DNA of 64,000 bases from Longimonas halophila (GTDB lineage Bacteria > Bacteroidota > Rhodothermia > Rhodothermales > Salinibacteraceae): assembly GCF_002554705.1 (NCBI RefSeq), contig NZ_PDEP01000011.1, positions 1 through 64,000 of the forward strand. The letters are read 5' to 3'. The notes below the pieces were generated by a model, which had not been told where the DNA came from, did not search any database, and worked only from the letters and a program-made list of their open reading frames with translations. The translations under genes were made by a program, and so were the position numbers. Position 1 is the stretch's first letter; each line of letters opens with the position of its first letter. Below are positions 1-64,000 of this stretch, in pieces.

Positions 1-572
1 CGAATAACGCCGGGTTTGAGGTACAGCGTGCGGCCGCATCCGCCGATGGCCCCACCAATGCATCTGTAGAGACGTCCCAGGTAGAGACGTCCCAGTGGGG
101 CGTCTCTACCCAATGGGGCGTCTCTACAGACCAACCGTGGGAAACCATCGCCACCCTTGACGGCGCAGGCACCACCGCCACCCCGCAGTCCTACCGGTTC
201 GAGGACACGGACCTGCCGTACGAAGCCGATAGCCTCCGCTACCGCCTCCGCCAGATCGACACCGACGGCACCGAATCCTTTAGCGAGGCGGTGACCATCG
301 CGTGGCCGGTGACCGAGGCAGAGCTGTTGCCGACGTACCCGAACCCGGCGCGCGGGCAGGCCACGGTGCGCTTTGCGGTGCCGGAGCGGCAGGACGTGCG
401 CATCGACCTGTACGACCTGCTGGGGCGCCGCGTGCAGACGGTGGTGGATACGGGTGCGGAGGGCCGCACGGAAGCGCAGCTCGACGTGAGCGGGCTGGCC
501 AGCGGCACGTACTTCCTGCGGATGGATACCGAGAGCCACACCGAGACCCAGCGCGTCACCGTCGTGCGGTGA
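1..572 (+). CDS. 3' end of a B-type T9SS-secreted surface protein (partial)
   Basis: This is the C-terminal end of a large secreted protein whose start lies left of the window; the reading frame begins at base 3. It shows the second half of an FN3-like domain (NNAGFEVQR, then WETIATLDGAGT and SYRFEDTDLPY), followed by a type IX secretion sorting tail (LLPTYPNPARGQATVRF, LYDLLGRRVQTV, GLASGTYFLRM). The linker after FEVQR has the wording of the B-type genes at 7731 and 23608 (AASADGP-NASVE), not of the A-type genes (SAHESADAS), so it is probably the last gene of a preceding A-P-B cassette. The tail is nearly identical in DNA to those two genes. It contains a palindromic insert with two left and two right arms. 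By family knowledge, such tails direct export through the outer membrane and attachment or release at the surface. Confidence 0.9.
   Translation, partial: NNAGFEVQRAAASADGPTNASVETSQVETSQWGVSTQWGVSTDQPWETIATLDGAGTTATPQSYRFEDTDLPYEADSLRYRLRQIDTDGTESFSEAVTIAWPVTEAELLPTYPNPARGQATVRFAVPERQDVRIDLYDLLGRRVQTVVDTGAEGRTEAQLDVSGLASGTYFLRMDTESHTETQRVTVVR
66..127. repeat. In-frame palindromic element, arms L-L-R-R
   Basis: Two left arms (GTAGAGACGTCCCAG, at 66 and 81) are followed by two right arms (ending CGTCTCTAC at 109 and 127). A left and a right arm form a 14-bp inverted repeat around a single central base. The block is translated in frame as VETSQ repeats followed by WGVST repeats. It sits in a loop of the FN3-like domain. 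Confidence 0.9.
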
Positions 573-1129
573 GCACGGCCCGGTAGCTCTTCCAAAGTAA
601 CCATGCCGGAATGGGGCATTTTGCTCCTTCCCGATGTCCGTTCCTGATTACAGATTCCTTCCTTCATGATGGCTCGTTCTGCTAACAATACGCTGCGCAA
701 TGCACCATCTCATCACACACTATCCCCATCGGATGCACGATCTGTGGCGGCCTACGAGCCGAGATCGGTGACTCGTTGCACCAGAGACATGACCTTCGGA
801 TCCAGCCCAGCTGAGCTGCTCGGAGCCTAAAATAAGAAATCAAAATAGGCTCTTAGCTGGAGAACTTGTGCTGAACGCCTTCGGTGCCGGGAGCGCCGCA
901 CGGCGCGGGGCCAACGCACCTCCATGAGACTGTGCCATTCTGTTATTTCCCCTTCCAGCCCCTGCAAAGGCCCTTTTGGCCCAGCCCGACACCCATTTGA
1001 CACGCTCACGCAACAGATTGACACGCTCACGAAACGCATCTGCACCGCCTATTGGATAGCCTATGCAGTGCGTTTGGGCGGGACTGCCCGCGCCTCTGTG
1101 CTTTGCCCTCCCTTTGTTTGTACTGTACC
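573..1129. other. Intergenic region upstream of cassette 1
   Basis: No convincing gene is present in these 557 bases. A possible hairpin lies at 823-852 (GAGCCTA/TAGGCTC, 16-base A-rich loop), with weaker outer pairing CCAGCT/AGCTGG. It could end transcription from the gene on the left, but there is no clear T run. The rest holds the tandem repeat described separately at 997-1038. The promoter of the A1 gene should lie here. Confidence 0.5.
997..1038 (+). promoter_or_regulatory. 21-bp tandem direct repeat upstream of A1
   Basis: Two adjacent 21-base copies begin TTGACACGCTCACG (997 and 1018) and differ at only a few positions near their ends. The second copy runs into CATCTG at 1037-1042. 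The repeat ends 92 bases before the A1 start codon. A different-sequence repeat with the same 21-base period and the same distance lies before A2 (14104-14145). Two-helical-turn spacing is typical of dimeric regulator sites; the regulator is unknown. Confidence 0.5.
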
Positions 1130-4100
1130 ATGATCACCAACACGCTACGCACCATTCGTTGTATGATTTCACGTCTTCGGCCCATTGCTGTCGATGAAGC
1201 GCCCCGGGCCCGCTCCTACCGTGCTACGATAGGAGCTGCCGCTGCGCTTTTATCGCTCATGCTTATCGGATTTATCACGCCCCAGCATGCCACGGCGCAG
1301 CAGGTGATCTACGTCACCGAGTCGGGTAGCGGAAGCGGCACTTCGTGGAGCGATGCAACGGACCTATCTTCGGCGCTCTCCAGCGCCACGAGCAGCGACG
1401 TCGTCGTGATTGCTGCCGGTACGTACCAGCCCAGCGAGCGGTTGGACGCGGGCGATTCGCGTACAGCCACGTTTGAAGTTACCGGCGACCAGGACGGACT
1501 GGGGATCTACGGCGGGTGGAGCGGGACCGAGTCGTTCAGCGGCATTGCAGATGTGGAGGCCCAGCTCGATAGCCGCGACCTGCAGGCCAACGAGACGGTG
1601 CTCTCCGGTGATCTCGACCAGAACGACGGTCCAGACACTGATGGCGACGGTTTCCCCGATTCGGGGCGTGCCGACAACGCATATCATGTGTTTGTCTTCA
1701 ACGGGGGCAGCGAAATTGGCTCCAGTGTGAGCGCAAACGTGACGCCAGCCACGGTGCTGAATGGCGTGACCGTTACGGGGGGTAGTGCCAATGGGTCATT
1801 TCCTGACAGCGCAGGCGGCGGACTTCTTTGCGACGGTCGGGGCAGCGGAAACGAGTGCAGTCCGCAGATCGCAAACGCCACGTTCACGGAGAACTCTGCA
1901 ACCCTCGGTGGGGCGATCTACAATAGAGGCCGAAGTGGCACAAGCAGCCCGCAGATCATAGATGCAACCTTCACGCGCAACAGAGTCATCTCTAAGTCAG
2001 GATTTTTTAGTGGGGCGGGAGGAGCCGTATACAACGATGCATTTGAGGGAAGAAGCAGTCCGCAGATCACAAACACGGTGTTCACCGGGAACTCCGCAGT
2101 GAGAAGCGGCGGAGCAATCTACAGTAGTGGAGACTCAGGAGTGAGCAATCTACAGATCACAAACGCGGTTTTCACCAGCAACTCCGCGGAATTTGGAGGT
2201 GCAGTATACAACGACAGTGGCGACGGTGAGAGCAACCCACTGATTATAAATGCAACCTTTACTGAAAACTCCGCGAGCACCGACGGAGGCGCAATTTATA
2301 ATAATCGTTTCACGGGCACAGTGGATCTGCAAGTTAAAAATACAATCCTGTGGGCCAACAGTGCAGAAGGGGAGGGCGATGAGATCTATAACTACAGAGG
2401 CAGCGTAACGCTCACGCATACGCTTATCGAAGGCGGTGTGAACGGCCCGGGCGTTAGTGAAAGTCCTATCATAGACGGCGGGAATAACCGCGATGCCAAT
2501 CCACTTTTTGTGGATGAAAGGGCCCCTGCCGGGCCCGATGGTGTGTTTGGCACCGCCGATGACGGGCTGCGCCTGATCCCCGGATCGCCCGCCCTGGACG
2601 CGGGAGACAACGTCCCATTTGAATCGGGTGGCGCGGCCGAAACTGTAACCACCGATCTGTTAGACGAAGATCGCATCCAAGATAATGATGGCGATGGCAC
2701 GCCAACGGTGAGCCTGGGCGCCTACGAACGCGGTGCAGACCCCGTCCCCAACCAGGCGATTGTCTTGGATGGCACCGGTGACTACGTCACGGCCAATGGC
2801 GTTTCGGATGCGCTGGCCGGTGCCGGTACGTTCACCATGGAAGCGTGGGTGTACCCAACCCAACCGAACGGCCAACAGGGCCTCACCGCGTTTAACACCG
2901 GTACGGGGGATAACCTGAACCTGCTGTTTTACCGCGACGGTCAGTTTGAGTACGTCGACGATGATGCCGGGCGTACGGCCAGCCGCAACGCCTTTCCGGC
3001 CGGACAGTGGTACCATGTCGCGTTTACGGTTGATGCGTCAGACACCGCAACGCTCTACGTAAACGGACGCCGCGAGGCGACGCTCACCACCCCTGTGCGC
3101 CCGGTCTCGGGCGGACGCTTCTCGATCGGGCACGAGTGGGACGGCAACACGCCCAGCGATTTCTTTGAGGGGCGTGTCGATGAAGTGCGCATCTGGAGCG
3201 AAGCGCGCACGCAGGCGGAGATTCAGCAGGGCATGACCACGTCGCTCGGGGAAGACAACACGCTTGGAGATGCCTTCGACCTGTCGAGCTTGGAGGCGTA
3301 CTACCGGTTTGAGGGGCTCACAGCCGATGCGACCGGCTCGCATGCAGGGATACCAGAAGGCGCTCCGTCATACACTGGCGACGTAGCGCAGTCCACCGCC
3401 GAGGACGCACTGATTGTACGCGTGAACGCGGCTGTATCGGGCGGCGCGGGCAACGGCACTACCTGGAGCGATGCACATGCCGACTTGCAAGACGGCCTCA
3501 CAGGCACGGGTCCCGAAAACGACATCTGGATCGCCGAAGGCACGTACACGCCAAGTAAACAGATCGATACAGACGATCCGCGCACTGCTACGTTTGAGAT
3601 TGCGGGCGACCAAGACGGTCTGAAGATTTACGGCGGGTTCGAAAGTGGCGATGCGTTTGCTGACCGCAATCCCGCCGATCACCCGACGATCCTCTCGGGC
3701 GATATTGGCACGACGGGCGACGCCTCTGACAATGCCTACCATGTCGTTGTTTTTAATGGGGGTAACGGTATTGGAAGTGGCACATTTGCGAATATCACTG
3801 CGGATACCGAGCTAAACGGCGTTACGATTACAGGAGGCCATGCAAATGGCGACGATGTTCTAAACAAGCAGGGCGGCGGGCTTTTCTGTGACGGAAGCAG
3901 TTCCGGTAACGAATGCAGTCCGACCCTTTCCAACACCATCTTTGATCAGAATGTGGCTGAGAGAGAGGGCGGAGCCCTTTTCAACGACGGATTGTTCTCT
4001 GGGGAGAGCAGTCCTATCCTTACCAATGTTACCTTCACAGGCAACAGCGCCCGTTCGGGGGCTGGGATGTATAGCCGGGGGGCATTCGGAGTAAGCAGCC

Positions 4101-6760
4101 CTGTCATCACGGAGGCCACCTTCGAAGGGAACGTAGCGTCCGTATCAGGTGGTGGGATGTACCTTAATAGCGACTCCGGCGTGAGCAATGCACAGATCAC
4201 CGATGCCATCTTTACGGGCAACGAAGCCAGCTTAGGAGCAGCTGGGTATATCAACGGGGCAGACGGCGAAGCCGCTCCACAGATCACAAATGCGGTCGTG
4301 ACCGAGAACGCGACAACCAGCAGTATCGGGGCGTTTTACTTTTATGGAGACGGCGGCTCGATAGCGGCTGAGGTGGTCAATAGCATCTTTGCTGATAATG
4401 GTGACTTCCATGTTGCCTTCAATGACGGCAATGCGGGCGAATCCCCAACCTTCATTAACTCGATCTTCACTGGAGCGACAGACTCTGCATTCAACATTCA
4501 GTTTTACGACAATGGGCAGACGCCCATGCAGGTCGTTAACTCCATCCTTTGGGGAAATGGTGCAGGGGATATCGTAGAGGCATCTGGAGCGGTGAGCGAT
4601 CCGGATCAGGCTGTGGAGGTGTCGTACTCCATCGTCGAAGAGGCGCGCTACGCCGAGGGCAGCGGCGACCCCAATGCAGGCACGGGCAACGCCAATACCG
4701 ATCCGCTCTTTGTGGATGCGGTACTCCCGGCGGGGCCCGACGACATCTTTGGCACCGACGATGACGGGATCCGCATAGCAAATGGCTCTCCGGCCGTCGA
4801 CGCCGGCGACAACAGCGCCGTGCCCAGTGGCGTATCGACGGATCTGCTCGGTGACCCGCGCATCCAGGATGGCAACGACGACGGCACCGCCACGGTGAGC
4901 CTGGGGGCCTACGAAGAACCCGGCTTAGCACGAGCACGAAGCGTAACGATTGCTGGAACCGACAGTGGCGACGACAGCGGATGGCGCATCTTGGGCGTGC
5001 CGTATACCGGGACCACCGCTGGCGACCTCGAACTGACGCACTCTGCTGGCGTGAGCGCCCCGCGCTTTGGTCAGAACGTCATGCAGATGTGGGACGATGC
5101 CGCTGGAGCAGAAACGCCCACAGGAGCCTACACGCCTGCCAACGCCTCTACGTCCTTGCCTGCGGGGACCGGGTTTCTCTTCTACTTCCGAGATGACGCT
5201 GCCGTCCCCGTTGACGACGCAGGCGTTACCGTATCCGTAGACCGCCCGGCCACAGCGCTGCGGTTTGCGGGCGACGTCACGGTGAGCGGCCTTAGTGCCA
5301 GTGCGCGCTGGCATCTCCTTGCCAATCCCTACCCTACCGGATACGCTCTGGGGGCACTTCAGAGCAACGGCCAGGCGCTGGTTGACGAAGGCTTCCAGAA
5401 CGATGCGCAGATCTACGACGTCACCGTTCCGGGCGGTGCAGGGTGGCGGTTTATCGACACCTCAAGCGATGTGCTGTCGGCCTGGCAGGGCGCGTTTATC
5501 GAGCGAACGGCCCCCGGAAATGGAGCTACGAGCGTCACGTTTGGAGAAGACGGCCGGGCTGCTGGTGTGCCCTTTATCGGCACAATGATGCAGGGGCCTG
5601 CATCAGATACACCTGATCGGGCCATGCTCCGGTTTGCACTCACCGCGCACGATGGCGGAGATTCTCCCATCGCCCGCGACGAAGCCATCGGCATTCGTTT
5701 CCACGAAGATGCCAGCACCGGCTTCGATCCGTACGACACCTCAAAGATGAATCCGCTGGAGACGCCCTACGCAATTGCAACACCTCTGGGCACCGGACGC
5801 GATGGCAGCGAGGTGGGCAAAGCAGTAGAGAGCCGCCCCTACCTGCAAGCAGGCGATGCGATGGCCAGAATCCCTGTGCAGCTATACACCGCAGAGGTGC
5901 CGAACGCCGCAACGCTTACCGTTTCGGTGCAGGCGTATGACCTGCCCGCCGAGTGGGCCGCCGAAATTGTGGATACGAAAGGCACCGCCGCGTCGAGCGA
6001 CGAACGCGTGGTGCCCCTGGGCCCAGACCACGAGATCGAGATTGCGCTGTCGGATCTGCAGGACTACAGCACCGAAGTGGCTCCGCTGCGCGTGCAGGTC
6101 GCTCCCAGCGAAGAGGCGCTGCCTGTTGAGCTGTCGAGATTCGACGCACAACGCGAGAGCGACGAATCCATCACGCTGCAGTGGCAGACCCTCTCGGAGA
6201 CGAACAACGCCGGGTTTGAGGTGCAGCGCCGCGTCCAATCCGCGCATGAATCTGCCGATGCATCCAACGTAGAGACGCCCCAGGTAGAGACGCCCCAATG
6301 GGACGTCTCTACGGACGGATCGTGGCACACCATCGCTACCCTCGACGGCGCAGGCACCACCGACCAGCCGCAATCCTACCGGTTCGAGGACACAGACCTG
6401 CCGTACGCCGCCGATAGCCTACGCTATCGCCTGCGCCAGGTCGACACCGATGGCACCGAATCCTTCAGCGAGGCGATCACGATTGCGCGACAGGTGACAC
6501 AGGCAGAACTCTTGCCGACGTATCCCAACCCGGCCCAGGCGCAGGCCACGGTGCGCTACGCCGTTCCCACCCGCCAGAACGTGCGCATCACGCTCTACGA
6601 CATGCTCGGGCGGCGCGTCCGCACCGTCGTTGATACGGAAACCGCCGGGCGTACCGAACAGACGCTCGATGTAAGCAGCCTGGCCAGTGGCACCTACTTC
6701 CTGCGTCTGCAGGTCGATAACGCCTCCGTAGATACACAGCGCCTCACCATCATCCGATAA
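1130..6760 (+). CDS. A1: T9SS-secreted beta-helix/LamG surface protein
   Basis: This is a 1876-residue secreted protein. Order by approximate residues: signal peptide 1-57 (ends ATAQ); beta-helix 1 with POMP-type repeats (GGAIY, FTxNSA) 58-455; choice-of-anchor-Q-like segment (NPLFVD, DDGLRL, SPALDAGD) 457-535; LamG-like lectin fold (AWVYPT, FFEGRVDEVRIW) 540-740; beta-helix 2 760-1185; second Q segment to 1262; A-type C-terminal module (FDPYDTSK, EVGKAVESRP) 1270-1663; FN3-like domain; T9SS tail 1790-1876. ATG at 1130 was chosen over an in-frame TTG at 1052; ATG at 1163 is also possible. By family knowledge the fold suits adhesion or glycan binding at the cell surface; the ligand is unknown. 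It is first gene of the cassette A1-P1-B1. Two left arms and one right arm of the palindromic element lie at 6269-6312. Confidence 0.9.
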   Translation: MITNTLRTIRCMISRLRPIAVDEAPRARSYRATIGAAAALLSLMLIGFITPQHATAQQVIYVTESGSGSGTSWSDATDLSSALSSATSSDVVVIAAGTYQPSERLDAGDSRTATFEVTGDQDGLGIYGGWSGTESFSGIADVEAQLDSRDLQANETVLSGDLDQNDGPDTDGDGFPDSGRADNAYHVFVFNGGSEIGSSVSANVTPATVLNGVTVTGGSANGSFPDSAGGGLLCDGRGSGNECSPQIANATFTENSATLGGAIYNRGRSGTSSPQIIDATFTRNRVISKSGFFSGAGGAVYNDAFEGRSSPQITNTVFTGNSAVRSGGAIYSSGDSGVSNLQITNAVFTSNSAEFGGAVYNDSGDGESNPLIINATFTENSASTDGGAIYNNRFTGTVDLQVKNTILWANSAEGEGDEIYNYRGSVTLTHTLIEGGVNGPGVSESPIIDGGNNRDANPLFVDERAPAGPDGVFGTADDGLRLIPGSPALDAGDNVPFESGGAAETVTTDLLDEDRIQDNDGDGTPTVSLGAYERGADPVPNQAIVLDGTGDYVTANGVSDALAGAGTFTMEAWVYPTQPNGQQGLTAFNTGTGDNLNLLFYRDGQFEYVDDDAGRTASRNAFPAGQWYHVAFTVDASDTATLYVNGRREATLTTPVRPVSGGRFSIGHEWDGNTPSDFFEGRVDEVRIWSEARTQAEIQQGMTTSLGEDNTLGDAFDLSSLEAYYRFEGLTADATGSHAGIPEGAPSYTGDVAQSTAEDALIVRVNAAVSGGAGNGTTWSDAHADLQDGLTGTGPENDIWIAEGTYTPSKQIDTDDPRTATFEIAGDQDGLKIYGGFESGDAFADRNPADHPTILSGDIGTTGDASDNAYHVVVFNGGNGIGSGTFANITADTELNGVTITGGHANGDDVLNKQGGGLFCDGSSSGNECSPTLSNTIFDQNVAEREGGALFNDGLFSGESSPILTNVTFTGNSARSGAGMYSRGAFGVSSPVITEATFEGNVASVSGGGMYLNSDSGVSNAQITDAIFTGNEASLGAAGYINGADGEAAPQITNAVVTENATTSSIGAFYFYGDGGSIAAEVVNSIFADNGDFHVAFNDGNAGESPTFINSIFTGATDSAFNIQFYDNGQTPMQVVNSILWGNGAGDIVEASGAVSDPDQAVEVSYSIVEEARYAEGSGDPNAGTGNANTDPLFVDAVLPAGPDDIFGTDDDGIRIANGSPAVDAGDNSAVPSGVSTDLLGDPRIQDGNDDGTATVSLGAYEEPGLARARSVTIAGTDSGDDSGWRILGVPYTGTTAGDLELTHSAGVSAPRFGQNVMQMWDDAAGAETPTGAYTPANASTSLPAGTGFLFYFRDDAAVPVDDAGVTVSVDRPATALRFAGDVTVSGLSASARWHLLANPYPTGYALGALQSNGQALVDEGFQNDAQIYDVTVPGGAGWRFIDTSSDVLSAWQGAFIERTAPGNGATSVTFGEDGRAAGVPFIGTMMQGPASDTPDRAMLRFALTAHDGGDSPIARDEAIGIRFHEDASTGFDPYDTSKMNPLETPYAIATPLGTGRDGSEVGKAVESRPYLQAGDAMARIPVQLYTAEVPNAATLTVSVQAYDLPAEWAAEIVDTKGTAASSDERVVPLGPDHEIEIALSDLQDYSTEVAPLRVQVAPSEEALPVELSRFDAQRESDESITLQWQTLSETNNAGFEVQRRVQSAHESADASNVETPQVETPQWDVSTDGSWHTIATLDGAGTTDQPQSYRFEDTDLPYAADSLRYRLRQVDTDGTESFSEAITIARQVTQAELLPTYPNPAQAQATVRYAVPTRQNVRITLYDMLGRRVRTVVDTETAGRTEQTLDVSSLASGTYFLRLQVDNASVDTQRLTIIR
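6269..6312. repeat. In-frame palindromic element, arms L-L-R
   Basis: Two left arms starting GTAGAGACG (6269 and 6284) and one right arm ending CGTCTCTAC (6312). It reads in frame as VETPQ-VETPQ-WDVST in the FN3-like domain of A1, the same loop as in the other four genes. Confidence 0.9.
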
Positions 6761-6895
6761 GAGCCTCCGACAAACAGCGAGCGCGTCCTGCTTACGTGCG
6801 GTCGCATGCAACGGGCATCGTGACTGCTGATACACGACGTTTGCGCGCAGCGCCAGCACGTGTCGTTTCATTTATCGCCTTTCAACCCCGCTTAT

Positions 6896-7660
6896 ATGTC
6901 GCTCTCCCCCCAGACCGATACAACACTGTTCGTCCTCGTGCTTTTTGCGATCGGAGCAGGGTCCATTTTCCTGTATCCGACCCTGGATGCGCCCGCCCCG
7001 TCCTCATGGAACAGCGCAGATGCATCCTCCGAGCAATCCAGCATAACTGGACGTTCGCCTCGCATGCCCGGAGCAGGTGCAACGGGCGGGGGATCGCGTC
7101 TTCTGCGTAGCAATCCGCTCTACGACGCGCCCGGAATAGCGGGCCGAGGTGCCTCATCTGGACATATCTCAGCCGGACCCATGACGTGGCAGCAGCCTTC
7201 GTGGGGAGCGGTGCCGTCATCGCAACGCAGCGCCCATCCAACAGCATCTCGTGGGAGGAGCCCTTCTCGCAGCGGATCGATGTCGGGCGGAGGCGGGACG
7301 AGCGGTGGGTACAGTGCCTCGGGGTCGGCGTCTGAACCGGGAGGCTGGGCGGGCGCGCTAGCCTCCAGCAGCGGCGAACTGGAGTCGATTGCGCGTAGCG
7401 CAGAGGGCATTGCCCGGCACCTTCGATCCAACCGTACCCGCCGTGCGGCCCCGGAGCGCACGCCGGAGTGGGCCGAATCGAGTGAGCCCGCTCCTGCCGC
7501 TGGACTTGGTAGCGACGCGCCCCTTCCCGATCCCCCAATCGATCCGAATCCGCCGCTGCCGCCCGACCCGGTGCCTGTAGATGGCGGACTGATGATCCTG
7601 GCCCTGGCGGGCGGTGCCTACGGACTGCGCCGTCTGCGGGCGGCAGATGTCCCAGCATAA
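6896..7660 (+). CDS. P1: PID-CTERM-like membrane protein, low complexity
   Basis: A 254-residue protein with a hydrophobic segment at about 11-28 (LFVLVLFAIGAGSIFLYP), a long Gly/Ser/Pro/Arg-rich middle, a conserved GGWAGALASSSGEL block, a proline-rich stretch (NPPLPPDPVPVDGG) and a C-terminal hydrophobic segment followed by arginines (YGLRRLR). The P-V-D-G-G, hydrophobic, basic tail resembles the PID-CTERM sorting tails annotated in Bacteroidota. A paralogue with the same layout is at 22699. It lies 135 bases after A1 and 70 bases before B1, so the three are probably co-transcribed. ATG 6896 was preferred to 6860 because it matches the start context of the paralogue (TATGTCG) and places the membrane segment near the N-terminus. 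A role in anchoring or presenting the A and B proteins is only an inference. Confidence 0.8.
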   Translation: MSLSPQTDTTLFVLVLFAIGAGSIFLYPTLDAPAPSSWNSADASSEQSSITGRSPRMPGAGATGGGSRLLRSNPLYDAPGIAGRGASSGHISAGPMTWQQPSWGAVPSSQRSAHPTASRGRSPSRSGSMSGGGGTSGGYSASGSASEPGGWAGALASSSGELESIARSAEGIARHLRSNRTRRAAPERTPEWAESSEPAPAAGLGSDAPLPDPPIDPNPPLPPDPVPVDGGLMILALAGGAYGLRRLRAADVPA

Positions 7661-7730
7661 CGCTTGCCCCTACGGTTTCCCACTGTACGTCCTTCGAATT
7701 GCCTGTACGCACTGCACGTAGCCCCACATT

Positions 7731-10700
7731 ATGCCGACACCCAACCAAGACAACCCGCGCACCCCGACCACAGCCCGCCCAGCCGTAATGGCCGGTAGCC
7801 TGATGCTGGCACTGCTTCTGCTCGTCCTGGCGGGCCCTCGCATCGCCACGGCCCAGATCTACGTAGATGCTGCAGCAACAGGCGCTGAAGACGGCTCGTC
7901 GTGGACCGATGCCTACACCGATCTGCAAGATGCATTGGCTGTAGCCACCGGCAGTGATGAAATCTGGATTGCGGAAGGCACCTACACGCCTGGCACCAAC
8001 CGAAGCGATAGCTTCACGATTACGGGCAACCAAGACGGATTGGAGATCTATGGCGGATTTGCAGGAGGTGAAACCAGTCGGAGCGAGCGCGACCCGACGG
8101 CGAATCCAGTTGTGCTCAGCGGCGATCTTGGAAACAATGATGGATCTGACTTTGATGATGATGGGGTCCCCGACAGCGGACGCGAAGAAAACGCCCATCA
8201 TGTGATTTTCTTCAATGGGGGTGAAGGAATCGGGCCGAGTGTAGGCGCAAACGTTACGACTGCCACAGTGTTAGGCAGTGTAACAGTCACTGGAGGGGAC
8301 ACAGAGGGTTCATTCTCTGGGAATGGAGGGGGAATCTATTGCGACGGTCAGGGAGGCGGAAATGAATGTAGCCCCACAATCAGTAATGTCACGTTCACGG
8401 GGAACTCCGCACAGTTTGAAGGAGGTGCAATCTACAGCAACGGGACTGACTATGGCATCAGCAGTCTGCGAATCACAAACACCATCTTCAGGGGCAACAC
8501 TGCTGCCGAGGGCGGCGCAATTTATAACGATAGCGGATTCGGCGGCACGAGCAATCCACAGATTGCCGGGTCTATCTTTATTGGCAACTCCGCACGCGAT
8601 TTCGGCGGTGCAATCTACAACAGAGGTAATTCAAGCGGCACAAGCAGCCCATATATTGTTAACTCAAACTTCATCGAAAACTCCGTAAGTGCCTTTGGTG
8701 GGGGAGACATTGCCAGTTTTGGTCTAAACGGTACAAGCCGCCCAACAATCACGAATACGATTCTATGGAACGTAGATGACGACGACAATGCAATCTATAA
8801 TAGTGATGCCACGCTTACACTCAGCCATACGCTTCTTGAAGGCGGGTTCAGCAGCATTAGTGGGTCAACGACCAACGGCGGTAACAATTTCACTACCGAT
8901 CCGCTTTTTGCAGATGTAAGTGACCCGGCTGGCCCTGACGGTGTACTCGCTACTGAAGACGATGGGCTACGCGTAATCCCCGGCTCGCCCGCACTGGATG
9001 CGGGAAGCAATGCTCCGTTTGCATCGGGCGGCATTGCTGAAAATGTAGACACCGACTTATCGGGGGCAGATCGTATTCAGGACAATGACGGTGATGGAAC
9101 TGCTGTAGTGAGCCTCGGTGCGTACGAGGCTGCTAAGCGCGCTGCTCGTTTACGCCTACAGGCAGCCGTGCGTCCCGAATCAGAAACCGTTATATTTACG
9201 CTCACGAATCTTGGAGGTGAGGACGTTACCGGGGCCGAGGTAGACCTCGGGCTGCCTGCCGAACCCTCTGCCACCGGCAGTTCAGGCGATGGCACCGTGA
9301 CCGGGGGCACCTGGACGGTCGATGTACCCGCGCAGACCACCGTCCGTGTTACGGTTGATCTGGAGCGCAGCGACAGCGCTGACTCTGGACTGCTAAGCGG
9401 CACGGCCCAGCTCGATACGGATAGCTACACCGTGGAGGGCGGCTTCCCAGATGTCACCCAGTCCGGCGATGTCACAGCAAACTGGGGCCTCCCTGAGGCG
9501 CCCTACGGTCCGGGCACGGCACTTACCTTCGACGGCACCGACGACTACCTGCGCGGCGATGCTGTCAGCAATGCGGTAGCCGCCACCGACGCATACACGG
9601 TGAGTGCATGGATACGACCCGCCAGCGCGACCGGTACAGCAGGCGTCTTGAGTTTTAATACCAGCACGGGTGGGAACCGAAGCATCTTGTTCTATCGAGA
9701 TCAGAAGTTTGCGTATTACGATGACGCCATTGGCTACCAAGAGTCTGGCTCAATTACGCCTGGGGCGTGGCATCACGTTACTGTTACCATCGATGCGGTG
9801 AACAACGGAACCCTCTATGTGAACGGCACCGAAACAGCCACCTTCACGACCGACGTCCGCCCGGTGAAAGGAGATCGGTTCTCCATTGGGCAGGAATGGG
9901 ACAATGACGCCGAATCTGACTTTTTTGAGGGCGCCGTCGACGAGGTGCGCATCTGGAACACCGCCCGCAGCCAGGCGGACATTCGGGCCACGATGCACCA
10001 GACGCTTCCGGGGGATACCCCGGGCTTGATCGCTTCCTATCGTTTCGACGCCGCTCAGGCGGATCAGCGCTTCGATGACAGCTTCACAGGTACCACCGTG
10101 TACGACCTCACGGGCGGGCGGAGTGCAACGTTTGTGGGCGATCCGCAGTGGAGGGCCAGCAGCGTGCGCCTCGGGCAAGAAAGCGTGGTGGTTAGCGCAG
10201 GAGGAACCGGTGCTGTCGGTCCTACCGGGGCCCAGCTTGCAGTGTCCAGTACCGATGCGCTCGTCACACTCTACCGCTACGGCGATCCCAATGCAGAGAT
10301 ATTTGAGGACCCGAGCGTTCCCCTGGGCACCGAGCGTAGCACGGCTGTTTGGGGCATGGTTCCGTCTGGGACTGCAGACCTCCAGCTCACCTATGGCAAT
10401 GTGGTGGTACCGAATCCCAGTGCCGTGTATCTGGCCGAGCGCCCGCGTCCGACACAGTCCTGGACTGACCGCTCAAAGACTCCATCCAGCGAGACGTTTA
10501 TGCTATCCGGCCAGACTGATCCCCAGGAGTTTTCGATTTACGGTGATGTGGTCCAGACTTTCTATGTGGATGCGGATGCAAGCGGCGCAGACACGGGAGC
10601 ATCCTGGGATGATGCATTCAATGATCTACAGGACGCGCTCGATTCAGCCACCAGCGGCGATGAAATATGGGTCGCAGAAGGCACGTACACACCCGGCACC

Positions 10701-13700
10701 GATCGAGGCGATCGCTTCACGATGAGCGGCAACCAGGACGGGCTAAAGGTCTACGGCGGATTTGCTGGAGGCGAAACAGCACTCAGCGACCGCGACTCAC
10801 GAGCCAACGAGACCATCCTCTCTGGCGACATCGACGGGGATGGCACGCTGGCGGGCAATAGCTTTCATGTCGTCTTTTTTAATGGACCCATTACACCGGA
10901 TACGGTCCTGGACGGTGTCGTCATTGAAGGCGGCTCAGCTACTGGAAGCGGAGCAGACAGTCGGGGCGGCGGCATATTCTGCAACGGATCGGGCGCCAGT
11001 GCGGTATGCAGTCCTACCCTCACAGAAGTCGTGGTCCAAAATAACCGGGCTGCAGACCACGGCGGAGGGTGGTACAGCGAAGGGGAGGATGGAGGGACAA
11101 GCAGCCCGGTCTTCAATCGGGTCGTCTTCCAAGAGAACGAGGCAGGTACCTTTGGGGGCGGGATGTACAACGCCGCTACGAGCGGGCCCGCCGCTCTCAC
11201 GACGCTCAACGAGGTCGCGTTCATTCAAAACAGTGCTGCCAGTGGCGGCGCGATGTATAACGAGCAAGGAAGCAACCCGGTCGCCATGAGCCGCACAGCG
11301 TTTCTCCAGAATCGCGCTCTGTCTCCGAGTAGCACAGCAGGTCATGGAGGCGCGCTCTTCAACGAGTCCAGCAGTCCCATCATCGCAGGCAGCGTGTTTT
11401 GGCAGAACACCGCAGGGCACAACGGCGGAGCGATCTACAACGACGCACGCAGCGGCCAAGATAGCAGTCCCGAACTTGCGAACGTCGTGCTCACGAAAAA
11501 CAGCGCCGGATCAAATGGCGGTGCGATCTACAACCGGGCTGAGAACGGCGCATCCAGCAATCCCGCCATTCTGAACGCCACCTTTTTCGACAACGAGGCG
11601 GCATCCAACGGAGGGGCCATCGCCAACGTAATTCCCGAAGGCAGCAGCGGCGGGGCCCAGCCGGAAATCGCGAACACCATATTCTTTCAGAACCAGGCGC
11701 CTGATGCCGGAGACGCCATCTCGAATCAGGGCTCCGGAGCGATACCTGGGGTGCGCCACTCGCTGTTCACCGATGGCGTAGACGCTGATGTAAGCGGCCC
11801 ACTTGCCGTCGATGATAACAATGGGGCCGGTGATCCGCTGTTTGTGGATCCCCGTGCCGTCAGCACAACGAACCCCGTGATTGATCCCTCAAACGACGGG
11901 CTCCGTCCCGCAGCCAACTCACCCGTCGTAGATGCGGGCGATAACAGCTTGGTCCCCAGTGAACTTGCTGTCGATGCAATCGGAGACGAGCGCATCCAAG
12001 ACGGCAACGAGGACGGCACTGCGACGGTGAACATCGGGGCGTACGAGACGCCGGGGATGTCCATCGCTACGAGTGTCACCATCACGGGCACCGACGGCAT
12101 TGGCACCGACGCGGGGTGGCGCATTGTGAGCGCGCCCTACACGGGAGCGGTGGCGGGTGATCTGCGTCTGACGCACGGCTCCGAGACCAATGTGCCGCGC
12201 CTCCAACGCAACATTGCAGCGGTGTGGGACGACAGCGACCCGGACGGGAGCACCGGTGGCACGGGGGCCTATGTAGTTGCCGATCCCGCTACACCCCTCG
12301 AAAACGGACATGCCGTGCTGCTCTATCTCGACGACGATCTGCGCGATCCTGTTGAACCCGAGGGGCTCACCATTTCCTTGAGCGAAACCACGTCCGCCAC
12401 GCGTCAGGGTATTGTTGGGGTGCAGCGCGATGATCTGGCCCAGAGCGCCCGCTGGCATCTCATTGGCAATCCATATCCGACCGACTACGAGCTGTCCGCA
12501 CTCACCACCAGCGGCAGTCCCCTGGTCGGCAACGGTTTCAAGGCCGACGCGCAGGTCTACGATGCAAACGTAGGCAGCTGGCAGCTGATTGACACCGGAA
12601 GCGCAACGCTGGCTGCATGGCAGGGCGCGTTCATTGAGCGGAGCAACCCAGGGAGCGGTCCGACGACGGTCACGTTTGATCCGAGCGGACGCACCGCTCC
12701 GAATGCGCCGTTCATCGGCAGCGCGATGCAAGGTCCGACCGCCGCGTCGAATGTCGAGCGCGGCACGCTGTGGCTGGAGGGCGTCGTAACCGATGAATCA
12801 GGCGACCCGGTGGCCACCGACCAGGCGATCGGCGTGCGCTTCCACGAGAGCGCGACCGATGGGTGGGACGCCTGGGATACCTCGAAACGTGCGCCGCTGG
12901 AAGCGCCCTCCGTAGCGCTCAGCGCACAGGGGACGGGCAGCAGTGGCGGCGACGTTGCCAAAGCCGTCGAGAGCCGCCCGTGGCCGCAAGATGCGTCGGA
13001 TCCCGATGCGGACCTTACGGCGGTGCCAATCGCAGCAGAAGGAAGCCAGTTGCCCGAGGACGGTACGCTGACGCTTCAGGTGCGCGAGTGGGACCTGCCG
13101 GACACATGGGCCGCTGAATTGATCGACACGCAAGGCACGTCCGATGCCAGCGACGACCAGACCGTGCCGTTGGAGCCCGGCATGGATTACCAGGTGGACG
13201 TGAGCAGCCTCAGCGCCAATCCGGAAACCGAACGGTTCGTGGCGCAGATTGCGCCGAACACCGGCGCCTTGCCGGTAGAACTGGCTGGATTCGAAGCGCA
13301 GCGCTCCGGCACTGAAGCGGTGACGGTGCAGTGGCAAACCCTTTCGGAGACGAATAACGCCGGGTTTGAGGTACAGCGTGCGGCCGCATCCGCCGATGGC
13401 CTCGCCAATGCATCCGTAGAGACGCCCCCTGTAGAGACGTCCCAATGGGGCGTCTCTACAGACCAATCATGGGAAACCATTGCCACCCTCGACGGCGCAG
13501 GCACCACGGGCACCCCGCAGTCCTACCGGTTCGAGGACACGGATCTGCCGTACGCGGCGGACAGCCTACGCTACCGCCTCCGCCAGATCGACACCGACGG
13601 CACCGAATCCTTCAGCGAGGCGGTGACCATCGCGCGGCCGGTGATCGAGGCCGAACTGCTCCCCACGTACCCGAACCCGGCGCGCGGGCAGGCAACCGTG

Positions 13701-13907
13701 CGGTTTGCGGTGCCGGAGCGGCAGGACGTGCGCATCGACCTGTACGACCTGCTGGGGCGGCGCGTGCAGACGGTGGTGGATACGAACGCGGAGGGGCGCA
13801 CGGAAGCGCAGCTCGACGTGAGCGGGCTGGCCAGCGGCACGTACTTCCTGCGGATGGAGACCGAAGACGGACCCGTCGACACGCAACGGGTGACGGTGGT
13901 GCGGTAA
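7731..13907 (+). CDS. B1: T9SS-secreted beta-helix/LamG surface protein
   Basis: A 2058-residue secreted protein. Approximate order: signal peptide 1-42 (ends ATAQ); beta-helix 1 45-385 with GGAIY and FxxNSA repeats; Q-like segment 390-467; a beta-sandwich-like domain 470-583 (AEVDLGLPAEPS, VTVDLERSDSA) shared with A2; LamG-like fold 590-780; a further domain 810-942 (RLGQESVVV, LYRYGDPNAEIF), also shared with A2; beta-helix 2 943-1367; second Q segment; B-type C-terminal module (DGWDAWDTSK, SRPWPQDASDPDA); FN3-like domain; T9SS tail. It is third in the cassette A1-P1-B1. A hairpin conserved with the end of B2 follows the stop codon. The surface role is inferred from family; the substrate or ligand is unknown. 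Confidence 0.9.
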   Translation: MPTPNQDNPRTPTTARPAVMAGSLMLALLLLVLAGPRIATAQIYVDAAATGAEDGSSWTDAYTDLQDALAVATGSDEIWIAEGTYTPGTNRSDSFTITGNQDGLEIYGGFAGGETSRSERDPTANPVVLSGDLGNNDGSDFDDDGVPDSGREENAHHVIFFNGGEGIGPSVGANVTTATVLGSVTVTGGDTEGSFSGNGGGIYCDGQGGGNECSPTISNVTFTGNSAQFEGGAIYSNGTDYGISSLRITNTIFRGNTAAEGGAIYNDSGFGGTSNPQIAGSIFIGNSARDFGGAIYNRGNSSGTSSPYIVNSNFIENSVSAFGGGDIASFGLNGTSRPTITNTILWNVDDDDNAIYNSDATLTLSHTLLEGGFSSISGSTTNGGNNFTTDPLFADVSDPAGPDGVLATEDDGLRVIPGSPALDAGSNAPFASGGIAENVDTDLSGADRIQDNDGDGTAVVSLGAYEAAKRAARLRLQAAVRPESETVIFTLTNLGGEDVTGAEVDLGLPAEPSATGSSGDGTVTGGTWTVDVPAQTTVRVTVDLERSDSADSGLLSGTAQLDTDSYTVEGGFPDVTQSGDVTANWGLPEAPYGPGTALTFDGTDDYLRGDAVSNAVAATDAYTVSAWIRPASATGTAGVLSFNTSTGGNRSILFYRDQKFAYYDDAIGYQESGSITPGAWHHVTVTIDAVNNGTLYVNGTETATFTTDVRPVKGDRFSIGQEWDNDAESDFFEGAVDEVRIWNTARSQADIRATMHQTLPGDTPGLIASYRFDAAQADQRFDDSFTGTTVYDLTGGRSATFVGDPQWRASSVRLGQESVVVSAGGTGAVGPTGAQLAVSSTDALVTLYRYGDPNAEIFEDPSVPLGTERSTAVWGMVPSGTADLQLTYGNVVVPNPSAVYLAERPRPTQSWTDRSKTPSSETFMLSGQTDPQEFSIYGDVVQTFYVDADASGADTGASWDDAFNDLQDALDSATSGDEIWVAEGTYTPGTDRGDRFTMSGNQDGLKVYGGFAGGETALSDRDSRANETILSGDIDGDGTLAGNSFHVVFFNGPITPDTVLDGVVIEGGSATGSGADSRGGGIFCNGSGASAVCSPTLTEVVVQNNRAADHGGGWYSEGEDGGTSSPVFNRVVFQENEAGTFGGGMYNAATSGPAALTTLNEVAFIQNSAASGGAMYNEQGSNPVAMSRTAFLQNRALSPSSTAGHGGALFNESSSPIIAGSVFWQNTAGHNGGAIYNDARSGQDSSPELANVVLTKNSAGSNGGAIYNRAENGASSNPAILNATFFDNEAASNGGAIANVIPEGSSGGAQPEIANTIFFQNQAPDAGDAISNQGSGAIPGVRHSLFTDGVDADVSGPLAVDDNNGAGDPLFVDPRAVSTTNPVIDPSNDGLRPAANSPVVDAGDNSLVPSELAVDAIGDERIQDGNEDGTATVNIGAYETPGMSIATSVTITGTDGIGTDAGWRIVSAPYTGAVAGDLRLTHGSETNVPRLQRNIAAVWDDSDPDGSTGGTGAYVVADPATPLENGHAVLLYLDDDLRDPVEPEGLTISLSETTSATRQGIVGVQRDDLAQSARWHLIGNPYPTDYELSALTTSGSPLVGNGFKADAQVYDANVGSWQLIDTGSATLAAWQGAFIERSNPGSGPTTVTFDPSGRTAPNAPFIGSAMQGPTAASNVERGTLWLEGVVTDESGDPVATDQAIGVRFHESATDGWDAWDTSKRAPLEAPSVALSAQGTGSSGGDVAKAVESRPWPQDASDPDADLTAVPIAAEGSQLPEDGTLTLQVREWDLPDTWAAELIDTQGTSDASDDQTVPLEPGMDYQVDVSSLSANPETERFVAQIAPNTGALPVELAGFEAQRSGTEAVTVQWQTLSETNNAGFEVQRAAASADGLANASVETPPVETSQWGVSTDQSWETIATLDGAGTTGTPQSYRFEDTDLPYAADSLRYRLRQIDTDGTESFSEAVTIARPVIEAELLPTYPNPARGQATVRFAVPERQDVRIDLYDLLGRRVQTVVDTNAEGRTEAQLDVSGLASGTYFLRMETEDGPVDTQRVTVVR
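13416..13459. repeat. In-frame palindromic element, arms L-L-R
   Basis: Left arms start at 13416 and 13431 (GTAGAGACG) and one right arm ends at 13459 (CGTCTCTAC). It is translated VETPPVETSQWGVST in the FN3-like domain of B1. The first left arm has diverged at its end (CCCCT). Confidence 0.9.
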
Positions 13908-13925
13908 GCTTCTCCTCTGGCACGT

Positions 13926-13955
13926 CCGGTCCCTGCATGGTGGCGCGGGGACTGG
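13926..13955 (+). terminator. Hairpin after B1 (possible terminator)
   Basis: CCGGTCCC (13926-13933) pairs with GGGACTGG (13948-13955), with one G-U pair. There is no T run. The same hairpin, followed by the same GGGGATACTGCG, occurs 3' of B2 at 28260-28291, so the 3' flank was copied with the gene or is under selection. Confidence 0.4.
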
Positions 13956-14103
13956 ATGGGGATACTGCGATGGATGTACGTGAGGGCGTGCGCTTTGGCT
14001 TCCCTCCAACTTTTCCTGTGTTCGCGCAATTCAGCCGTACACCGTCCGAGTTGAGGGTGCGCTGGGCAGGGAGGCACGGCGCTGAGGCCGTTTGTACATG
14101 GCG

Positions 14104-14145
14104 TGCAACATAGACACAACGATCTGCAACATAGGCAAAAGCATC
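14104..14145 (+). promoter_or_regulatory. 21-bp tandem direct repeat upstream of A2
   Basis: Two adjacent 21-base copies beginning TGCAACATAG (14104 and 14125) match at 17 of 21 positions, and the second runs into CATCTG (14142-14147). The repeat ends 91 bases before the A2 start codon, against 92 bases for the A1 repeat. When aligned on CATCTG, the units of both repeats share an AAC-G-ATCTG-like end. A dimeric regulator site is a reasonable guess. Confidence 0.5.
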
Positions 14146-14235
14146 TGGGGACGCGGGCAGATACATTATTTGACCCCATAGCGAGCACAGTGCAATGCTC
14201 GTTCCACCCCCCGCCCAGCTGGTTTTGTTGTTGTC

Positions 14236-17200
14236 ATGTTGATGCTGCTCTCCTCGTTCTGCTACCCGGCACGTGTACGGTTCGGATACGTTGTGCTGCT
14301 TGCTTTTCTCGCCGTTGCATTTGTGCCAACGGCAGCCCACGCGCAGGGCGAAACGCTCTATGTGGATATTGATGTGGAAAATGGCAACTTCGATGGCTCC
14401 TCATGGAGCAATGCGTTTCTCACGTTGCAAAATGCGCTGGATGTGGCGGGGCCCGACGACGAGATCTGGGTGGCTGAGGGCACCTACTATCCGACGAACA
14501 CCGAAGACCGTACCATCAGCTTCGAGATCAACGGCGACCAGGATGGGCTGAAGATCTACGGCGGGTTCGATCCGGATACCGGCGATACGGGGTTTGCCGA
14601 CCGCGACCGGTTCGCCAACGAGACGATCCTTTCGGGCCGAATTGGAAACGACATCCTATTTGGGCCTATTCGGAGCCACCAGGTTGTCGTCTTCGCCCAG
14701 AACGGAGACACGGGCCCCAGTGGCGGCGCCATCACGCGCGACACGGTGATCGACGGATTCATCATCGAAGAAGGGAGGGCCGATGACGGCTATCCATACC
14801 GGAACGGCGGGGCCATCTATATTAACGGACGCGGATCGAGCAACGAAACCAGTCCGACGATCTCCAACATGGTGCTCCGCGAGAACTACGGGCTCAATGG
14901 CGGCGCGGTGGGCATTGATGGAACCCAGGGCGGCGCAAGCAGTCCGCTCCTGACCGACGTCACGTTCATCAGAAACCAGACGCCGCTCGATGGCGGGGCG
15001 GTATATGGACGGGGCAGTGGAAATCCCATCATTAAGAACTCCGTCTTTGTAGAAAACGAAGCGGCCAGTCTGTCGGGGTCGGGGCCGAACTACGCATACG
15101 GGGGCGCCATCGCCGTTCGCGCTGGGAGCCCGTCGATTCACGTCATCAATACGGTGTTTGCAAATAACGAAGGTAAGCGGGGCGGGGCCATCTACACGGA
15201 TGCGGATATGCGCCTCACCAATGTGACCATTGCTGGCAATACCGCATCGGAGGTTGGAGGAGCGATTGTAAATAATGCGAATCTGCGGTTCGAAAACAGC
15301 ATTGCGTGGGGGAACACAGCAGCGGGAGACGGAGAGGAGATATACGACAACCCGTTTCAGAATGGAACGACCCAGTACACGCACGCACTCGTTCAGGGGC
15401 TCAATCCTACCGGCACAGGCAACCTGGACGGCACTGATGCTGCCAACGCGCCGGGCTTTCCGAGCCCGAACACCCCCGCCGGACCCGATGGCATCCTCGC
15501 AACCATTGACGACGGACTGCGCCTCGGCGAGAACAGTCCGGCGGTGGATGCGGGCGACAACAGCCTTATCACCGAACCTACTGATCTGACGGGACGGCAG
15601 CGCGTCCAGAACGGTGCGGTGAACCTTGGGCCGTATGAGGAGGCCGCCGACACGCCCGAACGCATCTACGTAGATGCCACGGCCACCGGGGCGGGCGATG
15701 GCACCTCGTGGACCGATGCCCACCCGAATCTGCAGGATGCGTTGAATCGCGCCGGGGGCAACGACCGCATCTGGATTGCACAGGGCACCTACTACCCGGA
15801 TGAAGGCGGGGGGCGCTCCCCTGGCGACCGGGCGGCCCCGTTTTACATCCCCGGCACGAAAGACGGCCTTCAGCTTTATGGCGGATTCGACGGCACCGAA
15901 ACCGACCTCGACGACCGCGATGTGCTCGCCAACGAAACCGTTCTCTCGGGCGACATCAACCAGAGCGGCACCGCCACCGGAAATAGCTACACGGTGGTGC
16001 AGATGCGGGGGCAGGGCGCCAGCGATCCAATCACTGAAGCCACCACGCTGGCCGACCTCACCATCACCGCCGGAAATGCTGACGGCGTAGGCCTTGTCCA
16101 AGAACGCGGAGCCGGGCTCTACTGCGATGGCAGCGGCTCCGGCAATGCCTGTAGCCCCACCCTGCGCAACGTCGTCTTTGCAGATCATACCGCCAGCTTT
16201 GGCGGCTCCGCGCTCTTCAACGACGGACGCAACGGCGGCACGGCCAGTCCACAGATTGAGGGCGTGCTCTTCACCGACAACACCGCCGATGTGAACGGCG
16301 GCGCCATCTACAATTACGGACGCGGCGGCGCAAGCAGCCCCACGATTGTGAACACCACGTTTTCGGGCAACGAAGCAGGCACCCACGGCGGCGCGATGTA
16401 CAACTACGCCTACACCAACGGCGTGGCCAACCTGACCATCAACAACACGATCTGGTACGGCAACACCGCCGACAGCGACGGCGACGGCACTGGTGCGGGC
16501 GAACAGATCTATAACGATGGAGCCGACGCCGTGCTTAACTTCCGCTATTCACTCTTCGAAGGCACCGCCAACGACATCGAATCGGTGAATGGGGCCCGCG
16601 TGCGGTACGAAGACGACCGTGGCATCAGCGTATCCCCGATTAGCGTGAGCACAAATGTGCAGGCCGATCCAGCGTTTGTGGATGCGAGTGCCCCTGCCGG
16701 GCCCGACACCCAGTTCGGTACCCTCGACGACGGCCTTCGCTTGAGCGGGGCCTCTCCGGTGAGCAGCCAGGGCGAAAACAGTGCGGTGCCGACCAACCTG
16801 AGCACCGATCTCCTGGGCGAAGCTCGTATCCAAAACAGCCGCGTGAGCCTGGGCGCTTACGAGCGCGTGAGCGGCATTGTGCTACAGCTTGCGGCGTCAA
16901 CCGGCGCCGAAACCGCAACGTTCATGCTTACCCACGACGGCCCGAGCGGGGTCACGGGCGCCGCTGTGGACCTGGGCCTGCCCGCAGGTATCACAACCCC
17001 AGGCGCCACGGGCGATGGCAATGTGAGCGGCGGCATGTGGACGGTAGATGTGCCGGCCAACGATGCCGTCCGTGTGGTGGTAGATCTGGAGCGCGACGCG
17101 AGCGCCCCCACGGGCGTGCTTGACATAGCGGCTCAACTCGACACCGACAGCTACACGATCGACGGCGGCCTCCGCGACGCCACCCAGCCCGACGACGCCA

Positions 17201-20200
17201 CCGCCGATTGGAATCTGCTCGAAGCGCCCTACGGCCCCGGCGCCGCCCTCACCTTCGACGGCACTGACGACTACTTGCGGGCCGACGCGGTAGCCGCCGA
17301 ACTGGCCAATGCCGATGCCTACACCATGAGCGCCTGGGTGCGGCCCACCAACACCGACACGGGGCAGCGGGGCATCGTTGCGTTCCATACCGGCACCGGC
17401 GGCAACAAGAACATGCTTTTCTATCGCAATGAGCGGTTTGCGTACTACGATCCCGACATCGGCTACCAGGAATCGACAACTACCTACGCGCCGGACGCCT
17501 GGCACCACGTCGTCGTTACGGTCGATGCCAGCGACAACGGCACGCTGTACGTAGACGGCAGCGCCGAAGCCACCTTCAGCGCGAATGTGCGTCCCGAGGC
17601 CGGCGACCGGTTTTCCATTGGGCAGGAGTGGGATGGCACCACCGCCTCTGACTTCTTTGAGGGCCAGATCGACGAGGTGCGGGTGTGGACCGCAGCGCGT
17701 ACCGAGGCAGAGATTCGCGCATCCACCTACCAGACCGTGCCGCCTGAGCGCAACGACCTCGCAGCCTATTACCGCTTCGATGCCGCCCAGACCGGCCAGC
17801 GCCTGGACGAAAGCTACGCCGGCACGCAGGCCTATGACCTTGCGCAGGACCTCGATGCCTCGTTTGAAGGCGACCTGCAGTGGACCGCCAGCGGGGCGCG
17901 TCTTGGGCAGGAGAGCATCGTGGTAGAGGCCGGAAATACCGCCTCGCTGGGTCCTGTCGACGCCCAACTTACGCTCACCAGCACCGATGCCCGCACCACG
18001 CTCTACCGCTACGGCAATCCGGGTGCCGATGTATTCACCGATCTGGATGTGCCTCGCAAAACGACGCGCAGCAACGCCGTGTGGGGCGCCGTACCCACCG
18101 GCACGGCCGACCTGGAGCTCACCTACGCCAACGTAACGGTACCCAACTCCGAAGCGGTGGGCCTGGCCGCACGCCCGTATCCCGCCGATGCATGGACCGC
18201 CCGCACAGAAGCGCCCGCCAGCCAGACGTTCACCCTCACCGGGCAGACGAATGCACGTGAGTTCGCACTCTACGACAACGGCCCACCTTTCTACTACGTA
18301 GATGCCGATGCCACAGGTGCGGAAACGGGCGACTCTTTCGAGGATGCGTTGACCGACTTACAGGATGCGCTGGCTGTGGCCAAGCCCGGCGAGATCATCG
18401 TGATAGCAGGTGGCACCTACAAACCCGGCCCCGACCGCACCGACGCCTTTCGCATTGACGGAAGCCAGGACGGCCTCACCGTAGCAGGGGGATTCGAAGG
18501 CACCGAATCGTTCGAGAGCGTGTCCGCGTTTGAGGCCGCCCTGCCGGTTCGCGATTTTGCCGCGAACGAGACGATTCTTTCGGGCAACCTGGGCATTCCG
18601 GGCCTCAGCGACGACGACGCCTACCACGTGCTGGTTGTTGATGGCACCACCGACGGGCCCATCACCAACGTCACCACGCTCGATGGCCTCACCATCACCG
18701 CCGGGAATGCCGACGGAAGCGGGTCCAATGCAAGCGGGGCCGGACTCTACTGCGACGGCAGCGGCACAGGCAACGCCTGCGCACCCACCCTTCGCACCAC
18801 GCAATTCGTGGACAACACCGCCACCTCAGACGGCGGCGCGCTCTACAACAACGGCTCCAATGGCGGATCCGGCAGCCCGCGCATTCTCAACTCTGCCTTT
18901 GCAGATAACCAGGCGGACCACGGCGGTGCCCTCTACAACAACGCCACAGATGGCACCAGCAGTCCCGAACTCATAAACACCGTGTTTGCAGATAACACAG
19001 CAGATCGGGGCGGTGCTATTTATAACGATGCGTCGGATGGCACAAGCAGCCCTACGCTTGCTAATGCGACATTAACGGGCAACACAGCCGCTTTTGGCGG
19101 TGCGGTGTATAGCAGCGCCAGCGGAAGCGGCACCAGCGTCCCCGACATTGTCAACACCATTTTGTGGGATAACACGGCTACCGATACAGGCAACGACGTG
19201 TACAGCACCAATGGCGCTGCCCCAGCCGTGCGCTCCACGCTTGTTGCGGGCGGATGCCCCACCAATGCCGACTGCGGCGACGGCTCGACCCTTCTCACCG
19301 AAGATCCGCTGTTTGCAGAAGCCAACACCCCGGCAGGTACCGATGGCGTCTACGTCACGTCCGATGACGGACTCGCGCTCACCAGCACATCGCCAGCACT
19401 CGACGCCGGCGACGATAGCGCCGTCCCCGCAGGCATCACGACCGACCTCATCGGAGAAGCGCGCATCCAGGATAGCAACGACGACGGCACCACCGCCGTC
19501 ACCCTGGGCGCTTATGAGCAGGTGCCGCCGCCCGTCATTTTTGTGGATGCGAGTGCCACTGGCGCTGCCAACGGGTCGTCGTTCGATAACGCCTACACCA
19601 CGCTGCAAGACGCCCTCGACGTAGCACGCAGGAGCAACCAGATCTGGGTGGCCACCGGCACGTATCACCCAACGGCCGAGGCCCGTGCAGGCGAACCGCG
19701 CTCGGCCACGTTTCAGATTGCGGATACGCAGGCTGGCCTTCAGATCTACGGCGGATTCGCAGGCGATGAGACGCTCAGCGGCATCAGCGATATCGATCCC
19801 GTGCTCGACAGTCGCGACTTGACCGCGAATCGAACCATACTCTCGGGCGATATCGGCACGCTCGATGATCCATCAGACAACGCCTACCATGTAGTGTCGG
19901 CGAGCAACCTTGCCGAAGAAACGCAGCTCGACGGGTTCACCATTACCGAGGGCAACGCCAATGGAACCAATTTCGCTGAAGATGCAGGCGGCGGAATCTA
20001 CAGCAGCAGTAGTAATCTGACGTTGAACAGCCTCATAGTCACGGAAAACACCGCATCCAACGAAGGCGGCGGTCTTAGCGCCAGCAACAATAGCACCCTG
20101 CACCTAACCAACACCGTCTTTACGAACAACAGCACGGGTTCAGAAGGCGGAGCTATTGCTCTGACCCAGAGCCCAGCGCAGATGACCAATGTGGTCTTCG

Positions 20201-22590
20201 CGCAGAACACAGCGGGTGATCGGGGCGGGGCGCTCTACGCCAACAACAGTGATACAGAAATTACCAATGCCACATTCACGAAGAATACAGCAGCGAGCTT
20301 CGGAAACGCGTTCGCCAACTTCTTTAGCAGCTTCACCGTCACCAACAGCGTGCTGTGGGGCAACGGAAACTCGGGCGATCGTCAGTTCTTAACCGGCGAC
20401 CCGCTCACGCTGAGTCACACCCTTTTAGAGGGCGGTGAAAGCGGAGTTGGTGGCACAGGAGATGTTACATACATTGCGTCTGACGGAAGCGACGCCGGCG
20501 ACTTTGGCAACAGCTCCAACATCAATGCCAACCCTCTCTTCGTAGCGGCCAGCATGCCCGCCGGACTCGACGGCCAGTGGGCCACGGCTGATGATGGGCT
20601 GCGCCTGGCGGGCAATTCCCCAGCGGTGGACGCAGGGGACAACAACGCCGTGCCCAGTGGCCTTTCCACCGACCTGATCGGCAACGCGCGCCTCCAAGAT
20701 GGAGACAATAACGGCACAGCTACCATCACGCTTGGCGCGTACGAAACACCAGGGCTCGCCCTCACACGTAGCGTCACCATCACCGGCACCGACGCAGGCG
20801 ATGAGAGTGGCTGGCGGATTGTTGGCGTGCCCTACACCGGCACCACCGCCGGCGACCTGCGCCTGACACACGAAGGGAGCACGTCGGTGCCCCGCTTTGG
20901 CATGGACGTGGTGCAGACCTGGGACGATGCGGCAGGCGGTACCGTGCCTACCGGCGCGTACGTCCCTGCCGACATCGACACCAGCCTGCCTGTTGGCGAA
21001 GGCGTCCTCCTCTATCTGACCGACGACGCCATCACGCCCGTTGATGCATCGGGCATCACGCTCTCGGCCAATCGGCCCGATGCCGCCCTGCACCCCGCCC
21101 AAGACGTGCCGGTGAGCGTGGACCGTGACGCCCGCTGGCACTTGCTGGGCAATCCGTACCCGACGGGCTACGAACTGAGTGCGCTGAACCAGGCCGGACA
21201 GGATCTTCCGAGTGCAGGCTTCCACCAAGACGTGCAGATCTACGACGTAAGCGCCCCTGGCGGCCCCAGTTGGATTCTGCTCGATTCCAGCACCGAAACG
21301 CTCGCGCCCTGGCAGGGCGTCTTTATTGAGCGCAGCACACCAGGCACGGGCCCAACAGACCTCACCTTCGGCGCTCGTGGACGCGTGGCTCCTGTGCCGT
21401 TTATCGGTACGAATGCCGAAGCCCCCGCTTCCCAACAGGCCCAACAGGCGATGCTGCGGTTTACCCTGACGGCAGAAGCCAATGGGCAACGTGTGGCCCG
21501 CGATGAAGCGATCGGAATCCGCTTTCATGAGCAGGCCACCGCAGGCTTCGACCCGTACGACACGTCAAAACGCGACCCGCTGACGAGTGGCGCCTATGCG
21601 CTGGCCACGCCTGTGGGCACCGGGCGCGATGGGAGCGAGGTAGGCAAAGCCGTGGAGAGCAGACCGAATCTCCCCGACGATGGCGACCTGACGCAAATCC
21701 CCGTACAGCTCGACACCGCCGGACTCGATTCCGATGCTGTGCTTACCTTTGCGCTTACCGACTCCGACGCACCGGCGGAGTGGGCGGGTGAACTCATCAA
21801 CACGAAGGGCACCACCACCCCTACCGATGATGCTGTGGTGCCGCTGGTTTCCGGTGCCCATCTTGACATTCCCGTGAGCGAGCTGCCCTCTTATGCCGAT
21901 GAGGTGCCCCCGCTGCGCGTGCAGGTGGCTCCCAGTCAGGAGGCCCTGCCGGTTGAGTTGGCCGGATTCGAAGCACAGCGCGCGGGCGATGACGCGATCG
22001 CGCTGCAGTGGGAGACCCTCTCGGAGACGAACAATGCGGGCTTTGAGGTGCAGCGCCGTGCCCAATCTGCGCATGAATCTGCCGATGCGTCCCCAGTAGA
22101 GACGTCCCACTGGGGCGTCTCTACCCACTGGGGCGTCTCTACGACGGGTGAATCGTGGCAGACGATTGCGCATCTGGACGGCGCAGGCACCACCGACACG
22201 CCCCAATCCTACCGGTTCGAGGACACCGACCTGCCATACGCAGCGGATAGTCTGCGCTATCGTCTCCGCCAGGTAGATACCGACGGCACCGAATCCTTTA
22301 GCGAAGCGGTGACGATTGCGCGGCAGGTGACTAAGGCAGAGCTCTTGCCGACGTATCCGAATCCGGTACGCGGCCAGGCCACGGTGCGGTTTGCGGTTCC
22401 CAACCGCCAGAACGTGCGCATCCACCTGTACGACCTGCTGGGCCGCCGTATCCGCACGGTTCTGGATACGAGTACGGAGGGCCGCACGGAAGCGCAGCTT
22501 GACGTGAGCGGTCTGGCGAGCGGGACCTACTTCCTGCGCATGCAGACCCTCGGCCACACCGAAACCCAACGCATCACTGTGGTCCGCTGA
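14236..22590 (+). CDS. A2: giant T9SS-secreted protein with four beta-helix blocks
   Basis: A 2784-residue secreted protein, the largest here. Approximate order by base: signal peptide (residues 1-36, ends AHAQ); beta-helix 1 14350-15430 and Q segment; beta-helix 2 15660-16670 and Q segment; beta-sandwich-like domain 16870-17215; LamG-like fold 17240-17800; RLGQESIVV domain 17890-18280; beta-helix 3 18290-19300 and Q segment; beta-helix 4 19540-20530 and Q segment; A-type C-terminal module 20760-21940 (FDPYDTSK, EVGKAVESRP); FN3-like domain; T9SS tail 22330-22587. The C-terminal half matches A1, whereas the central LamG region matches B1, so the gene is a mosaic. It is first gene of the second cassette. 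ATG 14242 is an alternative start. The function is surface-exposed binding by inference; no catalytic motif was recognised. Confidence 0.9.
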   Translation: MLMLLSSFCYPARVRFGYVVLLAFLAVAFVPTAAHAQGETLYVDIDVENGNFDGSSWSNAFLTLQNALDVAGPDDEIWVAEGTYYPTNTEDRTISFEINGDQDGLKIYGGFDPDTGDTGFADRDRFANETILSGRIGNDILFGPIRSHQVVVFAQNGDTGPSGGAITRDTVIDGFIIEEGRADDGYPYRNGGAIYINGRGSSNETSPTISNMVLRENYGLNGGAVGIDGTQGGASSPLLTDVTFIRNQTPLDGGAVYGRGSGNPIIKNSVFVENEAASLSGSGPNYAYGGAIAVRAGSPSIHVINTVFANNEGKRGGAIYTDADMRLTNVTIAGNTASEVGGAIVNNANLRFENSIAWGNTAAGDGEEIYDNPFQNGTTQYTHALVQGLNPTGTGNLDGTDAANAPGFPSPNTPAGPDGILATIDDGLRLGENSPAVDAGDNSLITEPTDLTGRQRVQNGAVNLGPYEEAADTPERIYVDATATGAGDGTSWTDAHPNLQDALNRAGGNDRIWIAQGTYYPDEGGGRSPGDRAAPFYIPGTKDGLQLYGGFDGTETDLDDRDVLANETVLSGDINQSGTATGNSYTVVQMRGQGASDPITEATTLADLTITAGNADGVGLVQERGAGLYCDGSGSGNACSPTLRNVVFADHTASFGGSALFNDGRNGGTASPQIEGVLFTDNTADVNGGAIYNYGRGGASSPTIVNTTFSGNEAGTHGGAMYNYAYTNGVANLTINNTIWYGNTADSDGDGTGAGEQIYNDGADAVLNFRYSLFEGTANDIESVNGARVRYEDDRGISVSPISVSTNVQADPAFVDASAPAGPDTQFGTLDDGLRLSGASPVSSQGENSAVPTNLSTDLLGEARIQNSRVSLGAYERVSGIVLQLAASTGAETATFMLTHDGPSGVTGAAVDLGLPAGITTPGATGDGNVSGGMWTVDVPANDAVRVVVDLERDASAPTGVLDIAAQLDTDSYTIDGGLRDATQPDDATADWNLLEAPYGPGAALTFDGTDDYLRADAVAAELANADAYTMSAWVRPTNTDTGQRGIVAFHTGTGGNKNMLFYRNERFAYYDPDIGYQESTTTYAPDAWHHVVVTVDASDNGTLYVDGSAEATFSANVRPEAGDRFSIGQEWDGTTASDFFEGQIDEVRVWTAARTEAEIRASTYQTVPPERNDLAAYYRFDAAQTGQRLDESYAGTQAYDLAQDLDASFEGDLQWTASGARLGQESIVVEAGNTASLGPVDAQLTLTSTDARTTLYRYGNPGADVFTDLDVPRKTTRSNAVWGAVPTGTADLELTYANVTVPNSEAVGLAARPYPADAWTARTEAPASQTFTLTGQTNAREFALYDNGPPFYYVDADATGAETGDSFEDALTDLQDALAVAKPGEIIVIAGGTYKPGPDRTDAFRIDGSQDGLTVAGGFEGTESFESVSAFEAALPVRDFAANETILSGNLGIPGLSDDDAYHVLVVDGTTDGPITNVTTLDGLTITAGNADGSGSNASGAGLYCDGSGTGNACAPTLRTTQFVDNTATSDGGALYNNGSNGGSGSPRILNSAFADNQADHGGALYNNATDGTSSPELINTVFADNTADRGGAIYNDASDGTSSPTLANATLTGNTAAFGGAVYSSASGSGTSVPDIVNTILWDNTATDTGNDVYSTNGAAPAVRSTLVAGGCPTNADCGDGSTLLTEDPLFAEANTPAGTDGVYVTSDDGLALTSTSPALDAGDDSAVPAGITTDLIGEARIQDSNDDGTTAVTLGAYEQVPPPVIFVDASATGAANGSSFDNAYTTLQDALDVARRSNQIWVATGTYHPTAEARAGEPRSATFQIADTQAGLQIYGGFAGDETLSGISDIDPVLDSRDLTANRTILSGDIGTLDDPSDNAYHVVSASNLAEETQLDGFTITEGNANGTNFAEDAGGGIYSSSSNLTLNSLIVTENTASNEGGGLSASNNSTLHLTNTVFTNNSTGSEGGAIALTQSPAQMTNVVFAQNTAGDRGGALYANNSDTEITNATFTKNTAASFGNAFANFFSSFTVTNSVLWGNGNSGDRQFLTGDPLTLSHTLLEGGESGVGGTGDVTYIASDGSDAGDFGNSSNINANPLFVAASMPAGLDGQWATADDGLRLAGNSPAVDAGDNNAVPSGLSTDLIGNARLQDGDNNGTATITLGAYETPGLALTRSVTITGTDAGDESGWRIVGVPYTGTTAGDLRLTHEGSTSVPRFGMDVVQTWDDAAGGTVPTGAYVPADIDTSLPVGEGVLLYLTDDAITPVDASGITLSANRPDAALHPAQDVPVSVDRDARWHLLGNPYPTGYELSALNQAGQDLPSAGFHQDVQIYDVSAPGGPSWILLDSSTETLAPWQGVFIERSTPGTGPTDLTFGARGRVAPVPFIGTNAEAPASQQAQQAMLRFTLTAEANGQRVARDEAIGIRFHEQATAGFDPYDTSKRDPLTSGAYALATPVGTGRDGSEVGKAVESRPNLPDDGDLTQIPVQLDTAGLDSDAVLTFALTDSDAPAEWAGELINTKGTTTPTDDAVVPLVSGAHLDIPVSELPSYADEVPPLRVQVAPSQEALPVELAGFEAQRAGDDAIALQWETLSETNNAGFEVQRRAQSAHESADASPVETSHWGVSTHWGVSTTGESWQTIAHLDGAGTTDTPQSYRFEDTDLPYAADSLRYRLRQVDTDGTESFSEAVTIARQVTKAELLPTYPNPVRGQATVRFAVPNRQNVRIHLYDLLGRRIRTVLDTSTEGRTEAQLDVSGLASGTYFLRMQTLGHTETQRITVVR
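22096..22142. repeat. In-frame palindromic element, arms L-R-R
   Basis: One left arm (GTAGAGACGTCCCA at 22096) and two right arms (ending CGTCTCTAC at 22124 and 22142, 18 bases apart). It is translated VETSHWGVSTHWGVST in the FN3-like domain of A2. This is the only complete gene with a duplicated right arm. Confidence 0.9.
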
Positions 22591-22698
22591 TTTCCCCACC
22601 TGCGCCACCGTGTGGTCTCGTTTCGACCGGGCATGCGCTCCCACCAGGGCAGACCGGTTAACATCTTCACTATACCATCTTTCGTTTTTCCACCTGGT

Positions 22699-23496
22699 AT
22701 GTCGTCCCCTACGCGCCCATCGCTTTCTGCAGGTGCCGACTTGGTCCTGTTTGTGCTCGTTGTTCTTGGTATCGGAGGCGCTTTTGTGGCGCTGTATCCT
22801 GCACTCACAGCGGAGCCCCCCGAGTCGTGGAATCAGCAAACCACGGAAGAGGAGAGGGCAGATCGTGCCGATCCCACCCAGAAACTGATGAGTCAACTCA
22901 AGGGCGAGGTGCCGCAGGTGCTCCGGGGCAACCCGCTGGATGGGATCCCCGCACTGCACAGAGGCCAGGCTCGTATGTCGTGGAGTAGCGGGTCGGCGGC
23001 TTCGGCGCGGAGGGCCCCCTCGGGACGCACATCAGGTGCATTTGCTGGACGCGCGTGGTCATCATCAGAATTGGGGGATGGGGTGACGTCGCCGGGCTAC
23101 ACCGCAAGCCCGCGTGCGTCGGGAGGCGCACGCCCGTCACAGGGACGCAGGTCGTCGGGGGCCGATCCGGGCGGATGGGCCGGGGCGCTGGCATCGAGCA
23201 GCGGTGAGCTTCGGGCGCTTGAACGGCAGGTGGGGGCCATTGACCGGCAGCTTCGGGTCGCTTCGCAGTCCTCAGCAGCTGAGCGCGTTCCGGCCTGGGC
23301 CAACGCCGATGAATCGATTACAGGCCCTGCCGCGAGCATGACGAATCCGCCTTTGCCCAATCCGGGCGACCCCAATCCGCCCTTGCCGCCCGATCCGGTG
23401 CCCGTAGATGGCGGACTCGTGCTCCTCGCGCTGGCCGGGGGCACCTACGGATGGCAGCGCTTGCGCACAGGCGATGCTCCTTCGCCTCAAGAGTAA
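22699..23496 (+). CDS. P2: PID-CTERM-like membrane protein, low complexity
   Basis: A 265-residue paralogue of P1. It has a hydrophobic segment at about 13-34, a low-complexity Ser/Gly/Arg-rich middle, the conserved GGWAGALASSSGEL block, then NPPLPPDPVPVDGG, a C-terminal hydrophobic segment and a basic end (YGWQRLR). The middle has diverged much more than either end. ATG 22699 was chosen over upstream in-frame starts because it gives the same N-terminal layout as P1. It lies 108 bases after A2 and 111 bases before B2. The tail resembles PID-CTERM sorting signals, and the topology (membrane segment at both ends) suggests an envelope protein with a long extracytoplasmic linker. Confidence 0.8.
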   Translation: MSSPTRPSLSAGADLVLFVLVVLGIGGAFVALYPALTAEPPESWNQQTTEEERADRADPTQKLMSQLKGEVPQVLRGNPLDGIPALHRGQARMSWSSGSAASARRAPSGRTSGAFAGRAWSSSELGDGVTSPGYTASPRASGGARPSQGRRSSGADPGGWAGALASSSGELRALERQVGAIDRQLRVASQSSAAERVPAWANADESITGPAASMTNPPLPNPGDPNPPLPPDPVPVDGGLVLLALAGGTYGWQRLRTGDAPSPQE

Positions 23497-23607
23497 CTAC
23501 TCTACCGTGGGGCCTCCCACCCGGATGCTGAGATTTAGCATCGGAGCGGGGATCGTCATAGACATCCCCCGTATTGATATTGACTTCTACTTTCTCCCCG
23601 TTTTACG

Positions 23608-26600
23608 ATGTTTGTTCTCCACATACACGCTACCAACGCCCGGTTCTCTGGCCCATTTGTTGGCCCCATTCCCCAGTGGAGGCGGTGTGCAAGTCTTTTG
23701 CTTGCGCTTTTATTCGGGGTAACCCTTTCTGTACAGGCTCAGCAGGTGTTCGACACGGCAGGCGAGTACACCTACACGGTGCCGTCAAACGGCGTGCTTA
23801 TGGTGGAAGCGCGAGGCGCAGATGGGGCTATTAGCAGTTTTGTAAATACTGGGGGCGGCCAGGGAGCCACGGTTGGTTCAACATTTGAGGTGCAGGCGGG
23901 CGACGTGTTAACGGTCGTCGTTGGGGAGGCGGGTGAGCCCTATGGCCCTGGTGCAGGAGGAGGCGGTGGCGGGTCGGCAGTTATTGCCACGCGTAACGGT
24001 AGCTCAACCCTCTTGCTGGTCGCTGGGGCGGGAGGCGGAGGGAGTTCGTCAAGCGGAGGCGGAGGCCGGTCTGCTCTGGCCTCAAACGGTGCAGGAGGAG
24101 CAGGGGGGAACGGTAACGATCCTCAAAGCGGAGGAGGCGGTGCCGGAGGAGGCGGATTCAACGACGCGGGTGGCAATCCTACGGGAGCAAACGCGTTTGC
24201 CGAAGGGGGCGGCGCTGGCACGCTGAGCGGGCGCGGAGCCGGAGGACGTGGGGGCGGTCTCAATGGAAGCACGGGGGGGGCTGGATTTGGTGCAGGTGGC
24301 GGCAGCGACCTTGGCGGCGGCGGGGGGGGCGGTTTCATAGGAGGAGATGGCGGCAATGGCGGTGATCTGCCACGTGAACCCGGTGAGGGCGGCCTCTCTT
24401 TTGTCGAAACCAATAGCTTAGATTTTAACGGAGCAGTGACTATCCAAATGGATGGCGGCGCCGGAGCGGGAAGTGGGCGCGATGGGCGCGTTGAGATTTT
24501 GGTTAGTGCCCCTGTACCCAATCAGTCACTCAACCTCGACGGCACCAACGACTACATCACGGCCTCTGGCGTCGCTGATGCGTTGGCTTCAGCGAGTGCG
24601 TTTACGATGGAAGCGTGGGTATATCCGACCCGCGCCAGTGGCCAACAGGGCATCACCACCTTTCACACGAGCACCGGCAACAACCGCAACCTGCTCCTCT
24701 ACCGAAGCGGGCAGTTTCAGTATTTCGATGGAGACACCGGCTACGTAGCCAGCCGCAACGCCTTTCCGGCGGGGCAGTGGTATCACGTGGCGTTGACGGT
24801 CGATGCTTCCAATACCGCCATCTTGTATGTGAACGGGCGCCGCGAGGCCACGCTCAACACCAGTGTGCGTCCAGAAGCAGGCGGGCTCTTCTCGATCGGG
24901 CAGGAGTGGGACGGTGGCCCCACCGCCAGCGACTTCTTCGAGGGCCGCATCGATGAGGTGCGCATCTGGAGCCAGGCGCGCACGCAGGCCCAATTGCAGC
25001 AGGGCATGACCACGTCGCTCGGCACCGACAACACGCTCGACGATACGTTCGACCTGTCAGACCTGGTGGCGCATTACCGCTTTGAGGGTAATCTCCTTGA
25101 TGAAACCGGGGCCTACGCCGGTACTGCTGAGGGCGCGCCGACTTATACCGACGATGTAGCGCAGACTACAGCCGAGGACGCGCTGATTGTGCGAGTGAAC
25201 ACGGCGGTGAGCGGTGGCGGCGCGGGCAATGGCACGTCGTGGACCGATGCGCATGCGGCGCTGCAGGACGGCGTCGCGGGCACGGGTCCGGAGAACCAAA
25301 TCTGGATCGCCGCCGGCACCTACACGCCCACGCGGCGGCTTGATGCCGGGGACCCACGTACGGCTACGTTTGAGATCACCGGCGCCCAGGACGGGCTGCA
25401 GATCTATGGTGGATTCGACGGCACCGAAACTACCCGAAGTGAGCGGGCCCCATCAGCGAACGAGGTAATCCTCTCAGGCGACATTGGCACTGCAGGCGAT
25501 TCCTCGGACAACGCCTATCACGTGCTTGTTTTCAATGGGGGCGATCGCATTGGGGCGAATAGCCCCGGCAACATCACGACGGGCACGGTGCTGGATGGCC
25601 TCACCATCACCAGTGGGAATGCGGCAAACAGCTTTCCTAATAATGCAGGAGGAGGGCTGTACTGCGATGGCGTAGGCAGCGGGAACGCGTGTAGCCCGTC
25701 GCTGACCGGGCTCACCTTCACGGACAACTCCGCAGGAGCCGGCGGGGCGATCTACAACGAAGGCTTCAACAATGGCGCGAGCAGCCCGGTGATTACAAAC
25801 GCCACCTTCACGGGCAACACCGCAGATCTTAACGGTGGGGCGATCTACAACAATGGCGCCAGTGGCACGAGCAGCCCGATGATTACAAACGCCACCTTCA
25901 CAGGCAACACCGCAGATCTTAACGGCGGGGCGATCGGCAACAATGGCATCGTCGGCACAAGCAGTCCGCAGATTACGAACACCATCTTGTGGGGAAATAC
26001 CGCCACCAACGATGGCGACGAAATCTACAACGACGACGCTACGCCCACCCTCGCGCATACGCTCATCGAGGGCGGGCTTGGTGGAATCAGTGAAAGTGGC
26101 GGCTCTTTCACCACCGATGGCGGAAACAACCTCGACGCCGAGCCGCTCTTTGTAGATGCGAATGACCCGGCCGGACCCGACAACGCCTTCGGCACCGCCG
26201 ATGACGGGCTGCGCGTGGCTGCAAATTCCCCTGCGGTCGACGCGGGCGACACGGGTGCGCTGCCCACTGATGCCGCAGACCTCGACGGTGACGGCGACAC
26301 CACCGAGCCGCTTCCGCTGGATATTGCCGGAGCCCCGCGCATCCAGGACGGCGACAGTGATGGCACCGCGACCGTAAGTCTGGGCGCGTACGAGACGTCC
26401 GGCCTGCCCATTGCCACGAGCGTCACCATCACCGGCACCGACGGCACGGGCACCGATGCCGGCTGGCGCGTGCTAAGTGTGCCCTACACGGGTGCGGTCG
26501 CGGGCGATCTAAGGATGTCGTCTTCCACCGGGACCAACGCCCTGCGCTTCAACCGCAACATTGCAGCGGTGTGGGACGACAGCGATTCCGACGAAAGCAC

Positions 26601-28242
26601 CGGCGGCACCGGCGCCTACACGACCGTCGACGCCAGCACGCCGCTGGACCTGGGTGCGGGCCTTTTGCTCTACCTTGAAGACGACGTCCGTGACCCCGTC
26701 GAATCGGGCGGGCTCGCCATCTCGCTGGATGAGAGCACCACCGCCACGCGACAGGGCCTGCAGGCCGTCGTGCGCAATGACCTTACGCAAAGCGCCCGCT
26801 GGCACCTCGTGGGCAACCCGTATCCCACTGACTACGACCTGATGGCGCTGACGACCGGCGGCAGCCCGCTCGCTGGGAACGGATTTCAGGCGGATGTGCA
26901 GGTCTACGACGCCACAAATAGCACGTGGCAGATCCTGAGTGTGGGCACCGAGACGCTGGCCGCATGGCAGGGCGCGTTCATTGAACGAAGCAGCCCCGGC
27001 AATGGACCCACCACGGTCACGTTCGATCCGGGCGGGCGCACCGCCCCGAATGCGCCGTTCATCGGAAGCGAGATGCAAGGGCCTGTCGCCACATCGAGTG
27101 TCGAGCGCGGCACGCTGTGGCTGGAGGGCGTCGTAACCGATGCAGCTGGCACGGTCGTCGCGACCGACCAGGCCATTGGGGTGCGCTTTCACGAGAGCGC
27201 GACCGATGGGTGGGATGCGTGGGACACCTCGAAACTCGCGCCGCTGGAAGCGCCGTCGCTTGCGCTAAGTGCGACAGGCACCGGACGCGGCAACACCGGA
27301 GCATCCAAAGCCGTCGAGAGCCGCCCGTGGCCGCAAGATGCGTCGGATCCCGATGCGAATCTTACCGCAGTGCCGGTGGCCATTCGAGGCAATGGCCTCC
27401 CCGATGACGGCACGCTCACGCTTCAGGTGCGCGAGTGGGACCTGCCGGACACATGGGCCGCGGGGCTGATCGACACACAAGGCACCTCCGATACCAGCGA
27501 CGACCAGGCTGTGCCCCTGGAGCCGGGCATGAACTACACGGTGGACGTGAGCAGCCTGACTGACACCCCGGAAACCGAACGATTCGTGGTGCAGGTTGCG
27601 CCGAATACGGGGGCGCTGCCGGTGGAGCTGGCTGGATTCGGCGCACAGCGCTCCGGCGAGGATGCCATCACGGTGCAGTGGGAGACCCTCTCCGAAACCA
27701 ACAACGCCGGGTTTGAGGTGCAGCGCCGCGCCGCGTCCGCCGATGGCCCCGCCAATGCATCCGTAGAGACGTCCCAATGGGGCGTCTCTACGACGGGTGA
27801 ATCGTGGCAGACGGTTGCGACCCTCGACGGCGCAGGCACCACGGGCACCCCGCAGTCCTACCGGTTCGAGGACACCGACCTGCCCTACGCCGCAGACAGC
27901 CTGCGCTACCGCCTACGGCAGATCGACACCGACGGCACCGAATCCTTTAGCGAGGCGGTGACCATTGTCCGGCAGGTGACCGAGGCCGAACTGCTCCCCA
28001 CGTACCCGAACCCGGCGCGCGGGCAGGCCACGGTGCGCTTTGCGGTGCCGGAGCGGCAGGACGTGCGCATCGACCTGTACGACCTGCTGGGGCGGCGCGT
28101 GCAGACGGTGGTGGATACGGGTGCGGAGGGCCGCACGGAAGCGCAACTCGACGTGAGCGGGCTGGCCAGCGGTACGTACTTCCTGCGGATGCAGACCGAG
28201 GCCGGGCCTATCGACACGCAACGGGTGACGGTGGTGCGGTAA
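23608..28242 (+). CDS. B2: T9SS-secreted protein with glycine-rich N-terminal domain
   Basis: A 1544-residue secreted protein. A signal peptide (ends VQAQ, about residue 45) leads into a glycine-rich domain at 23750-24510 (TYTVPSNGVLMVEARG, LTVVVGEAG, LLLVAGAGGGG), which resembles the Pfam glycine-rich family also present in ALK/LTK receptors. Then come a LamG-like fold (24520-25110, very close to A1), one beta-helix with POMP-type repeats (25180-26130), a Q-like segment with a DLDGDGDT insertion, the B-type C-terminal module (DGWDAWDTSK, SRPWPQDASDPDA), the FN3-like domain and the T9SS tail. It is the shortest complete member: the glycine-rich domain stands where the others have their first beta-helix. 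It is last gene of the second cassette and of the array. Confidence 0.9.
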   Translation: MFVLHIHATNARFSGPFVGPIPQWRRCASLLLALLFGVTLSVQAQQVFDTAGEYTYTVPSNGVLMVEARGADGAISSFVNTGGGQGATVGSTFEVQAGDVLTVVVGEAGEPYGPGAGGGGGGSAVIATRNGSSTLLLVAGAGGGGSSSSGGGGRSALASNGAGGAGGNGNDPQSGGGGAGGGGFNDAGGNPTGANAFAEGGGAGTLSGRGAGGRGGGLNGSTGGAGFGAGGGSDLGGGGGGGFIGGDGGNGGDLPREPGEGGLSFVETNSLDFNGAVTIQMDGGAGAGSGRDGRVEILVSAPVPNQSLNLDGTNDYITASGVADALASASAFTMEAWVYPTRASGQQGITTFHTSTGNNRNLLLYRSGQFQYFDGDTGYVASRNAFPAGQWYHVALTVDASNTAILYVNGRREATLNTSVRPEAGGLFSIGQEWDGGPTASDFFEGRIDEVRIWSQARTQAQLQQGMTTSLGTDNTLDDTFDLSDLVAHYRFEGNLLDETGAYAGTAEGAPTYTDDVAQTTAEDALIVRVNTAVSGGGAGNGTSWTDAHAALQDGVAGTGPENQIWIAAGTYTPTRRLDAGDPRTATFEITGAQDGLQIYGGFDGTETTRSERAPSANEVILSGDIGTAGDSSDNAYHVLVFNGGDRIGANSPGNITTGTVLDGLTITSGNAANSFPNNAGGGLYCDGVGSGNACSPSLTGLTFTDNSAGAGGAIYNEGFNNGASSPVITNATFTGNTADLNGGAIYNNGASGTSSPMITNATFTGNTADLNGGAIGNNGIVGTSSPQITNTILWGNTATNDGDEIYNDDATPTLAHTLIEGGLGGISESGGSFTTDGGNNLDAEPLFVDANDPAGPDNAFGTADDGLRVAANSPAVDAGDTGALPTDAADLDGDGDTTEPLPLDIAGAPRIQDGDSDGTATVSLGAYETSGLPIATSVTITGTDGTGTDAGWRVLSVPYTGAVAGDLRMSSSTGTNALRFNRNIAAVWDDSDSDESTGGTGAYTTVDASTPLDLGAGLLLYLEDDVRDPVESGGLAISLDESTTATRQGLQAVVRNDLTQSARWHLVGNPYPTDYDLMALTTGGSPLAGNGFQADVQVYDATNSTWQILSVGTETLAAWQGAFIERSSPGNGPTTVTFDPGGRTAPNAPFIGSEMQGPVATSSVERGTLWLEGVVTDAAGTVVATDQAIGVRFHESATDGWDAWDTSKLAPLEAPSLALSATGTGRGNTGASKAVESRPWPQDASDPDANLTAVPVAIRGNGLPDDGTLTLQVREWDLPDTWAAGLIDTQGTSDTSDDQAVPLEPGMNYTVDVSSLTDTPETERFVVQVAPNTGALPVELAGFGAQRSGEDAITVQWETLSETNNAGFEVQRRAASADGPANASVETSQWGVSTTGESWQTVATLDGAGTTGTPQSYRFEDTDLPYAADSLRYRLRQIDTDGTESFSEAVTIVRQVTEAELLPTYPNPARGQATVRFAVPERQDVRIDLYDLLGRRVQTVVDTGAEGRTEAQLDVSGLASGTYFLRMQTEAGPIDTQRVTVVR
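27763..27791. repeat. In-frame palindromic element, single unit
   Basis: One left arm (GTAGAGACGTCCCA) and one right arm (TGGGGCGTCTCTAC) with one central base. It is translated VETSQWGVST. This is the simplest form of the element and probably shows the basic unit. Confidence 0.9.
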
Positions 28243-28259
28243 GCTATGCCTCCAGCGGC

Positions 28260-28291
28260 CCCGGTCCCTACATGACCGCGTGGGGACCGGG
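28260..28291 (+). terminator. Hairpin after B2 (possible terminator)
   Basis: CCCGGTCCC (28260-28268) pairs perfectly with GGGACCGGG (28283-28291). There is no T run. It lies 18 bases after the B2 stop codon and matches the hairpin after B1. Confidence 0.45.
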
Positions 28292-28365
28292 CGGGGATAC
28301 TGCGAGTGATAGGGGGGCGGGCACGGCGTGTGGCTTTCCCCTGTACCTACCCGAGTGGGACTGTG

Positions 28366-29115
28366 CTACGCGTTGCGGGCGGAAGCGACCTGCTCATCGA
28401 AGCGGCGCAGCACGGCGGGCAGGTCGTTGGGCGTATCGAGCACGGTGTGGGCACCGGCATCGTCAAGCACGCTGGCATGTTCGTTGGCATTGAGGTAGGG
28501 CGGCACGACGCCGAGCGCCCACATGTTGGCTGCGCGAGCGGCTTTCATATCGTCGACCGAGTCGCCCACATAGGCGGCCTCGCTGGCATCCACGTCGCGT
28601 CCTACGGCGGCGAGCATGGTGAGCGTGTGGTTGAGGGGAAAGGGGTCGGGCTTGGTGCGGTCGCCCTGCTTTTCTTTGCCGAGGACGATGGGGAAGTACG
28701 ACGACCAGCCCATGTGCTCAATCGTCCAGTCGGCCTCCTCTTGCGGGCGGCCGGTGACTACGCCCAGAAGCAGGCCCTCGTCCTGCAGCGTATCGAGCGT
28801 GGCCATGTCAATGAGCGGCGACTCGTCGCTGATGAGGCCGTCCCAGTCGTTGCCGCGATACCGGCGCTGAAACTCTTCGATAACCCGGCTGAGCGGCACT
28901 TCCATGGCCGTGTCGGTGATGATGGAGTGCGTAAGCTTCCAGTCGTCGTTGAAGCCGCCGTAGTTTTTATAGCGTTGCACATCTTTCGGACTGATCTGGC
29001 GTCCGGTAAAGTGCTCCACCGTTTCGATAATGGCCTGGCGGTAGGAGGTGGATACGTCCACCAGCACGCCGTCCATGTCGAATAGCAGCACCTGAAGGGG
29101 TGAAGACGAAGGCAT
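28366..29115 (-). CDS. HAD-superfamily hydrolase, subfamily IA
   Basis: A 249-residue cytoplasmic phosphatase-like protein. Motif I is FDMDGVLVD (nucleophile Asp13, general acid Asp15), motif II is VTGRP, motif III lysine is in TKPDPFPL, and motif IV is YVGDSVDDM. The cap region begins SYRQAIIETVEHF and has GGFNDDW, which are hallmarks of the HAD-IA group described as TIGR01548; members of that group are sometimes fused to histidinol-phosphate aminotransferase. The substrate cannot be told from sequence. It converges on B2 (124 bases apart) and diverges from the DUF58 gene. The right end of the array is thus marked by an ordinary metabolic gene. Confidence 0.85.
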   Translation of the reverse strand: MPSSSPLQVLLFDMDGVLVDVSTSYRQAIIETVEHFTGRQISPKDVQRYKNYGGFNDDWKLTHSIITDTAMEVPLSRVIEEFQRRYRGNDWDGLISDESPLIDMATLDTLQDEGLLLGVVTGRPQEEADWTIEHMGWSSYFPIVLGKEKQGDRTKPDPFPLNHTLTMLAAVGRDVDASEAAYVGDSVDDMKAARAANMWALGVVPPYLNANEHASVLDDAGAHTVLDTPNDLPAVLRRFDEQVASARNA

Positions 29116-29387
29116 ACGACAGCGGATTGATGAGGGAAGAGGGTGCGGATGCAGAGCAAGCCCCCATAAGCCAATGGGAAGCTAATGGGCTTACAGGGTC
29201 AATCGATATGCACACCAACAGGCGTGTACAGTTCCCGGCTGGGTGCCGCTGGGCTTCAGAGGAGAGGCAGCTCCGGTCACCAATGGCGAAGACGATGTGG
29301 GGACCAATGCGAACGGACCGCCTACCTCGATTCTGGGTATTACAGTATGTCCGCTATCCTCTGTGCCCTTTGTCTGAAGTAGTGCTT

Positions 29388-30332
29388 ATGTCCTCGGCTT
29401 CCTCATCCGCACCCGACGCGCTGCGCTTTCTGGATCCGGTGGCGGTGTCGCAGCTCGACTCGATGGAGCTGCGTGCGCGCCTCATTGTGGAGGGCTTTAT
29501 GACGGGCCTGCACCGCAGCCCCTATCACGGCTTCTCGGTCGAGTTTGCCGAACATCGTCCGTATCACCCCGGCGACGAACTGCGGCATGTCGACTGGAAG
29601 GTCTACGCCAAGACCGACCGCTACTACATTAAGCAGTACGAGGAGGAGACGAATCTGCGGCACTACGTGGTGCTCGACACCTCGGCCTCGATGCATTACA
29701 AAGGCGAGGCCGCGCTCTCAAAGCTCGAATACGGTGCCTATCTGGCCGCCGGACTGCATCATCTCATGCTGCGGCAGCGGGATGCGACCGGACTGATGGC
29801 GTTCGACGAAACGGTGCACACGGTGCGTCCGCCAAGCGCAGCCCCGGCGCAGCGGCAGACGCTCTTGCGTACGCTCGATGCCCTGGTGCAACGCGATGCC
29901 ACGGGCACGCAGACCAATGCAGCTACGGCGCTAAGCGAGGTGGCGGAGCGCATCGGGCGGCGCTCGCTGGTGGTGGTCATCACCGATCTGTTTGAGAACG
30001 TGGGCGCGCACGACGACCTGCTGCATGCGCTGCGGCGCCTGCGGCATCGCGGTCATGAAGTGATCGTCTTCCACGTCCTAAACAGTGCGACCGAGCGGCG
30101 CTTTCAGTTTCCCGATCGCCCAATGCTTTTTCGCGATATGGAGACGGGCGCCGAGCAGGCGGTGCACCCGGCGCAGTTGCGTGAGCACTACGAGGAGGCT
30201 GCCGAGCACTTTATGGAGCGATTTCGGCGGTCGTGTCTGGAGCACAACATCGACTTTGCTACGCTCGACACGGCGACCTCGTATCAAGAGGCGCTGCTTG
30301 CGTATCTCAACAAACGACAGCGCTTGGCGTAG
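29388..30332 (+). CDS. DUF58 family protein
   Basis: A 314-residue protein with the DUF58 signature (SVEFAEHRPYHPGDELRHVDW at about residues 47-66) followed by a von Willebrand A-like region containing a DxSxS metal-site motif (DTSASM) and VVVITDLFENVG. DUF58 proteins usually sit with a MoxR AAA ATPase and other vWA proteins and take part in protein complex maturation; no MoxR gene is next to it here. ATG 29388 was chosen: the frame stays open to 29100, but that extension has no recognisable content. No transmembrane segments are evident, so it is probably cytoplasmic. Confidence 0.85.
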   Translation: MSSASSSAPDALRFLDPVAVSQLDSMELRARLIVEGFMTGLHRSPYHGFSVEFAEHRPYHPGDELRHVDWKVYAKTDRYYIKQYEEETNLRHYVVLDTSASMHYKGEAALSKLEYGAYLAAGLHHLMLRQRDATGLMAFDETVHTVRPPSAAPAQRQTLLRTLDALVQRDATGTQTNAATALSEVAERIGRRSLVVVITDLFENVGAHDDLLHALRRLRHRGHEVIVFHVLNSATERRFQFPDRPMLFRDMETGAEQAVHPAQLREHYEEAAEHFMERFRRSCLEHNIDFATLDTATSYQEALLAYLNKRQRLA

Positions 30333-30427
30333 GCGTTGCCAGCGGTTGGCATGCATCGCAACCCGCCCTGTGCCTGTGCCGTACGCGCCCCTGAACTGCT
30401 CCTGACTCACATAGCTTGCCCCAACTT

Positions 30428-31414
30428 ATGCATCTCAGTGATCCCTCCGCCTCCATCTATATTGCCGGACACCGTGGCATGGTCGGCAGCGCCATCTGGT
30501 CAGCCCTCGAATCGGCTGGATACGAAAACATTTTTGGGCGCACCAGCAGCGAGCTCGACCTGCGCAATCAGGCGGATACGCATGCCTTCTTTGAGGCGCA
30601 GCAGCCCGACTACGTCGTTGTGGCCGCGGCTCGCGTGGGCGGGATTCTGGCCAACGACCAGTACCCGGCCGATTTCCTGTACGATAATCTGGCCATTGAG
30701 GCCAATGTGCTTCGTGCGGCCCAGCAGCACGGCGTAAAGCGGCTCGTGTTTTTGGGATCCACCTGCATCTACCCCAAACATGCGCCCCAGCCGATGCCCG
30801 AAGACAGCCTGCTGACTGGTCCGCTGGAGCCCACGAATCAGTGGTATGCCGTTGCCAAGATTGCCGGACACAAGCTGTGTCAGGCGTTTCACCGGCAGCA
30901 CGGCAGCGACATGGTTACGCTGATGCCGACGAATCTGTACGGTCCGAACGACAACTTCGACCTCGAAACCAGCCACGTGCTTCCGGCGCTGCTGCGCAAG
31001 TTTCACGAGGCGAAAGGCGCAGCCCCCGACGGCAGCGATGCCTCTGTTACGCTCTGGGGCAGCGGCACGCCCAAGCGGGAGTTCCTCTACAGCCACGACT
31101 TGGCCGACGCGGTGCGCTTCGTGCTCGAAACGCGGGAAGACGATCTGCGCGAGGCGGCCTACGAAGGCATGCTCAACGTAGGCGTGGGCAAGGACCTGTC
31201 GATCAACGAGTTGGCCGCGACCATTCAGGATGTGGTGGGCCACGACGGACCCATCGAGCACGACCCCTCCAAGCCCGACGGTACGCCCCGCAAGCTGGTC
31301 GACACCACACGCATGGATGAGCTCGGGTGGTCGGCGAAGACGAGTCTGCACGACGGCATCCAGAAGACGTACGACTGGTACCGCGAACACGAAGACGAGT
31401 GGGTGGCGGCGTAG
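30428..31414 (+). CDS. fcl: GDP-L-fucose synthase
   Basis: A 328-residue NAD(P)-dependent SDR-type epimerase/reductase that converts GDP-4-keto-6-deoxy-D-mannose to GDP-L-fucose, a sugar donor for surface polysaccharides. It shows the nucleotide-binding GHRGMVGSA, the catalytic serine in FLGSTCIYP, the YxxxK pair in NQWYAVAKIAGHKLC, and the family motif LMPTNLYGPNDNFD. Length and motifs fit the family well. ATG 30428 is preferred to an in-frame TTG at 30416. No GDP-mannose dehydratase gene is in the window, so it stands apart from its pathway partner. Confidence 0.93.
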   Translation: MHLSDPSASIYIAGHRGMVGSAIWSALESAGYENIFGRTSSELDLRNQADTHAFFEAQQPDYVVVAAARVGGILANDQYPADFLYDNLAIEANVLRAAQQHGVKRLVFLGSTCIYPKHAPQPMPEDSLLTGPLEPTNQWYAVAKIAGHKLCQAFHRQHGSDMVTLMPTNLYGPNDNFDLETSHVLPALLRKFHEAKGAAPDGSDASVTLWGSGTPKREFLYSHDLADAVRFVLETREDDLREAAYEGMLNVGVGKDLSINELAATIQDVVGHDGPIEHDPSKPDGTPRKLVDTTRMDELGWSAKTSLHDGIQKTYDWYREHEDEWVAA

Positions 31415-31477
31415 CTACCTGAGTTCCGCCATCTGATTGTAAGGTGCCCATAGCCGGAGACTGCATGCGCTCACTTC

Positions 31478-31526
31478 CATCCACCCCTCAGTCGCTGCGC
31501 GACAGCTCCCCTCTCCAGGGGAGCGA
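31478..31526. repeat. 49-bp dispersed intergenic repeat, copy 1
   Basis: This 49-base stretch (from CATCCACCCCTCAGTCGC to CCAGGGGAGCGA) is identical to 34139-34187. It contains two hairpins, GTCGCTGCGCGAC and CTCCCCTCTCCAGGGGAG. Both copies lie between genes. A diverged inverted relative lies at 51863-51889. Confidence 0.85.
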
Positions 31527-31547
31527 TTGACGGCGTGGGGCTATGTT

Positions 31548-31585
31548 TGTGTATCGCATTCCCAAATGTGTATCGCATTCCCAAA
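31548..31585. repeat. 19-bp tandem duplication
   Basis: Two perfect adjacent copies of TGTGTATCGCATTCCCAAA (31548-31566 and 31567-31585) lie between fcl and porX, which converge here. No function is suggested. Confidence 0.85.
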
Positions 31586-31684
31586 CAACCCCCTCTGCAT
31601 CCGACGGTCCCCCCTCGGACGTGCGTAAAGACGCTCCTGCGTCGGTCATGATGTATGGCGGAGACGCAAGGGGTTCAGCCCACC

Positions 31685-33256
31685 TCACGACCCTTTTGGG
31701 GTCAGCGTAGCCACGGGAAGAATCATCTCTTCCAGCGAGGCGCCGCCATGCTGAAACGTGTCGCGGTAGAGCTTCTCGTAGTGGTGGAAATTGGTCGGAT
31801 ACACGAAGTAGAAATCCTCTTTGGCGAGAATGTAGTTCGTGTTCATGGCTGGCGCAGGCAGGCCGTACGTTTCGGGATCGCGCACGTAGATGGCTTCCTC
31901 TTCCTCGCACTGCAGGTTGCGTCCGTGCTTGTAGCGGAGGGCAGTCGAGGTTTCGCGGTCGCCAATCACCTTTGAAGAGCGCAGGCTGAGCACCGCGCCG
32001 TGGTCGCTGGTGAGGACGATGGTGCAGTCGCGCTCTGACAGCGTTTGCAGCGCATCCAAAAGCCACGAGTGCTCAAACCAGGTGCGCGTCAGTGAACGAT
32101 AGGCGGCTTCGTCGGGGGCCAGTTCCTTGAGCACATCCGAGTCAGAGCGGCTGTGTGCCAGGATATCCACAAAGTTGACGACCACCGCGCTCAGGTCGTG
32201 CTGCGTCAGGTTCTGCGCCTGACTGGCGAAGGTGCGCCCGTCTTCGGTGGCAATCAGCTTGTCGTAGCGCATGCTGCGATCGTCGAGGCCGCGCCGCTCC
32301 ATGAAGTCGTGCAAGAGCGCCTCCTCGTACTGATTGCGGCTGTGCTCCTCCTCTTCTGCCTTGGACTGCAAATTCGGGAAGCGCTCGTCCAGATCCAGCG
32401 GCAGGAGTCCGCTAAAGATCGCATTGCGCGAGTACGGCGTGGCCGTAGGCAAGATGCTGTAGTGGAAGTCCGTTTCAATCTGAAAGTGCGGGCGTAGCAG
32501 CGCCTCGAACTGCAGCCACTGGTCGTAGCGCATGCAGTCGATCACGAAAAACACCACCGGCTGCTCCCCCAGCTTGGGAAAGACGTGCTCGGGTAAGATT
32601 TCGTGGGAGAGCAAGGGCCGGTCGCTGTGCCGTCGGGGACGATCCAAATCCGCAATCCAGTCGGGATACGTGGCTTCGATGAACTCGCCAAAGCGACGAT
32701 TTGCTTTCTTGAACTGGTCGTCGAAGATCTGGCGCGCGCCCTCGTCGCCGGTGAGCGACAGGTCGTAGTTTACCAGGCGCTGGTACAGCGTGCGCCATGA
32801 CTCGGCATTGTCGGTTTGGCTGATGGTGCGATCGATCTTGCCAAACGACTGCAAGTACTGCTCCGACTGCGACTCTTGCTGCAGGCGCGTCCGTTCCAGC
32901 ACGCGCTTGCACGTCAAGAGAATCTGGCTGGGGTTCACCGGCTTCGTCAGGTAATCGCTGATCTGCCGCCCCAGCGCCTTCTCCATCAGGTCTTCCTCCT
33001 CGCTCTTGGTGACCATCACCACGGGCACCTCGGGGCGCGTTTCCTTGAGCTCCACGAGCGTCTCCAGGCCGTCCATACCCGGCATCTGCTCATCCAAGAA
33101 CACAAGCGAAAACGGCTCCTCGCGCACCAGATCGATGGCATCGGCCCCGTTCGATACGGTGGAGACGTCGTAGCCTTTCTCTTCCAGAAACATGACATGC
33201 GGGCGAAGCAGGTCGACTTCGTCGTCGACCCAGAGCAGGCGTGGGGCATCGGCCAT
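31685..33256 (-). CDS. porX: PorX: T9SS response regulator with PglZ domain
   Basis: A 523-residue protein. Residues 1-120 are a CheY-type receiver (acidic WVDDEVD, phospho-acceptor Asp55 in FLDEQMPGMDG, lysine in YLTKPVNPSQ). A helical linker follows, then a PglZ domain of the alkaline phosphatase superfamily (FFVIDCMRYDQW, VVNFVDILAHSRSD, LTSDHGAVLSLR). This layout is that of PorX, which with the PorY kinase and an ECF sigma factor controls expression of type IX secretion genes; the PglZ domain has been reported to hydrolyse oligonucleotides. It fits the T9SS tails on the array 3.4 kb to the left. No histidine kinase gene is adjacent. It diverges from an O-methyltransferase gene (156 bases between starts). 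Confidence 0.92.
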   Translation of the reverse strand: MADAPRLLWVDDEVDLLRPHVMFLEEKGYDVSTVSNGADAIDLVREEPFSLVFLDEQMPGMDGLETLVELKETRPEVPVVMVTKSEEEDLMEKALGRQISDYLTKPVNPSQILLTCKRVLERTRLQQESQSEQYLQSFGKIDRTISQTDNAESWRTLYQRLVNYDLSLTGDEGARQIFDDQFKKANRRFGEFIEATYPDWIADLDRPRRHSDRPLLSHEILPEHVFPKLGEQPVVFFVIDCMRYDQWLQFEALLRPHFQIETDFHYSILPTATPYSRNAIFSGLLPLDLDERFPNLQSKAEEEEHSRNQYEEALLHDFMERRGLDDRSMRYDKLIATEDGRTFASQAQNLTQHDLSAVVVNFVDILAHSRSDSDVLKELAPDEAAYRSLTRTWFEHSWLLDALQTLSERDCTIVLTSDHGAVLSLRSSKVIGDRETSTALRYKHGRNLQCEEEEAIYVRDPETYGLPAPAMNTNYILAKEDFYFVYPTNFHHYEKLYRDTFQHGGASLEEMILPVATLTPKGS

Positions 33257-33412
33257 AGGGCGTTACAGCAGTTTGGCATAGGGGGATGCGGTCGCGCGCT
33301 CGTACCTTTCGGGGTGTGGTTTTGATTCGACGGCCGCCGTAGGCAACCTATACATCCCCCAACGCCGTAACAAACTGCCCATTTGCTTTCCGGATAGCAG
33401 CCCCCACAGCGT

Positions 33413-34075
33413 ATGTCGAACCAATCGATTGGACTCTCAGACCGCGTGCACGACTACCTGCTCAATGTGTCGCTGCGCGAGACGGAGGTGCAACGCCGCC
33501 TGCGCGCCGAGACGATGCAGCACCCCAATCACAACATGCAGATTGCCCCTGAGCAGGGGCAGTTTATGCAGCTGTTGGCCCGGCTGGTCGATGCAAAGCG
33601 GGCTCTCGAAATTGGCGTATTTACCGGATACAGCGCGCTCTCGGTTGCCTACGCACTCCCCGATGATGGCACACTCGTAGCGTGTGACATCAGCCGCGAC
33701 TACACCGAGATTGCCGAGCACTACTGGAACGAGGCAGGCGTAGCCGATCGCATTGACTTGCGCATTGCTCCGGCCATTGAGACGCTCCAAACCCTGCGCG
33801 ATGACGGCGCCGAGGGTACGTTCGACTTCGCGTTCATCGATGCCGACAAGATCAGCTACCCCGACTATTACGAGCACAGCCTGGCGCTGGTGCGCTCGGG
33901 CGGACTCATTCTGCTCGACAACATGCTCCGCGATGGCCGCGTGGCTGATCCCGACATTGACGACGCCTCGGTGCAGGCTATCCGCGACCTCAACGAGCAG
34001 CTTCACACTGACGAGCGCATCGACCTGAGTCTGCTGCCCGTGGCCGATGGTCTCACGCTGGCCCGCAAGCGATAG
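33413..34075 (+). CDS. Class I SAM-dependent O-methyltransferase
   Basis: A 220-residue enzyme of the caffeoyl-CoA/catechol O-methyltransferase type. The SAM-binding motif is ALEIGVFTGYSALSVAYAL, acidic motif II is TLVACDISRD, and the metal-binding region is FAFIDADKISYPDYYE, followed by LILLDNMLRDG. Length and motif order match bacterial members. These usually need a divalent metal and methylate catechol-like hydroxyls; the natural substrate is unknown. It diverges from porX. Confidence 0.88.
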   Translation: MSNQSIGLSDRVHDYLLNVSLRETEVQRRLRAETMQHPNHNMQIAPEQGQFMQLLARLVDAKRALEIGVFTGYSALSVAYALPDDGTLVACDISRDYTEIAEHYWNEAGVADRIDLRIAPAIETLQTLRDDGAEGTFDFAFIDADKISYPDYYEHSLALVRSGGLILLDNMLRDGRVADPDIDDASVQAIRDLNEQLHTDERIDLSLLPVADGLTLARKR

Positions 34076-34138
34076 ATGCTCGGTAGAGAGTTCTGCTCGG
34101 AATTGGGATAACGTAACAGTGCACGGCAGATCTGGCTT

Positions 34139-34187
34139 CATCCACCCCTCAGTCGCTGCGCGACAGCTCCCCTCTCCAGGGGAGCGA
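34139..34187. repeat. 49-bp dispersed intergenic repeat, copy 2
   Basis: It is identical over 49 bases to 31478-31526 and in the same orientation, 2.6 kb away, on the other side of porX and the O-methyltransferase gene. Confidence 0.85.
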
Positions 34188-34589
34188 CTTGGGGCGGCGC
34201 GCTTGCACCTGTTTCTTCCTGCGCTAAACACGTACTTCAGGGGAGCGGCCTGGGACGGCGGCTCTCGTTTGTTTCCTCCTTCGCTGAAGGGGGATTAAGG
34301 GGGATGCCAAAAGCGAGAGCCTTTCGGGGTAAGGAAACCCCTCAATTATGAAATAACCATAGCCGGGGATCGCTCGCATCCCCGGCGTGCAAAGTCAACT
34401 CCTGCCCGCTCGTCGCAAGGCTCTGCCTTGTGACGCATTTTGTTTAGGGGCTCTGCCCCGTCTGGGATGTCTTTAGACCCATCAGACGGTGATTGGCATG
34501 ATGCATGACCGAGACGCAAACAGGGGCCTGGCACAGATACCGCTGGAAATGTTCGCTCTTGTTAAGTAACTCAAGTCCACCTACAGGGT

Positions 34590-34693
34590 TGTCATTTTGA
34601 GCGGAGCGAAGCGGAGTCGAAAAATCTCTTTTTTTTGCACCTGTTTGGCTCGCAGTTGGGAGATTCTTCGTCGCTTCGCTCCTCAGAATGACA
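34590..34693. repeat. Imperfect inverted repeat, TGTCATTTTGAGC type
   Basis: The left end reads TGTCATTTTGAGCGGAGCGA and the right end is close to its reverse complement (TCGCTCCTCAGAATGACA region), with further pairing of AAAATCTC and GAGATTCTT inside. Elements with such GTCATTxTGAGCGxAGCGAA ends are common intergenic repeats in many bacteria. No coding capacity is seen. Confidence 0.75.
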
Positions 34694-34815
34694 GGATGTG
34701 GAGCGTTAGCATTATACCCCACAACAACTTGGATTACTTAAGGTTACATGCGTTTGCAGCGCACAAGAGGCAACCCGTCTGCAATCTCTTCCGTCCGCCC
34801 GAGATATTTGCTCCC

Positions 34816-34839
34816 AGGGACGCAGCACGCTGCGTCCCT
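34816..34839. repeat. Perfect short palindrome
   Basis: AGGGACGCAGC (34816-34826) is the exact reverse complement of GCTGCGTCCCT (34829-34839), separated by two bases. It lies 30 bases past the stop codon of the metalloprotease gene, so it may serve as a transcript-end hairpin or be a mobile palindromic repeat. Confidence 0.7.
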
Positions 34840-34869
34840 ACGTTGATCCCAACGTCACGAACACCTATC

Positions 34870-37431
34870 CTACCACGGCGCATGGCACGCCGTACGTTGG
34901 GGAAGCGCGTTTTGCATCCACGTACGTCGCTCGTTCTGCCGCTGTTGATACGCCGGTACGCCCTGCCCAATCGGCGAGCCGGGCGGCGTGTCGAGGGCGG
35001 GTGCTGCGGTCTCCGTCTCGTAATCGCGGTTCAGGAACCGCTCGATCTGGTCAAGAAGGTAGGAGTGATGCGCTTCGGGGATGGGGGGCGTGTTGCTGCG
35101 GTGGGACTCAGGCACGTCTTCCATCTGGCGGTTCAGCCACGTACGGATCTCGCGAAGGTGCCAGGTGAGATGCGCGCGCACCTCGGGGGTGGTGTCTTCA
35201 TGCACCGCATGCTCCAAGAGCGCATCCGTCCACACGCGCTGCACGACCCGTTTGAGCGCCTGACTGCTCGCATCGCGCTGGGTGTCGGATCTGTTCCATT
35301 CCCACACTGCATCCGTAATGCGGTCGAGCACCTCGTGGAGAATAGGCGACTGCTGCGTGAGGCGTGCGGTGCGTTCGGGATGCAACAGCTGGTCGAACAC
35401 CATGGTGGCTACGATCTCGGCGGGCGCTGTGGCGTCGAACGGGAGTCCGGTGCGGCCCGGAAAGAGTTCGCGGTTCGACGGGTAGCCCGGCGGACGTGGC
35501 GGGATCTGGGTGCGGGCCGCATCGGGCAGACGCAAGGCCTCGGGCTCTACGACACGCAGCAGTGCATCGAGCGCATCCCGCTGGGTGCCCGACGACACGC
35601 GGCGGGGCGTGGCCTCCGCATCCCCCCGAACCGAATAGCTGTACGTGAAACCGCCCAAAAGCTTCGCGGTGGCCTGCACCTGATAGCGATGGCGCAGGTA
35701 GAGCGGCACGAGCACCTCCTCCATGAGCGCGTGCGGCGTGCCGGTGCGAATGACGGATTCGTCGAAGTTGTCGAGGGCCGTTTGGCACACTTCCATTTCG
35801 TGATTAAGCGCCTCGACCATGTCGGTGCCGTTGTCCCACAGGTTGGCCTGCGGGTGTGCTGCACCTGCCGGACGCGCGTCGTTGTCGCTGATGTAGGTAA
35901 GCCCTTGCTCGTCATACTCTTGCATGATGCGCGTGAGCAGCTCATCCTCCGACTCGCCCTCTTGCGGATACGCATAGCCGTAGCGGATCGCGATATTGTC
36001 CCACGCGCCCATGCCAGTGGCGTATGCATCGTCGAGCGTGACCGCGCCGTCGTCATTGAGTGTGGCGTACGGGGCCGGATAGTCCATCACCGAAGTGCGC
36101 CCCTGGGTGGAGGCCGCAAAGTTGTGCCGCAGCCCGAGCGTGTGGCCGATCTCGTGGGCCGAGAGCTGCCGGATGCGGTCGAGCGCCATATCGAGCATCG
36201 GATTGTCATCGTCGGGCAATCCCGCTGCGTTTTCGCCCGTGTATGGCGCGGTGAGCCCCTCCGCCAACAGCAGATCCTGTCGCACGCGCAGCGACCCGAG
36301 CACGATGTGCGCTTTCAGGATCTCGCCGGTCCGCGGATCAGTGATCGAGGGCCCGTAGCTCCATCCGCGGGTGGAGCGGTGCACCCACTGAATCACGTTG
36401 TAGCGGATGTCCATCGGGTCGGCGTCGTCGGGCAGCATCTCGACCTGAAACGCATCGCGGTAGCCGGCGGCCTCGAACGCCTCGTTCCACCAGCGCGCGC
36501 CATCGAGCAGGGCCGTGCGCACCGGTTCGGGCGTGCCCGGGTCGAGGTAGTACACAATCGGCTCCTCGGGCGTGCAGAGGCCATCGTCGCCGGGTTCGTC
36601 GGCGCACTCTAAGCGATGGCGCGGAATGAAGCGCTGCGTCAGGTCTTCGGTGAGCGGCGCGGCGTAGTCTTCGTAGCTAAAGCTGTAGAAGCCCGAGCGC
36701 GGATGGTGGGCGCGCTGCTCAAAGCCGTCTGTATCCGGCAGTTCGACAAACGAGTGCCGCACGCGCAATCCGAATGACGTGGGATCGGCCGCCGTGCTGC
36801 GCACCTCAGAGCCGGGCGTGCCATCGGTTACAAAGGTGAGACGCGCTTCCATCTCTGTGTTTTGCGGGAAGGCGCCCGTGCGCTCAATGTCGGGCGTGCT
36901 GCGACTGCGCTCCAGCCGGTACGATCCCTGCCCGCTCTGCTGAAGCTGTTGCGTCGCGCCATGCACATCGCGGACCACGAAATCAGTCGCCTCCACCAGC
37001 ACCCGATCATCGGTCTGAGCCTGAGCCGCCGCTTCAAATCCCCAGAGCACGCCATCCGCAAACGCATCATCAACAGCCTGGCGCTCGGCGGGGTTATCGG
37101 TGTCAGCACGGTAGGTCTGGTTTGGTTGTACGAGCAGCACCTTGGGGCCGACACGCTCAAGCCGCACGACGCGCGTGTCTCCGGGCTGACCGCGATCGAG
37201 TCCGATGTCGTTGGAGCCGAGTCCGGCAGTGAGGTAGTTCACGTACAGGAAGTCCTCCTCGAACGCGCCGATTTCCATCCACAGCGTCCCCGCCTGCGCA
37301 TCCCAATAGAGCGGTACAAAACCCTCCATGCGCTCCATGCCATCCGTTTTCTCCTCGATAGACGGCAGCTCCTGCGCCGCCACCGGCATCGCACACACAA
37401 GCAGACCCACAACCAACCAGAACACGCGCAT
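34870..37431 (-). CDS. Zinc-dependent met-zincin metalloprotease, secreted
   Basis: An 853-residue protein of the DUF5117/DUF4953 met-zincin type found in Bacteroidota. It has a signal peptide (about 1-20, ends PVAAQ), an N-terminal beta-rich region, and a catalytic domain with the zinc site HEIGHTLGLRHNF (about residues 436-448) and a Met-turn-like TSVMDYPAPY. The C-terminal helical part is typical of the family. The start at 37431 puts the signal peptide at the N-terminus; the frame continues 14 codons upstream. No T9SS tail is present, so the destination is probably periplasm or outer membrane. The peptide substrate is unknown. Confidence 0.9.
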   Translation of the reverse strand: MRVFWLVVGLLVCAMPVAAQELPSIEEKTDGMERMEGFVPLYWDAQAGTLWMEIGAFEEDFLYVNYLTAGLGSNDIGLDRGQPGDTRVVRLERVGPKVLLVQPNQTYRADTDNPAERQAVDDAFADGVLWGFEAAAQAQTDDRVLVEATDFVVRDVHGATQQLQQSGQGSYRLERSRSTPDIERTGAFPQNTEMEARLTFVTDGTPGSEVRSTAADPTSFGLRVRHSFVELPDTDGFEQRAHHPRSGFYSFSYEDYAAPLTEDLTQRFIPRHRLECADEPGDDGLCTPEEPIVYYLDPGTPEPVRTALLDGARWWNEAFEAAGYRDAFQVEMLPDDADPMDIRYNVIQWVHRSTRGWSYGPSITDPRTGEILKAHIVLGSLRVRQDLLLAEGLTAPYTGENAAGLPDDDNPMLDMALDRIRQLSAHEIGHTLGLRHNFAASTQGRTSVMDYPAPYATLNDDGAVTLDDAYATGMGAWDNIAIRYGYAYPQEGESEDELLTRIMQEYDEQGLTYISDNDARPAGAAHPQANLWDNGTDMVEALNHEMEVCQTALDNFDESVIRTGTPHALMEEVLVPLYLRHRYQVQATAKLLGGFTYSYSVRGDAEATPRRVSSGTQRDALDALLRVVEPEALRLPDAARTQIPPRPPGYPSNRELFPGRTGLPFDATAPAEIVATMVFDQLLHPERTARLTQQSPILHEVLDRITDAVWEWNRSDTQRDASSQALKRVVQRVWTDALLEHAVHEDTTPEVRAHLTWHLREIRTWLNRQMEDVPESHRSNTPPIPEAHHSYLLDQIERFLNRDYETETAAPALDTPPGSPIGQGVPAYQQRQNERRTWMQNALPQRTACHAPW

Positions 37432-37720
37432 TACAGAAAAAGCATCAATGAGGAAGAAGCGATGCCTCAACATACAACACAGAATAGTTAGGGGAAAGCG
37501 AAGGAGCCCCGCCTCGCCCGCTTATCACGATGCAGTTTCCAGCCATCGAGGCCCGCCCGCAGCCCCTAATCGCGCAGGCGGACAGTCCCCGACGCACCCC
37601 GCGCGTACGGATGCGAACAGCCCACGAGCTCGCCATCCGATGTTCAACGAGCGGTACGGAACCCAATTGGCTGCACATCGGTGGCTATGTGTGGTGGCAT
37701 GCATATCGCAGCCCGTCAAT

Positions 37721-37797
37721 GGGCCCGTAGCTCAGGTGGTTAGAGCAGTCGACTCATAATCGATCGGTCGCAGGTTCAAGTCCTGCCGGGCCCACCA
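37721..37797 (+). tRNA. tRNA with CAT anticodon (Met elongator or Ile2)
   Basis: A 77-base tRNA including the encoded CCA. The acceptor stem GGGCCCG pairs with CGGGCCC, discriminator A, CCA at 37795-37797. The D arm is AGCTCAGGTGGTTAGAGC, the anticodon loop is CTCATAA, and the T arm is GCAGG-TTCAAGT-CCTGC. The paired first base excludes initiator tRNA. The anticodon arm (GTCGACTCATAATCGAT) resembles E. coli ileX, whose C34 is changed to lysidine, but elongator tRNA-Met shares the same loop. Confidence 0.93.
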
Positions 37798-38008
37798 ATC
37801 ATGTCTGCATCTCTTTTGCGTACAGTCCTTTACGATCGGGCGGGTACAACATAGGTGGAACAAAGTAGGTACGGTACTGCTGCTTGCTCTCGCCTTCAAA
37901 CCCAAACAGGTTCTAAGCCGCTGTCCAGATTCTGAAACTCGGACCTGTATGCATCAGTGCAGGACGTGTTACAGAGTCCGCTGTTTTGCTCGTCAGATGC
38001 GCTGTGCT

Positions 38009-38971
38009 ATGCCTTCCCGATACGTTGCCCCGTTCCTCATTGGATTGTGCCTGCTCAGCACAGGATGCACCGAAGCCCCCGACCCAGATGCCACGAGCGC
38101 GTCCGAGTCCGAGACGGCGCAGGAGCAAGTGCCCGCTTCCATTGCGCTCGATGAGGCCTACCTGACGAGTGATCGGTGGGACCAGGACGAGGCCGAGTTT
38201 GCCTTTTACGAGGCTACGCGCACCCACACGCCCTACGACGAAGCCGACGAGCACTCGTTTATGGTAGGCAGCTTCACCGTAAAGCACCGCTATGACCCCG
38301 ACGCTCAGACCAAAGCAACGGGCGAAGCCGACGGCGTTTCGGCCTTTAAGTCCGCACACTTCTACCGGTTCGAGAGCGGGTCGTACGAGTACCGGCGTAG
38401 TTACGTGAGCAACGTACGCCAGCGTACGCTGCGTCCGATGAAGCAGTCGTTCACCAGCTTCGACTGGTGTTCGAATCAGTACCGCGAGCTGGCAATCTCG
38501 GACGACGATGCCGTGGACTACTGGATGCGCAGCGACGACTATGGCAACGACACAGGTTCGTTCGGCTATCAGACCGGCGGTTACACGACGGCACAGATGC
38601 CGCTTCTCATCCGCAGCCTCGACACCGACGATCGCACCGAGCATCTCTTTTACCGCATGACAGCAGACGGCAACTACGTGCGCAGCCAGGCCGCGTTTAT
38701 TCGCACCGACTCGGTGACGGTGCCGGCAGGGACGTACCCGGCGGAGCGCATTACGGTGACCTATGAGGAGCCGGTGCCGTCCATGATTGCGGAGCATGAC
38801 GTGACACGCGCGACCTACTGGCGCCACACCGGCACCGATCGCCGCCTGCTACGCATCCAAGAGCAAGACGACGACGCCTCCTACACGATGGATCTGGTAG
38901 AGCACCTGTGGTCGGCCTACTGGAGCGAGAACCTGTGGGACCAGGTCGAGCGCGTCAGCGAGCGTCCGTAG
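38009..38971 (+). CDS. Putative outer-membrane lipoprotein
   Basis: A 320-residue protein with a lipoprotein signal peptide (basic start, hydrophobic core, lipobox LLSTGC with Cys at about residue 20). The mature part is acidic, without transmembrane segments, and rich in aromatic residues (VGSFTVKHRY, YWMRSDDYGNDTGSF, GTYPAERITVTYEEP). I do not recognise a specific family; the VPAGTYPAERIT stretch resembles lipoproteins annotated as septum-formation inhibitors or DUF3108-like envelope proteins, but this is not firm. ATG 38009 gives the normal signal peptide; 37997 or 37949 would add an unlikely cysteine-rich extension. Confidence 0.8.
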   Translation: MPSRYVAPFLIGLCLLSTGCTEAPDPDATSASESETAQEQVPASIALDEAYLTSDRWDQDEAEFAFYEATRTHTPYDEADEHSFMVGSFTVKHRYDPDAQTKATGEADGVSAFKSAHFYRFESGSYEYRRSYVSNVRQRTLRPMKQSFTSFDWCSNQYRELAISDDDAVDYWMRSDDYGNDTGSFGYQTGGYTTAQMPLLIRSLDTDDRTEHLFYRMTADGNYVRSQAAFIRTDSVTVPAGTYPAERITVTYEEPVPSMIAEHDVTRATYWRHTGTDRRLLRIQEQDDDASYTMDLVEHLWSAYWSENLWDQVERVSERP

Positions 38972-38991
38972 CACCGCCTGCACATGGCCGT

Positions 38992-39351
38992 TCACGAGAT
39001 GTCTTCGTAGTAGGGCGTGAAGCTGGGCAGCAGTCCGTGCTGGGCGGCCAGCGTGAGTAGCTCAATGGCGGCTTCTTCGGGCAGGTCGTACGTGTCGTGT
39101 ACGGTGCTGTCAATGGCCAGGGCGTACGGCACGTCGTCCTCTTCGGTGTCGAGGTCATCTGCAGACTCCCAGGCGGTGGCTTCCTCAATGAGAAAGGCGT
39201 CGTCTTCGGGCGAATAGGAGGCCAGGTACTGCTCGCGCTGCTCGGCGGGGTCTATCAGGCTAAGCACGCCTACGATTCCGTATTCGGTGTCGTAGAAGAG
39301 CGTTTCGGTAAGGAGGCGCAGCGTAAAGTTTTCAGCGTCAAAGTCGGCCAT
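38992..39351 (-). CDS. Small acidic hypothetical protein
   Basis: A 119-residue, strongly acidic protein (MADFDAENFTLRLLTETLF..., ending TPYYEDIS) with no signal peptide or membrane segment. The frame stays open upstream to 39585, but ATG 39351 is chosen because the upstream part is basic and proline-rich with no coding look. It converges on the lipoprotein gene with 20 bases between stop codons. I do not recognise the family. Confidence 0.65.
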   Translation of the reverse strand: MADFDAENFTLRLLTETLFYDTEYGIVGVLSLIDPAEQREQYLASYSPEDDAFLIEEATAWESADDLDTEEDDVPYALAIDSTVHDTYDLPEEAAIELLTLAAQHGLLPSFTPYYEDIS

Positions 39352-39588
39352 GGGGATGCGGGGGCAGGTGTGGGGAGGCAGAGCGGGGACGTTAGGTCGT
39401 GTAAGGTAGCAGCCACACGGGTCGATTCCAAATGCGCGTGAGGGCTGTTTACCATCGCCTACGAGATGCCAGCTTGAAGAGGCAACCAGGCGTGACGGGG
39501 TCTGCGATGCGTACGCGGAGCTACTGCCAGGTGCGGTGCTTCCCCTAAACTCTCCTAAACATATCTCCTGAAGCCGGGGCCACATGCG

Positions 39589-40371
39589 TTACACAGATGC
39601 CGGGGCCATCGCGTTGAGGGGGGCATGCGATTCTTCGGGCAGCCAGTTGCGCAGATACGTCCATGCCTCGGTGCCCTGTAGATGGGTAAGATCGGCCTCG
39701 AAGGTGGCCGCAAGGTGAGTGAGCAGGTCGGGTGTGATGCTCTCCACAGAAACGGCGGCATCGCACTCGGCATCCAGCGAGGTGACGCCGCGGTCGCGGA
39801 TGCCGCACGGCACGATGTGGTCGAAGTAGTCGAGGTTGGCGGTGATGTTGAACGCGAAGCCGTGCATCGTGACCCAGCGGCTGCATCGGACGCCCATTGC
39901 GCAGATCTTACGTTCGGGGCCATGCGCATCGGGGCCGATCCATGTGCCGGTGCGCCCGTCGACACGGGTGCCGGTGACGCCGTAGTCCGCGCAGGTGCGA
40001 ATGACGATCTCTTCGAGCGCACGCAGGTACCAGCTCAGGTCGGTCGAGAAGCGGTCGAGGTCGAAGAGCGGATAGCCGACGAGCTGTCCGGGCCCGTGGT
40101 AAGTAATGTCGCCGCCCCGGTCGATGTGGTGGAACGTAGCGCCAAGGGCGTCGAGCGCGGCGTTGGAGAGGAGCAGGTGGTCGGCGTCGCCGCTCTTGCC
40201 GAGCGTATAGGTGTGCGGATGCTCAAGTAAAAGTAACACATGCGGAGGCGTACGGCGCGGGTCGGCCCGTTTGGCCTGAATAAGCGCCTCTTGAATGTGC
40301 TGTTGCAGGGTCCAGGTGGCCGCGTAAGGCACGCGTCCCAACTGGCATACAACGACAGGTTCAGTGGACAC
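39589..40371 (-). CDS. lipB: Lipoyl(octanoyl) transferase LipB
   Basis: A 260-residue enzyme that moves octanoate from acyl carrier protein to the lipoyl domains of 2-oxoacid dehydrogenases and the glycine cleavage H protein. It shows the family signatures [36 protein letters not shown] (catalytic Lys) and [12 protein letters not shown] (catalytic Cys). The start codon is GTG at 40371, which places the N-terminus exactly where other LipB proteins begin. No lipA gene is adjacent. Confidence 0.95.
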
Positions 40372-40446
40372 GGCAGGGCGGGGGGATGAGCAAAGGGCAG
40401 GACTGGCCTTAAACGAGGGAACGTGGGCACAGTTCGAGGAAGAGCG

Positions 40447-40764
40447 CTACGCGCCGGGGTTGCAGAGGCGTTCCAGCTCCTCAACCGATACGGCCTGGCG
40501 CCGCACCGCATGCACATCGTCGTCTTCCGTGTGAAACTGCGCTGTGAAAACCAAATCACCGTCGTCGGTCGTGGTAAGGCGGCATTTGGGGAGGCCATCG
40601 TTGTAGAGCCCCCACACATCGTACACCATGCTCTGCAGGGGATGCTCGGAGGAAGCGCTCTGTTCAATCATCTGCTGTGCGAGGGCTTTAGCCCCGATGA
40701 GCAGATGATCGCGGTCCAATCCCCGGGGTTCAAGAACACGGCGTGCTTGGGCATCAATGGTCAT
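40447..40764 (-). CDS. Small hypothetical protein
   Basis: A 105-residue protein beginning MTIDAQARRVLEPRGLDR, with an amphipathic helical N-terminal half and a beta-rich second half (CRLTTTDDGDLVFTAQFH). It has no signal peptide. It lies 75 bases upstream of lipB on the same strand and could be co-transcribed. I do not recognise the family. Confidence 0.6.
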   Translation of the reverse strand: MTIDAQARRVLEPRGLDRDHLLIGAKALAQQMIEQSASSEHPLQSMVYDVWGLYNDGLPKCRLTTTDDGDLVFTAQFHTEDDDVHAVRRQAVSVEELERLCNPGA

Positions 40765-41092
40765 AGCAAAAGATTAGGTTTGAGAACGTATGAAGGAAAT
40801 GTGGGCGCACTCCAATGAAAGGCGCGCCGCAGCGATTCTTCCAGTCTGCGGTTTGTGTCGTGACGGTAACGGTTCGACGCTATTGTGGAAAGAACGGCAC
40901 GATTTAACGTCGTATTACAGCGCGTATAGGGCAAAAGCGTACAGAGGAATACGCCGGAGGCAAAAGAAAGTCCTTTGTTTCGGATCATTCCTCTTTTTTA
41001 CGCTTACTATGAAAAGCAGGCTTAAAAAGCGCTTTCAGTTGTACGGTAGAGCTTCTGCACGCGTCCTTTCCTCTCAAGAGCCACTCGGTCTT
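40765..41092. other. Intergenic region, divergent promoters expected
   Basis: These 328 bases separate two divergent genes. The frame of the right-hand gene is open through most of it, but the translation is basic and low in coding character. I see no repeat or clear promoter motif. Confidence 0.4.
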
Positions 41093-41620
41093 ATGCATCG
41101 TTGGATACTCCTTTTTGCTATCGCATTGTTGTGGACGCCGGTCAGCTCGGCACAGGTCACCGAAGAGGTGAGCGACATTACCGGTGAGTACCGTGTGTCC
41201 AGTCAGGAAATGAATGACCTTTGGATTGACACCTACGCTGGCGACTATGGTGCCTACATGCCGCGCTATGTGTCCGATTCAACCACGGACATGGAGCAGT
41301 GGATGATCATCTTGTACGGGTTCACTGACGAAGAAACCAGTATGGCGGATGTCAGCAACGTCTACCTTGACGTAGACGGGCGCCGGATTCAGCCGCTTGA
41401 GGTATCGGCGCGCGTGCGCACCATTGATGACGAAATCATGGAAGTCGTCGAGACCACTTACACTGAGGCTATCTTTACGCGCATTGCCAATGCTAACGAG
41501 GTCCGTGTTGATGTAGGCGACGAAGCGTTTCAGTTGCGCGATCGCGAAGATATGCGGATGATTGTCCAAACCGTCAATAATCAGAGCAGCCAAACGGCCA
41601 GTAGCGGCGATAATCGCTAA
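41093..41620 (+). CDS. Exported hypothetical protein
   Basis: A 175-residue protein with a clear signal peptide (MHRWILLFAIALLWTPVSSA, then QVTEEV). The mature part is acidic and probably beta-rich (WMIILYGFTDEETSMADVSN, VYLDVDGRRIQPLEV). ATG 41093 is chosen because it gives a canonical signal peptide; the open frame extends 300 bases upstream without support. It has no T9SS tail or lipobox, so it is probably periplasmic. I do not recognise the family. A good terminator follows at 41802-41831. Confidence 0.75.
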   Translation: MHRWILLFAIALLWTPVSSAQVTEEVSDITGEYRVSSQEMNDLWIDTYAGDYGAYMPRYVSDSTTDMEQWMIILYGFTDEETSMADVSNVYLDVDGRRIQPLEVSARVRTIDDEIMEVVETTYTEAIFTRIANANEVRVDVGDEAFQLRDREDMRMIVQTVNNQSSQTASSGDNR

Positions 41621-41942
41621 TGGTACGGTGCTTTCGGGGCAGATGCATCATGTGTGAGTGCACACTGCCGGGCGACGACACGGGGAGCGACTATGTTCTG
41701 CTGAACGAGGCCCAGCAAAAAAGGGCTGCCCGAGGCGATGCATCGGTAGCAGCAACGGATAGCAACAGTTGGTGGCCCCATTCTCTGTAGAATGCTGCGT
41801 AGGCCCCTTGGTAATGCCGAGGGGCCTTTTGCTATGGTACGGAATCCATTGCCCGGTGGGGGCGTGCTTGCACATGGCATCTGTAGCTCCTATCCTACGT
41901 ATCGAGTTATGCGCCCCGTACCTCCTGCACGCAGTTTGCCTT
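41621..41942. other. Intergenic region with terminator
   Basis: These 322 bases contain no supported gene. A strong terminator lies at 41802-41831. The 180 bases between the stop codon at 41620 and the terminator may be a long 3' untranslated region or a small RNA; nothing else is seen. Confidence 0.4.
41802..41831 (+). terminator. Rho-independent terminator
   Basis: AGGCCCCT (41802-41809) pairs with AGGGGCCT (41821-41828), with two further G-C pairs inside, followed directly by TTT. It probably ends the transcript from 41093. Confidence 0.8.
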
Positions 41943-42347
41943 ATGTCTGAAAAACCGCTGCCGCCGTCTATGGGAGGGGCTGCCGAACTGCTCCAGATTT
42001 CATTCGATGTGCTCACCGCCTCGCGTGTGGAGGCCCACATGCCCGTCACGCCCGATCACCATCAGCCGTTTGGGCAGTTGCATGGGGGGGTAAGCGTAGT
42101 ACTGGCTGAGAGTGCGGCCAGTGTAGGGGGCTACCTGGCTGCTCCCACAGACAAAACCGCTGTTGGTATCGAAATCAACGCCAACCACATGCGGGCCGTC
42201 TCCGAAGGAACGGTGCATGCGGTGGCCGAGCCGCTGCATGTGGGCACGAGCACGCATGTGTGGGACGTAAAAATTCGGGATGCGGAGGACCGCCTTGTCT
42301 GCGTTGCCCGTTGCACGTTAGCCATCATGCCACTCCCTCCTGCATAA
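41943..42347 (+). CDS. Hotdog-fold acyl-CoA thioesterase (PaaI/MenI type)
   Basis: A 134-residue thioesterase. The catalytic region DHHQPFGQLHGGVSVVLAESAAS has the HGG turn and the acidic residue on the long helix typical of the PaaI/YdiI group, and GIEINANHMRAV matches the following strand. Members hydrolyse aryl- or acyl-CoA; in menaquinone-using bacteria close relatives act as 1,4-dihydroxy-2-naphthoyl-CoA hydrolase, but no men gene is nearby, so the substrate is left open. ATG 41943 is chosen on homology; the frame is open upstream through the terminator. Confidence 0.87.
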   Translation: MSEKPLPPSMGGAAELLQISFDVLTASRVEAHMPVTPDHHQPFGQLHGGVSVVLAESAASVGGYLAAPTDKTAVGIEINANHMRAVSEGTVHAVAEPLHVGTSTHVWDVKIRDAEDRLVCVARCTLAIMPLPPA

Positions 42348-42441
42348 CACCCGCGTTGCTACTATCTGCGTGCGTTACTGATGAGGGCGTAGCCCGGCGC
42401 GCTCTTCCTGCTTGCCCAATCGTTCGCCCTGTCCGTTGCCT

Positions 42442-43467
42442 ATGCCTGCACCACTTGCTGGCCTTCACCATATCACTGCCATTACCGGCACAGCTCAGGC
42501 AGCTATCGACTTCTATTCAGGAATTCTGGGGCTGCGTCTGGTCAAAGTAACCGTCAATTTCGACGATCCGTCGATGCATCACCTATATTTTGGGGATGCG
42601 CGCGGCACGCCCGGTACGTTGCTCACTGTTTTTGCCCAGCCACGGGCGCTGCCTGGGCAGTCAGGGCCAGGCGTGCCAGCACCGGTTGTGTTTTCCATCA
42701 TGCCCGATGCCCTCTCCTTCTGGCGCACCCGTCTGAGCGAGATGGGCTACACGCCGGTACTCACGCATCGGTTTGGCACGCCCATGCTTCGCTTTCAGGC
42801 GCACGACCTCATGTCATGCGCGCTCGTTCCGTCATCAGATGGCACCACCACGCCATGGACGCCAGCGGCCCCCTTCGAATCTACAACCGCTCTGCAGGGG
42901 CTGCACAGCGTGACGCTTCCAGTGCCTGACTTGGAAGCAGCCACTGCGTTTTTTGTTGATGTGCTGGGCTGGTCGCTCGTCCACGACGAGTACGGACTGC
43001 GCCGCATGAAGGCGCCCAGCCGACGCTTGCTACAGGCTCCACGCGCCTGTGCCGGTCGCTTCGTCGATCTCTCAGACCGGGTACCGCCCGGCCAAACAGG
43101 AACCCGCGGACCTGGGGTTGTGCATCACATTGCGTTTCGCGTGCCCAATGCCTCTGCACAGCGCGCCTGGCGCGAGGCCCTCATGCGCGAAGGCATTCAG
43201 GTGAGCGAAGTCCGCAATCGCACCTACTTTCAGTCGATTTATTTTCAGGACCCCACACGCACCGGTGGCACGCTCTTCGAAATTGCAACCGACGGGCCGG
43301 GCTTTATGGTCGACGAGCCGTTCGACACGTTAGGGCACGCGCTACAGCTCCCCGAGCGCCTGGCCGACCGCCGCTCTGATCTTGCAGCGACCTTGCCGAA
43401 CCTGGACCGCACCGTGCTTACATCTCCACCGACGGTCGATCCCAACGCGAATCCGCCGGTGTACTGA
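42442..43467 (+). CDS. VOC-family ring-cleaving dioxygenase-like protein
   Basis: A 341-residue protein with two vicinal-oxygen-chelate halves. The first begins LAGLHHITAITGTAQAAIDFYSGILGLRLVK with a metal-ligand His; the second has LQGLHSVTLPVPDLEAATAFF, VHHIAFRVPN and a C-terminal TLFEIATDGPGF (ligand Glu). This layout is that of the MhqO/YkcA-type proteins annotated as ring-cleaving dioxygenases, linked in Bacillus to quinone resistance. The start at 42442 (MPAPLAG) matches the family N-terminus. It follows the thioesterase by 94 bases. Confidence 0.85.
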   Translation: MPAPLAGLHHITAITGTAQAAIDFYSGILGLRLVKVTVNFDDPSMHHLYFGDARGTPGTLLTVFAQPRALPGQSGPGVPAPVVFSIMPDALSFWRTRLSEMGYTPVLTHRFGTPMLRFQAHDLMSCALVPSSDGTTTPWTPAAPFESTTALQGLHSVTLPVPDLEAATAFFVDVLGWSLVHDEYGLRRMKAPSRRLLQAPRACAGRFVDLSDRVPPGQTGTRGPGVVHHIAFRVPNASAQRAWREALMREGIQVSEVRNRTYFQSIYFQDPTRTGGTLFEIATDGPGFMVDEPFDTLGHALQLPERLADRRSDLAATLPNLDRTVLTSPPTVDPNANPPVY

Positions 43468-43527
43468 GTAGGGACCTTGATTCCGCTGGCGCATTGTGTC
43501 CTTTAATCTGCCATATCCCAATCGCTC

Positions 43528-44985
43528 ATGTCCACCCCGCCCGAATGGGTTCAACATGCGGTATTCTACCAGATCTTTCCCGACCGCTTTGCGCGGAGCG
43601 GGCAGGTGGGGGTGCATGACACCGTAACGCTGAAGCCCTGGGGGACCCCGCCCGAAGAGCAAGGCTTTCAGGGGGGGGATCTGTATGGCATCATTCAGCA
43701 TCTTGACTATCTGCAGGACCTGGGCGTTACGGCGCTTTACCTGAATCCGATCTTCGCCTCGGCAGCAAACCATCGGTATCACACGTACGACTACTACACG
43801 GTAGATCCGCTGCTGGGGGGCAACGAAGCGCTCCAGGATCTGCTCGGCGCGGCCCATCGGCGCGATATGCGCGTGGTGCTCGACGGGGTGTTTAACCACG
43901 CCAGCCGGGGCTTCTGGCCGTTCCATCATGTGCTGGAAAACGGCATCGACTCACCTTATGCCGACTGGTTTCACCTACATGGCGAGCCGCTGCGTCCGTA
44001 CGGGCCCGAAGGAGAGCCCGCCAACTACGAGGGCTGGGCCGGGCTGCGCGGGCTGCCTGAGTTTAACACCGACCATCCGCCCGTGCGCGACTTCCTCTTC
44101 GATGTGGCAACCCACTGGATAGAACAGGGCATTGACGGATGGCGCCTGGACGTACCGGGCGAAATCGACGATGCCGACTTCTGGCGCACCTTCCGCACGA
44201 AGGTGAAGGACGTGAACCCAGATGCCTACCTCTGTGGCGAAATATGGACGCACGCCGACCGCTGGTTGCAGGGCGATCAGTTCGACGGCGTCATGAACTA
44301 TCCTCTCACCGATTCGCTCTTCGGGTTCGTTGCGCACGACACCATTCGCGGCTTTGCACATCAACACTTCGACTTTACGCCTCGTACTGGCACACAGTTT
44401 GCCGAGGAGGTGCTCGATACGCTCACGCGCTACCCGCAGGCCATCCAGCACGCCCAGCTGAACCTGCTCGACAGCCACGACACCCCGCGCGTGCTGCACA
44501 CGCTGGGCGGATCGGTCGAGGCGCTGCGCATGGCCGTGCTCTTCCAGATGACGATGCCGGGTGCCCCTTGCATCTACTACGGCGACGAGATCGGTCTACA
44601 GAGCGCGGGCGATCCGCACTGCCGCGAGGCCTTTCCGTGGCACAACGAGTCGATCTGGCACACCGGCCTGCTGGCGTTCTACCAGCAAGCCACTGCGCTG
44701 CGCCACGAGCATCCGGTGCTGCGCACGGGCCGCGTCGAGGTGCTGAGCGCCACGGAACGACAGGTCGTATTTCGACGCCAGACCGCCGAGCGCGAGGCCC
44801 TCATTGCCTTCAACACAGCAGATAATCTGGCTACGCTTACGGTGCCTGCCCCCGCCCTGAATCACGCTGCCTACCAGCCCGTGTGGCCGCCCGACCGCAC
44901 CGCTGGGCTGCGCGCTTCAGATCCGTCTGTGCAGTTGCCCGAACGCAGTGCAGCCGTGTGGATGAGTCCAGCTTCTGCTTCCTAA
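43528..44985 (+). CDS. GH13 alpha-amylase family enzyme (maltodextrin glucosidase/neopullulanase-like)
   Basis: A 485-residue glycoside hydrolase. It begins directly with the barrel (WVQHAVFYQIFPDRFARS). Conserved regions are I DGVFNH, II GWRLDVPGE (nucleophile Asp), III YLCGEIW (acid/base Glu) and IV NLLDSHDTPR (stabilising Asp), plus CIYYGDEIGL. The N-terminal starch-binding module of neopullulanases is missing, and there is no signal peptide, so it probably acts on short maltodextrins in the cytoplasm. The alpha-glucan phosphorylase gene two genes downstream supports a role in glycogen or maltodextrin breakdown. Confidence 0.9.
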   Translation: MSTPPEWVQHAVFYQIFPDRFARSGQVGVHDTVTLKPWGTPPEEQGFQGGDLYGIIQHLDYLQDLGVTALYLNPIFASAANHRYHTYDYYTVDPLLGGNEALQDLLGAAHRRDMRVVLDGVFNHASRGFWPFHHVLENGIDSPYADWFHLHGEPLRPYGPEGEPANYEGWAGLRGLPEFNTDHPPVRDFLFDVATHWIEQGIDGWRLDVPGEIDDADFWRTFRTKVKDVNPDAYLCGEIWTHADRWLQGDQFDGVMNYPLTDSLFGFVAHDTIRGFAHQHFDFTPRTGTQFAEEVLDTLTRYPQAIQHAQLNLLDSHDTPRVLHTLGGSVEALRMAVLFQMTMPGAPCIYYGDEIGLQSAGDPHCREAFPWHNESIWHTGLLAFYQQATALRHEHPVLRTGRVEVLSATERQVVFRRQTAEREALIAFNTADNLATLTVPAPALNHAAYQPVWPPDRTAGLRASDPSVQLPERSAAVWMSPASAS

Positions 44986-45026
44986 GTACACCCTTTTCAT
45001 CCCCCTAACTACCAACCGTTTATTCT

Positions 45027-45713
45027 ATGCCTACCGTAGCCATCACCGGAGCCGCTGGTGCTATTGGATCCGTTACCGCACGCGTGTTTGCAGATGCAGG
45101 CTGGCAGCTTGGCCTGTTCGATTATGATGCCGATGCAGTGGATGACCTGCGCGCTGACTACCCCGATGCGTATGTGGCGCAGGCCGACCTTACCAACATC
45201 GATGCGGCCCGTACCGCGTTCGACGGCATGGCTGAGCAGCACGAAGCGCCTCACGCGGTGCTCGCTATTGCGGGTGGATTCGCCATGCAAGCCGCTACCG
45301 AGGCGACTGATGCCGACTACGCCCATATGATGGACCTGAACATGCGTACGCTCTTCAACACCGCGCGTGCTGCACTTCCGCACATGCAGTCGCATAGCGA
45401 AAGCTTTCTCTTGGGCGTGTCGGCGCCTGCGGCGGAAGACGGCGCCGCAAATACCGGACTATACGCCGCCTCGAAAGCGGCGGTGGCCGCATACCTGAAG
45501 TCGCTTCATGCCGAACTGCATGGCGAGGGCGTACGCGTATCTACGCTCTACCCCATGGGGGTTGTGGACACGCCTGCCAACCGCGAGGCCATGCCCGACA
45601 GCGACCCGAGCACCTGGGTGGCCCCCCAAGAACTCGCTGAAACCATGCTACACGCCGCTACGCGCACTGCCCGAGGGCACATTCAAGCCCTTAAGGTGTA
45701 CGCCGCCACGTAA
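45027..45713 (+). CDS. Short-chain dehydrogenase/reductase
   Basis: A 228-residue SDR. The nucleotide-binding motif is GAAGAIGSVTARVFADAG, with an acidic residue (FDYDAD) after the second strand that favours NAD. The catalytic YxxxK is in GLYAASKAAVAAY. The serine is in SFLLGVSAPAAEDG. The substrate is unknown. It lies between the GH13 enzyme and the phosphorylase, all on the same strand with short gaps (41 and 42 bases), so it may be in their operon. Confidence 0.88.
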   Translation: MPTVAITGAAGAIGSVTARVFADAGWQLGLFDYDADAVDDLRADYPDAYVAQADLTNIDAARTAFDGMAEQHEAPHAVLAIAGGFAMQAATEATDADYAHMMDLNMRTLFNTARAALPHMQSHSESFLLGVSAPAAEDGAANTGLYAASKAAVAAYLKSLHAELHGEGVRVSTLYPMGVVDTPANREAMPDSDPSTWVAPQELAETMLHAATRTARGHIQALKVYAAT

Positions 45714-45755
45714 CGGCTCTTTCGACGCCATTTTGTCTTTGCCTTTTGTTGCTCT

Positions 45756-47822
45756 ATGACCACAACGAAAAAACTCGAAGCCATTGCCAACAACCTCTGG
45801 TGGACGTGGACGCCCCGCGCCCGCACGCTGTTTGAACAGGTGCATCCAGAAGCCTTTGCTGCGGCGGGGAATAGTCCGCACGCTGCGCTGCGTGCTGTCG
45901 ACGAGGAGCGCCTTGCCGACCCAGAGCTTGCAGGCGAGGTCGATGCGGTGTACGATGCCTTTAAGGCATACATGGAGGCGCCTTCCGAAATCAGTGATGC
46001 GCCCGAGACGGCCTACTTCTGCATGGAATACGGCCTGCACGAAAGCATGCCGCTCTACTCGGGCGGACTCGGCGTACTCGCGGGCGATCACACCAAGGCC
46101 GCCGCGGACCTCGGCCTCCCCTTTACGGCGGTTGGGATGCTGCTGCGCGAAGGCTACTTCCACCAGTCGTTCGACGAAAACGGCAACCAGCAAGCCAACT
46201 ACCCCCCGCTCGATCCTGAGAAGCAGCCGCTCTCGCTCGTTACCAACCCCGACGTAGAGCCGCTACGCGTGTCGGTGCCGCTCGGCGATGCCACGGTGCA
46301 GGTACAAGCCTGGGAGGCCAAGCTGGGCCACGTATCCCTCTACCTGCTCGACACCGATCACGAAGGCAACCCCGAGTCGCTGCGTGGGCTTACGCGACGC
46401 CTGTACCAGGGCGGCGACCGCGAGCGCATCCGGCAAGAACTCGTGCTGGGCGTGGGCGGACTGCGCCTGCTGCGCGCGCTGGGCAACCAGCCCGATGTGT
46501 ATCACGCCAACGAAGGGCACTGCGCCTTTCTCATGTTTGAGCTGATGCGTGAGCTCATGGAAACCGGTCACACACAGGCCGAAGCCGAAGCTGCGGTGCG
46601 TCAGGAGTCGGTCTTCACGACGCACACGCCGGTGCCTGCGGGGCACGACCGCTTTGCGCCCAAGCTGTTCGATACCGAAATGGCCGGATACGCCAGCGAG
46701 CATCCGCTGAGCGTTGACGACCTGGCCGCCTACGGGCGCGTCAACCCCGACGATGACACCGAAGAATTCGTCATGACGGTGCTCGGCCTAAACCTGTCGC
46801 GCGCGGCGAATGGCGTGTCCAAGATCAACGGACGCGTGGCGCAGCAGCAGTGGGACGACCTGTACCCGGACCTGGAGGTCGACGACGTGCCCATTGGGTC
46901 TATCACCAACGGCGTGCACTTGCCCACATGGACGGCCGCGCCTGCACGCGACTTTCTGGCCGTGCATACCGATGGCGACTGGGCACACGAGCGCCACACC
47001 CCCGAGTTCTGGGCCCCCCTCGCCGAGGTGGACGACGCTACGCTCTGGGCCTACCGCTCGAAGCTGCGCGCCCGGCTGCTGAACTATGCCACCGACCACG
47101 TGGCGCATCAGTCGCTCGATATGGAGGCCGACCTTGACCCCGACGCGCTCACGATCGGATTTGCGCGTCGCTTTGCCACCTATAAGCGTGCCCCGCTCAT
47201 CTTTACGGACCTGGATCGCGCCCGTGCGCTTTTTGCTGATGCGGAGCGGCCCATCCAGATCTTGTTTGCCGGCAAAGCGCACCCCGACGACGAAGCAGGG
47301 CAGGCATTCATCCGCAGAATCTACGAGATCAGCCAGCAAGACGGCTTTCGCGGACGCGTGCTGATGCTTGAAAACTACAACATGGAGGTGGGCCGCATGC
47401 TCGTGTCGGGCTCCGACATATGGCTCAACAACCCGCGCCGCCCCATGGAAGCCAGTGGCACCAGCGGGCAGAAAGTAGCCGCGCATGGCGGGCTCAACCT
47501 GTCTGTGCTCGACGGCTGGTGGCCTGAGGGCTACACCGGCACCAACGGCTGGGCCATTGGGCCTGAAGCCACGGGCGTGTTCGCCCCACGCGGTCCTGCC
47601 GGGCAGAAGAAAGAAGATGCCCGCGACGCGGAGTCGCTGTATACGCAGCTGGAGACGTCGGTTGTGCCTGAGTTCTACACGCGCAATGCCGAGGGCGTCC
47701 CCAAAGCATGGGTCAATCGCATGCGCGAGGCCATGACGGAGCTTCCGCCTGCGTTCTCGGCCAAGCGCATGGTCATTGACTACGTAAATACCATGTATCG
47801 CCAACCGGTAGAGCAGGTGTAG
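45756..47822 (+). CDS. glgP: Alpha-glucan phosphorylase (GT35)
   Basis: A 688-residue enzyme of the short bacterial alpha-glucan phosphorylase group (TIGR02094 type). It releases glucose 1-phosphate from glycogen or maltodextrin. The N-terminus (LWWTWTPRARTLFEQ) and AYFCMEYGLHESMPLYSGG are characteristic of the group. The C-terminal domain has the pyridoxal-phosphate lysine in EASGTSGQKVAAHGGLN and LDGWWPEGY, with NNPRRPMEASG before it. It lacks the long N-terminal extension of E. coli GlgP. It forms a glucan-breakdown set with the GH13 enzyme, and is followed by a strong terminator. Confidence 0.93.
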   Translation: MTTTKKLEAIANNLWWTWTPRARTLFEQVHPEAFAAAGNSPHAALRAVDEERLADPELAGEVDAVYDAFKAYMEAPSEISDAPETAYFCMEYGLHESMPLYSGGLGVLAGDHTKAAADLGLPFTAVGMLLREGYFHQSFDENGNQQANYPPLDPEKQPLSLVTNPDVEPLRVSVPLGDATVQVQAWEAKLGHVSLYLLDTDHEGNPESLRGLTRRLYQGGDRERIRQELVLGVGGLRLLRALGNQPDVYHANEGHCAFLMFELMRELMETGHTQAEAEAAVRQESVFTTHTPVPAGHDRFAPKLFDTEMAGYASEHPLSVDDLAAYGRVNPDDDTEEFVMTVLGLNLSRAANGVSKINGRVAQQQWDDLYPDLEVDDVPIGSITNGVHLPTWTAAPARDFLAVHTDGDWAHERHTPEFWAPLAEVDDATLWAYRSKLRARLLNYATDHVAHQSLDMEADLDPDALTIGFARRFATYKRAPLIFTDLDRARALFADAERPIQILFAGKAHPDDEAGQAFIRRIYEISQQDGFRGRVLMLENYNMEVGRMLVSGSDIWLNNPRRPMEASGTSGQKVAAHGGLNLSVLDGWWPEGYTGTNGWAIGPEATGVFAPRGPAGQKKEDARDAESLYTQLETSVVPEFYTRNAEGVPKAWVNRMREAMTELPPAFSAKRMVIDYVNTMYRQPVEQV

Positions 47823-47866
47823 GATTGGAGATCTCAATACCATCTACCTGCTGAGGTGAACGATAA

Positions 47867-47899
47867 AGAGGCGCTCCGTGTCGGGAGCGCCTCTTTTTT
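47867..47899 (+). terminator. Rho-independent terminator after glgP
   Basis: AGAGGCGCTCC (47867-47877) pairs with GGAGCGCCTCT (47884-47894) and runs into TTTTTT. On the other strand it ends in CTCTTTA, so it may also serve the convergent L,D-transpeptidase gene. Confidence 0.9.
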
Positions 47900-47941
47900 G
47901 TGGCTATCAGGGATCGGTATAGCTCGTTACAGAGAAGGTCG

Positions 47942-48895
47942 TTAGCGCCGGGCGCTACGCCAGCGGTCCGTGATTTCCTGTTGCCGCGTACCCGGCTCCA
48001 CCGAATACGGGTCTTGGGGAAGCGCAACGCGGTTCAAGACCGGATAGCGCCGTCCATAATCGAACAGATTCGGATGGCCTTCCGGGTCGTCGCCGAGCAC
48101 GAGCACCATCGAGCCCGGCTCTTCGAGAACGCCCTGGCTTGAGGTAATGTCGGTACGTCCGGTCGAGGTCTCCCACGGATCAGCCCAGTGATAGACCCAC
48201 TCCGCGTCGGCGTCAATCATGCGCACGCAGCCGCGGCTGGTAGGGCCGCCGGTCGGCATTGGATACTGGTGGATGTGGATGCCCCGCGCGTTGTGAAAGT
48301 TAAACACCCAGTACATCTCCCAGTCTTCGTCGGGCGGACTGAGGCTGGAGACACGGTATTCCTCCTTCCAGTTGAAGTTAAATCGCCCATTCGGGGTCGG
48401 ATACTCGTCGGGATCGCCGGTATTGACGATGCCCCAGCGCTGCAGCACGCCGTACTCGTAGGCGGCAAACGCCTGGACCTCTTTGTGGATAATGAAAAGC
48501 TTGTCTTCGTTACGAGCGCCGGGGTAGTAGCGCGGAAACGGCGAATATGCGCGAAAGTCGATCCCAAACTCGGTGGGCACGATCACCGTGTCGCCAAGCG
48601 CCAGTTGGCCCAGCGAGGTGCGGTTGATCAACTCTACGAGTTGGGCCCGCTTGCGTCCGACCTCCATATCGCCGTTGCCCAGGTCGCGATACATGGCAGC
48701 ACGGGCAATGACGGTGTTTTTGCGAGGGTCATCGAACTCGTAGTACTCGTAGTAGACCTCAGGGAGCGCATCCAGATTTTCGGTGCGGGTATTCAGCAGG
48801 TCCGAAACCGCAAACTGGTCGATGTAGCGCTGCGCTTCCGCAGAAAGCGGGACAAGCAACAGGAGGCCAGCCAGCAAGGCAATAAAGCGACTCAT
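47942..48895 (-). CDS. L,D-transpeptidase (YkuD domain), exported
   Basis: A 317-residue protein with a signal peptide (1-22, ends AEAQ). The catalytic domain has the YkuD signature: IHIHQYPMP and GGPTSRGCVRMIDAD, with the active Cys in SRGCVRM and the preceding His. These enzymes make 3-3 crosslinks in peptidoglycan or attach proteins to it. The region before the domain (VIVPTEFGIDFRAYSPFPRYY) is long but without a LysM motif. It converges on glgP. Confidence 0.9.
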   Translation of the reverse strand: MSRFIALLAGLLLLVPLSAEAQRYIDQFAVSDLLNTRTENLDALPEVYYEYYEFDDPRKNTVIARAAMYRDLGNGDMEVGRKRAQLVELINRTSLGQLALGDTVIVPTEFGIDFRAYSPFPRYYPGARNEDKLFIIHKEVQAFAAYEYGVLQRWGIVNTGDPDEYPTPNGRFNFNWKEEYRVSSLSPPDEDWEMYWVFNFHNARGIHIHQYPMPTGGPTSRGCVRMIDADAEWVYHWADPWETSTGRTDITSSQGVLEEPGSMVLVLGDDPEGHPNLFDYGRRYPVLNRVALPQDPYSVEPGTRQQEITDRWRSARR

Positions 48896-48916
48896 AACAA
48901 GCTAAATGCGGTGAGG

Positions 48917-49435
48917 TTACGCAGGATGAGCGAGCGAGAAGGCGCGTGCATGCCAGCTTGTACCGGCAGGCTGCTCAAACGCACCATCGTGGAGGGGGCC
49001 GAGCGTAGACAGGCTCGGGTCGAACACCGGTGTGGTGACGTCTACCGTGTGGGCACGCGCCAACTTCGCGAACGCGGCACGGTCAGCCACGGCCACAGAG
49101 CCATCGGCTGTGCGGTAGGGCACCGACAGGGCAGGCGCCCAGGCAACCTCGTGTGCGGTGGCTGCTTCGCGCACGGTGTGCACAAGGGCGTCGGTGGCAC
49201 AGCCCGAGACGGCAGCCCCCTCGGCGGCTACGTGTGCCGTTACGAATAGGAAGCGGTCGTCGCGCCAGGTCACATCTGCGGATACCGGCTGGCCATGCGA
49301 ATCCCACGACGCAAAAAACGAAGCGAGATCAGTGCGCATGGCTTCTTGCGATGCACGGGGTACGTCATGGCGCGCCACATGAATCCAGAGGCGTGCAGCA
49401 CGCGGGTAATCTGAAAAGAGAGACGTGTATGCCAT
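48917..49435 (-). CDS. Conserved Bacteroidota protein (family often labelled ABC transporter ATPase)
   Basis: A 172-residue protein. PRAARLWIHVARHDVP near the start, FFASWDSHGQPVSADVTWRDDRFLFVTA and a SGCATDALV motif match a family of about 160 residues in Bacteroidota that databases often call ABC transporter ATPase. There is no Walker A, Walker B or ABC signature here, so that name looks wrong. The SGC cysteine is conserved and may be functional. ATG 49435 (MAYTSLF) matches the family start. It lies 21 bases upstream of the L,D-transpeptidase gene, so they are probably co-transcribed. Confidence 0.75.
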   Translation of the reverse strand: MAYTSLFSDYPRAARLWIHVARHDVPRASQEAMRTDLASFFASWDSHGQPVSADVTWRDDRFLFVTAHVAAEGAAVSGCATDALVHTVREAATAHEVAWAPALSVPYRTADGSVAVADRAAFAKLARAHTVDVTTPVFDPSLSTLGPLHDGAFEQPAGTSWHARAFSLAHPA

Positions 49436-49713
49436 AGCAGCAAGCAAGACGTAACGGTAAGGAAGGATGCAAGATACTTGTAAGCACAGTGCGGGGGCGG
49501 GTTGCAGAATGCACGTGCTGTAGCCCCAAGCAAGGCCGTCCCCGATCCGCATCTCATTTTAGATTCACTGTATGTCCATAATTTGTAACGAGTGGCTCGC
49601 TCGGGTTCGTATAGTCGTAACAAAGCCGAAGTCGACGTAACACAGGATAGGAGCAGCGACTTTAACAGTCACACAATATTCAACGCTTACTTAACTTGAC
49701 CCCCACAGACGTC

Positions 49714-50493
49714 ATGAACCGGATACAACAGTGGATTGCCTGGCTGCGCGACAATCCTGACGTCGTGATCGACGTGATTCGGGTCTATCTGGGCTTCGGC
49801 CTGTTTGTGCGCGGAATGCTATTCATCTCTCATGCTGATGGCGTAGCCGCCCTCGTGGACCTGTCTGAGTTCTCGCTCACCTCTGCCGCGCTGGTGCACT
49901 ACGTCACGTTTGCTCACCTGCTGGGCGGGGCCATGCTGGCCGTGGGGCTGTTTACACGGTTTGCGGCCCTCATCCAAATTCCGGTGCTCATTGGCGCAGT
50001 GGCTCTGGTGCATGTGCAAGAGGGCCTGCTGACTGCGGGGCAGTCGCTGGAGTTTTCGGCGCTGGTGCTGTTTCTGCTGGTCGTCATCTTTGCGTACGGA
50101 GCCGGGCGTCTGTCGGCCGATGCGCATGTCTTCTCGACGAGCAATGAGGAAGATGCTGTGCCTCGTCCTGACTTCATGAAGCCCGAAGAGATCCGCAAGC
50201 GCGCTGCGGATATGGAGCCGTCTGGTGCCCCCGTTGCATCAGCCAACATAACGGCGTCGGATGCGGACACGACAACGGCTACGACCGCGGACACCTGTAC
50301 CTGCGGACACGACCTGAACCATCCACGCGTGGTGGCAGAGCCGCGCTACAGCTTGTGGTCTGGGTTTTTCTTTATGATGGGCATATCGGCGCCGGTGAAG
50401 GAGGTTGTCTTCTACTGCCAGGAGTGCGGCACGATTATGAAGCGCACCAAAGACCCGGCTATGCTGCGCCGCTACCGCTGGCACACGGGGTGA
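49714..50493 (+). CDS. DoxX-family membrane protein with zinc-ribbon tail
   Basis: A 259-residue protein. Residues 1-140 form a DoxX-type four-helix membrane domain (VYLGFGLFVRGMLFI, HLLGGAMLAVGLFTRFAALIQIP, FSALVLFLLVVIFAYGAG). A polar linker follows, then a cysteine pattern CTCGHD ... YCQECG that could bind zinc. DoxX proteins are linked to oxidative-stress redox balance in some bacteria. The zinc-ribbon tail is an unusual addition. ATG 49714 is preferred to an in-frame TTG at 49696. Confidence 0.82.
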   Translation: MNRIQQWIAWLRDNPDVVIDVIRVYLGFGLFVRGMLFISHADGVAALVDLSEFSLTSAALVHYVTFAHLLGGAMLAVGLFTRFAALIQIPVLIGAVALVHVQEGLLTAGQSLEFSALVLFLLVVIFAYGAGRLSADAHVFSTSNEEDAVPRPDFMKPEEIRKRAADMEPSGAPVASANITASDADTTTATTADTCTCGHDLNHPRVVAEPRYSLWSGFFFMMGISAPVKEVVFYCQECGTIMKRTKDPAMLRRYRWHTG

Positions 50494-50529
50494 GGATTCA
50501 GCAACACAACACACGTTGTCTTAAGAGAT

Positions 50530-50570
50530 GCGCAGTGCAGGAGCCCAGGGCGGCTGCACTGCGCTTTTTT
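50530..50570. terminator. Rho-independent terminator between doxX-like gene and xseB
   Basis: GCGCAGTGCAG (50530-50540) pairs exactly with CTGCACTGCGC (50554-50564), then TTTTTT. It ends the gene at 49714; being palindromic, it may also act on the convergent xseB gene, though the T run on that strand is poor. Confidence 0.88.
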
Positions 50571-50580
50571 GTGGGAAGGG

Positions 50581-50790
50581 TCAGTTGTCGTCAAGATCCA
50601 GTTCGTGCATGCGCTGTTCGGCTGCATCAAGGCGGTCGAGGCAGCGCTGGGCCAGCGTGACGCCTTCCTCGTAGGCGTCGAGGGCATCGTCGAGAGGCGG
50701 CGGGTCGGTTTCGAGCTGGTCCACAATAGCTTCGAGGCGAGTCAGGTCATCTTCGAAGGGCTGGTCGTCGGGGGCGGAATCGGCAGGCAT
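50581..50790 (-). CDS. xseB: Exodeoxyribonuclease VII small subunit
   Basis: A 69-residue acidic protein with the XseB pattern: FEDDLTRLEAIVDQLETDPPPLDDALDAYEEGVTLAQRCLDRLDAAEQRM. The small subunit forms helical hairpins that bind XseA, the catalytic subunit that degrades single-stranded DNA. No xseA gene is next to it; the partner must lie elsewhere. The start at 50790 gives the usual length. It diverges from an SDR gene. Confidence 0.92.
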   Translation of the reverse strand: MPADSAPDDQPFEDDLTRLEAIVDQLETDPPPLDDALDAYEEGVTLAQRCLDRLDAAEQRMHELDLDDN

Positions 50791-50930
50791 AGCTGGGCAT
50801 GTATGGTGGGGAGTAGGATCCGTTGTGCATCCGCCTGTACGAACCGGACCGTAGCAAGATGCATCTTCTATGCGCACGATTTCGTTGGGAGGACCAAATC
50901 GCTTTGTATCCCAACAAACAGAAAACACGT

Positions 50931-51710
50931 ATGGATTTGCGACTGACGGACCGCGTGGCGCTTGTAACGGGGGCCAGCCGGGGCATTGGGGCGTACATTG
51001 CCGAGGCGCTGGCGCGTGAAGGCTGTGCCGTGGGCATCTGTGCGCGCTCGGAAGAGGACCTGACGGAGACGGCCGATCGCATCCGCAAGGCGCATGGCGT
51101 GCCGGTGTATGGGGAGTCGTGCGACCTGACGGAGCCGAAGGCGCCCCGGGCGTTTGTGGAGCATGCTGTTGAGGCGCTGGGCGGCGTGGATATCTACGTG
51201 GGCAATGTGGGCGGCAACCAGCGCGGCACGTTCATGGAGGTGTCGGATGCGGACTGGGACGACATCATTGACCTGAACCTGAAGTCACACATCCGCACCA
51301 GCCGCGCGGCCATTCCGCACATGCGCGATGCAGGCGGCGGGTCGATCTGCTACATCAGCTCGATCTTTGGGCGCGAGTTGGGTGGGGCCGGGCTGTCGCT
51401 CTACAACACTACCAAGTCGGCGCTCATCAGCATGGGCAAGGTGATGGCGCAGGAGCTAACGCCCGAGGGCATCCGCGTGAATACGGTAGCGCCGGGGTCC
51501 ATTCGCTTTCCGGGCGGCAGCTGGGACCGCCGCGTGAAGGAGGATCCGGAGGCGATGCAGCAATTCATTGAGGAGAATCTGCCCATTGGGCGTTTCGGAC
51601 GCGCCGAGGAGGTGGCCGATGCTGTAGCGTTTCTGGTGTCGGAGCGGGCGAGCCTCATCACGGGTGCCTGCATCAACGTGGATGGCGGGCAGTCGCACTC
51701 GCTGATTTAA
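50931..51710 (+). CDS. Short-chain dehydrogenase (FabG-like)
   Basis: A 259-residue classical SDR. The cofactor motif is GASRGIGAYIAEALA, followed by basic ICARSEED, which favours NADP. Active-site residues are Ser in ICYISSIFG and YxxxK in LYNTTKSALISMG. It ends with LITGACINVDGGQSHSLI, as in FabG-type oxidoreductases. No other fatty-acid gene is nearby, so a specific substrate is not assigned. ATG 50931 gives the family N-terminus. Confidence 0.9.
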   Translation: MDLRLTDRVALVTGASRGIGAYIAEALAREGCAVGICARSEEDLTETADRIRKAHGVPVYGESCDLTEPKAPRAFVEHAVEALGGVDIYVGNVGGNQRGTFMEVSDADWDDIIDLNLKSHIRTSRAAIPHMRDAGGGSICYISSIFGRELGGAGLSLYNTTKSALISMGKVMAQELTPEGIRVNTVAPGSIRFPGGSWDRRVKEDPEAMQQFIEENLPIGRFGRAEEVADAVAFLVSERASLITGACINVDGGQSHSLI

Positions 51711-51792
51711 CGGCATGTGCAGGTTTCCTTTCCCCTTGCTGATCGCCTTGTGGCAGAATACGCGGTCCTGGTATCCCCCATTCCCTTACGCT

Positions 51793-51890
51793 GTTCGGGT
51801 CTTTCCCCCTTCGCGAAGGGGAGACACGAGCATCAGCGACTGACGAAGCGAAGCGGCGTACATGTCGCGCAGCGACAAAGGGGGATGCCC
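51793..51890. repeat. Diverged relatives of the dispersed intergenic repeat
   Basis: TGTCGCGCAGCGAC (51863-51876) matches the reverse complement of the 49-bp repeat at 31478 and 34139 and is followed by a similar GGGGGATG end. Next to it are a CCCCTTCGCGAAGGGG hairpin and a GAAGCGAAGCGG stretch. This is a degenerate composite in the gap between two convergent genes. Confidence 0.6.
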
Positions 51891-51975
51891 GCCCCGAAAG
51901 GACAATGGGAAAACTTGCACACCGCGTTATTTAGGACTTATCTCCACAACCCAAGAAGACGATCAAGCGCCACGG

Positions 51976-52002
51976 GAAGCCGCCTGGAGCACAGGCGGCT
52001 TC
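51976..52002 (-). terminator. Hairpin downstream of the DUF547 gene
   Basis: GAAGCCGCCTG (51976-51986) is an exact inverted repeat of CAGGCGGCTTC (51992-52002), with a five-base loop. It begins six bases past the stop codon of the minus-strand gene. A T run is lacking. Confidence 0.6.
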
Positions 52003-52008
52003 TGCAGT

Positions 52009-52803
52009 CTACCGCTGTGCGTTCAGCGCCCAGTCGTACGGCAGGTAGGCAACGGTGTAGGTGCCGTTGCGCAGAGCTTCTTGCACCTCGGGGTCGTCTA
52101 TGTACGGCGCAATGTACTGCTGTACGGCCTCGGCATCCGGCCCAAAATCGGCCTGGTACCAGTCGAGCAGGCGGGATACGCGGATGGTGTCTTCCGTTGC
52201 CGGGATCTGGTTGAGAGCCGGGTTGTGCAGGAAGGCGCGGGTCTGGTCCTCCAGCTGCGCGTCGAGGGCGTGGCCCGTGTAGGCTTCGCGGCGCAGGGGC
52301 GGACAGCTTGCGGCGGCGCAGACCAGCGCAAAGTGGATGCGCGGCTCGTCGAAGCGTTCGCGGATGATGCCGTGCTCAATCTCGTCGAGCGTGCGCATGG
52401 TATCGGCCACCGTGCCTACAGGCAGTGCGAACGGACTCTCGGTGGTGGTCTCAGGTGTATTGCCGGGCGTGATGCTCCAGATGGTGTCGACGGTGTCGTG
52501 CTCCAGAATGAGCGCCATGGTCAGCGCGTTGTAGGCGTTCATCCAGAATGCGAGGCGCTCATTGCGGGAGAGTGTCTCCAGATTGGCGGTGGCGAGCTGC
52601 TCCAGGTACGGGTCGAGCGTGGTGGCGCGATCGGTGCGAAGCTGCGTGTAGTCGACGCGATGCTCGGCATCTACGTAGGTGCCGAGCACATCGGTGAATG
52701 CGCTGTGGTCAACGGGCTGTGCGGTGGCGGGGATGCTCACGCATAGCGCACAGAGCAGGAGCACTGGCATCCAACAGCAGACTTGAACAGAGCGCATAAG
52801 CAT
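52009..52803 (-). CDS. DUF547 domain protein, exported
   Basis: A 264-residue protein with a signal peptide (core WMPVLLLCALCVSIPATAQ) and a DUF547 domain: NERLAFWMNAYNALTM, HFALVCAAASCPPLRREAY (conserved Cys pair) and RVSRLLDWYQADFG. DUF547 proteins occur in plants and bacteria; some structural work suggests a papain-like fold, but the activity is not settled. Starts at 52803, 52797 and 52821 are all possible; the choice only affects the first few residues. Confidence 0.88.
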   Translation of the reverse strand: MLMRSVQVCCWMPVLLLCALCVSIPATAQPVDHSAFTDVLGTYVDAEHRVDYTQLRTDRATTLDPYLEQLATANLETLSRNERLAFWMNAYNALTMALILEHDTVDTIWSITPGNTPETTTESPFALPVGTVADTMRTLDEIEHGIIRERFDEPRIHFALVCAAASCPPLRREAYTGHALDAQLEDQTRAFLHNPALNQIPATEDTIRVSRLLDWYQADFGPDAEAVQQYIAPYIDDPEVQEALRNGTYTVAYLPYDWALNAQR

Positions 52804-52983
52804 AGGGGGATGAGAAGGCATCGGTCAACGATGTGGAGAGTTCGCATCCCCCAATGAACATGTAGAACATGGTAGGAGATGCGCAAGCGGTGTATGCTAC
52901 GACGGATGAGCGACGGATCTGTTACAGCAGCGTGCGGTACGGTTTCGCGTCTTTGTTGTCTGCTCATCTGTGCCAATACCACG

Positions 52984-53841
52984 ATGCCGCATCTGCACAT
53001 TCCTGACATGACCGCCTATCGCGATTCCGTCAATGAGGCTGCCACGTTTGTGCGCAACGCGCTGGGCACAACGCCGGTGCCGCCGGTGGCGCTGGTGTTG
53101 GGCACTGGACTGGGCGCGCTGCACGAGGACATTGAGGTGGAGGTGCGCCTTCCGTATGCCGACATCCCAGGGTTCCCGACGTCCACGACGTCAATGCATG
53201 AGGGCGAACTGCTGATGGGGCGGCTGGGCGCAACGCCGGTGCTGGCCATGAACGGGCGGATGCATCTGTACGAGGGCTACACCGCGCATGAGGTGGCCTT
53301 TCCGGTGCGCGTGCTGGGCGTGCTCGGGGTGCAGATGCTGCTGCTCTCCAACGCGGCTGGTGGATTGAATCCGCAGTACGCCACGAGCGATGTGGTGCTC
53401 ATCACCGATCACATCAACGAACAGAGTACCAATCCGCTCATTGGGGCAAATGTGGAGGCCTGGGGCCCGCGCTTTCCGGATATGAGTGCGCCGTACGATC
53501 CGGAGTTGTGCGGGCTTGCACGAGACGTAGCGTTGGAGCAGGGGCTGGAGCTCCACCGAGGCGTCTACCTGGCCGTGCCGGGGCCAATGCTGGAGACGCG
53601 GGCCGAGTATCGCAAAATGCGCGATGCAGGGGCCGACCTGGTGGGTATGAGCACCGTGCCCGAGGTCATTGCAGCGCACCACATGGGCGTGCGCTGCCTG
53701 GCGGTCTCTGTTGTGACTGACATGTGCCTGCCCGACGCGCTGGAGCCTGCTACGCTCGATGCCATTGTGCAGGCCGCCGACGAGGCGCGTCCGCAGGTAG
53801 GCACGCTCTTTAGGCAGCTGGTGCAGCAGGTGGGGGCATGA
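52984..53841 (+). CDS. punA: Purine nucleoside phosphorylase
   Basis: A 285-residue enzyme of the trimeric PNP/MTAP family, which splits purine nucleosides with phosphate. The phosphate-binding loop is LVLGTGLGALHEDI, followed by GRMHLYEGYTAHEVAFPVRV, LLSNAAGGLN, GVYLAVPGPMLETRAEYR and the purine-site GADLVGMSTVPEVIAA. VVTDMC near the end carries the base-specific region. Length is as expected. ATG 52984 is used; ATG 53008 is also possible. Confidence 0.95.
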   Translation: MPHLHIPDMTAYRDSVNEAATFVRNALGTTPVPPVALVLGTGLGALHEDIEVEVRLPYADIPGFPTSTTSMHEGELLMGRLGATPVLAMNGRMHLYEGYTAHEVAFPVRVLGVLGVQMLLLSNAAGGLNPQYATSDVVLITDHINEQSTNPLIGANVEAWGPRFPDMSAPYDPELCGLARDVALEQGLELHRGVYLAVPGPMLETRAEYRKMRDAGADLVGMSTVPEVIAAHHMGVRCLAVSVVTDMCLPDALEPATLDAIVQAADEARPQVGTLFRQLVQQVGA

Positions 53842-53856
53842 CGCGTGTAGCTTGTG

Positions 53857-54414
53857 CTACTGCACCCGTGCAATCCAGTCGGAAAAGGCGTTCAGGAAGC
53901 GCGTCAGGTAATCGCGGGTCGCCTTGTCGATGAGCGCGCCGTCGTCGAACTTCTCGTGGGCGCGGGCCATCAGCATCTGGGGCTGTGGCATGCACAGGGC
54001 GTTCACGGCATCGAGCGAGGGGCGCAGCTGGCTCTGTGCGCGGGCGGTGCCGGTTGAGCCGGGGCTGGCACCCATGATGGCGGTGGGCACCGCTCCGATG
54101 GGGGCCTCGCGTGGCGGACGCGACAGCCAGTCGATGGCGTTCTTAGTAACGGCCGGCACGCCGTGGTTGTACTCGGGCGTGGCGATGAGCAGTCCGTCGG
54201 ATTCACGCAAGGCGGCGCCCAGATCAGACACCGCCTCGGGAAGACCCTCAGCCTCCACATCCGCATTGTACAGTGGCACGTCATCCAGATCGAAAATGCT
54301 GATTGACAGCGTATCAGGCGCTATGTCGCGCGCAGCACGAAGCAGCGCCCGGTTGTACGATTCCTGGCGCAAACTGCCTGCGATGCCAAGTACAGAGAAG
54401 GATTCGGTATCCAT
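53857..54414 (-). CDS. NAD(P)H-dependent FMN reductase
   Basis: A 185-residue flavodoxin-fold reductase of the YieF/ArsH-like group. The FMN phosphate loop is GSLRQESYNRALLRAA, and TPEYNHGVPAVTKNAIDWLSRPP is the family signature around the isoalloxazine ring. It probably reduces quinones, chromate or azo compounds, but the physiological substrate is not known. It converges on punA with 15 bases between them. Confidence 0.92.
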   Translation of the reverse strand: MDTESFSVLGIAGSLRQESYNRALLRAARDIAPDTLSISIFDLDDVPLYNADVEAEGLPEAVSDLGAALRESDGLLIATPEYNHGVPAVTKNAIDWLSRPPREAPIGAVPTAIMGASPGSTGTARAQSQLRPSLDAVNALCMPQPQMLMARAHEKFDDGALIDKATRDYLTRFLNAFSDWIARVQ

Positions 54415-54467
54415 GCGTTGAAAGCTGAGGTAGTCCAAAAAAGGGTGAGATGTGCCCTGCCAACAAC

Positions 54468-55397
54468 TCACTGCGGCGGCATGGATTGGTCGCGTTCGAG
54501 GCGGGAGCGATTCCAGTCGCCAAGGGTGGCTCCGGCCTCGTACGTGCTCTGCAAGAATCCGCGCAGTGTGGCATCGGGGTTGGCGGCGGTGCGTACGGCC
54601 TCGTAGGGCAGCACAAACTCGCCCAGGTCGCTGTGGTAGTAGGCCGCCTCGGGCGTTACGTCGGCGTCGCGGAAGCCGTCGGGTTCGGGGTACATGTACG
54701 TGTAGAACGCGGCCTCGCCCACGCCTGCACCCGGCCAGAATCCAGCGCTCGACAGTTCGTGGGAGTACGCTTCTTCCATCACCCAGTCGGCACAGTTGGG
54801 CACGCCGCCCGGATGCTCCGGCGCCTCGCGCCCGGAAAAGCGTGTGGCCGCGAGGTCGAATGCGCCCCAGAACAGATGCACGGGACTGGCTTTGCCCAGG
54901 AAATCGGCCCGGAATGCCTTGAGCACGCGTTCGGCCTGCACCAGGGCCCGCCAGAAGCGATGCATCGCGTTGGCGTCGTAGGCAGCGTGCGTGGTATCCT
55001 CAGCAAACGGAATTGCCTCCTCGACTTCCACCGGACGCGCCATGATCTGTACGGGCACGTCCAAGGCTGTTAGCGCCTGCATCATCGCATCGTAAAACGC
55101 TGCCACCGTCATGGGGCGCAGCGCAAGGGTTCGCTCGTCGCCGCGCGAGGTACTAATGCGCAGCACATGCGCGACCCAGTCGATGTCGATCGAGAACGGA
55201 CCATTGTCATGCGGAATCGACGAGGTGGTGAGACCACGTGGGGTCATGTAGAGCGCCGAGCCCCACGAGTGATTGATCCACGGGCTCTGCTCAAGACGAA
55301 TCTTGCCAATGATCTGCAGCCACATGTGCACGGTCGTGCAGGTGGCTTCCCACTCCGCAAGCGGAGGGAGGGCGGGCCACTTCGACGTATCAGACAT
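54468..55397 (-). CDS. DUF5996 family protein
   Basis: A 309-residue cytoplasmic protein. WPALPPLAEWEATCTTVHMWLQIIGKIRL at the N-terminus, SIDIDWVAHVLRI, and the C-terminal VHLFWGAFDLAATRFSGR and DFVLPYEAVR-like stretches are characteristic of DUF5996. No catalytic motif is apparent and the function is unknown. It is 53 bases upstream of the FMN reductase on the same strand and could be co-transcribed; a short GGG-loop-CCC followed by six T lies between them on the minus strand. Confidence 0.85.
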   Translation of the reverse strand: MSDTSKWPALPPLAEWEATCTTVHMWLQIIGKIRLEQSPWINHSWGSALYMTPRGLTTSSIPHDNGPFSIDIDWVAHVLRISTSRGDERTLALRPMTVAAFYDAMMQALTALDVPVQIMARPVEVEEAIPFAEDTTHAAYDANAMHRFWRALVQAERVLKAFRADFLGKASPVHLFWGAFDLAATRFSGREAPEHPGGVPNCADWVMEEAYSHELSSAGFWPGAGVGEAAFYTYMYPEPDGFRDADVTPEAAYYHSDLGEFVLPYEAVRTAANPDATLRGFLQSTYEAGATLGDWNRSRLERDQSMPPQ

Positions 55398-55525
55398 AGG
55401 GGATTGGGCGATTGGGATCCGAAACGAGTGGACAACTCAGAGTAACACACGGTCCGCTGTCGTGCAAGCCTGTATAGCATGACGTCCTTACAACAGCATA
55501 CCCATGGCCAGCCACAGGGGGCCCG

Positions 55526-58030
55526 TTAGGCTACAGCGGATGCCGTGGTGGCCTCCTCCAGCAGCCGTTTGCGGGCCGTTTTTGCGGTTTCGGCGGTGCG
55601 GAGGGACTCGACGGCTTCATTCGTCTGAATAAGTTCGGCGGCTGCCGCCAGGTGTTGCAGATACCAATCGGTAGGTACGGTGCGCGGCACCAGCAGCACC
55701 AGCACCACATGGACCGGGCCGCTGGTGTGCTTCGGGCGCACGCCGTCGGCGCTGATGCCGACGAGGAGCGACGACTGCTCTGCATGCCGCGTGTGGGCGG
55801 CGTAGAGCGCTACGCCTGGACGTAACTCCGGCGCGTAGCCTTCAGCATCCAGCAGGCCCGGAAGTACGGCTTCGATGATATCGGGGCGGTCGCCAAGGGC
55901 ACAGCGCATGACGTGGCGGAGCATGTCGTCGGTATCGACATCAGGCATGCCCATGACCACGCACTCGGGCCGCAGTGCCTCAGATAGCACGCCAGAGTCG
56001 ATGCGGTCGGGTCGGCTGCTGGGAGCCGGGGCAAACCGCTCTTCAGACATGTAGACCGTGAGGAACGTGTGGTCGGCAAAGCGCTGGGCGATGACGCCCG
56101 GCAGCCGGTCGAGGCCGGGGCGCCAGGCAATCGACCCCTCGCGCTCGTTCATGAGCACCAGCAGGTCGTTGGGCTCCACCAGATCGTCGAGCGTGTGCAC
56201 GAGCTGTCCCCACTGCTCCATCGACTGGGTGGCCCACGGCACCGAGGGTTTGGTGGCGTCGATACGCCGGGACAGCGGCTCTATGGAGGCCTCGGCGGCG
56301 ACCACGATCAGGTCGAGACCTGCCTGATTGCACAGCACTTTGAGTGCGCGCATTGCATCCGCAAACCCCGATTCGCGATCGGCATACGGCGGCACCGCCA
56401 GCACCATGCGGGTGTGCGTGTTCATGGGATGCGCAAAGCGGCTCACGATAATCATTTGACGGGTGCGCTCCAGCAGCTGATCGAGCACACTGCCAAAGAT
56501 GTATTCACGTGCAGTGCTCTGCCCATGCCATCCAATGACCACCGTCGAGATGCGATCTTCTTTGATGGCTCGCACCATGCCGTTCACCACGTTGTAGTCG
56601 ATGCGCGTGCTCGGCATCACCGGCACTTCGGAGGCTGCAGCATGCAGCACCGCCTTGCTAAGCATCGACTCGCCATGCGCCACATCGCCCTCTACGTTGG
56701 GGCCGTCGCGGACGACCGTGGTGGGGTAGATGGCTTCTTCGGAGGCGTCGGCGCGCAGCAGCACGGCCACATCCATCAGGTCGTTGGCGGATTCGGGGTT
56801 GGCCAGGGGCACCATGATGCGCTGTGGCACATCGGTCGGGTTGTAGGCGGCGCGTTCGGCCTGTAGCGCCAGTTCGCGCCCGTACTTTTCGACGAGCGAC
56901 GGCCCCAGAATGCTTGTGGCCAGAATCAGAAGAATGACGGCGTTGACCAGGGCCTCACTAAAAAGGCCCATTTCGAATCCGATAAGCGTAACAGCGAGCG
57001 TGGCCGCCGCCTGTGGGGTAGAGAGGCCGAAGATCACCCAGCGTTCGGTGCTGGAATAGCGGTAGATCCACTGCACCGCTTGTGCGGCGATGAACTTGCC
57101 GCCCCACACCATGGCCGTGAGCAGTCCGGCCAGCAGCCAGACCTCCAGGCCCTGCACCAGCACCGAGGCATCCACCAACATGCCCACTGAAATGAGGAAG
57201 AACGGGATGAACAGCGCATCCCCCACGAACTTGATGCGCAGCATAAGCGCGCTGCGTTCGGGCACCAGGCGGTTTAAGGCAATACCGGTCATGAATGCGC
57301 CGATGATGGGAGCCAGGTAGACCAGTTCGGCGGTGTAGGCCGCCACAAACACGACGGCGAGCAAGAACACGAACTCCATGTCGGCCTGGCGGTCGGAGCC
57401 CTGAAAGAAGGCGCGTCCCAGGCGCGGAAGCGCAAAGAAAATGACGACGCCGTACCCGCTTACAAGCACCACAAACTGGATCCAGAAGAACAGCCCGCTC
57501 TCGCCCGAGACCAGCGCCGACACAATCGCCAGGATGAGCAGCGAGACCAGGTCGGTCACCATGGTGCCGCCCATCGTCATCGTGACGGACGGGTTTTTGG
57601 TGATGCCCAGGCGCTCGGCAATCGGATATGCCAGCAGCGTGTGCGAGCCTACGACGGCGCCGACAAGGAGCGAGGTCATCAGGTCCCATTCCATGAGGTA
57701 ATGGCCCGCACCCAACGCCAGGAGTTGCGGCATCAGAAACGAGATGAACCCAAACACGAAACTGCGTCCCTTCTGCTGCGCAAACTGGTTCAGATCCATC
57801 GACAGGCCCGCCGTGAACATGAGATACAGCAGACCCACCGTGCCCAGTAGCTCGAACGTGTCGCCGCGTTCAAGCAATCCGATGGCATTGGGTCCCACAA
57901 CGGCTCCGGCCACGATGAGGCCGACCAGCCCCGGCACTCCCAGACGCCGAAACAGCATGGGAGCCAGCAGCACGATGAGCATCACCGTAGCAAAGATGAG
58001 TACCGGGTTGGTAATGGGAAGTGCGATCAT
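55526..58030 (-). CDS. CPA2-type Na+(K+)/H+ antiporter with USP and EIIA-like domains
   Basis: An 834-residue membrane protein. Residues 1-390 are a monovalent cation:proton antiporter-2 domain with about twelve membrane segments (VPGLVGLIVAGAVVGPNAIG, YPIAERLGITKNPSV, GAFMTGIALNRLVP). After a linker comes a universal-stress-protein-like region (VVIGWHGQSTAREYIFGSVLDQLLE, MILVSRFAHP-type strand) and a second alpha/beta region. Residues 690-834 resemble a PTS EIIA type 2 domain, including a His in a spot corresponding to the PHAR motif (ALYAAHTRHAEQSSLL). It exports Na+ or K+ in exchange for protons by family, which suits a salt-adapted cell; the C-terminal part is probably regulatory. Confidence 0.88.
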   Translation of the reverse strand: MIALPITNPVLIFATVMLIVLLAPMLFRRLGVPGLVGLIVAGAVVGPNAIGLLERGDTFELLGTVGLLYLMFTAGLSMDLNQFAQQKGRSFVFGFISFLMPQLLALGAGHYLMEWDLMTSLLVGAVVGSHTLLAYPIAERLGITKNPSVTMTMGGTMVTDLVSLLILAIVSALVSGESGLFFWIQFVVLVSGYGVVIFFALPRLGRAFFQGSDRQADMEFVFLLAVVFVAAYTAELVYLAPIIGAFMTGIALNRLVPERSALMLRIKFVGDALFIPFFLISVGMLVDASVLVQGLEVWLLAGLLTAMVWGGKFIAAQAVQWIYRYSSTERWVIFGLSTPQAAATLAVTLIGFEMGLFSEALVNAVILLILATSILGPSLVEKYGRELALQAERAAYNPTDVPQRIMVPLANPESANDLMDVAVLLRADASEEAIYPTTVVRDGPNVEGDVAHGESMLSKAVLHAAASEVPVMPSTRIDYNVVNGMVRAIKEDRISTVVIGWHGQSTAREYIFGSVLDQLLERTRQMIIVSRFAHPMNTHTRMVLAVPPYADRESGFADAMRALKVLCNQAGLDLIVVAAEASIEPLSRRIDATKPSVPWATQSMEQWGQLVHTLDDLVEPNDLLVLMNEREGSIAWRPGLDRLPGVIAQRFADHTFLTVYMSEERFAPAPSSRPDRIDSGVLSEALRPECVVMGMPDVDTDDMLRHVMRCALGDRPDIIEAVLPGLLDAEGYAPELRPGVALYAAHTRHAEQSSLLVGISADGVRPKHTSGPVHVVLVLLVPRTVPTDWYLQHLAAAAELIQTNEAVESLRTAETAKTARKRLLEEATTASAVA

Positions 58031-58065
58031 ATGTATCGGAGGCGCCCGAAAACGCCATTGGTCTC

Positions 58066-58099
58066 AAAAAAGCAGCACCTGCCGCAACGCAGATGCTGC
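58066..58099 (-). terminator. Rho-independent terminator on the minus strand
   Basis: On the minus strand, GCAGCATCTG (58099-58090) pairs with CAGGTGCTGC (58081-58072), with one G-U pair, and TTTTTT follows. It separates the flavodoxin-like gene (58195-58953) from the antiporter gene downstream. Confidence 0.82.
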
Positions 58100-58194
58100 A
58101 CGACAGATGCTGCATAATAGGCATTTGGCGGGCCGTTCGCAGATGCGAGGCGCGGCTCATGCTGTGAAGATCGGGCGCAGATGCGCTCAACGGT

Positions 58195-58953
58195 TTACCG
58201 ATGCTCGGGGTTGGGATGGTCGAAGCGGCAGCCGGCCTCCCATTCGGAGCGCTGATTGCCATGGGCGGGGATGCCGCCCGCCTGCTTGATCATGTGCGCC
58301 ATGTGCATCAGATTCCACGTCATGAACGTAGTGTTGCGTTGCGTAAAGTCGTTGTCCTCACCCGCGTGGGTCCCGTCGTTGCGCTCATCGCCGTAGCTGA
58401 GCCCCGGTCCGGCTTCGCCAATCCACCCGGCATCGGCCTGCGGCGGGATGACGTAGCCCAGGTGCTGAAGTGCGTACAGAATGCCCATCGAACAGTGCTT
58501 GATGCCGTCTTCGTTGCCGGTGATGAGGCATCCGCCCACGCGGTCGTAGTAGGCGTACTGTCCGCGGTCGTTAAGCTCGCTTGACGTGGCGTAGAGCCGC
58601 TCAATGACCTGCTGGCAGACCGACGACTTCTCGCCCAGCCAGATGGGCGAACCCAGCACCAGAATGTGGGCGGCCTGCACCTTTTCGTACAGCGCGGGCC
58701 AGTCGTCGGCCTCGGCACCGTGCTCGGTCATATCTTTGTAGACCCCGGGCGCCAGATCCAGGTCAACCGGACGCACAATGTCAACGTGCACATCGTTTTC
58801 GCGCATAATCTCCGCTGATACGTCGATCAGCCGCCGCGTGTGCGAAGACTGCGGCGACGGCTTGAGCGTGCAGTTGAGGAAGAGCGCACGGAGTCCGCTG
58901 TAGTCGTGGGGGCTGTCGTCGCAGAGCGCTTGTTGCTTATCGGTAAGAGCCAT
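58195..58953 (-). CDS. Flavodoxin-fold family protein
   Basis: A 252-residue protein of the flavodoxin-like NAD(P)H oxidoreductase group. The FMN phosphate loop region is NCTLKPSPQSSHTRRLID, followed by ILVLGSPIWLGEKSSVCQQVIERL, which is the flavin-ring contact, and GGCLITGNEDGIKHC. The C-terminal HMAHMIKQAGGIPA helix is typical. It could be a quinone or drug-type reductase; no specific substrate is seen. It has its own terminator. Confidence 0.87.
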   Translation of the reverse strand: MALTDKQQALCDDSPHDYSGLRALFLNCTLKPSPQSSHTRRLIDVSAEIMRENDVHVDIVRPVDLDLAPGVYKDMTEHGAEADDWPALYEKVQAAHILVLGSPIWLGEKSSVCQQVIERLYATSSELNDRGQYAYYDRVGGCLITGNEDGIKHCSMGILYALQHLGYVIPPQADAGWIGEAGPGLSYGDERNDGTHAGEDNDFTQRNTTFMTWNLMHMAHMIKQAGGIPAHGNQRSEWEAGCRFDHPNPEHR

Positions 58954-59052
58954 AGAAACAAGTTACTAAAGAAGTCAGGGGGATGCGATAGGTCCACAGT
59001 GTAGCGGGGGCATGATGTCATCCAACCAGGCCATGCTGTTCGGACGGTGGGC

Positions 59053-59934
59053 TCAGGAGGCGTGCAGGGGTTCGTGATGAAAGAGGCTCTCGGCATCCAC
59101 CTGAAACACCGATCCATTGGGCACCGCCTGCCAGTCTTCGTCGGTGATGCGTTCGGAGGCAAGGACCGTAGCCTGGTATGCGCTGGGGGCCGCATCGGTG
59201 TGGGTGGTGTTGCAGATGGGACACAGGTGCGGGGCGTCGCGCTCTACGCGCCAGAGCGTGCGGTTGAGGCGCGACCCGGCCAGCCCCGAGCCGTCGATCC
59301 AGAGCAGATTCAGCGCGAGCGTGCCATGCAGCACAGCATCGGGCACCGCCTCCAGATCCGCAAACGACCGATCCGACACCGCGGCGTCGACCTCCGCATC
59401 CACCTGATGGCACCACTGCTGTACCTGCTGCACCGCGCGGCGTGTGATGGTGGTAGGGGCGGCGTCGGGCGCTTCGTCGCGAAGTTGAAGCAGCAGCGCC
59501 AGCACGTGCTCGCTGTCGGTATCGCCCTGGATAGCCGCTCGGTGTTCGCGGTCCAGCCGCTTAAGCAACAAGGGGCGCACCTGCTCAAACGCCGGGATGT
59601 GTCCGTTGTGGATGAGCAGCGCGTTGCTATGCCGAAACGGATGCGTGTTTTCTGGTGCAGGCGTGCCTACGGTAGCGCGGCGCACGTGCGCTATGAGTGT
59701 CGTGCCGCGCAGTTTGAGTGCCTGTGCGCGGTAGTCGGCACTTTCTGAAGCGGGGCCGACCTGCCGGAAGCACTCCGCCGTGCCGTTCTGCCGGCGGGCC
59801 AGCCCCCATCCGTGCGGATTGGCGAGTCCGCGGGCATCCTGCCGACTCTGGTCAATGAGCGCGTTCTGCGCATCGAGCAACTCGCACGTCGCGGCAGTGG
59901 GATGCGAAGCTTGGAGTCCGTACAGACGGCACAT
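59053..59934 (-). CDS. Class II glutamine amidotransferase (EgtC/YafJ-like)
   Basis: A 293-residue protein whose N-terminal Cys2 (MCRLYGLQAS) is the class II amidotransferase nucleophile. Other conserved parts are NPHGWGLA, IAHVRRATVGTPAPENTHPF, LLIHNGHIP and GDTDSEHVLALLL. Such single-domain proteins include EgtC (ergothioneine) and YafJ; no egt genes are nearby, so the substrate is not assigned. The C-terminus holds CPICNTTH, a small cysteine pair not usual in the catalytic core. Confidence 0.88.
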   Translation of the reverse strand: MCRLYGLQASHPTAATCELLDAQNALIDQSRQDARGLANPHGWGLARRQNGTAECFRQVGPASESADYRAQALKLRGTTLIAHVRRATVGTPAPENTHPFRHSNALLIHNGHIPAFEQVRPLLLKRLDREHRAAIQGDTDSEHVLALLLQLRDEAPDAAPTTITRRAVQQVQQWCHQVDAEVDAAVSDRSFADLEAVPDAVLHGTLALNLLWIDGSGLAGSRLNRTLWRVERDAPHLCPICNTTHTDAAPSAYQATVLASERITDEDWQAVPNGSVFQVDAESLFHHEPLHAS

Positions 59935-60100
59935 GGCAGATTCGGGATCAGGATAGGAAGGGCACGCAGGGTTCGATGCGTGAAGCGCTTCGGCGCGGCG
60001 TTACAACATTTTGAGCGTGCAAATAATGTGAACCTTGCGGATGGGGGCTCGTTTTAAGAAATCAGTGCTATAACCAACATGCCATCTGTCTACGCCCGCT

Positions 60101-60517
60101 ATGCCGATCGACACGCTGAAATCCAAGCGCCGCCTGGTCGAGGAATATGGTCTGGATGACCGGCAGGCCGAGGGCATCGTGGAGCTAATCGCGCAGTCCG
60201 AAGAACGCGGTGCCACCGCCAGCGATGTGGACGTCGCCAAGCGCGAAGTCCTGTTGCGCTTGCAAGCCACCGAAGAACGCCTGGAGCAGCAGTTGGAGTC
60301 GGAAATCGCGGCATCGGAGCAGCGGCTGGAGTCGAAAATCGTGGCGTCCGAGCAGCAGTTAGATTCAAAAATCACCTCTACTGAAAAGCGGCTTGGGAAA
60401 AATATCGAGCAGCTCCGCCTTGAAATGGAGCAGATGCGCCGCCAGATGTTGCAGTGGATGCTCGGCATTGCAGCATTCATCACCGTGCTACTCACGCTTT
60501 TCGAGTATGTGCTGTAG
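60101..60517 (+). CDS. Coiled-coil membrane protein, CCDC90/DUF1640-like, copy 1
   Basis: A 138-residue protein. The N-terminal 45 residues (MPIDTLKSKRRLVEEYGLDD, then RQAEGIVELIAQ) resemble the DUF1640/CCDC90 head. A coiled coil of glutamate- and glutamine-rich repeats follows (EERLEQQLESEIAASEQRL), then a single membrane segment at the C-terminus (MLGIAAFITVLLTLFEYVL). In eukaryotes the family includes mitochondrial MCUR1; bacterial members are uncharacterised. A closely related copy follows 44 bases later. A possible promoter (TTGAGC 60011-60016, then GAACCTTG about 60029-60036) lies upstream. Confidence 0.82.
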   Translation: MPIDTLKSKRRLVEEYGLDDRQAEGIVELIAQSEERGATASDVDVAKREVLLRLQATEERLEQQLESEIAASEQRLESKIVASEQQLDSKITSTEKRLGKNIEQLRLEMEQMRRQMLQWMLGIAAFITVLLTLFEYVL

Positions 60518-60561
60518 CTTTTGCCCATTCCTTGCTTCACCATTGCTGAAACTGAATCGCT

Positions 60562-61056
60562 ATGCCGATTGACACGCTAAAATCCAAACGCCGCCTGGTG
60601 GAGGAGTACGGCCTGGACGATCGGCAGGCCGAAGGCATCGTGGAGCTAATCGCGCAGTCGGAAGAGCGCGGCGCTACCGCCAGCGATGTGGAGGCCGCCA
60701 AGCGCGAGATCTTGATGCAACTGGAGTCTCAGATTTCTGCCACACGAAGCGACCTGGAAGCGCAGATTGGGTCTGTGAAGGGTGACCTGGAAGCGCAGAT
60801 TGGGTCTGTGAAGGGTGACCTGGAGGCGCAGGTTGGGTCTGTGAAGGGTGACCTGGAGGCGCAGGTTGGGTCTGTGAAGAGTGATCTGGAAGCACAGATT
60901 AGATCTGTGAACAGTGATCTGGGAACGCAGATCACTTCAACGGAAGAACGCTTGCGTCTTGAGATCGAAAAGATGCGCCGCCAGATGCTGCAGTGGATGC
61001 TTGGCATCGCCGCGTTCATCACCGTGCTGCTCACGCTCTTTGAGTATGTGCTGTGA
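60562..61056 (+). CDS. Coiled-coil membrane protein, CCDC90/DUF1640-like, copy 2
   Basis: A 164-residue tandem paralogue of the gene at 60101. The head (first 45 residues) and the C-terminal membrane segment are nearly identical to copy 1, but the coiled coil between them is different: five 11-residue repeats of the type DLEAQIGSVKG encoded by a 33-bp tandem repeat. An 11-residue period suits a hendecad coiled coil. The stalk is thus longer than in copy 1. The two genes are probably co-transcribed. Confidence 0.82.
   Translation: MPIDTLKSKRRLVEEYGLDDRQAEGIVELIAQSEERGATASDVEAAKREILMQLESQISATRSDLEAQIGSVKGDLEAQIGSVKGDLEAQVGSVKGDLEAQVGSVKSDLEAQIRSVNSDLGTQITSTEERLRLEIEKMRRQMLQWMLGIAAFITVLLTLFEYVL
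60751..60915 (+). repeat. 33-bp tandem repeat, five units, within a gene
   Basis: Units start at 60751, 60784, 60817, 60850 and 60883 and begin GACCTGGAAGCGCAG or close variants. The first two units are identical in most positions; the last has diverged. Each encodes 11 residues, so gain or loss of units keeps the frame and changes stalk length. Confidence 0.92.
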
Positions 61057-61128
61057 GAGACGCACCGCACGACCGCTTTTCTTGTGTGCTCTCCACACGC
61101 TTTTCCCGCATCAAAGCCGGCCCGGCCG

Positions 61129-61160
61129 TTGATAACGACCGGTGCAGGAGCCTATCTTGC
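61129..61160 (+). promoter_or_regulatory. Predicted promoter of pyrG
   Basis: TTGATA (61129-61134), an 18-base spacer and TATCTTGC (61153-61160) fit the Bacteroidota pattern of -33 TTG and -7 TAnnTTTG with one base missing. It lies about 45 bases before the GTG start. Confidence 0.5.
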
Positions 61161-61207
61161 GTGTGGTTCTTCGTTCGCATTTTTGCTGCATCGTTCTGCC
61201 TCTACCT

Positions 61208-62899
61208 GTGGATACCAAATATATTTTCGTAACTGGCGGCGTAACATCGTCGCTGGGCAAAGGCATTTTTAGCGCATCGCTGGGACGCCTCCTCGAAGCG
61301 CGTGGGCTGCGCGTCACCATTCAGAAGTTCGACCCGTACATCAACGTGGATCCGGGCACGATGAATCCGTACGAGCACGGCGAGGTGTTCGTAACGGATG
61401 ATGGGGCCGAAACCGATCTGGATCTGGGCCACTACGAGCGTTTCCTGGGGCGGCCAATGAGTCAGGCCAACAACGTGACCACCGGGCGCGTCTACCTGGA
61501 GGTTATCACCAAGGAGCGCGAGGGCGCCTACCTGGGCAAAACCGTGCAGGTGGTGCCCCACATTATCGACGAGATTAAGCACTGGATGCGCAAGCTCGGC
61601 ACCAGCGGCGACTACGATGTCGTCATCACCGAGATTGGCGGCACCGTGGGCGACATTGAGAGCCAGCCGTATCTGGAGGCCATCCGCCAGCTTCGGAACG
61701 AGCTCAAGCCGCATACGCTCATCGCCCATCTTACGCTCGTGCCCTACCTGCGCGCCGCAGGCGAGCTGAAAACCAAGCCCACGCAGCACTCCGTGAAAAC
61801 GATGCTCGGCTACGGCCTGCAGCCCGACCTGCTGGTGTGTCGCTCCGAGCAGCCGCTTGACCGCTCCATCCGCGAGAAGATTGCGCTTTTCTGCAACGTG
61901 CCGCCCAATGCGGTAACGCCCATGCTGGATGCAGAGACCATCTACGAAGTGCCGTTGTTGCTTCAGGAAGAGGGACTGGGCACGCTGGTCGTCGATCGCC
62001 TCTTCAGCGAGGCCGAGCAGTCGAACATGACTTCAGTGCCGGACTTGAGTGCCTGGATCGAGTTTCTGCGCCGCCTCAAAAACCCCGAATCCACCTTAAC
62101 CATTGCGCTGGTCGGCAAGTATGTGGAGCACCAAGACGCGTATAAGTCGATCACGGAGAGCCTGATGCTCTCAGGCGTGCCTGAGGGCTTGCAGGTCGAT
62201 ATCCGGTTTGTGCTGTCGGATACGCTGACATCCGACAATGTGGAGGAGCATCTCGGTGATGTGGCGGGGGTGCTCGTAGCTCCTGGGTTCGGCGATCGTG
62301 GTGTAGATGGGAAGTTGGAGGCCATTCAGTACGTGCGCGAACGCGACATTCCGTTCTTTGGCATTTGCCTGGGGCTGCAGTGCGCCGTGATCGAGTACGC
62401 GCGCAACGTGTGCGGTTGGCCAGAGGCGCACTCGACCGAGTTCGACAAGGATACGCCGCATCCGGTCATCGACCTGATGGAAGAGCAGAAGAACGTGTCG
62501 GAGCTCGGCGGCACGATGCGGCTCGGTCAGTATGCCTGCGACATCTACCCTGAATCGACCGCAAACGATGCGTATGGAGCCGACACCGTGCAGGAGCGCC
62601 ATCGTCATCGCTATGAGGTGAATAACGTGCTGCGCTACAAGCTGCGCGAGGCGGGGATGCACTTCACCGGCATCAACCCGGACCTGGATCTGGTCGAGAT
62701 TGTGGAGCTGCCCGAAAAACGCTGGTTTGTGGGCGTACAGTTTCATCCCGAGTACCGCACCACCGTGGGCAACCCGCACCCGCTCTTTCGCTCATTCGTG
62801 CAGGCGTGTGCCGCCTATGCAACCGAGCGTGACCTGCTCACCGATCCAACGCCGCCCCAACCCCACGAGGTGAATCCACTGGCCTCTGCAGATATGTAG
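61208..62899 (+). CDS. pyrG: CTP synthase
   Basis: A 563-residue enzyme that makes CTP from UTP, ATP and glutamine. The synthetase half starts DTKYIFVTGGVTSSLGKGIFSA (P-loop) and has KFDPYINVDPGTMNPYEHGEVFV and TEIGGTVGDIES. The glutamine amidotransferase half has FGICLGLQCAVIEYARN (nucleophile Cys) and VGVQFHPEYRTT (catalytic His). There is no ATG at the usual start; GTG 61208 places the N-terminus where the family begins. Length is slightly above the usual 530-550, mainly through a proline-rich C-terminal tail. Confidence 0.95.
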   Translation: MDTKYIFVTGGVTSSLGKGIFSASLGRLLEARGLRVTIQKFDPYINVDPGTMNPYEHGEVFVTDDGAETDLDLGHYERFLGRPMSQANNVTTGRVYLEVITKEREGAYLGKTVQVVPHIIDEIKHWMRKLGTSGDYDVVITEIGGTVGDIESQPYLEAIRQLRNELKPHTLIAHLTLVPYLRAAGELKTKPTQHSVKTMLGYGLQPDLLVCRSEQPLDRSIREKIALFCNVPPNAVTPMLDAETIYEVPLLLQEEGLGTLVVDRLFSEAEQSNMTSVPDLSAWIEFLRRLKNPESTLTIALVGKYVEHQDAYKSITESLMLSGVPEGLQVDIRFVLSDTLTSDNVEEHLGDVAGVLVAPGFGDRGVDGKLEAIQYVRERDIPFFGICLGLQCAVIEYARNVCGWPEAHSTEFDKDTPHPVIDLMEEQKNVSELGGTMRLGQYACDIYPESTANDAYGADTVQERHRHRYEVNNVLRYKLREAGMHFTGINPDLDLVEIVELPEKRWFVGVQFHPEYRTTVGNPHPLFRSFVQACAAYATERDLLTDPTPPQPHEVNPLASADM

Positions 62900-63001
62900 T
62901 TGTCCGGAAACCACATAATAATACAGGCTCCTCTTTAGGCAGGTGGATCCTGGATGCATGCGCCAGAGCCGTGAAATCCACCGTGAAACGTTCGCTATGG
63001 C

Positions 63002-63032
63002 TTGACATTTGCCTTAGGTGCCTTACCTTGCA
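63002..63032 (+). promoter_or_regulatory. Predicted promoter upstream of rsmH
   Basis: TTGACA (63002-63007), 16-base spacer, then TACCTTGCA (63024-63032). This matches the Bacteroidota-type TTG/TAnnTTTG pattern with one T missing. It would give a leader of about 100 bases before the rsmH start. Confidence 0.55.
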
Positions 63033-63143
63033 AGGCTACAGTATGCCGAAAATCGAATGTGCATTCCGCCAAGGCCGTGCGCCACGGTGGGGGCTCCTTG
63101 AAGCCGTCTTCTCCTGCCTCAATCTCGCTTACCCTCTGTCTGT

Positions 63144-64000
63144 ATGCCGAATGGCTCTGCATCCTCCGGTTCTGCGTCCGGTGCCTACGCGACGGACTAC
63201 CACGCGCCTGTAATGGCTTCCGAGGTGTGCAGCGGGCTTATTACTACGCCTACCGGGTGCTACGTGGATGCTACGGCGGGCGGAGGCGGTCACACAGAGG
63301 CCCTGCTCGACGCGCTGGCACCGGAGGGACGCGTCGTGGCGATTGACCAGGACCCCGAGGCGCTCCGTGCGGTGGGCGACCGGCTATCCGGCGCAGTGAA
63401 GGCCGACCGCCTGCACCTGGTGCGCGGCAACTTTCGCGCACTGCCGCGCCTGCTTCGCGATGCAGGCTTCAGCGAGGTCGACGGGCTGCTGCTCGACCTG
63501 GGCGTGTCCTCGCATCAGATTGACGTACCCGAGCGCGGGTTCAGCTTTCAAGCCGAAGGGCCGCTCGACATGCGTATGGATCCAGAGGGGCGTCTTACGG
63601 CGCGAACTATCGTGAACGAGTGGAGCCACGGCGATCTGGCCGATGTGATGCGCCGCTACGGCGAAGAGCGCTACGCCGGGGTGCTGGCCACCGCCATCCT
63701 CGAAGCGCGTCCGCTCGACACCACCGCCGAGCTAACTAATGCGATCCGCGAGGAGGTGCCCGATCATGTCGTCACCAAAACGCTGGCACGCGTCTTTCAG
63801 GGGCTGCGTATTGCTGTGAATGGCGAGCTGGAGGCCCTTGAATCGGTGCTGGAAGACAGCGTAGAAGTGTTACCCACAGGGCGGCGCATAGCCGTGCTGA
63901 GCTACCACTCGTTGGAGGACCGCCGCGCCAAGCGGTTTCTGCGCTATGGCAACTTCGACGGCACTCCGCAGCGCGACCTGTACGGCACGCTCATTGCTCC
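63144..64000 (+). CDS. rsmH: 16S rRNA (cytosine(1402)-N4)-methyltransferase RsmH (partial)
   Basis: The gene runs off the right edge; 285 codons are visible. ATG 63144 opens MPNGSASSGSASGAYATDYH, after which HAPVMASEVCSGL, VDATAGGGGHTEALLDAL (SAM site), AIDQDPEAL, LLLDLGVSSHQIDVPERGFSF and VLSYHSLEDRRAKRF are clear RsmH (MraW) signatures. The enzyme methylates C1402 of 16S rRNA. In most bacteria it begins the dcw cell-wall and division cluster after mraZ; no mraZ is seen just upstream here, and CTP synthase precedes it instead. Confidence 0.95.
   Translation, partial: MPNGSASSGSASGAYATDYHAPVMASEVCSGLITTPTGCYVDATAGGGGHTEALLDALAPEGRVVAIDQDPEALRAVGDRLSGAVKADRLHLVRGNFRALPRLLRDAGFSEVDGLLLDLGVSSHQIDVPERGFSFQAEGPLDMRMDPEGRLTARTIVNEWSHGDLADVMRRYGEERYAGVLATAILEARPLDTTAELTNAIREEVPDHVVTKTLARVFQGLRIAVNGELEALESVLEDSVEVLPTGRRIAVLSYHSLEDRRAKRFLRYGNFDGTPQRDLYGTLIA

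Follow-up and report, generated by a model that had tools for sequence, protein, structure and literature searches.

PID-CTERM genes beside T9SS adhesin genes in Longimonas halophila: a surface array with a candidate link between exosortase XrtX and type IX secretion

The window analysed here is the first 64 kb of a contig (C11) of Longimonas halophila, whose genome comprises 3.73 Mb in 35 contigs. Six genes lie head to tail on the + strand in the order A1-P1-B1-A2-P2-B2, separated by gaps of 99, 70, 328, 21, and 111 nt and preceded by a B-type tail, B0 (Table 1). The gene coordinates thus bear out what the first-pass annotation had described, namely an A-P-B order occurring twice after the end of a B-type gene, with each P placed between its A and B at short distances (99/70 nt around P1 and 21/111 nt around P2). 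The contig starts inside B0, which is 92% identical to the cargo tail at the end of contig C12. The A and B proteins are type A cargo of the type IX secretion system (T9SS), built of beta-helix/POMP repeats, choice-of-anchor Q domains, and one LamG domain each, and the T9SS model TIGR04183 scores above its cut-off in all five cargo tails of the window (B0, A1, B1, A2, and B2). In A1, B1, A2, and B2 an N-terminal hydrophobic stretch ending in AQ is read, by eye and not by a predictor, as a signal peptide. The giants have POMP/Chlam_PMP repeats in common with the chlamydial polymorphic outer membrane proteins; an autotransporter of the Chlamydia type was rejected, the C-terminus of the giants matching the T9SS tail only, with no autotransporter barrel. 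DNA repeats of 80–100% identity over 300 nt show that the repetition in the array goes beyond chance, and a promoter/terminator scan of the array gave a signal no higher than in shuffled sequence.

Table 1. Features of the array in the window
Feature	Position	Strand	Evidence or content
B0, C-terminal part of a B-type T9SS cargo truncated by the contig edge	1..572 (frame 3-572)	+	TIGR04183 at 336-563
A1, giant T9SS type A cargo	1130..6760; open frame from TTG 1052	+	beta-helix/POMP repeats, RemA-like module
A1 domains	LamG about 2768-3226; T9SS tail 6521-6745	+	profile matches
A1 RemA-like module	4940..6061	+	module profile
P1, PID-CTERM protein	6860..7660	+	NF046080
P1 PID-CTERM sorting signal	7571..7639	+	NF046080
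B1, giant T9SS cargo with POMP repeats	7731..13907	+	LamG about 9531-9983; T9SS tail 13668-13892
B1 RemA-like module	12069..13211	+	module profile
A2, giant T9SS cargo with several beta-helix units	14236..22590	+	LamG about 17257-17715; T9SS tail 22354-22581
A2 RemA-like module	20767..21882	+	module profile
P2, PID-CTERM protein; closest paralogue P3 on contig C12	22612..23496	+	NF046080
P2 PID-CTERM sorting signal	23398..23466	+	NF046080
B2, giant T9SS cargo with Gly-rich N-terminus	23608..28242	+	LamG about 24538-24996; T9SS tail 28003-28227
B2 RemA-like module	26416..27561	+	module profile

P1 and P2 each score 30.5 bits against NF046080 (PID_CTERM, cut-off 26), and the third P of the genome, P3, is likewise above the cut-off; the P proteins, first described as "PID-CTERM-like", are therefore PID-CTERM proteins proper. 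Their sorting signal is a C-terminal P(V/I)DGG motif followed by a hydrophobic stretch and a basic tail. In P1 a hydrophobic N-terminus leads into a Ser/Gly/Pro-rich spacer of ~180 residues and then into PVDGG, a transmembrane stretch, and an RLR tail; P1 and P2 are 47% identical, P2 and P3 67%. Both P1 and P2 have a hydrophobic stretch at each end. The N-terminus is hydrophobic in all three proteins, with a cleavage site that is not clear in P1 and plausible in P2 and P3, and the usual start of a signal peptide plus Gln is absent from them. The proposal of a bitopic envelope protein stands as regards an envelope protein anchored in the membrane at its C-terminus; the N-terminal stretch may serve as a signal that is cleaved off, which makes the term "bitopic" uncertain. 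The spacers of P1–P3 (~180–210 residues) are at the extreme of the phylum and about 15 times the typical length: with signal cleavage sites placed by a simple rule, most of the phylum has 11–16 residues, often Gln-Pro-Gly-Leu-Pro-like, between the predicted cleavage and PxDGG (median 12), and the Rhodothermota have a median of 64. A PxWA motif is found in 30 of 34 PID-CTERM proteins on the Rhodothermota side and in none elsewhere.

The C-terminal regions of the giants fall into two classes as reported earlier: FDPYDTSK and EVGKAVESRP are present in A1 and A2, DGWDAWDTSK and SRPWPQDASDPDA in B1 and B2, and the RemA-like modules described below are 60% identical between A1 and A2 and 76% between B1 and B2, against 47–51% across classes. 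The LamG domains pair the giants otherwise (A1 with B2 at 74%, B1 with A2 at 62%), and over the last 185 residues the whole giant family is 74–94% identical irrespective of class. Such conflicting LamG and module histories, together with uniform tails, are what recombination or gene conversion would produce, and on the sequence evidence the giants are mosaics. P3 (C12:90208-91068) is preceded by a B-class giant, whose module is 84% identical to that of B2, and no cargo is found downstream of it on C12; two further B-class giants, on contigs C7 and C2, have no P, so that the class of a giant does not predict its position. In a genome of the same genus (G001) the flank corresponding to window positions 29412-31999 is 92–93% identical in DNA, and the syntenic site holds one P at 8 nt from a single cargo, which has 1936 aa and is unrelated; a P1-type protein was not found in this genome, which is 86% complete. 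Duplication of A-P-B as a block, which had been proposed in the first-pass annotation, was accordingly rejected on four grounds (mosaic domains, the order on C12, the P-less B giants, and the single cargo-P pair of G001), and the A-P-B order is not conserved at the other sites compared, C12 of the same genome having giant-P only and the same-genus G001 cargo-P only. Since all four tests of duplication are negative, the array is better described as a variable, amplified surface locus.

A survey of 7–20 kb around about 95 PID-CTERM genes places this array in a wider setting. Of 392 Bacteroidota genomes sampled, 60 have PID-CTERM genes, as do 19 of 60 relatives. A T9SS cargo gene lies on the same strand within 300 nt of 72 of the 96 sampled PID-CTERM genes and not of the other 24, which confirms as systematic the suspected location of P homologues beside T9SS cargo; the chance of such adjacency is about 4% per PID-CTERM gene (range about 3–6%), with 46–95 cargos per genome. 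The cargo is upstream only in 57 cases, downstream only in nine, on both sides in six, and on neither in 24. What is conserved, across many genera and several families, is therefore a pair formed by a T9SS type A cargo gene and a PID-CTERM gene (NF046080). The original proposal saw in A-P-B a single functional unit of three genes, tandemly duplicated, in which P is paired with two secreted proteins; its basis is the order found twice, the alternating C-terminal classes, and the cargo-P-cargo order of the loci L102, L103, L125, and L114 in distant genomes. This unit now appears improbable: cargo stands on one side only of 66 of the 72 cargo-linked P genes, two of the six genes flanked on both sides are P1 and P2 themselves, so that pairing with two secreted proteins is not borne out, the domain histories are mosaic, C12 has a B-class giant before its P and none after, and the syntenic site of the same genus holds a single, different cargo-P pair. 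Among the 24 PID-CTERM genes without cargo within 300 nt, six, from six genomes of the same family, follow porV, which encodes the type A shuttle (NF033710 above cut-off in 6/6), three abut XrtX (L093, L100, and L136), and two are second PID-CTERM genes at no more than 0.6 kb from a cargo.

The cargo side of the pair is characterized by a module of ~370 residues, which precedes the T9SS tail in the window giants, has no model in Pfam or NCBIfam, and matches a C-terminal part of the gliding adhesins RemZ (E 8.7e-33) and RemA (E 6.1e-30) of Flavobacterium johnsoniae. In these adhesins (PDB 8gl6 and 8gl8) the homologous module likewise stands before a T9SS type A tail, whereas the window giants additionally carry beta-helix/POMP repeats and LamG domains. 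RemZ has been described trapped on the SprA-PorV translocon, its CTD alone being well resolved by cryo-EM (PMC10994853). Seven Rhodothermota sequences, without the shared LPVEL...NNAGF stretch and without the T9SS tail, served to build the module profile. On the first pass this profile matches 70 of the 75 cargos adjoining a PID-CTERM gene, against 10 of the 27 other cargos in the same set of loci; iteration raises the counts to 73/75 and 11/27, respectively. In whole-genome searches of eight genomes, each of the 29 PID-CTERM genes has a module on its own strand at a distance of at most about 2.1 kb, and in four of these genomes about 11% of the cargos carry the module; the first-pass comparison is the cleaner test because the alignment used for the eight genomes included some of the cargos tested. 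A search in the opposite direction, starting from the module with a four-paralogue alignment as query and covering 52 named loci, finds a PID-CTERM gene just downstream of the cargo in Hymenobacter, Pontibacter, Botryobacter, and Balneolia. Exclusive association of the module with PID-CTERM pairs was rejected, the module being common in Hymenobacter and in other cargos with no PID-CTERM gene found nearby. About half of the module-bearing cargos in the eight genomes have no P, as is true of the C7 and C2 giants here, and the window itself has four giants and two P genes. A giant on contig C16 (L022:5042-9676), a relative of A3, has neither module nor P and is a natural control. An AlphaFold model of the module reaches a pLDDT of 39 with four paralogues and of 75 (pTM 0.61) with 49 rows, and a Foldseek search of the PDB with the 49-row model gave no credible match.

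These data bear on the idea of linkage without direct partnership, according to which PID-CTERM genes accompany adhesin genes for reasons of regulation or as hitchhikers when surface loci amplify. The loci are indeed recombining and variable, and some PID-CTERM genes are located elsewhere, e.g., L023/L054; however, the pairing recurs in many genera and in several families and is specific to cargo that carries the module, and porV and XrtX also adjoin PID-CTERM genes, so that bare linkage seems very improbable.

Neither the RemA-like module nor the link to the exosortase XrtX was part of the first-pass annotation. PID-CTERM and XrtX are already catalogued as NCBI models, and the accessions NF046080 and NF046081, being consecutive, were probably made as a pair by the curators. 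The genome encodes one XrtX (C2:22550-23116), which scores 188.7 bits against NF046081 (cut-off 170) and in which the Cys, Arg, and His positions expected of an exosortase are visible by eye; the XrtX/PID-CTERM system of the models is thus recognizable here by an enzyme above the cut-off and by the same signal in P1, P2, and P3, with the difference of the long spacers. Exosortase family PF09721 is found in 53 of 60 genomes with PID-CTERM genes versus 48 of 332 without (Fisher p 1.5e-29, uncorrected for phylogeny), and 23 of these 48 genomes belong to one family, whose matches are long EpsH-type proteins; among the relatives the figures are 14/19 and 4/41. Five PID-CTERM-positive relatives and seven such genomes of the phylum sample have no PF09721 match; some of the genomes are incomplete, and PF09721 missed the XrtX of G099. 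Compact operons unite the components: cargo with module, PID-CTERM gene, XrtX, and a small membrane gene in L144; the first three of these in L237; XrtX, small gene, PID-CTERM gene, and cargo with module in L077; and XrtX, small gene, and cargo with module in L241.

A related exosortase, XrtF (Fjoh_1448; TIGR04128), is present in F. johnsoniae; the enzyme of this genome differs in being XrtX and scores 88.7 against the XrtF model, under its cut-off of 90. Deletion of xrtF impairs adhesion and biofilm in a way that resembles porU, porV, and sprA mutants, the xrtF and T9SS mutants sharing defects in colonisation, biofilm, and zorb formation, and the exosortase substrates of this species are still to be identified (PMC10936215). 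This overlap of phenotypes fits the reading of P as an XrtX substrate coupled to the T9SS.

P might instead remain unprocessed and act as a membrane-tethered periplasmic accessory, a pilot or chaperone, for secretion of the neighbouring cargo, in analogy with the PorP/SprF shuttles of type B cargo. In these established pairs a T9SS cargo gene likewise adjoins a small dedicated partner gene, its own shuttle (PMC12618676), and the pairing of P genes with cargo and porV, as well as the hydrophobic stretches at both ends of P1 and P2, would agree with such a role. Here, however, the cargo is of type A and the partner is an exosortase substrate rather than an outer-membrane barrel; the signal of P is tripartite like that of exosortase substrates, XrtX is co-distributed with PID-CTERM genes and shares operons with them, and the typical spacer of 11–16 residues is too short for a chaperone. 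An unprocessed accessory is thus considered rather unlikely.

The explanation that we favour, at somewhat better than even chances, is that P is a substrate of XrtX functionally coupled to the T9SS delivery or retention of RemA-module adhesins, in an array produced by local amplification and recombination. Sec would export P, whose PID-CTERM tail would keep it in the inner membrane, XrtX would cleave it at P(V/I)DGG and transfer the remainder to an envelope anchor, and processed P, together with the PorV-dependent pathway, would serve the delivery or retention of the adjoining adhesin, the most likely contact being the binding of processed P to the RemA-like module. The A-P-B-A-P-B order would have come about as cargo genes were amplified and recombined locally around cargo-P pairs. 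More tentatively, and with the odds somewhat against it, XrtX, the small membrane gene next to it, and PID-CTERM proteins may form a dedicated T9SS branch in which the anchored peptide made by the exosortase docks type A adhesins at the surface by their RemA-like modules. The peptide anchored in such a branch would have 11–16 residues in most species and about 200 in this genome.

A search of the literature, with most subscription journals outside its reach, found no published description of a tie between PID-CTERM/XrtX and T9SS type A cargo, the RemA-like module, or porV. Gene order and co-distribution now tie a putative XrtX substrate to RemA-module type A adhesins and to porV, which gives it a direct, testable partner and may explain the adhesion phenotypes common to exosortase and T9SS mutants. 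A domain that had no model is defined, and a vague "surface cassette" becomes a concrete hypothesis. The evidence suggests that two export routes regarded as separate work together; if the dedicated branch exists, two supposedly separate export systems would converge on one adhesin.

The same B-type C-terminal repeat is interrupted at both contig breaks, that of C11, the contig opening with the window, and that of C12, which carries P3, and the two copies are 92% identical; the array of giant cargos therefore probably continues beyond the present contig limits, and its ends at C11 and C12 are probably assembly artefacts.

A giant of the window-cargo family on a further contig, C16, is seemingly divided between two neighbouring open frames, with no RemA-like module and no adjoining P gene at this locus. 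The product of the gene immediately 3' of P3 is 458 aa long and partly resembles ScyF (NHL-type, PEP-CTERM). Far right in the window, two neighbouring ORFs have identical first and last residues (MPIDTLKSKRRLVEEYGLDDRQAEGI...) and are, judging from their sequences, a recent tandem duplication.

Coordinates of the features (L, fetched locus)
Feature	Location
B-type repeat copies	window 1-572 (C11); L020:19102-19674 (C12 end)
458-aa protein	L020:6291-7667
Split giant	L022:4163-5038; L022:5042-9676
Tandem ORF pair	window 60101-60517; 60562-61056
Trp/Asp-rich PID-CTERM	L023:8097-8786; L054:7623-8360
TM/RRLS-tail ORF	L160; L162; L163
Small gene after XrtX	L144:5502-5900; L241:3755-4273; L236:8090-8554
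porV then PID-CTERM gene	L058; L061; L066; L072; L073; L075

A distinct Trp/Asp-rich PID-CTERM family (WDAPEPSSNPW...) is kept in both genomes of the genus, and its genes have no T9SS neighbour at either locus. In Salinibacter-group genomes without PID-CTERM matches, a conserved short ORF with a C-terminal TM and an RRLS tail lies 3' of the module cargo and is possibly a degenerate PID-CTERM. The exosortase gene XrtX is followed in several genomes by a small gene (about 130-170 aa), representatives of which gave no Pfam or NCBIfam match; in six same-family genomes, a PID-CTERM gene lies 77-299 nt 3' of the type A shuttle gene porV.
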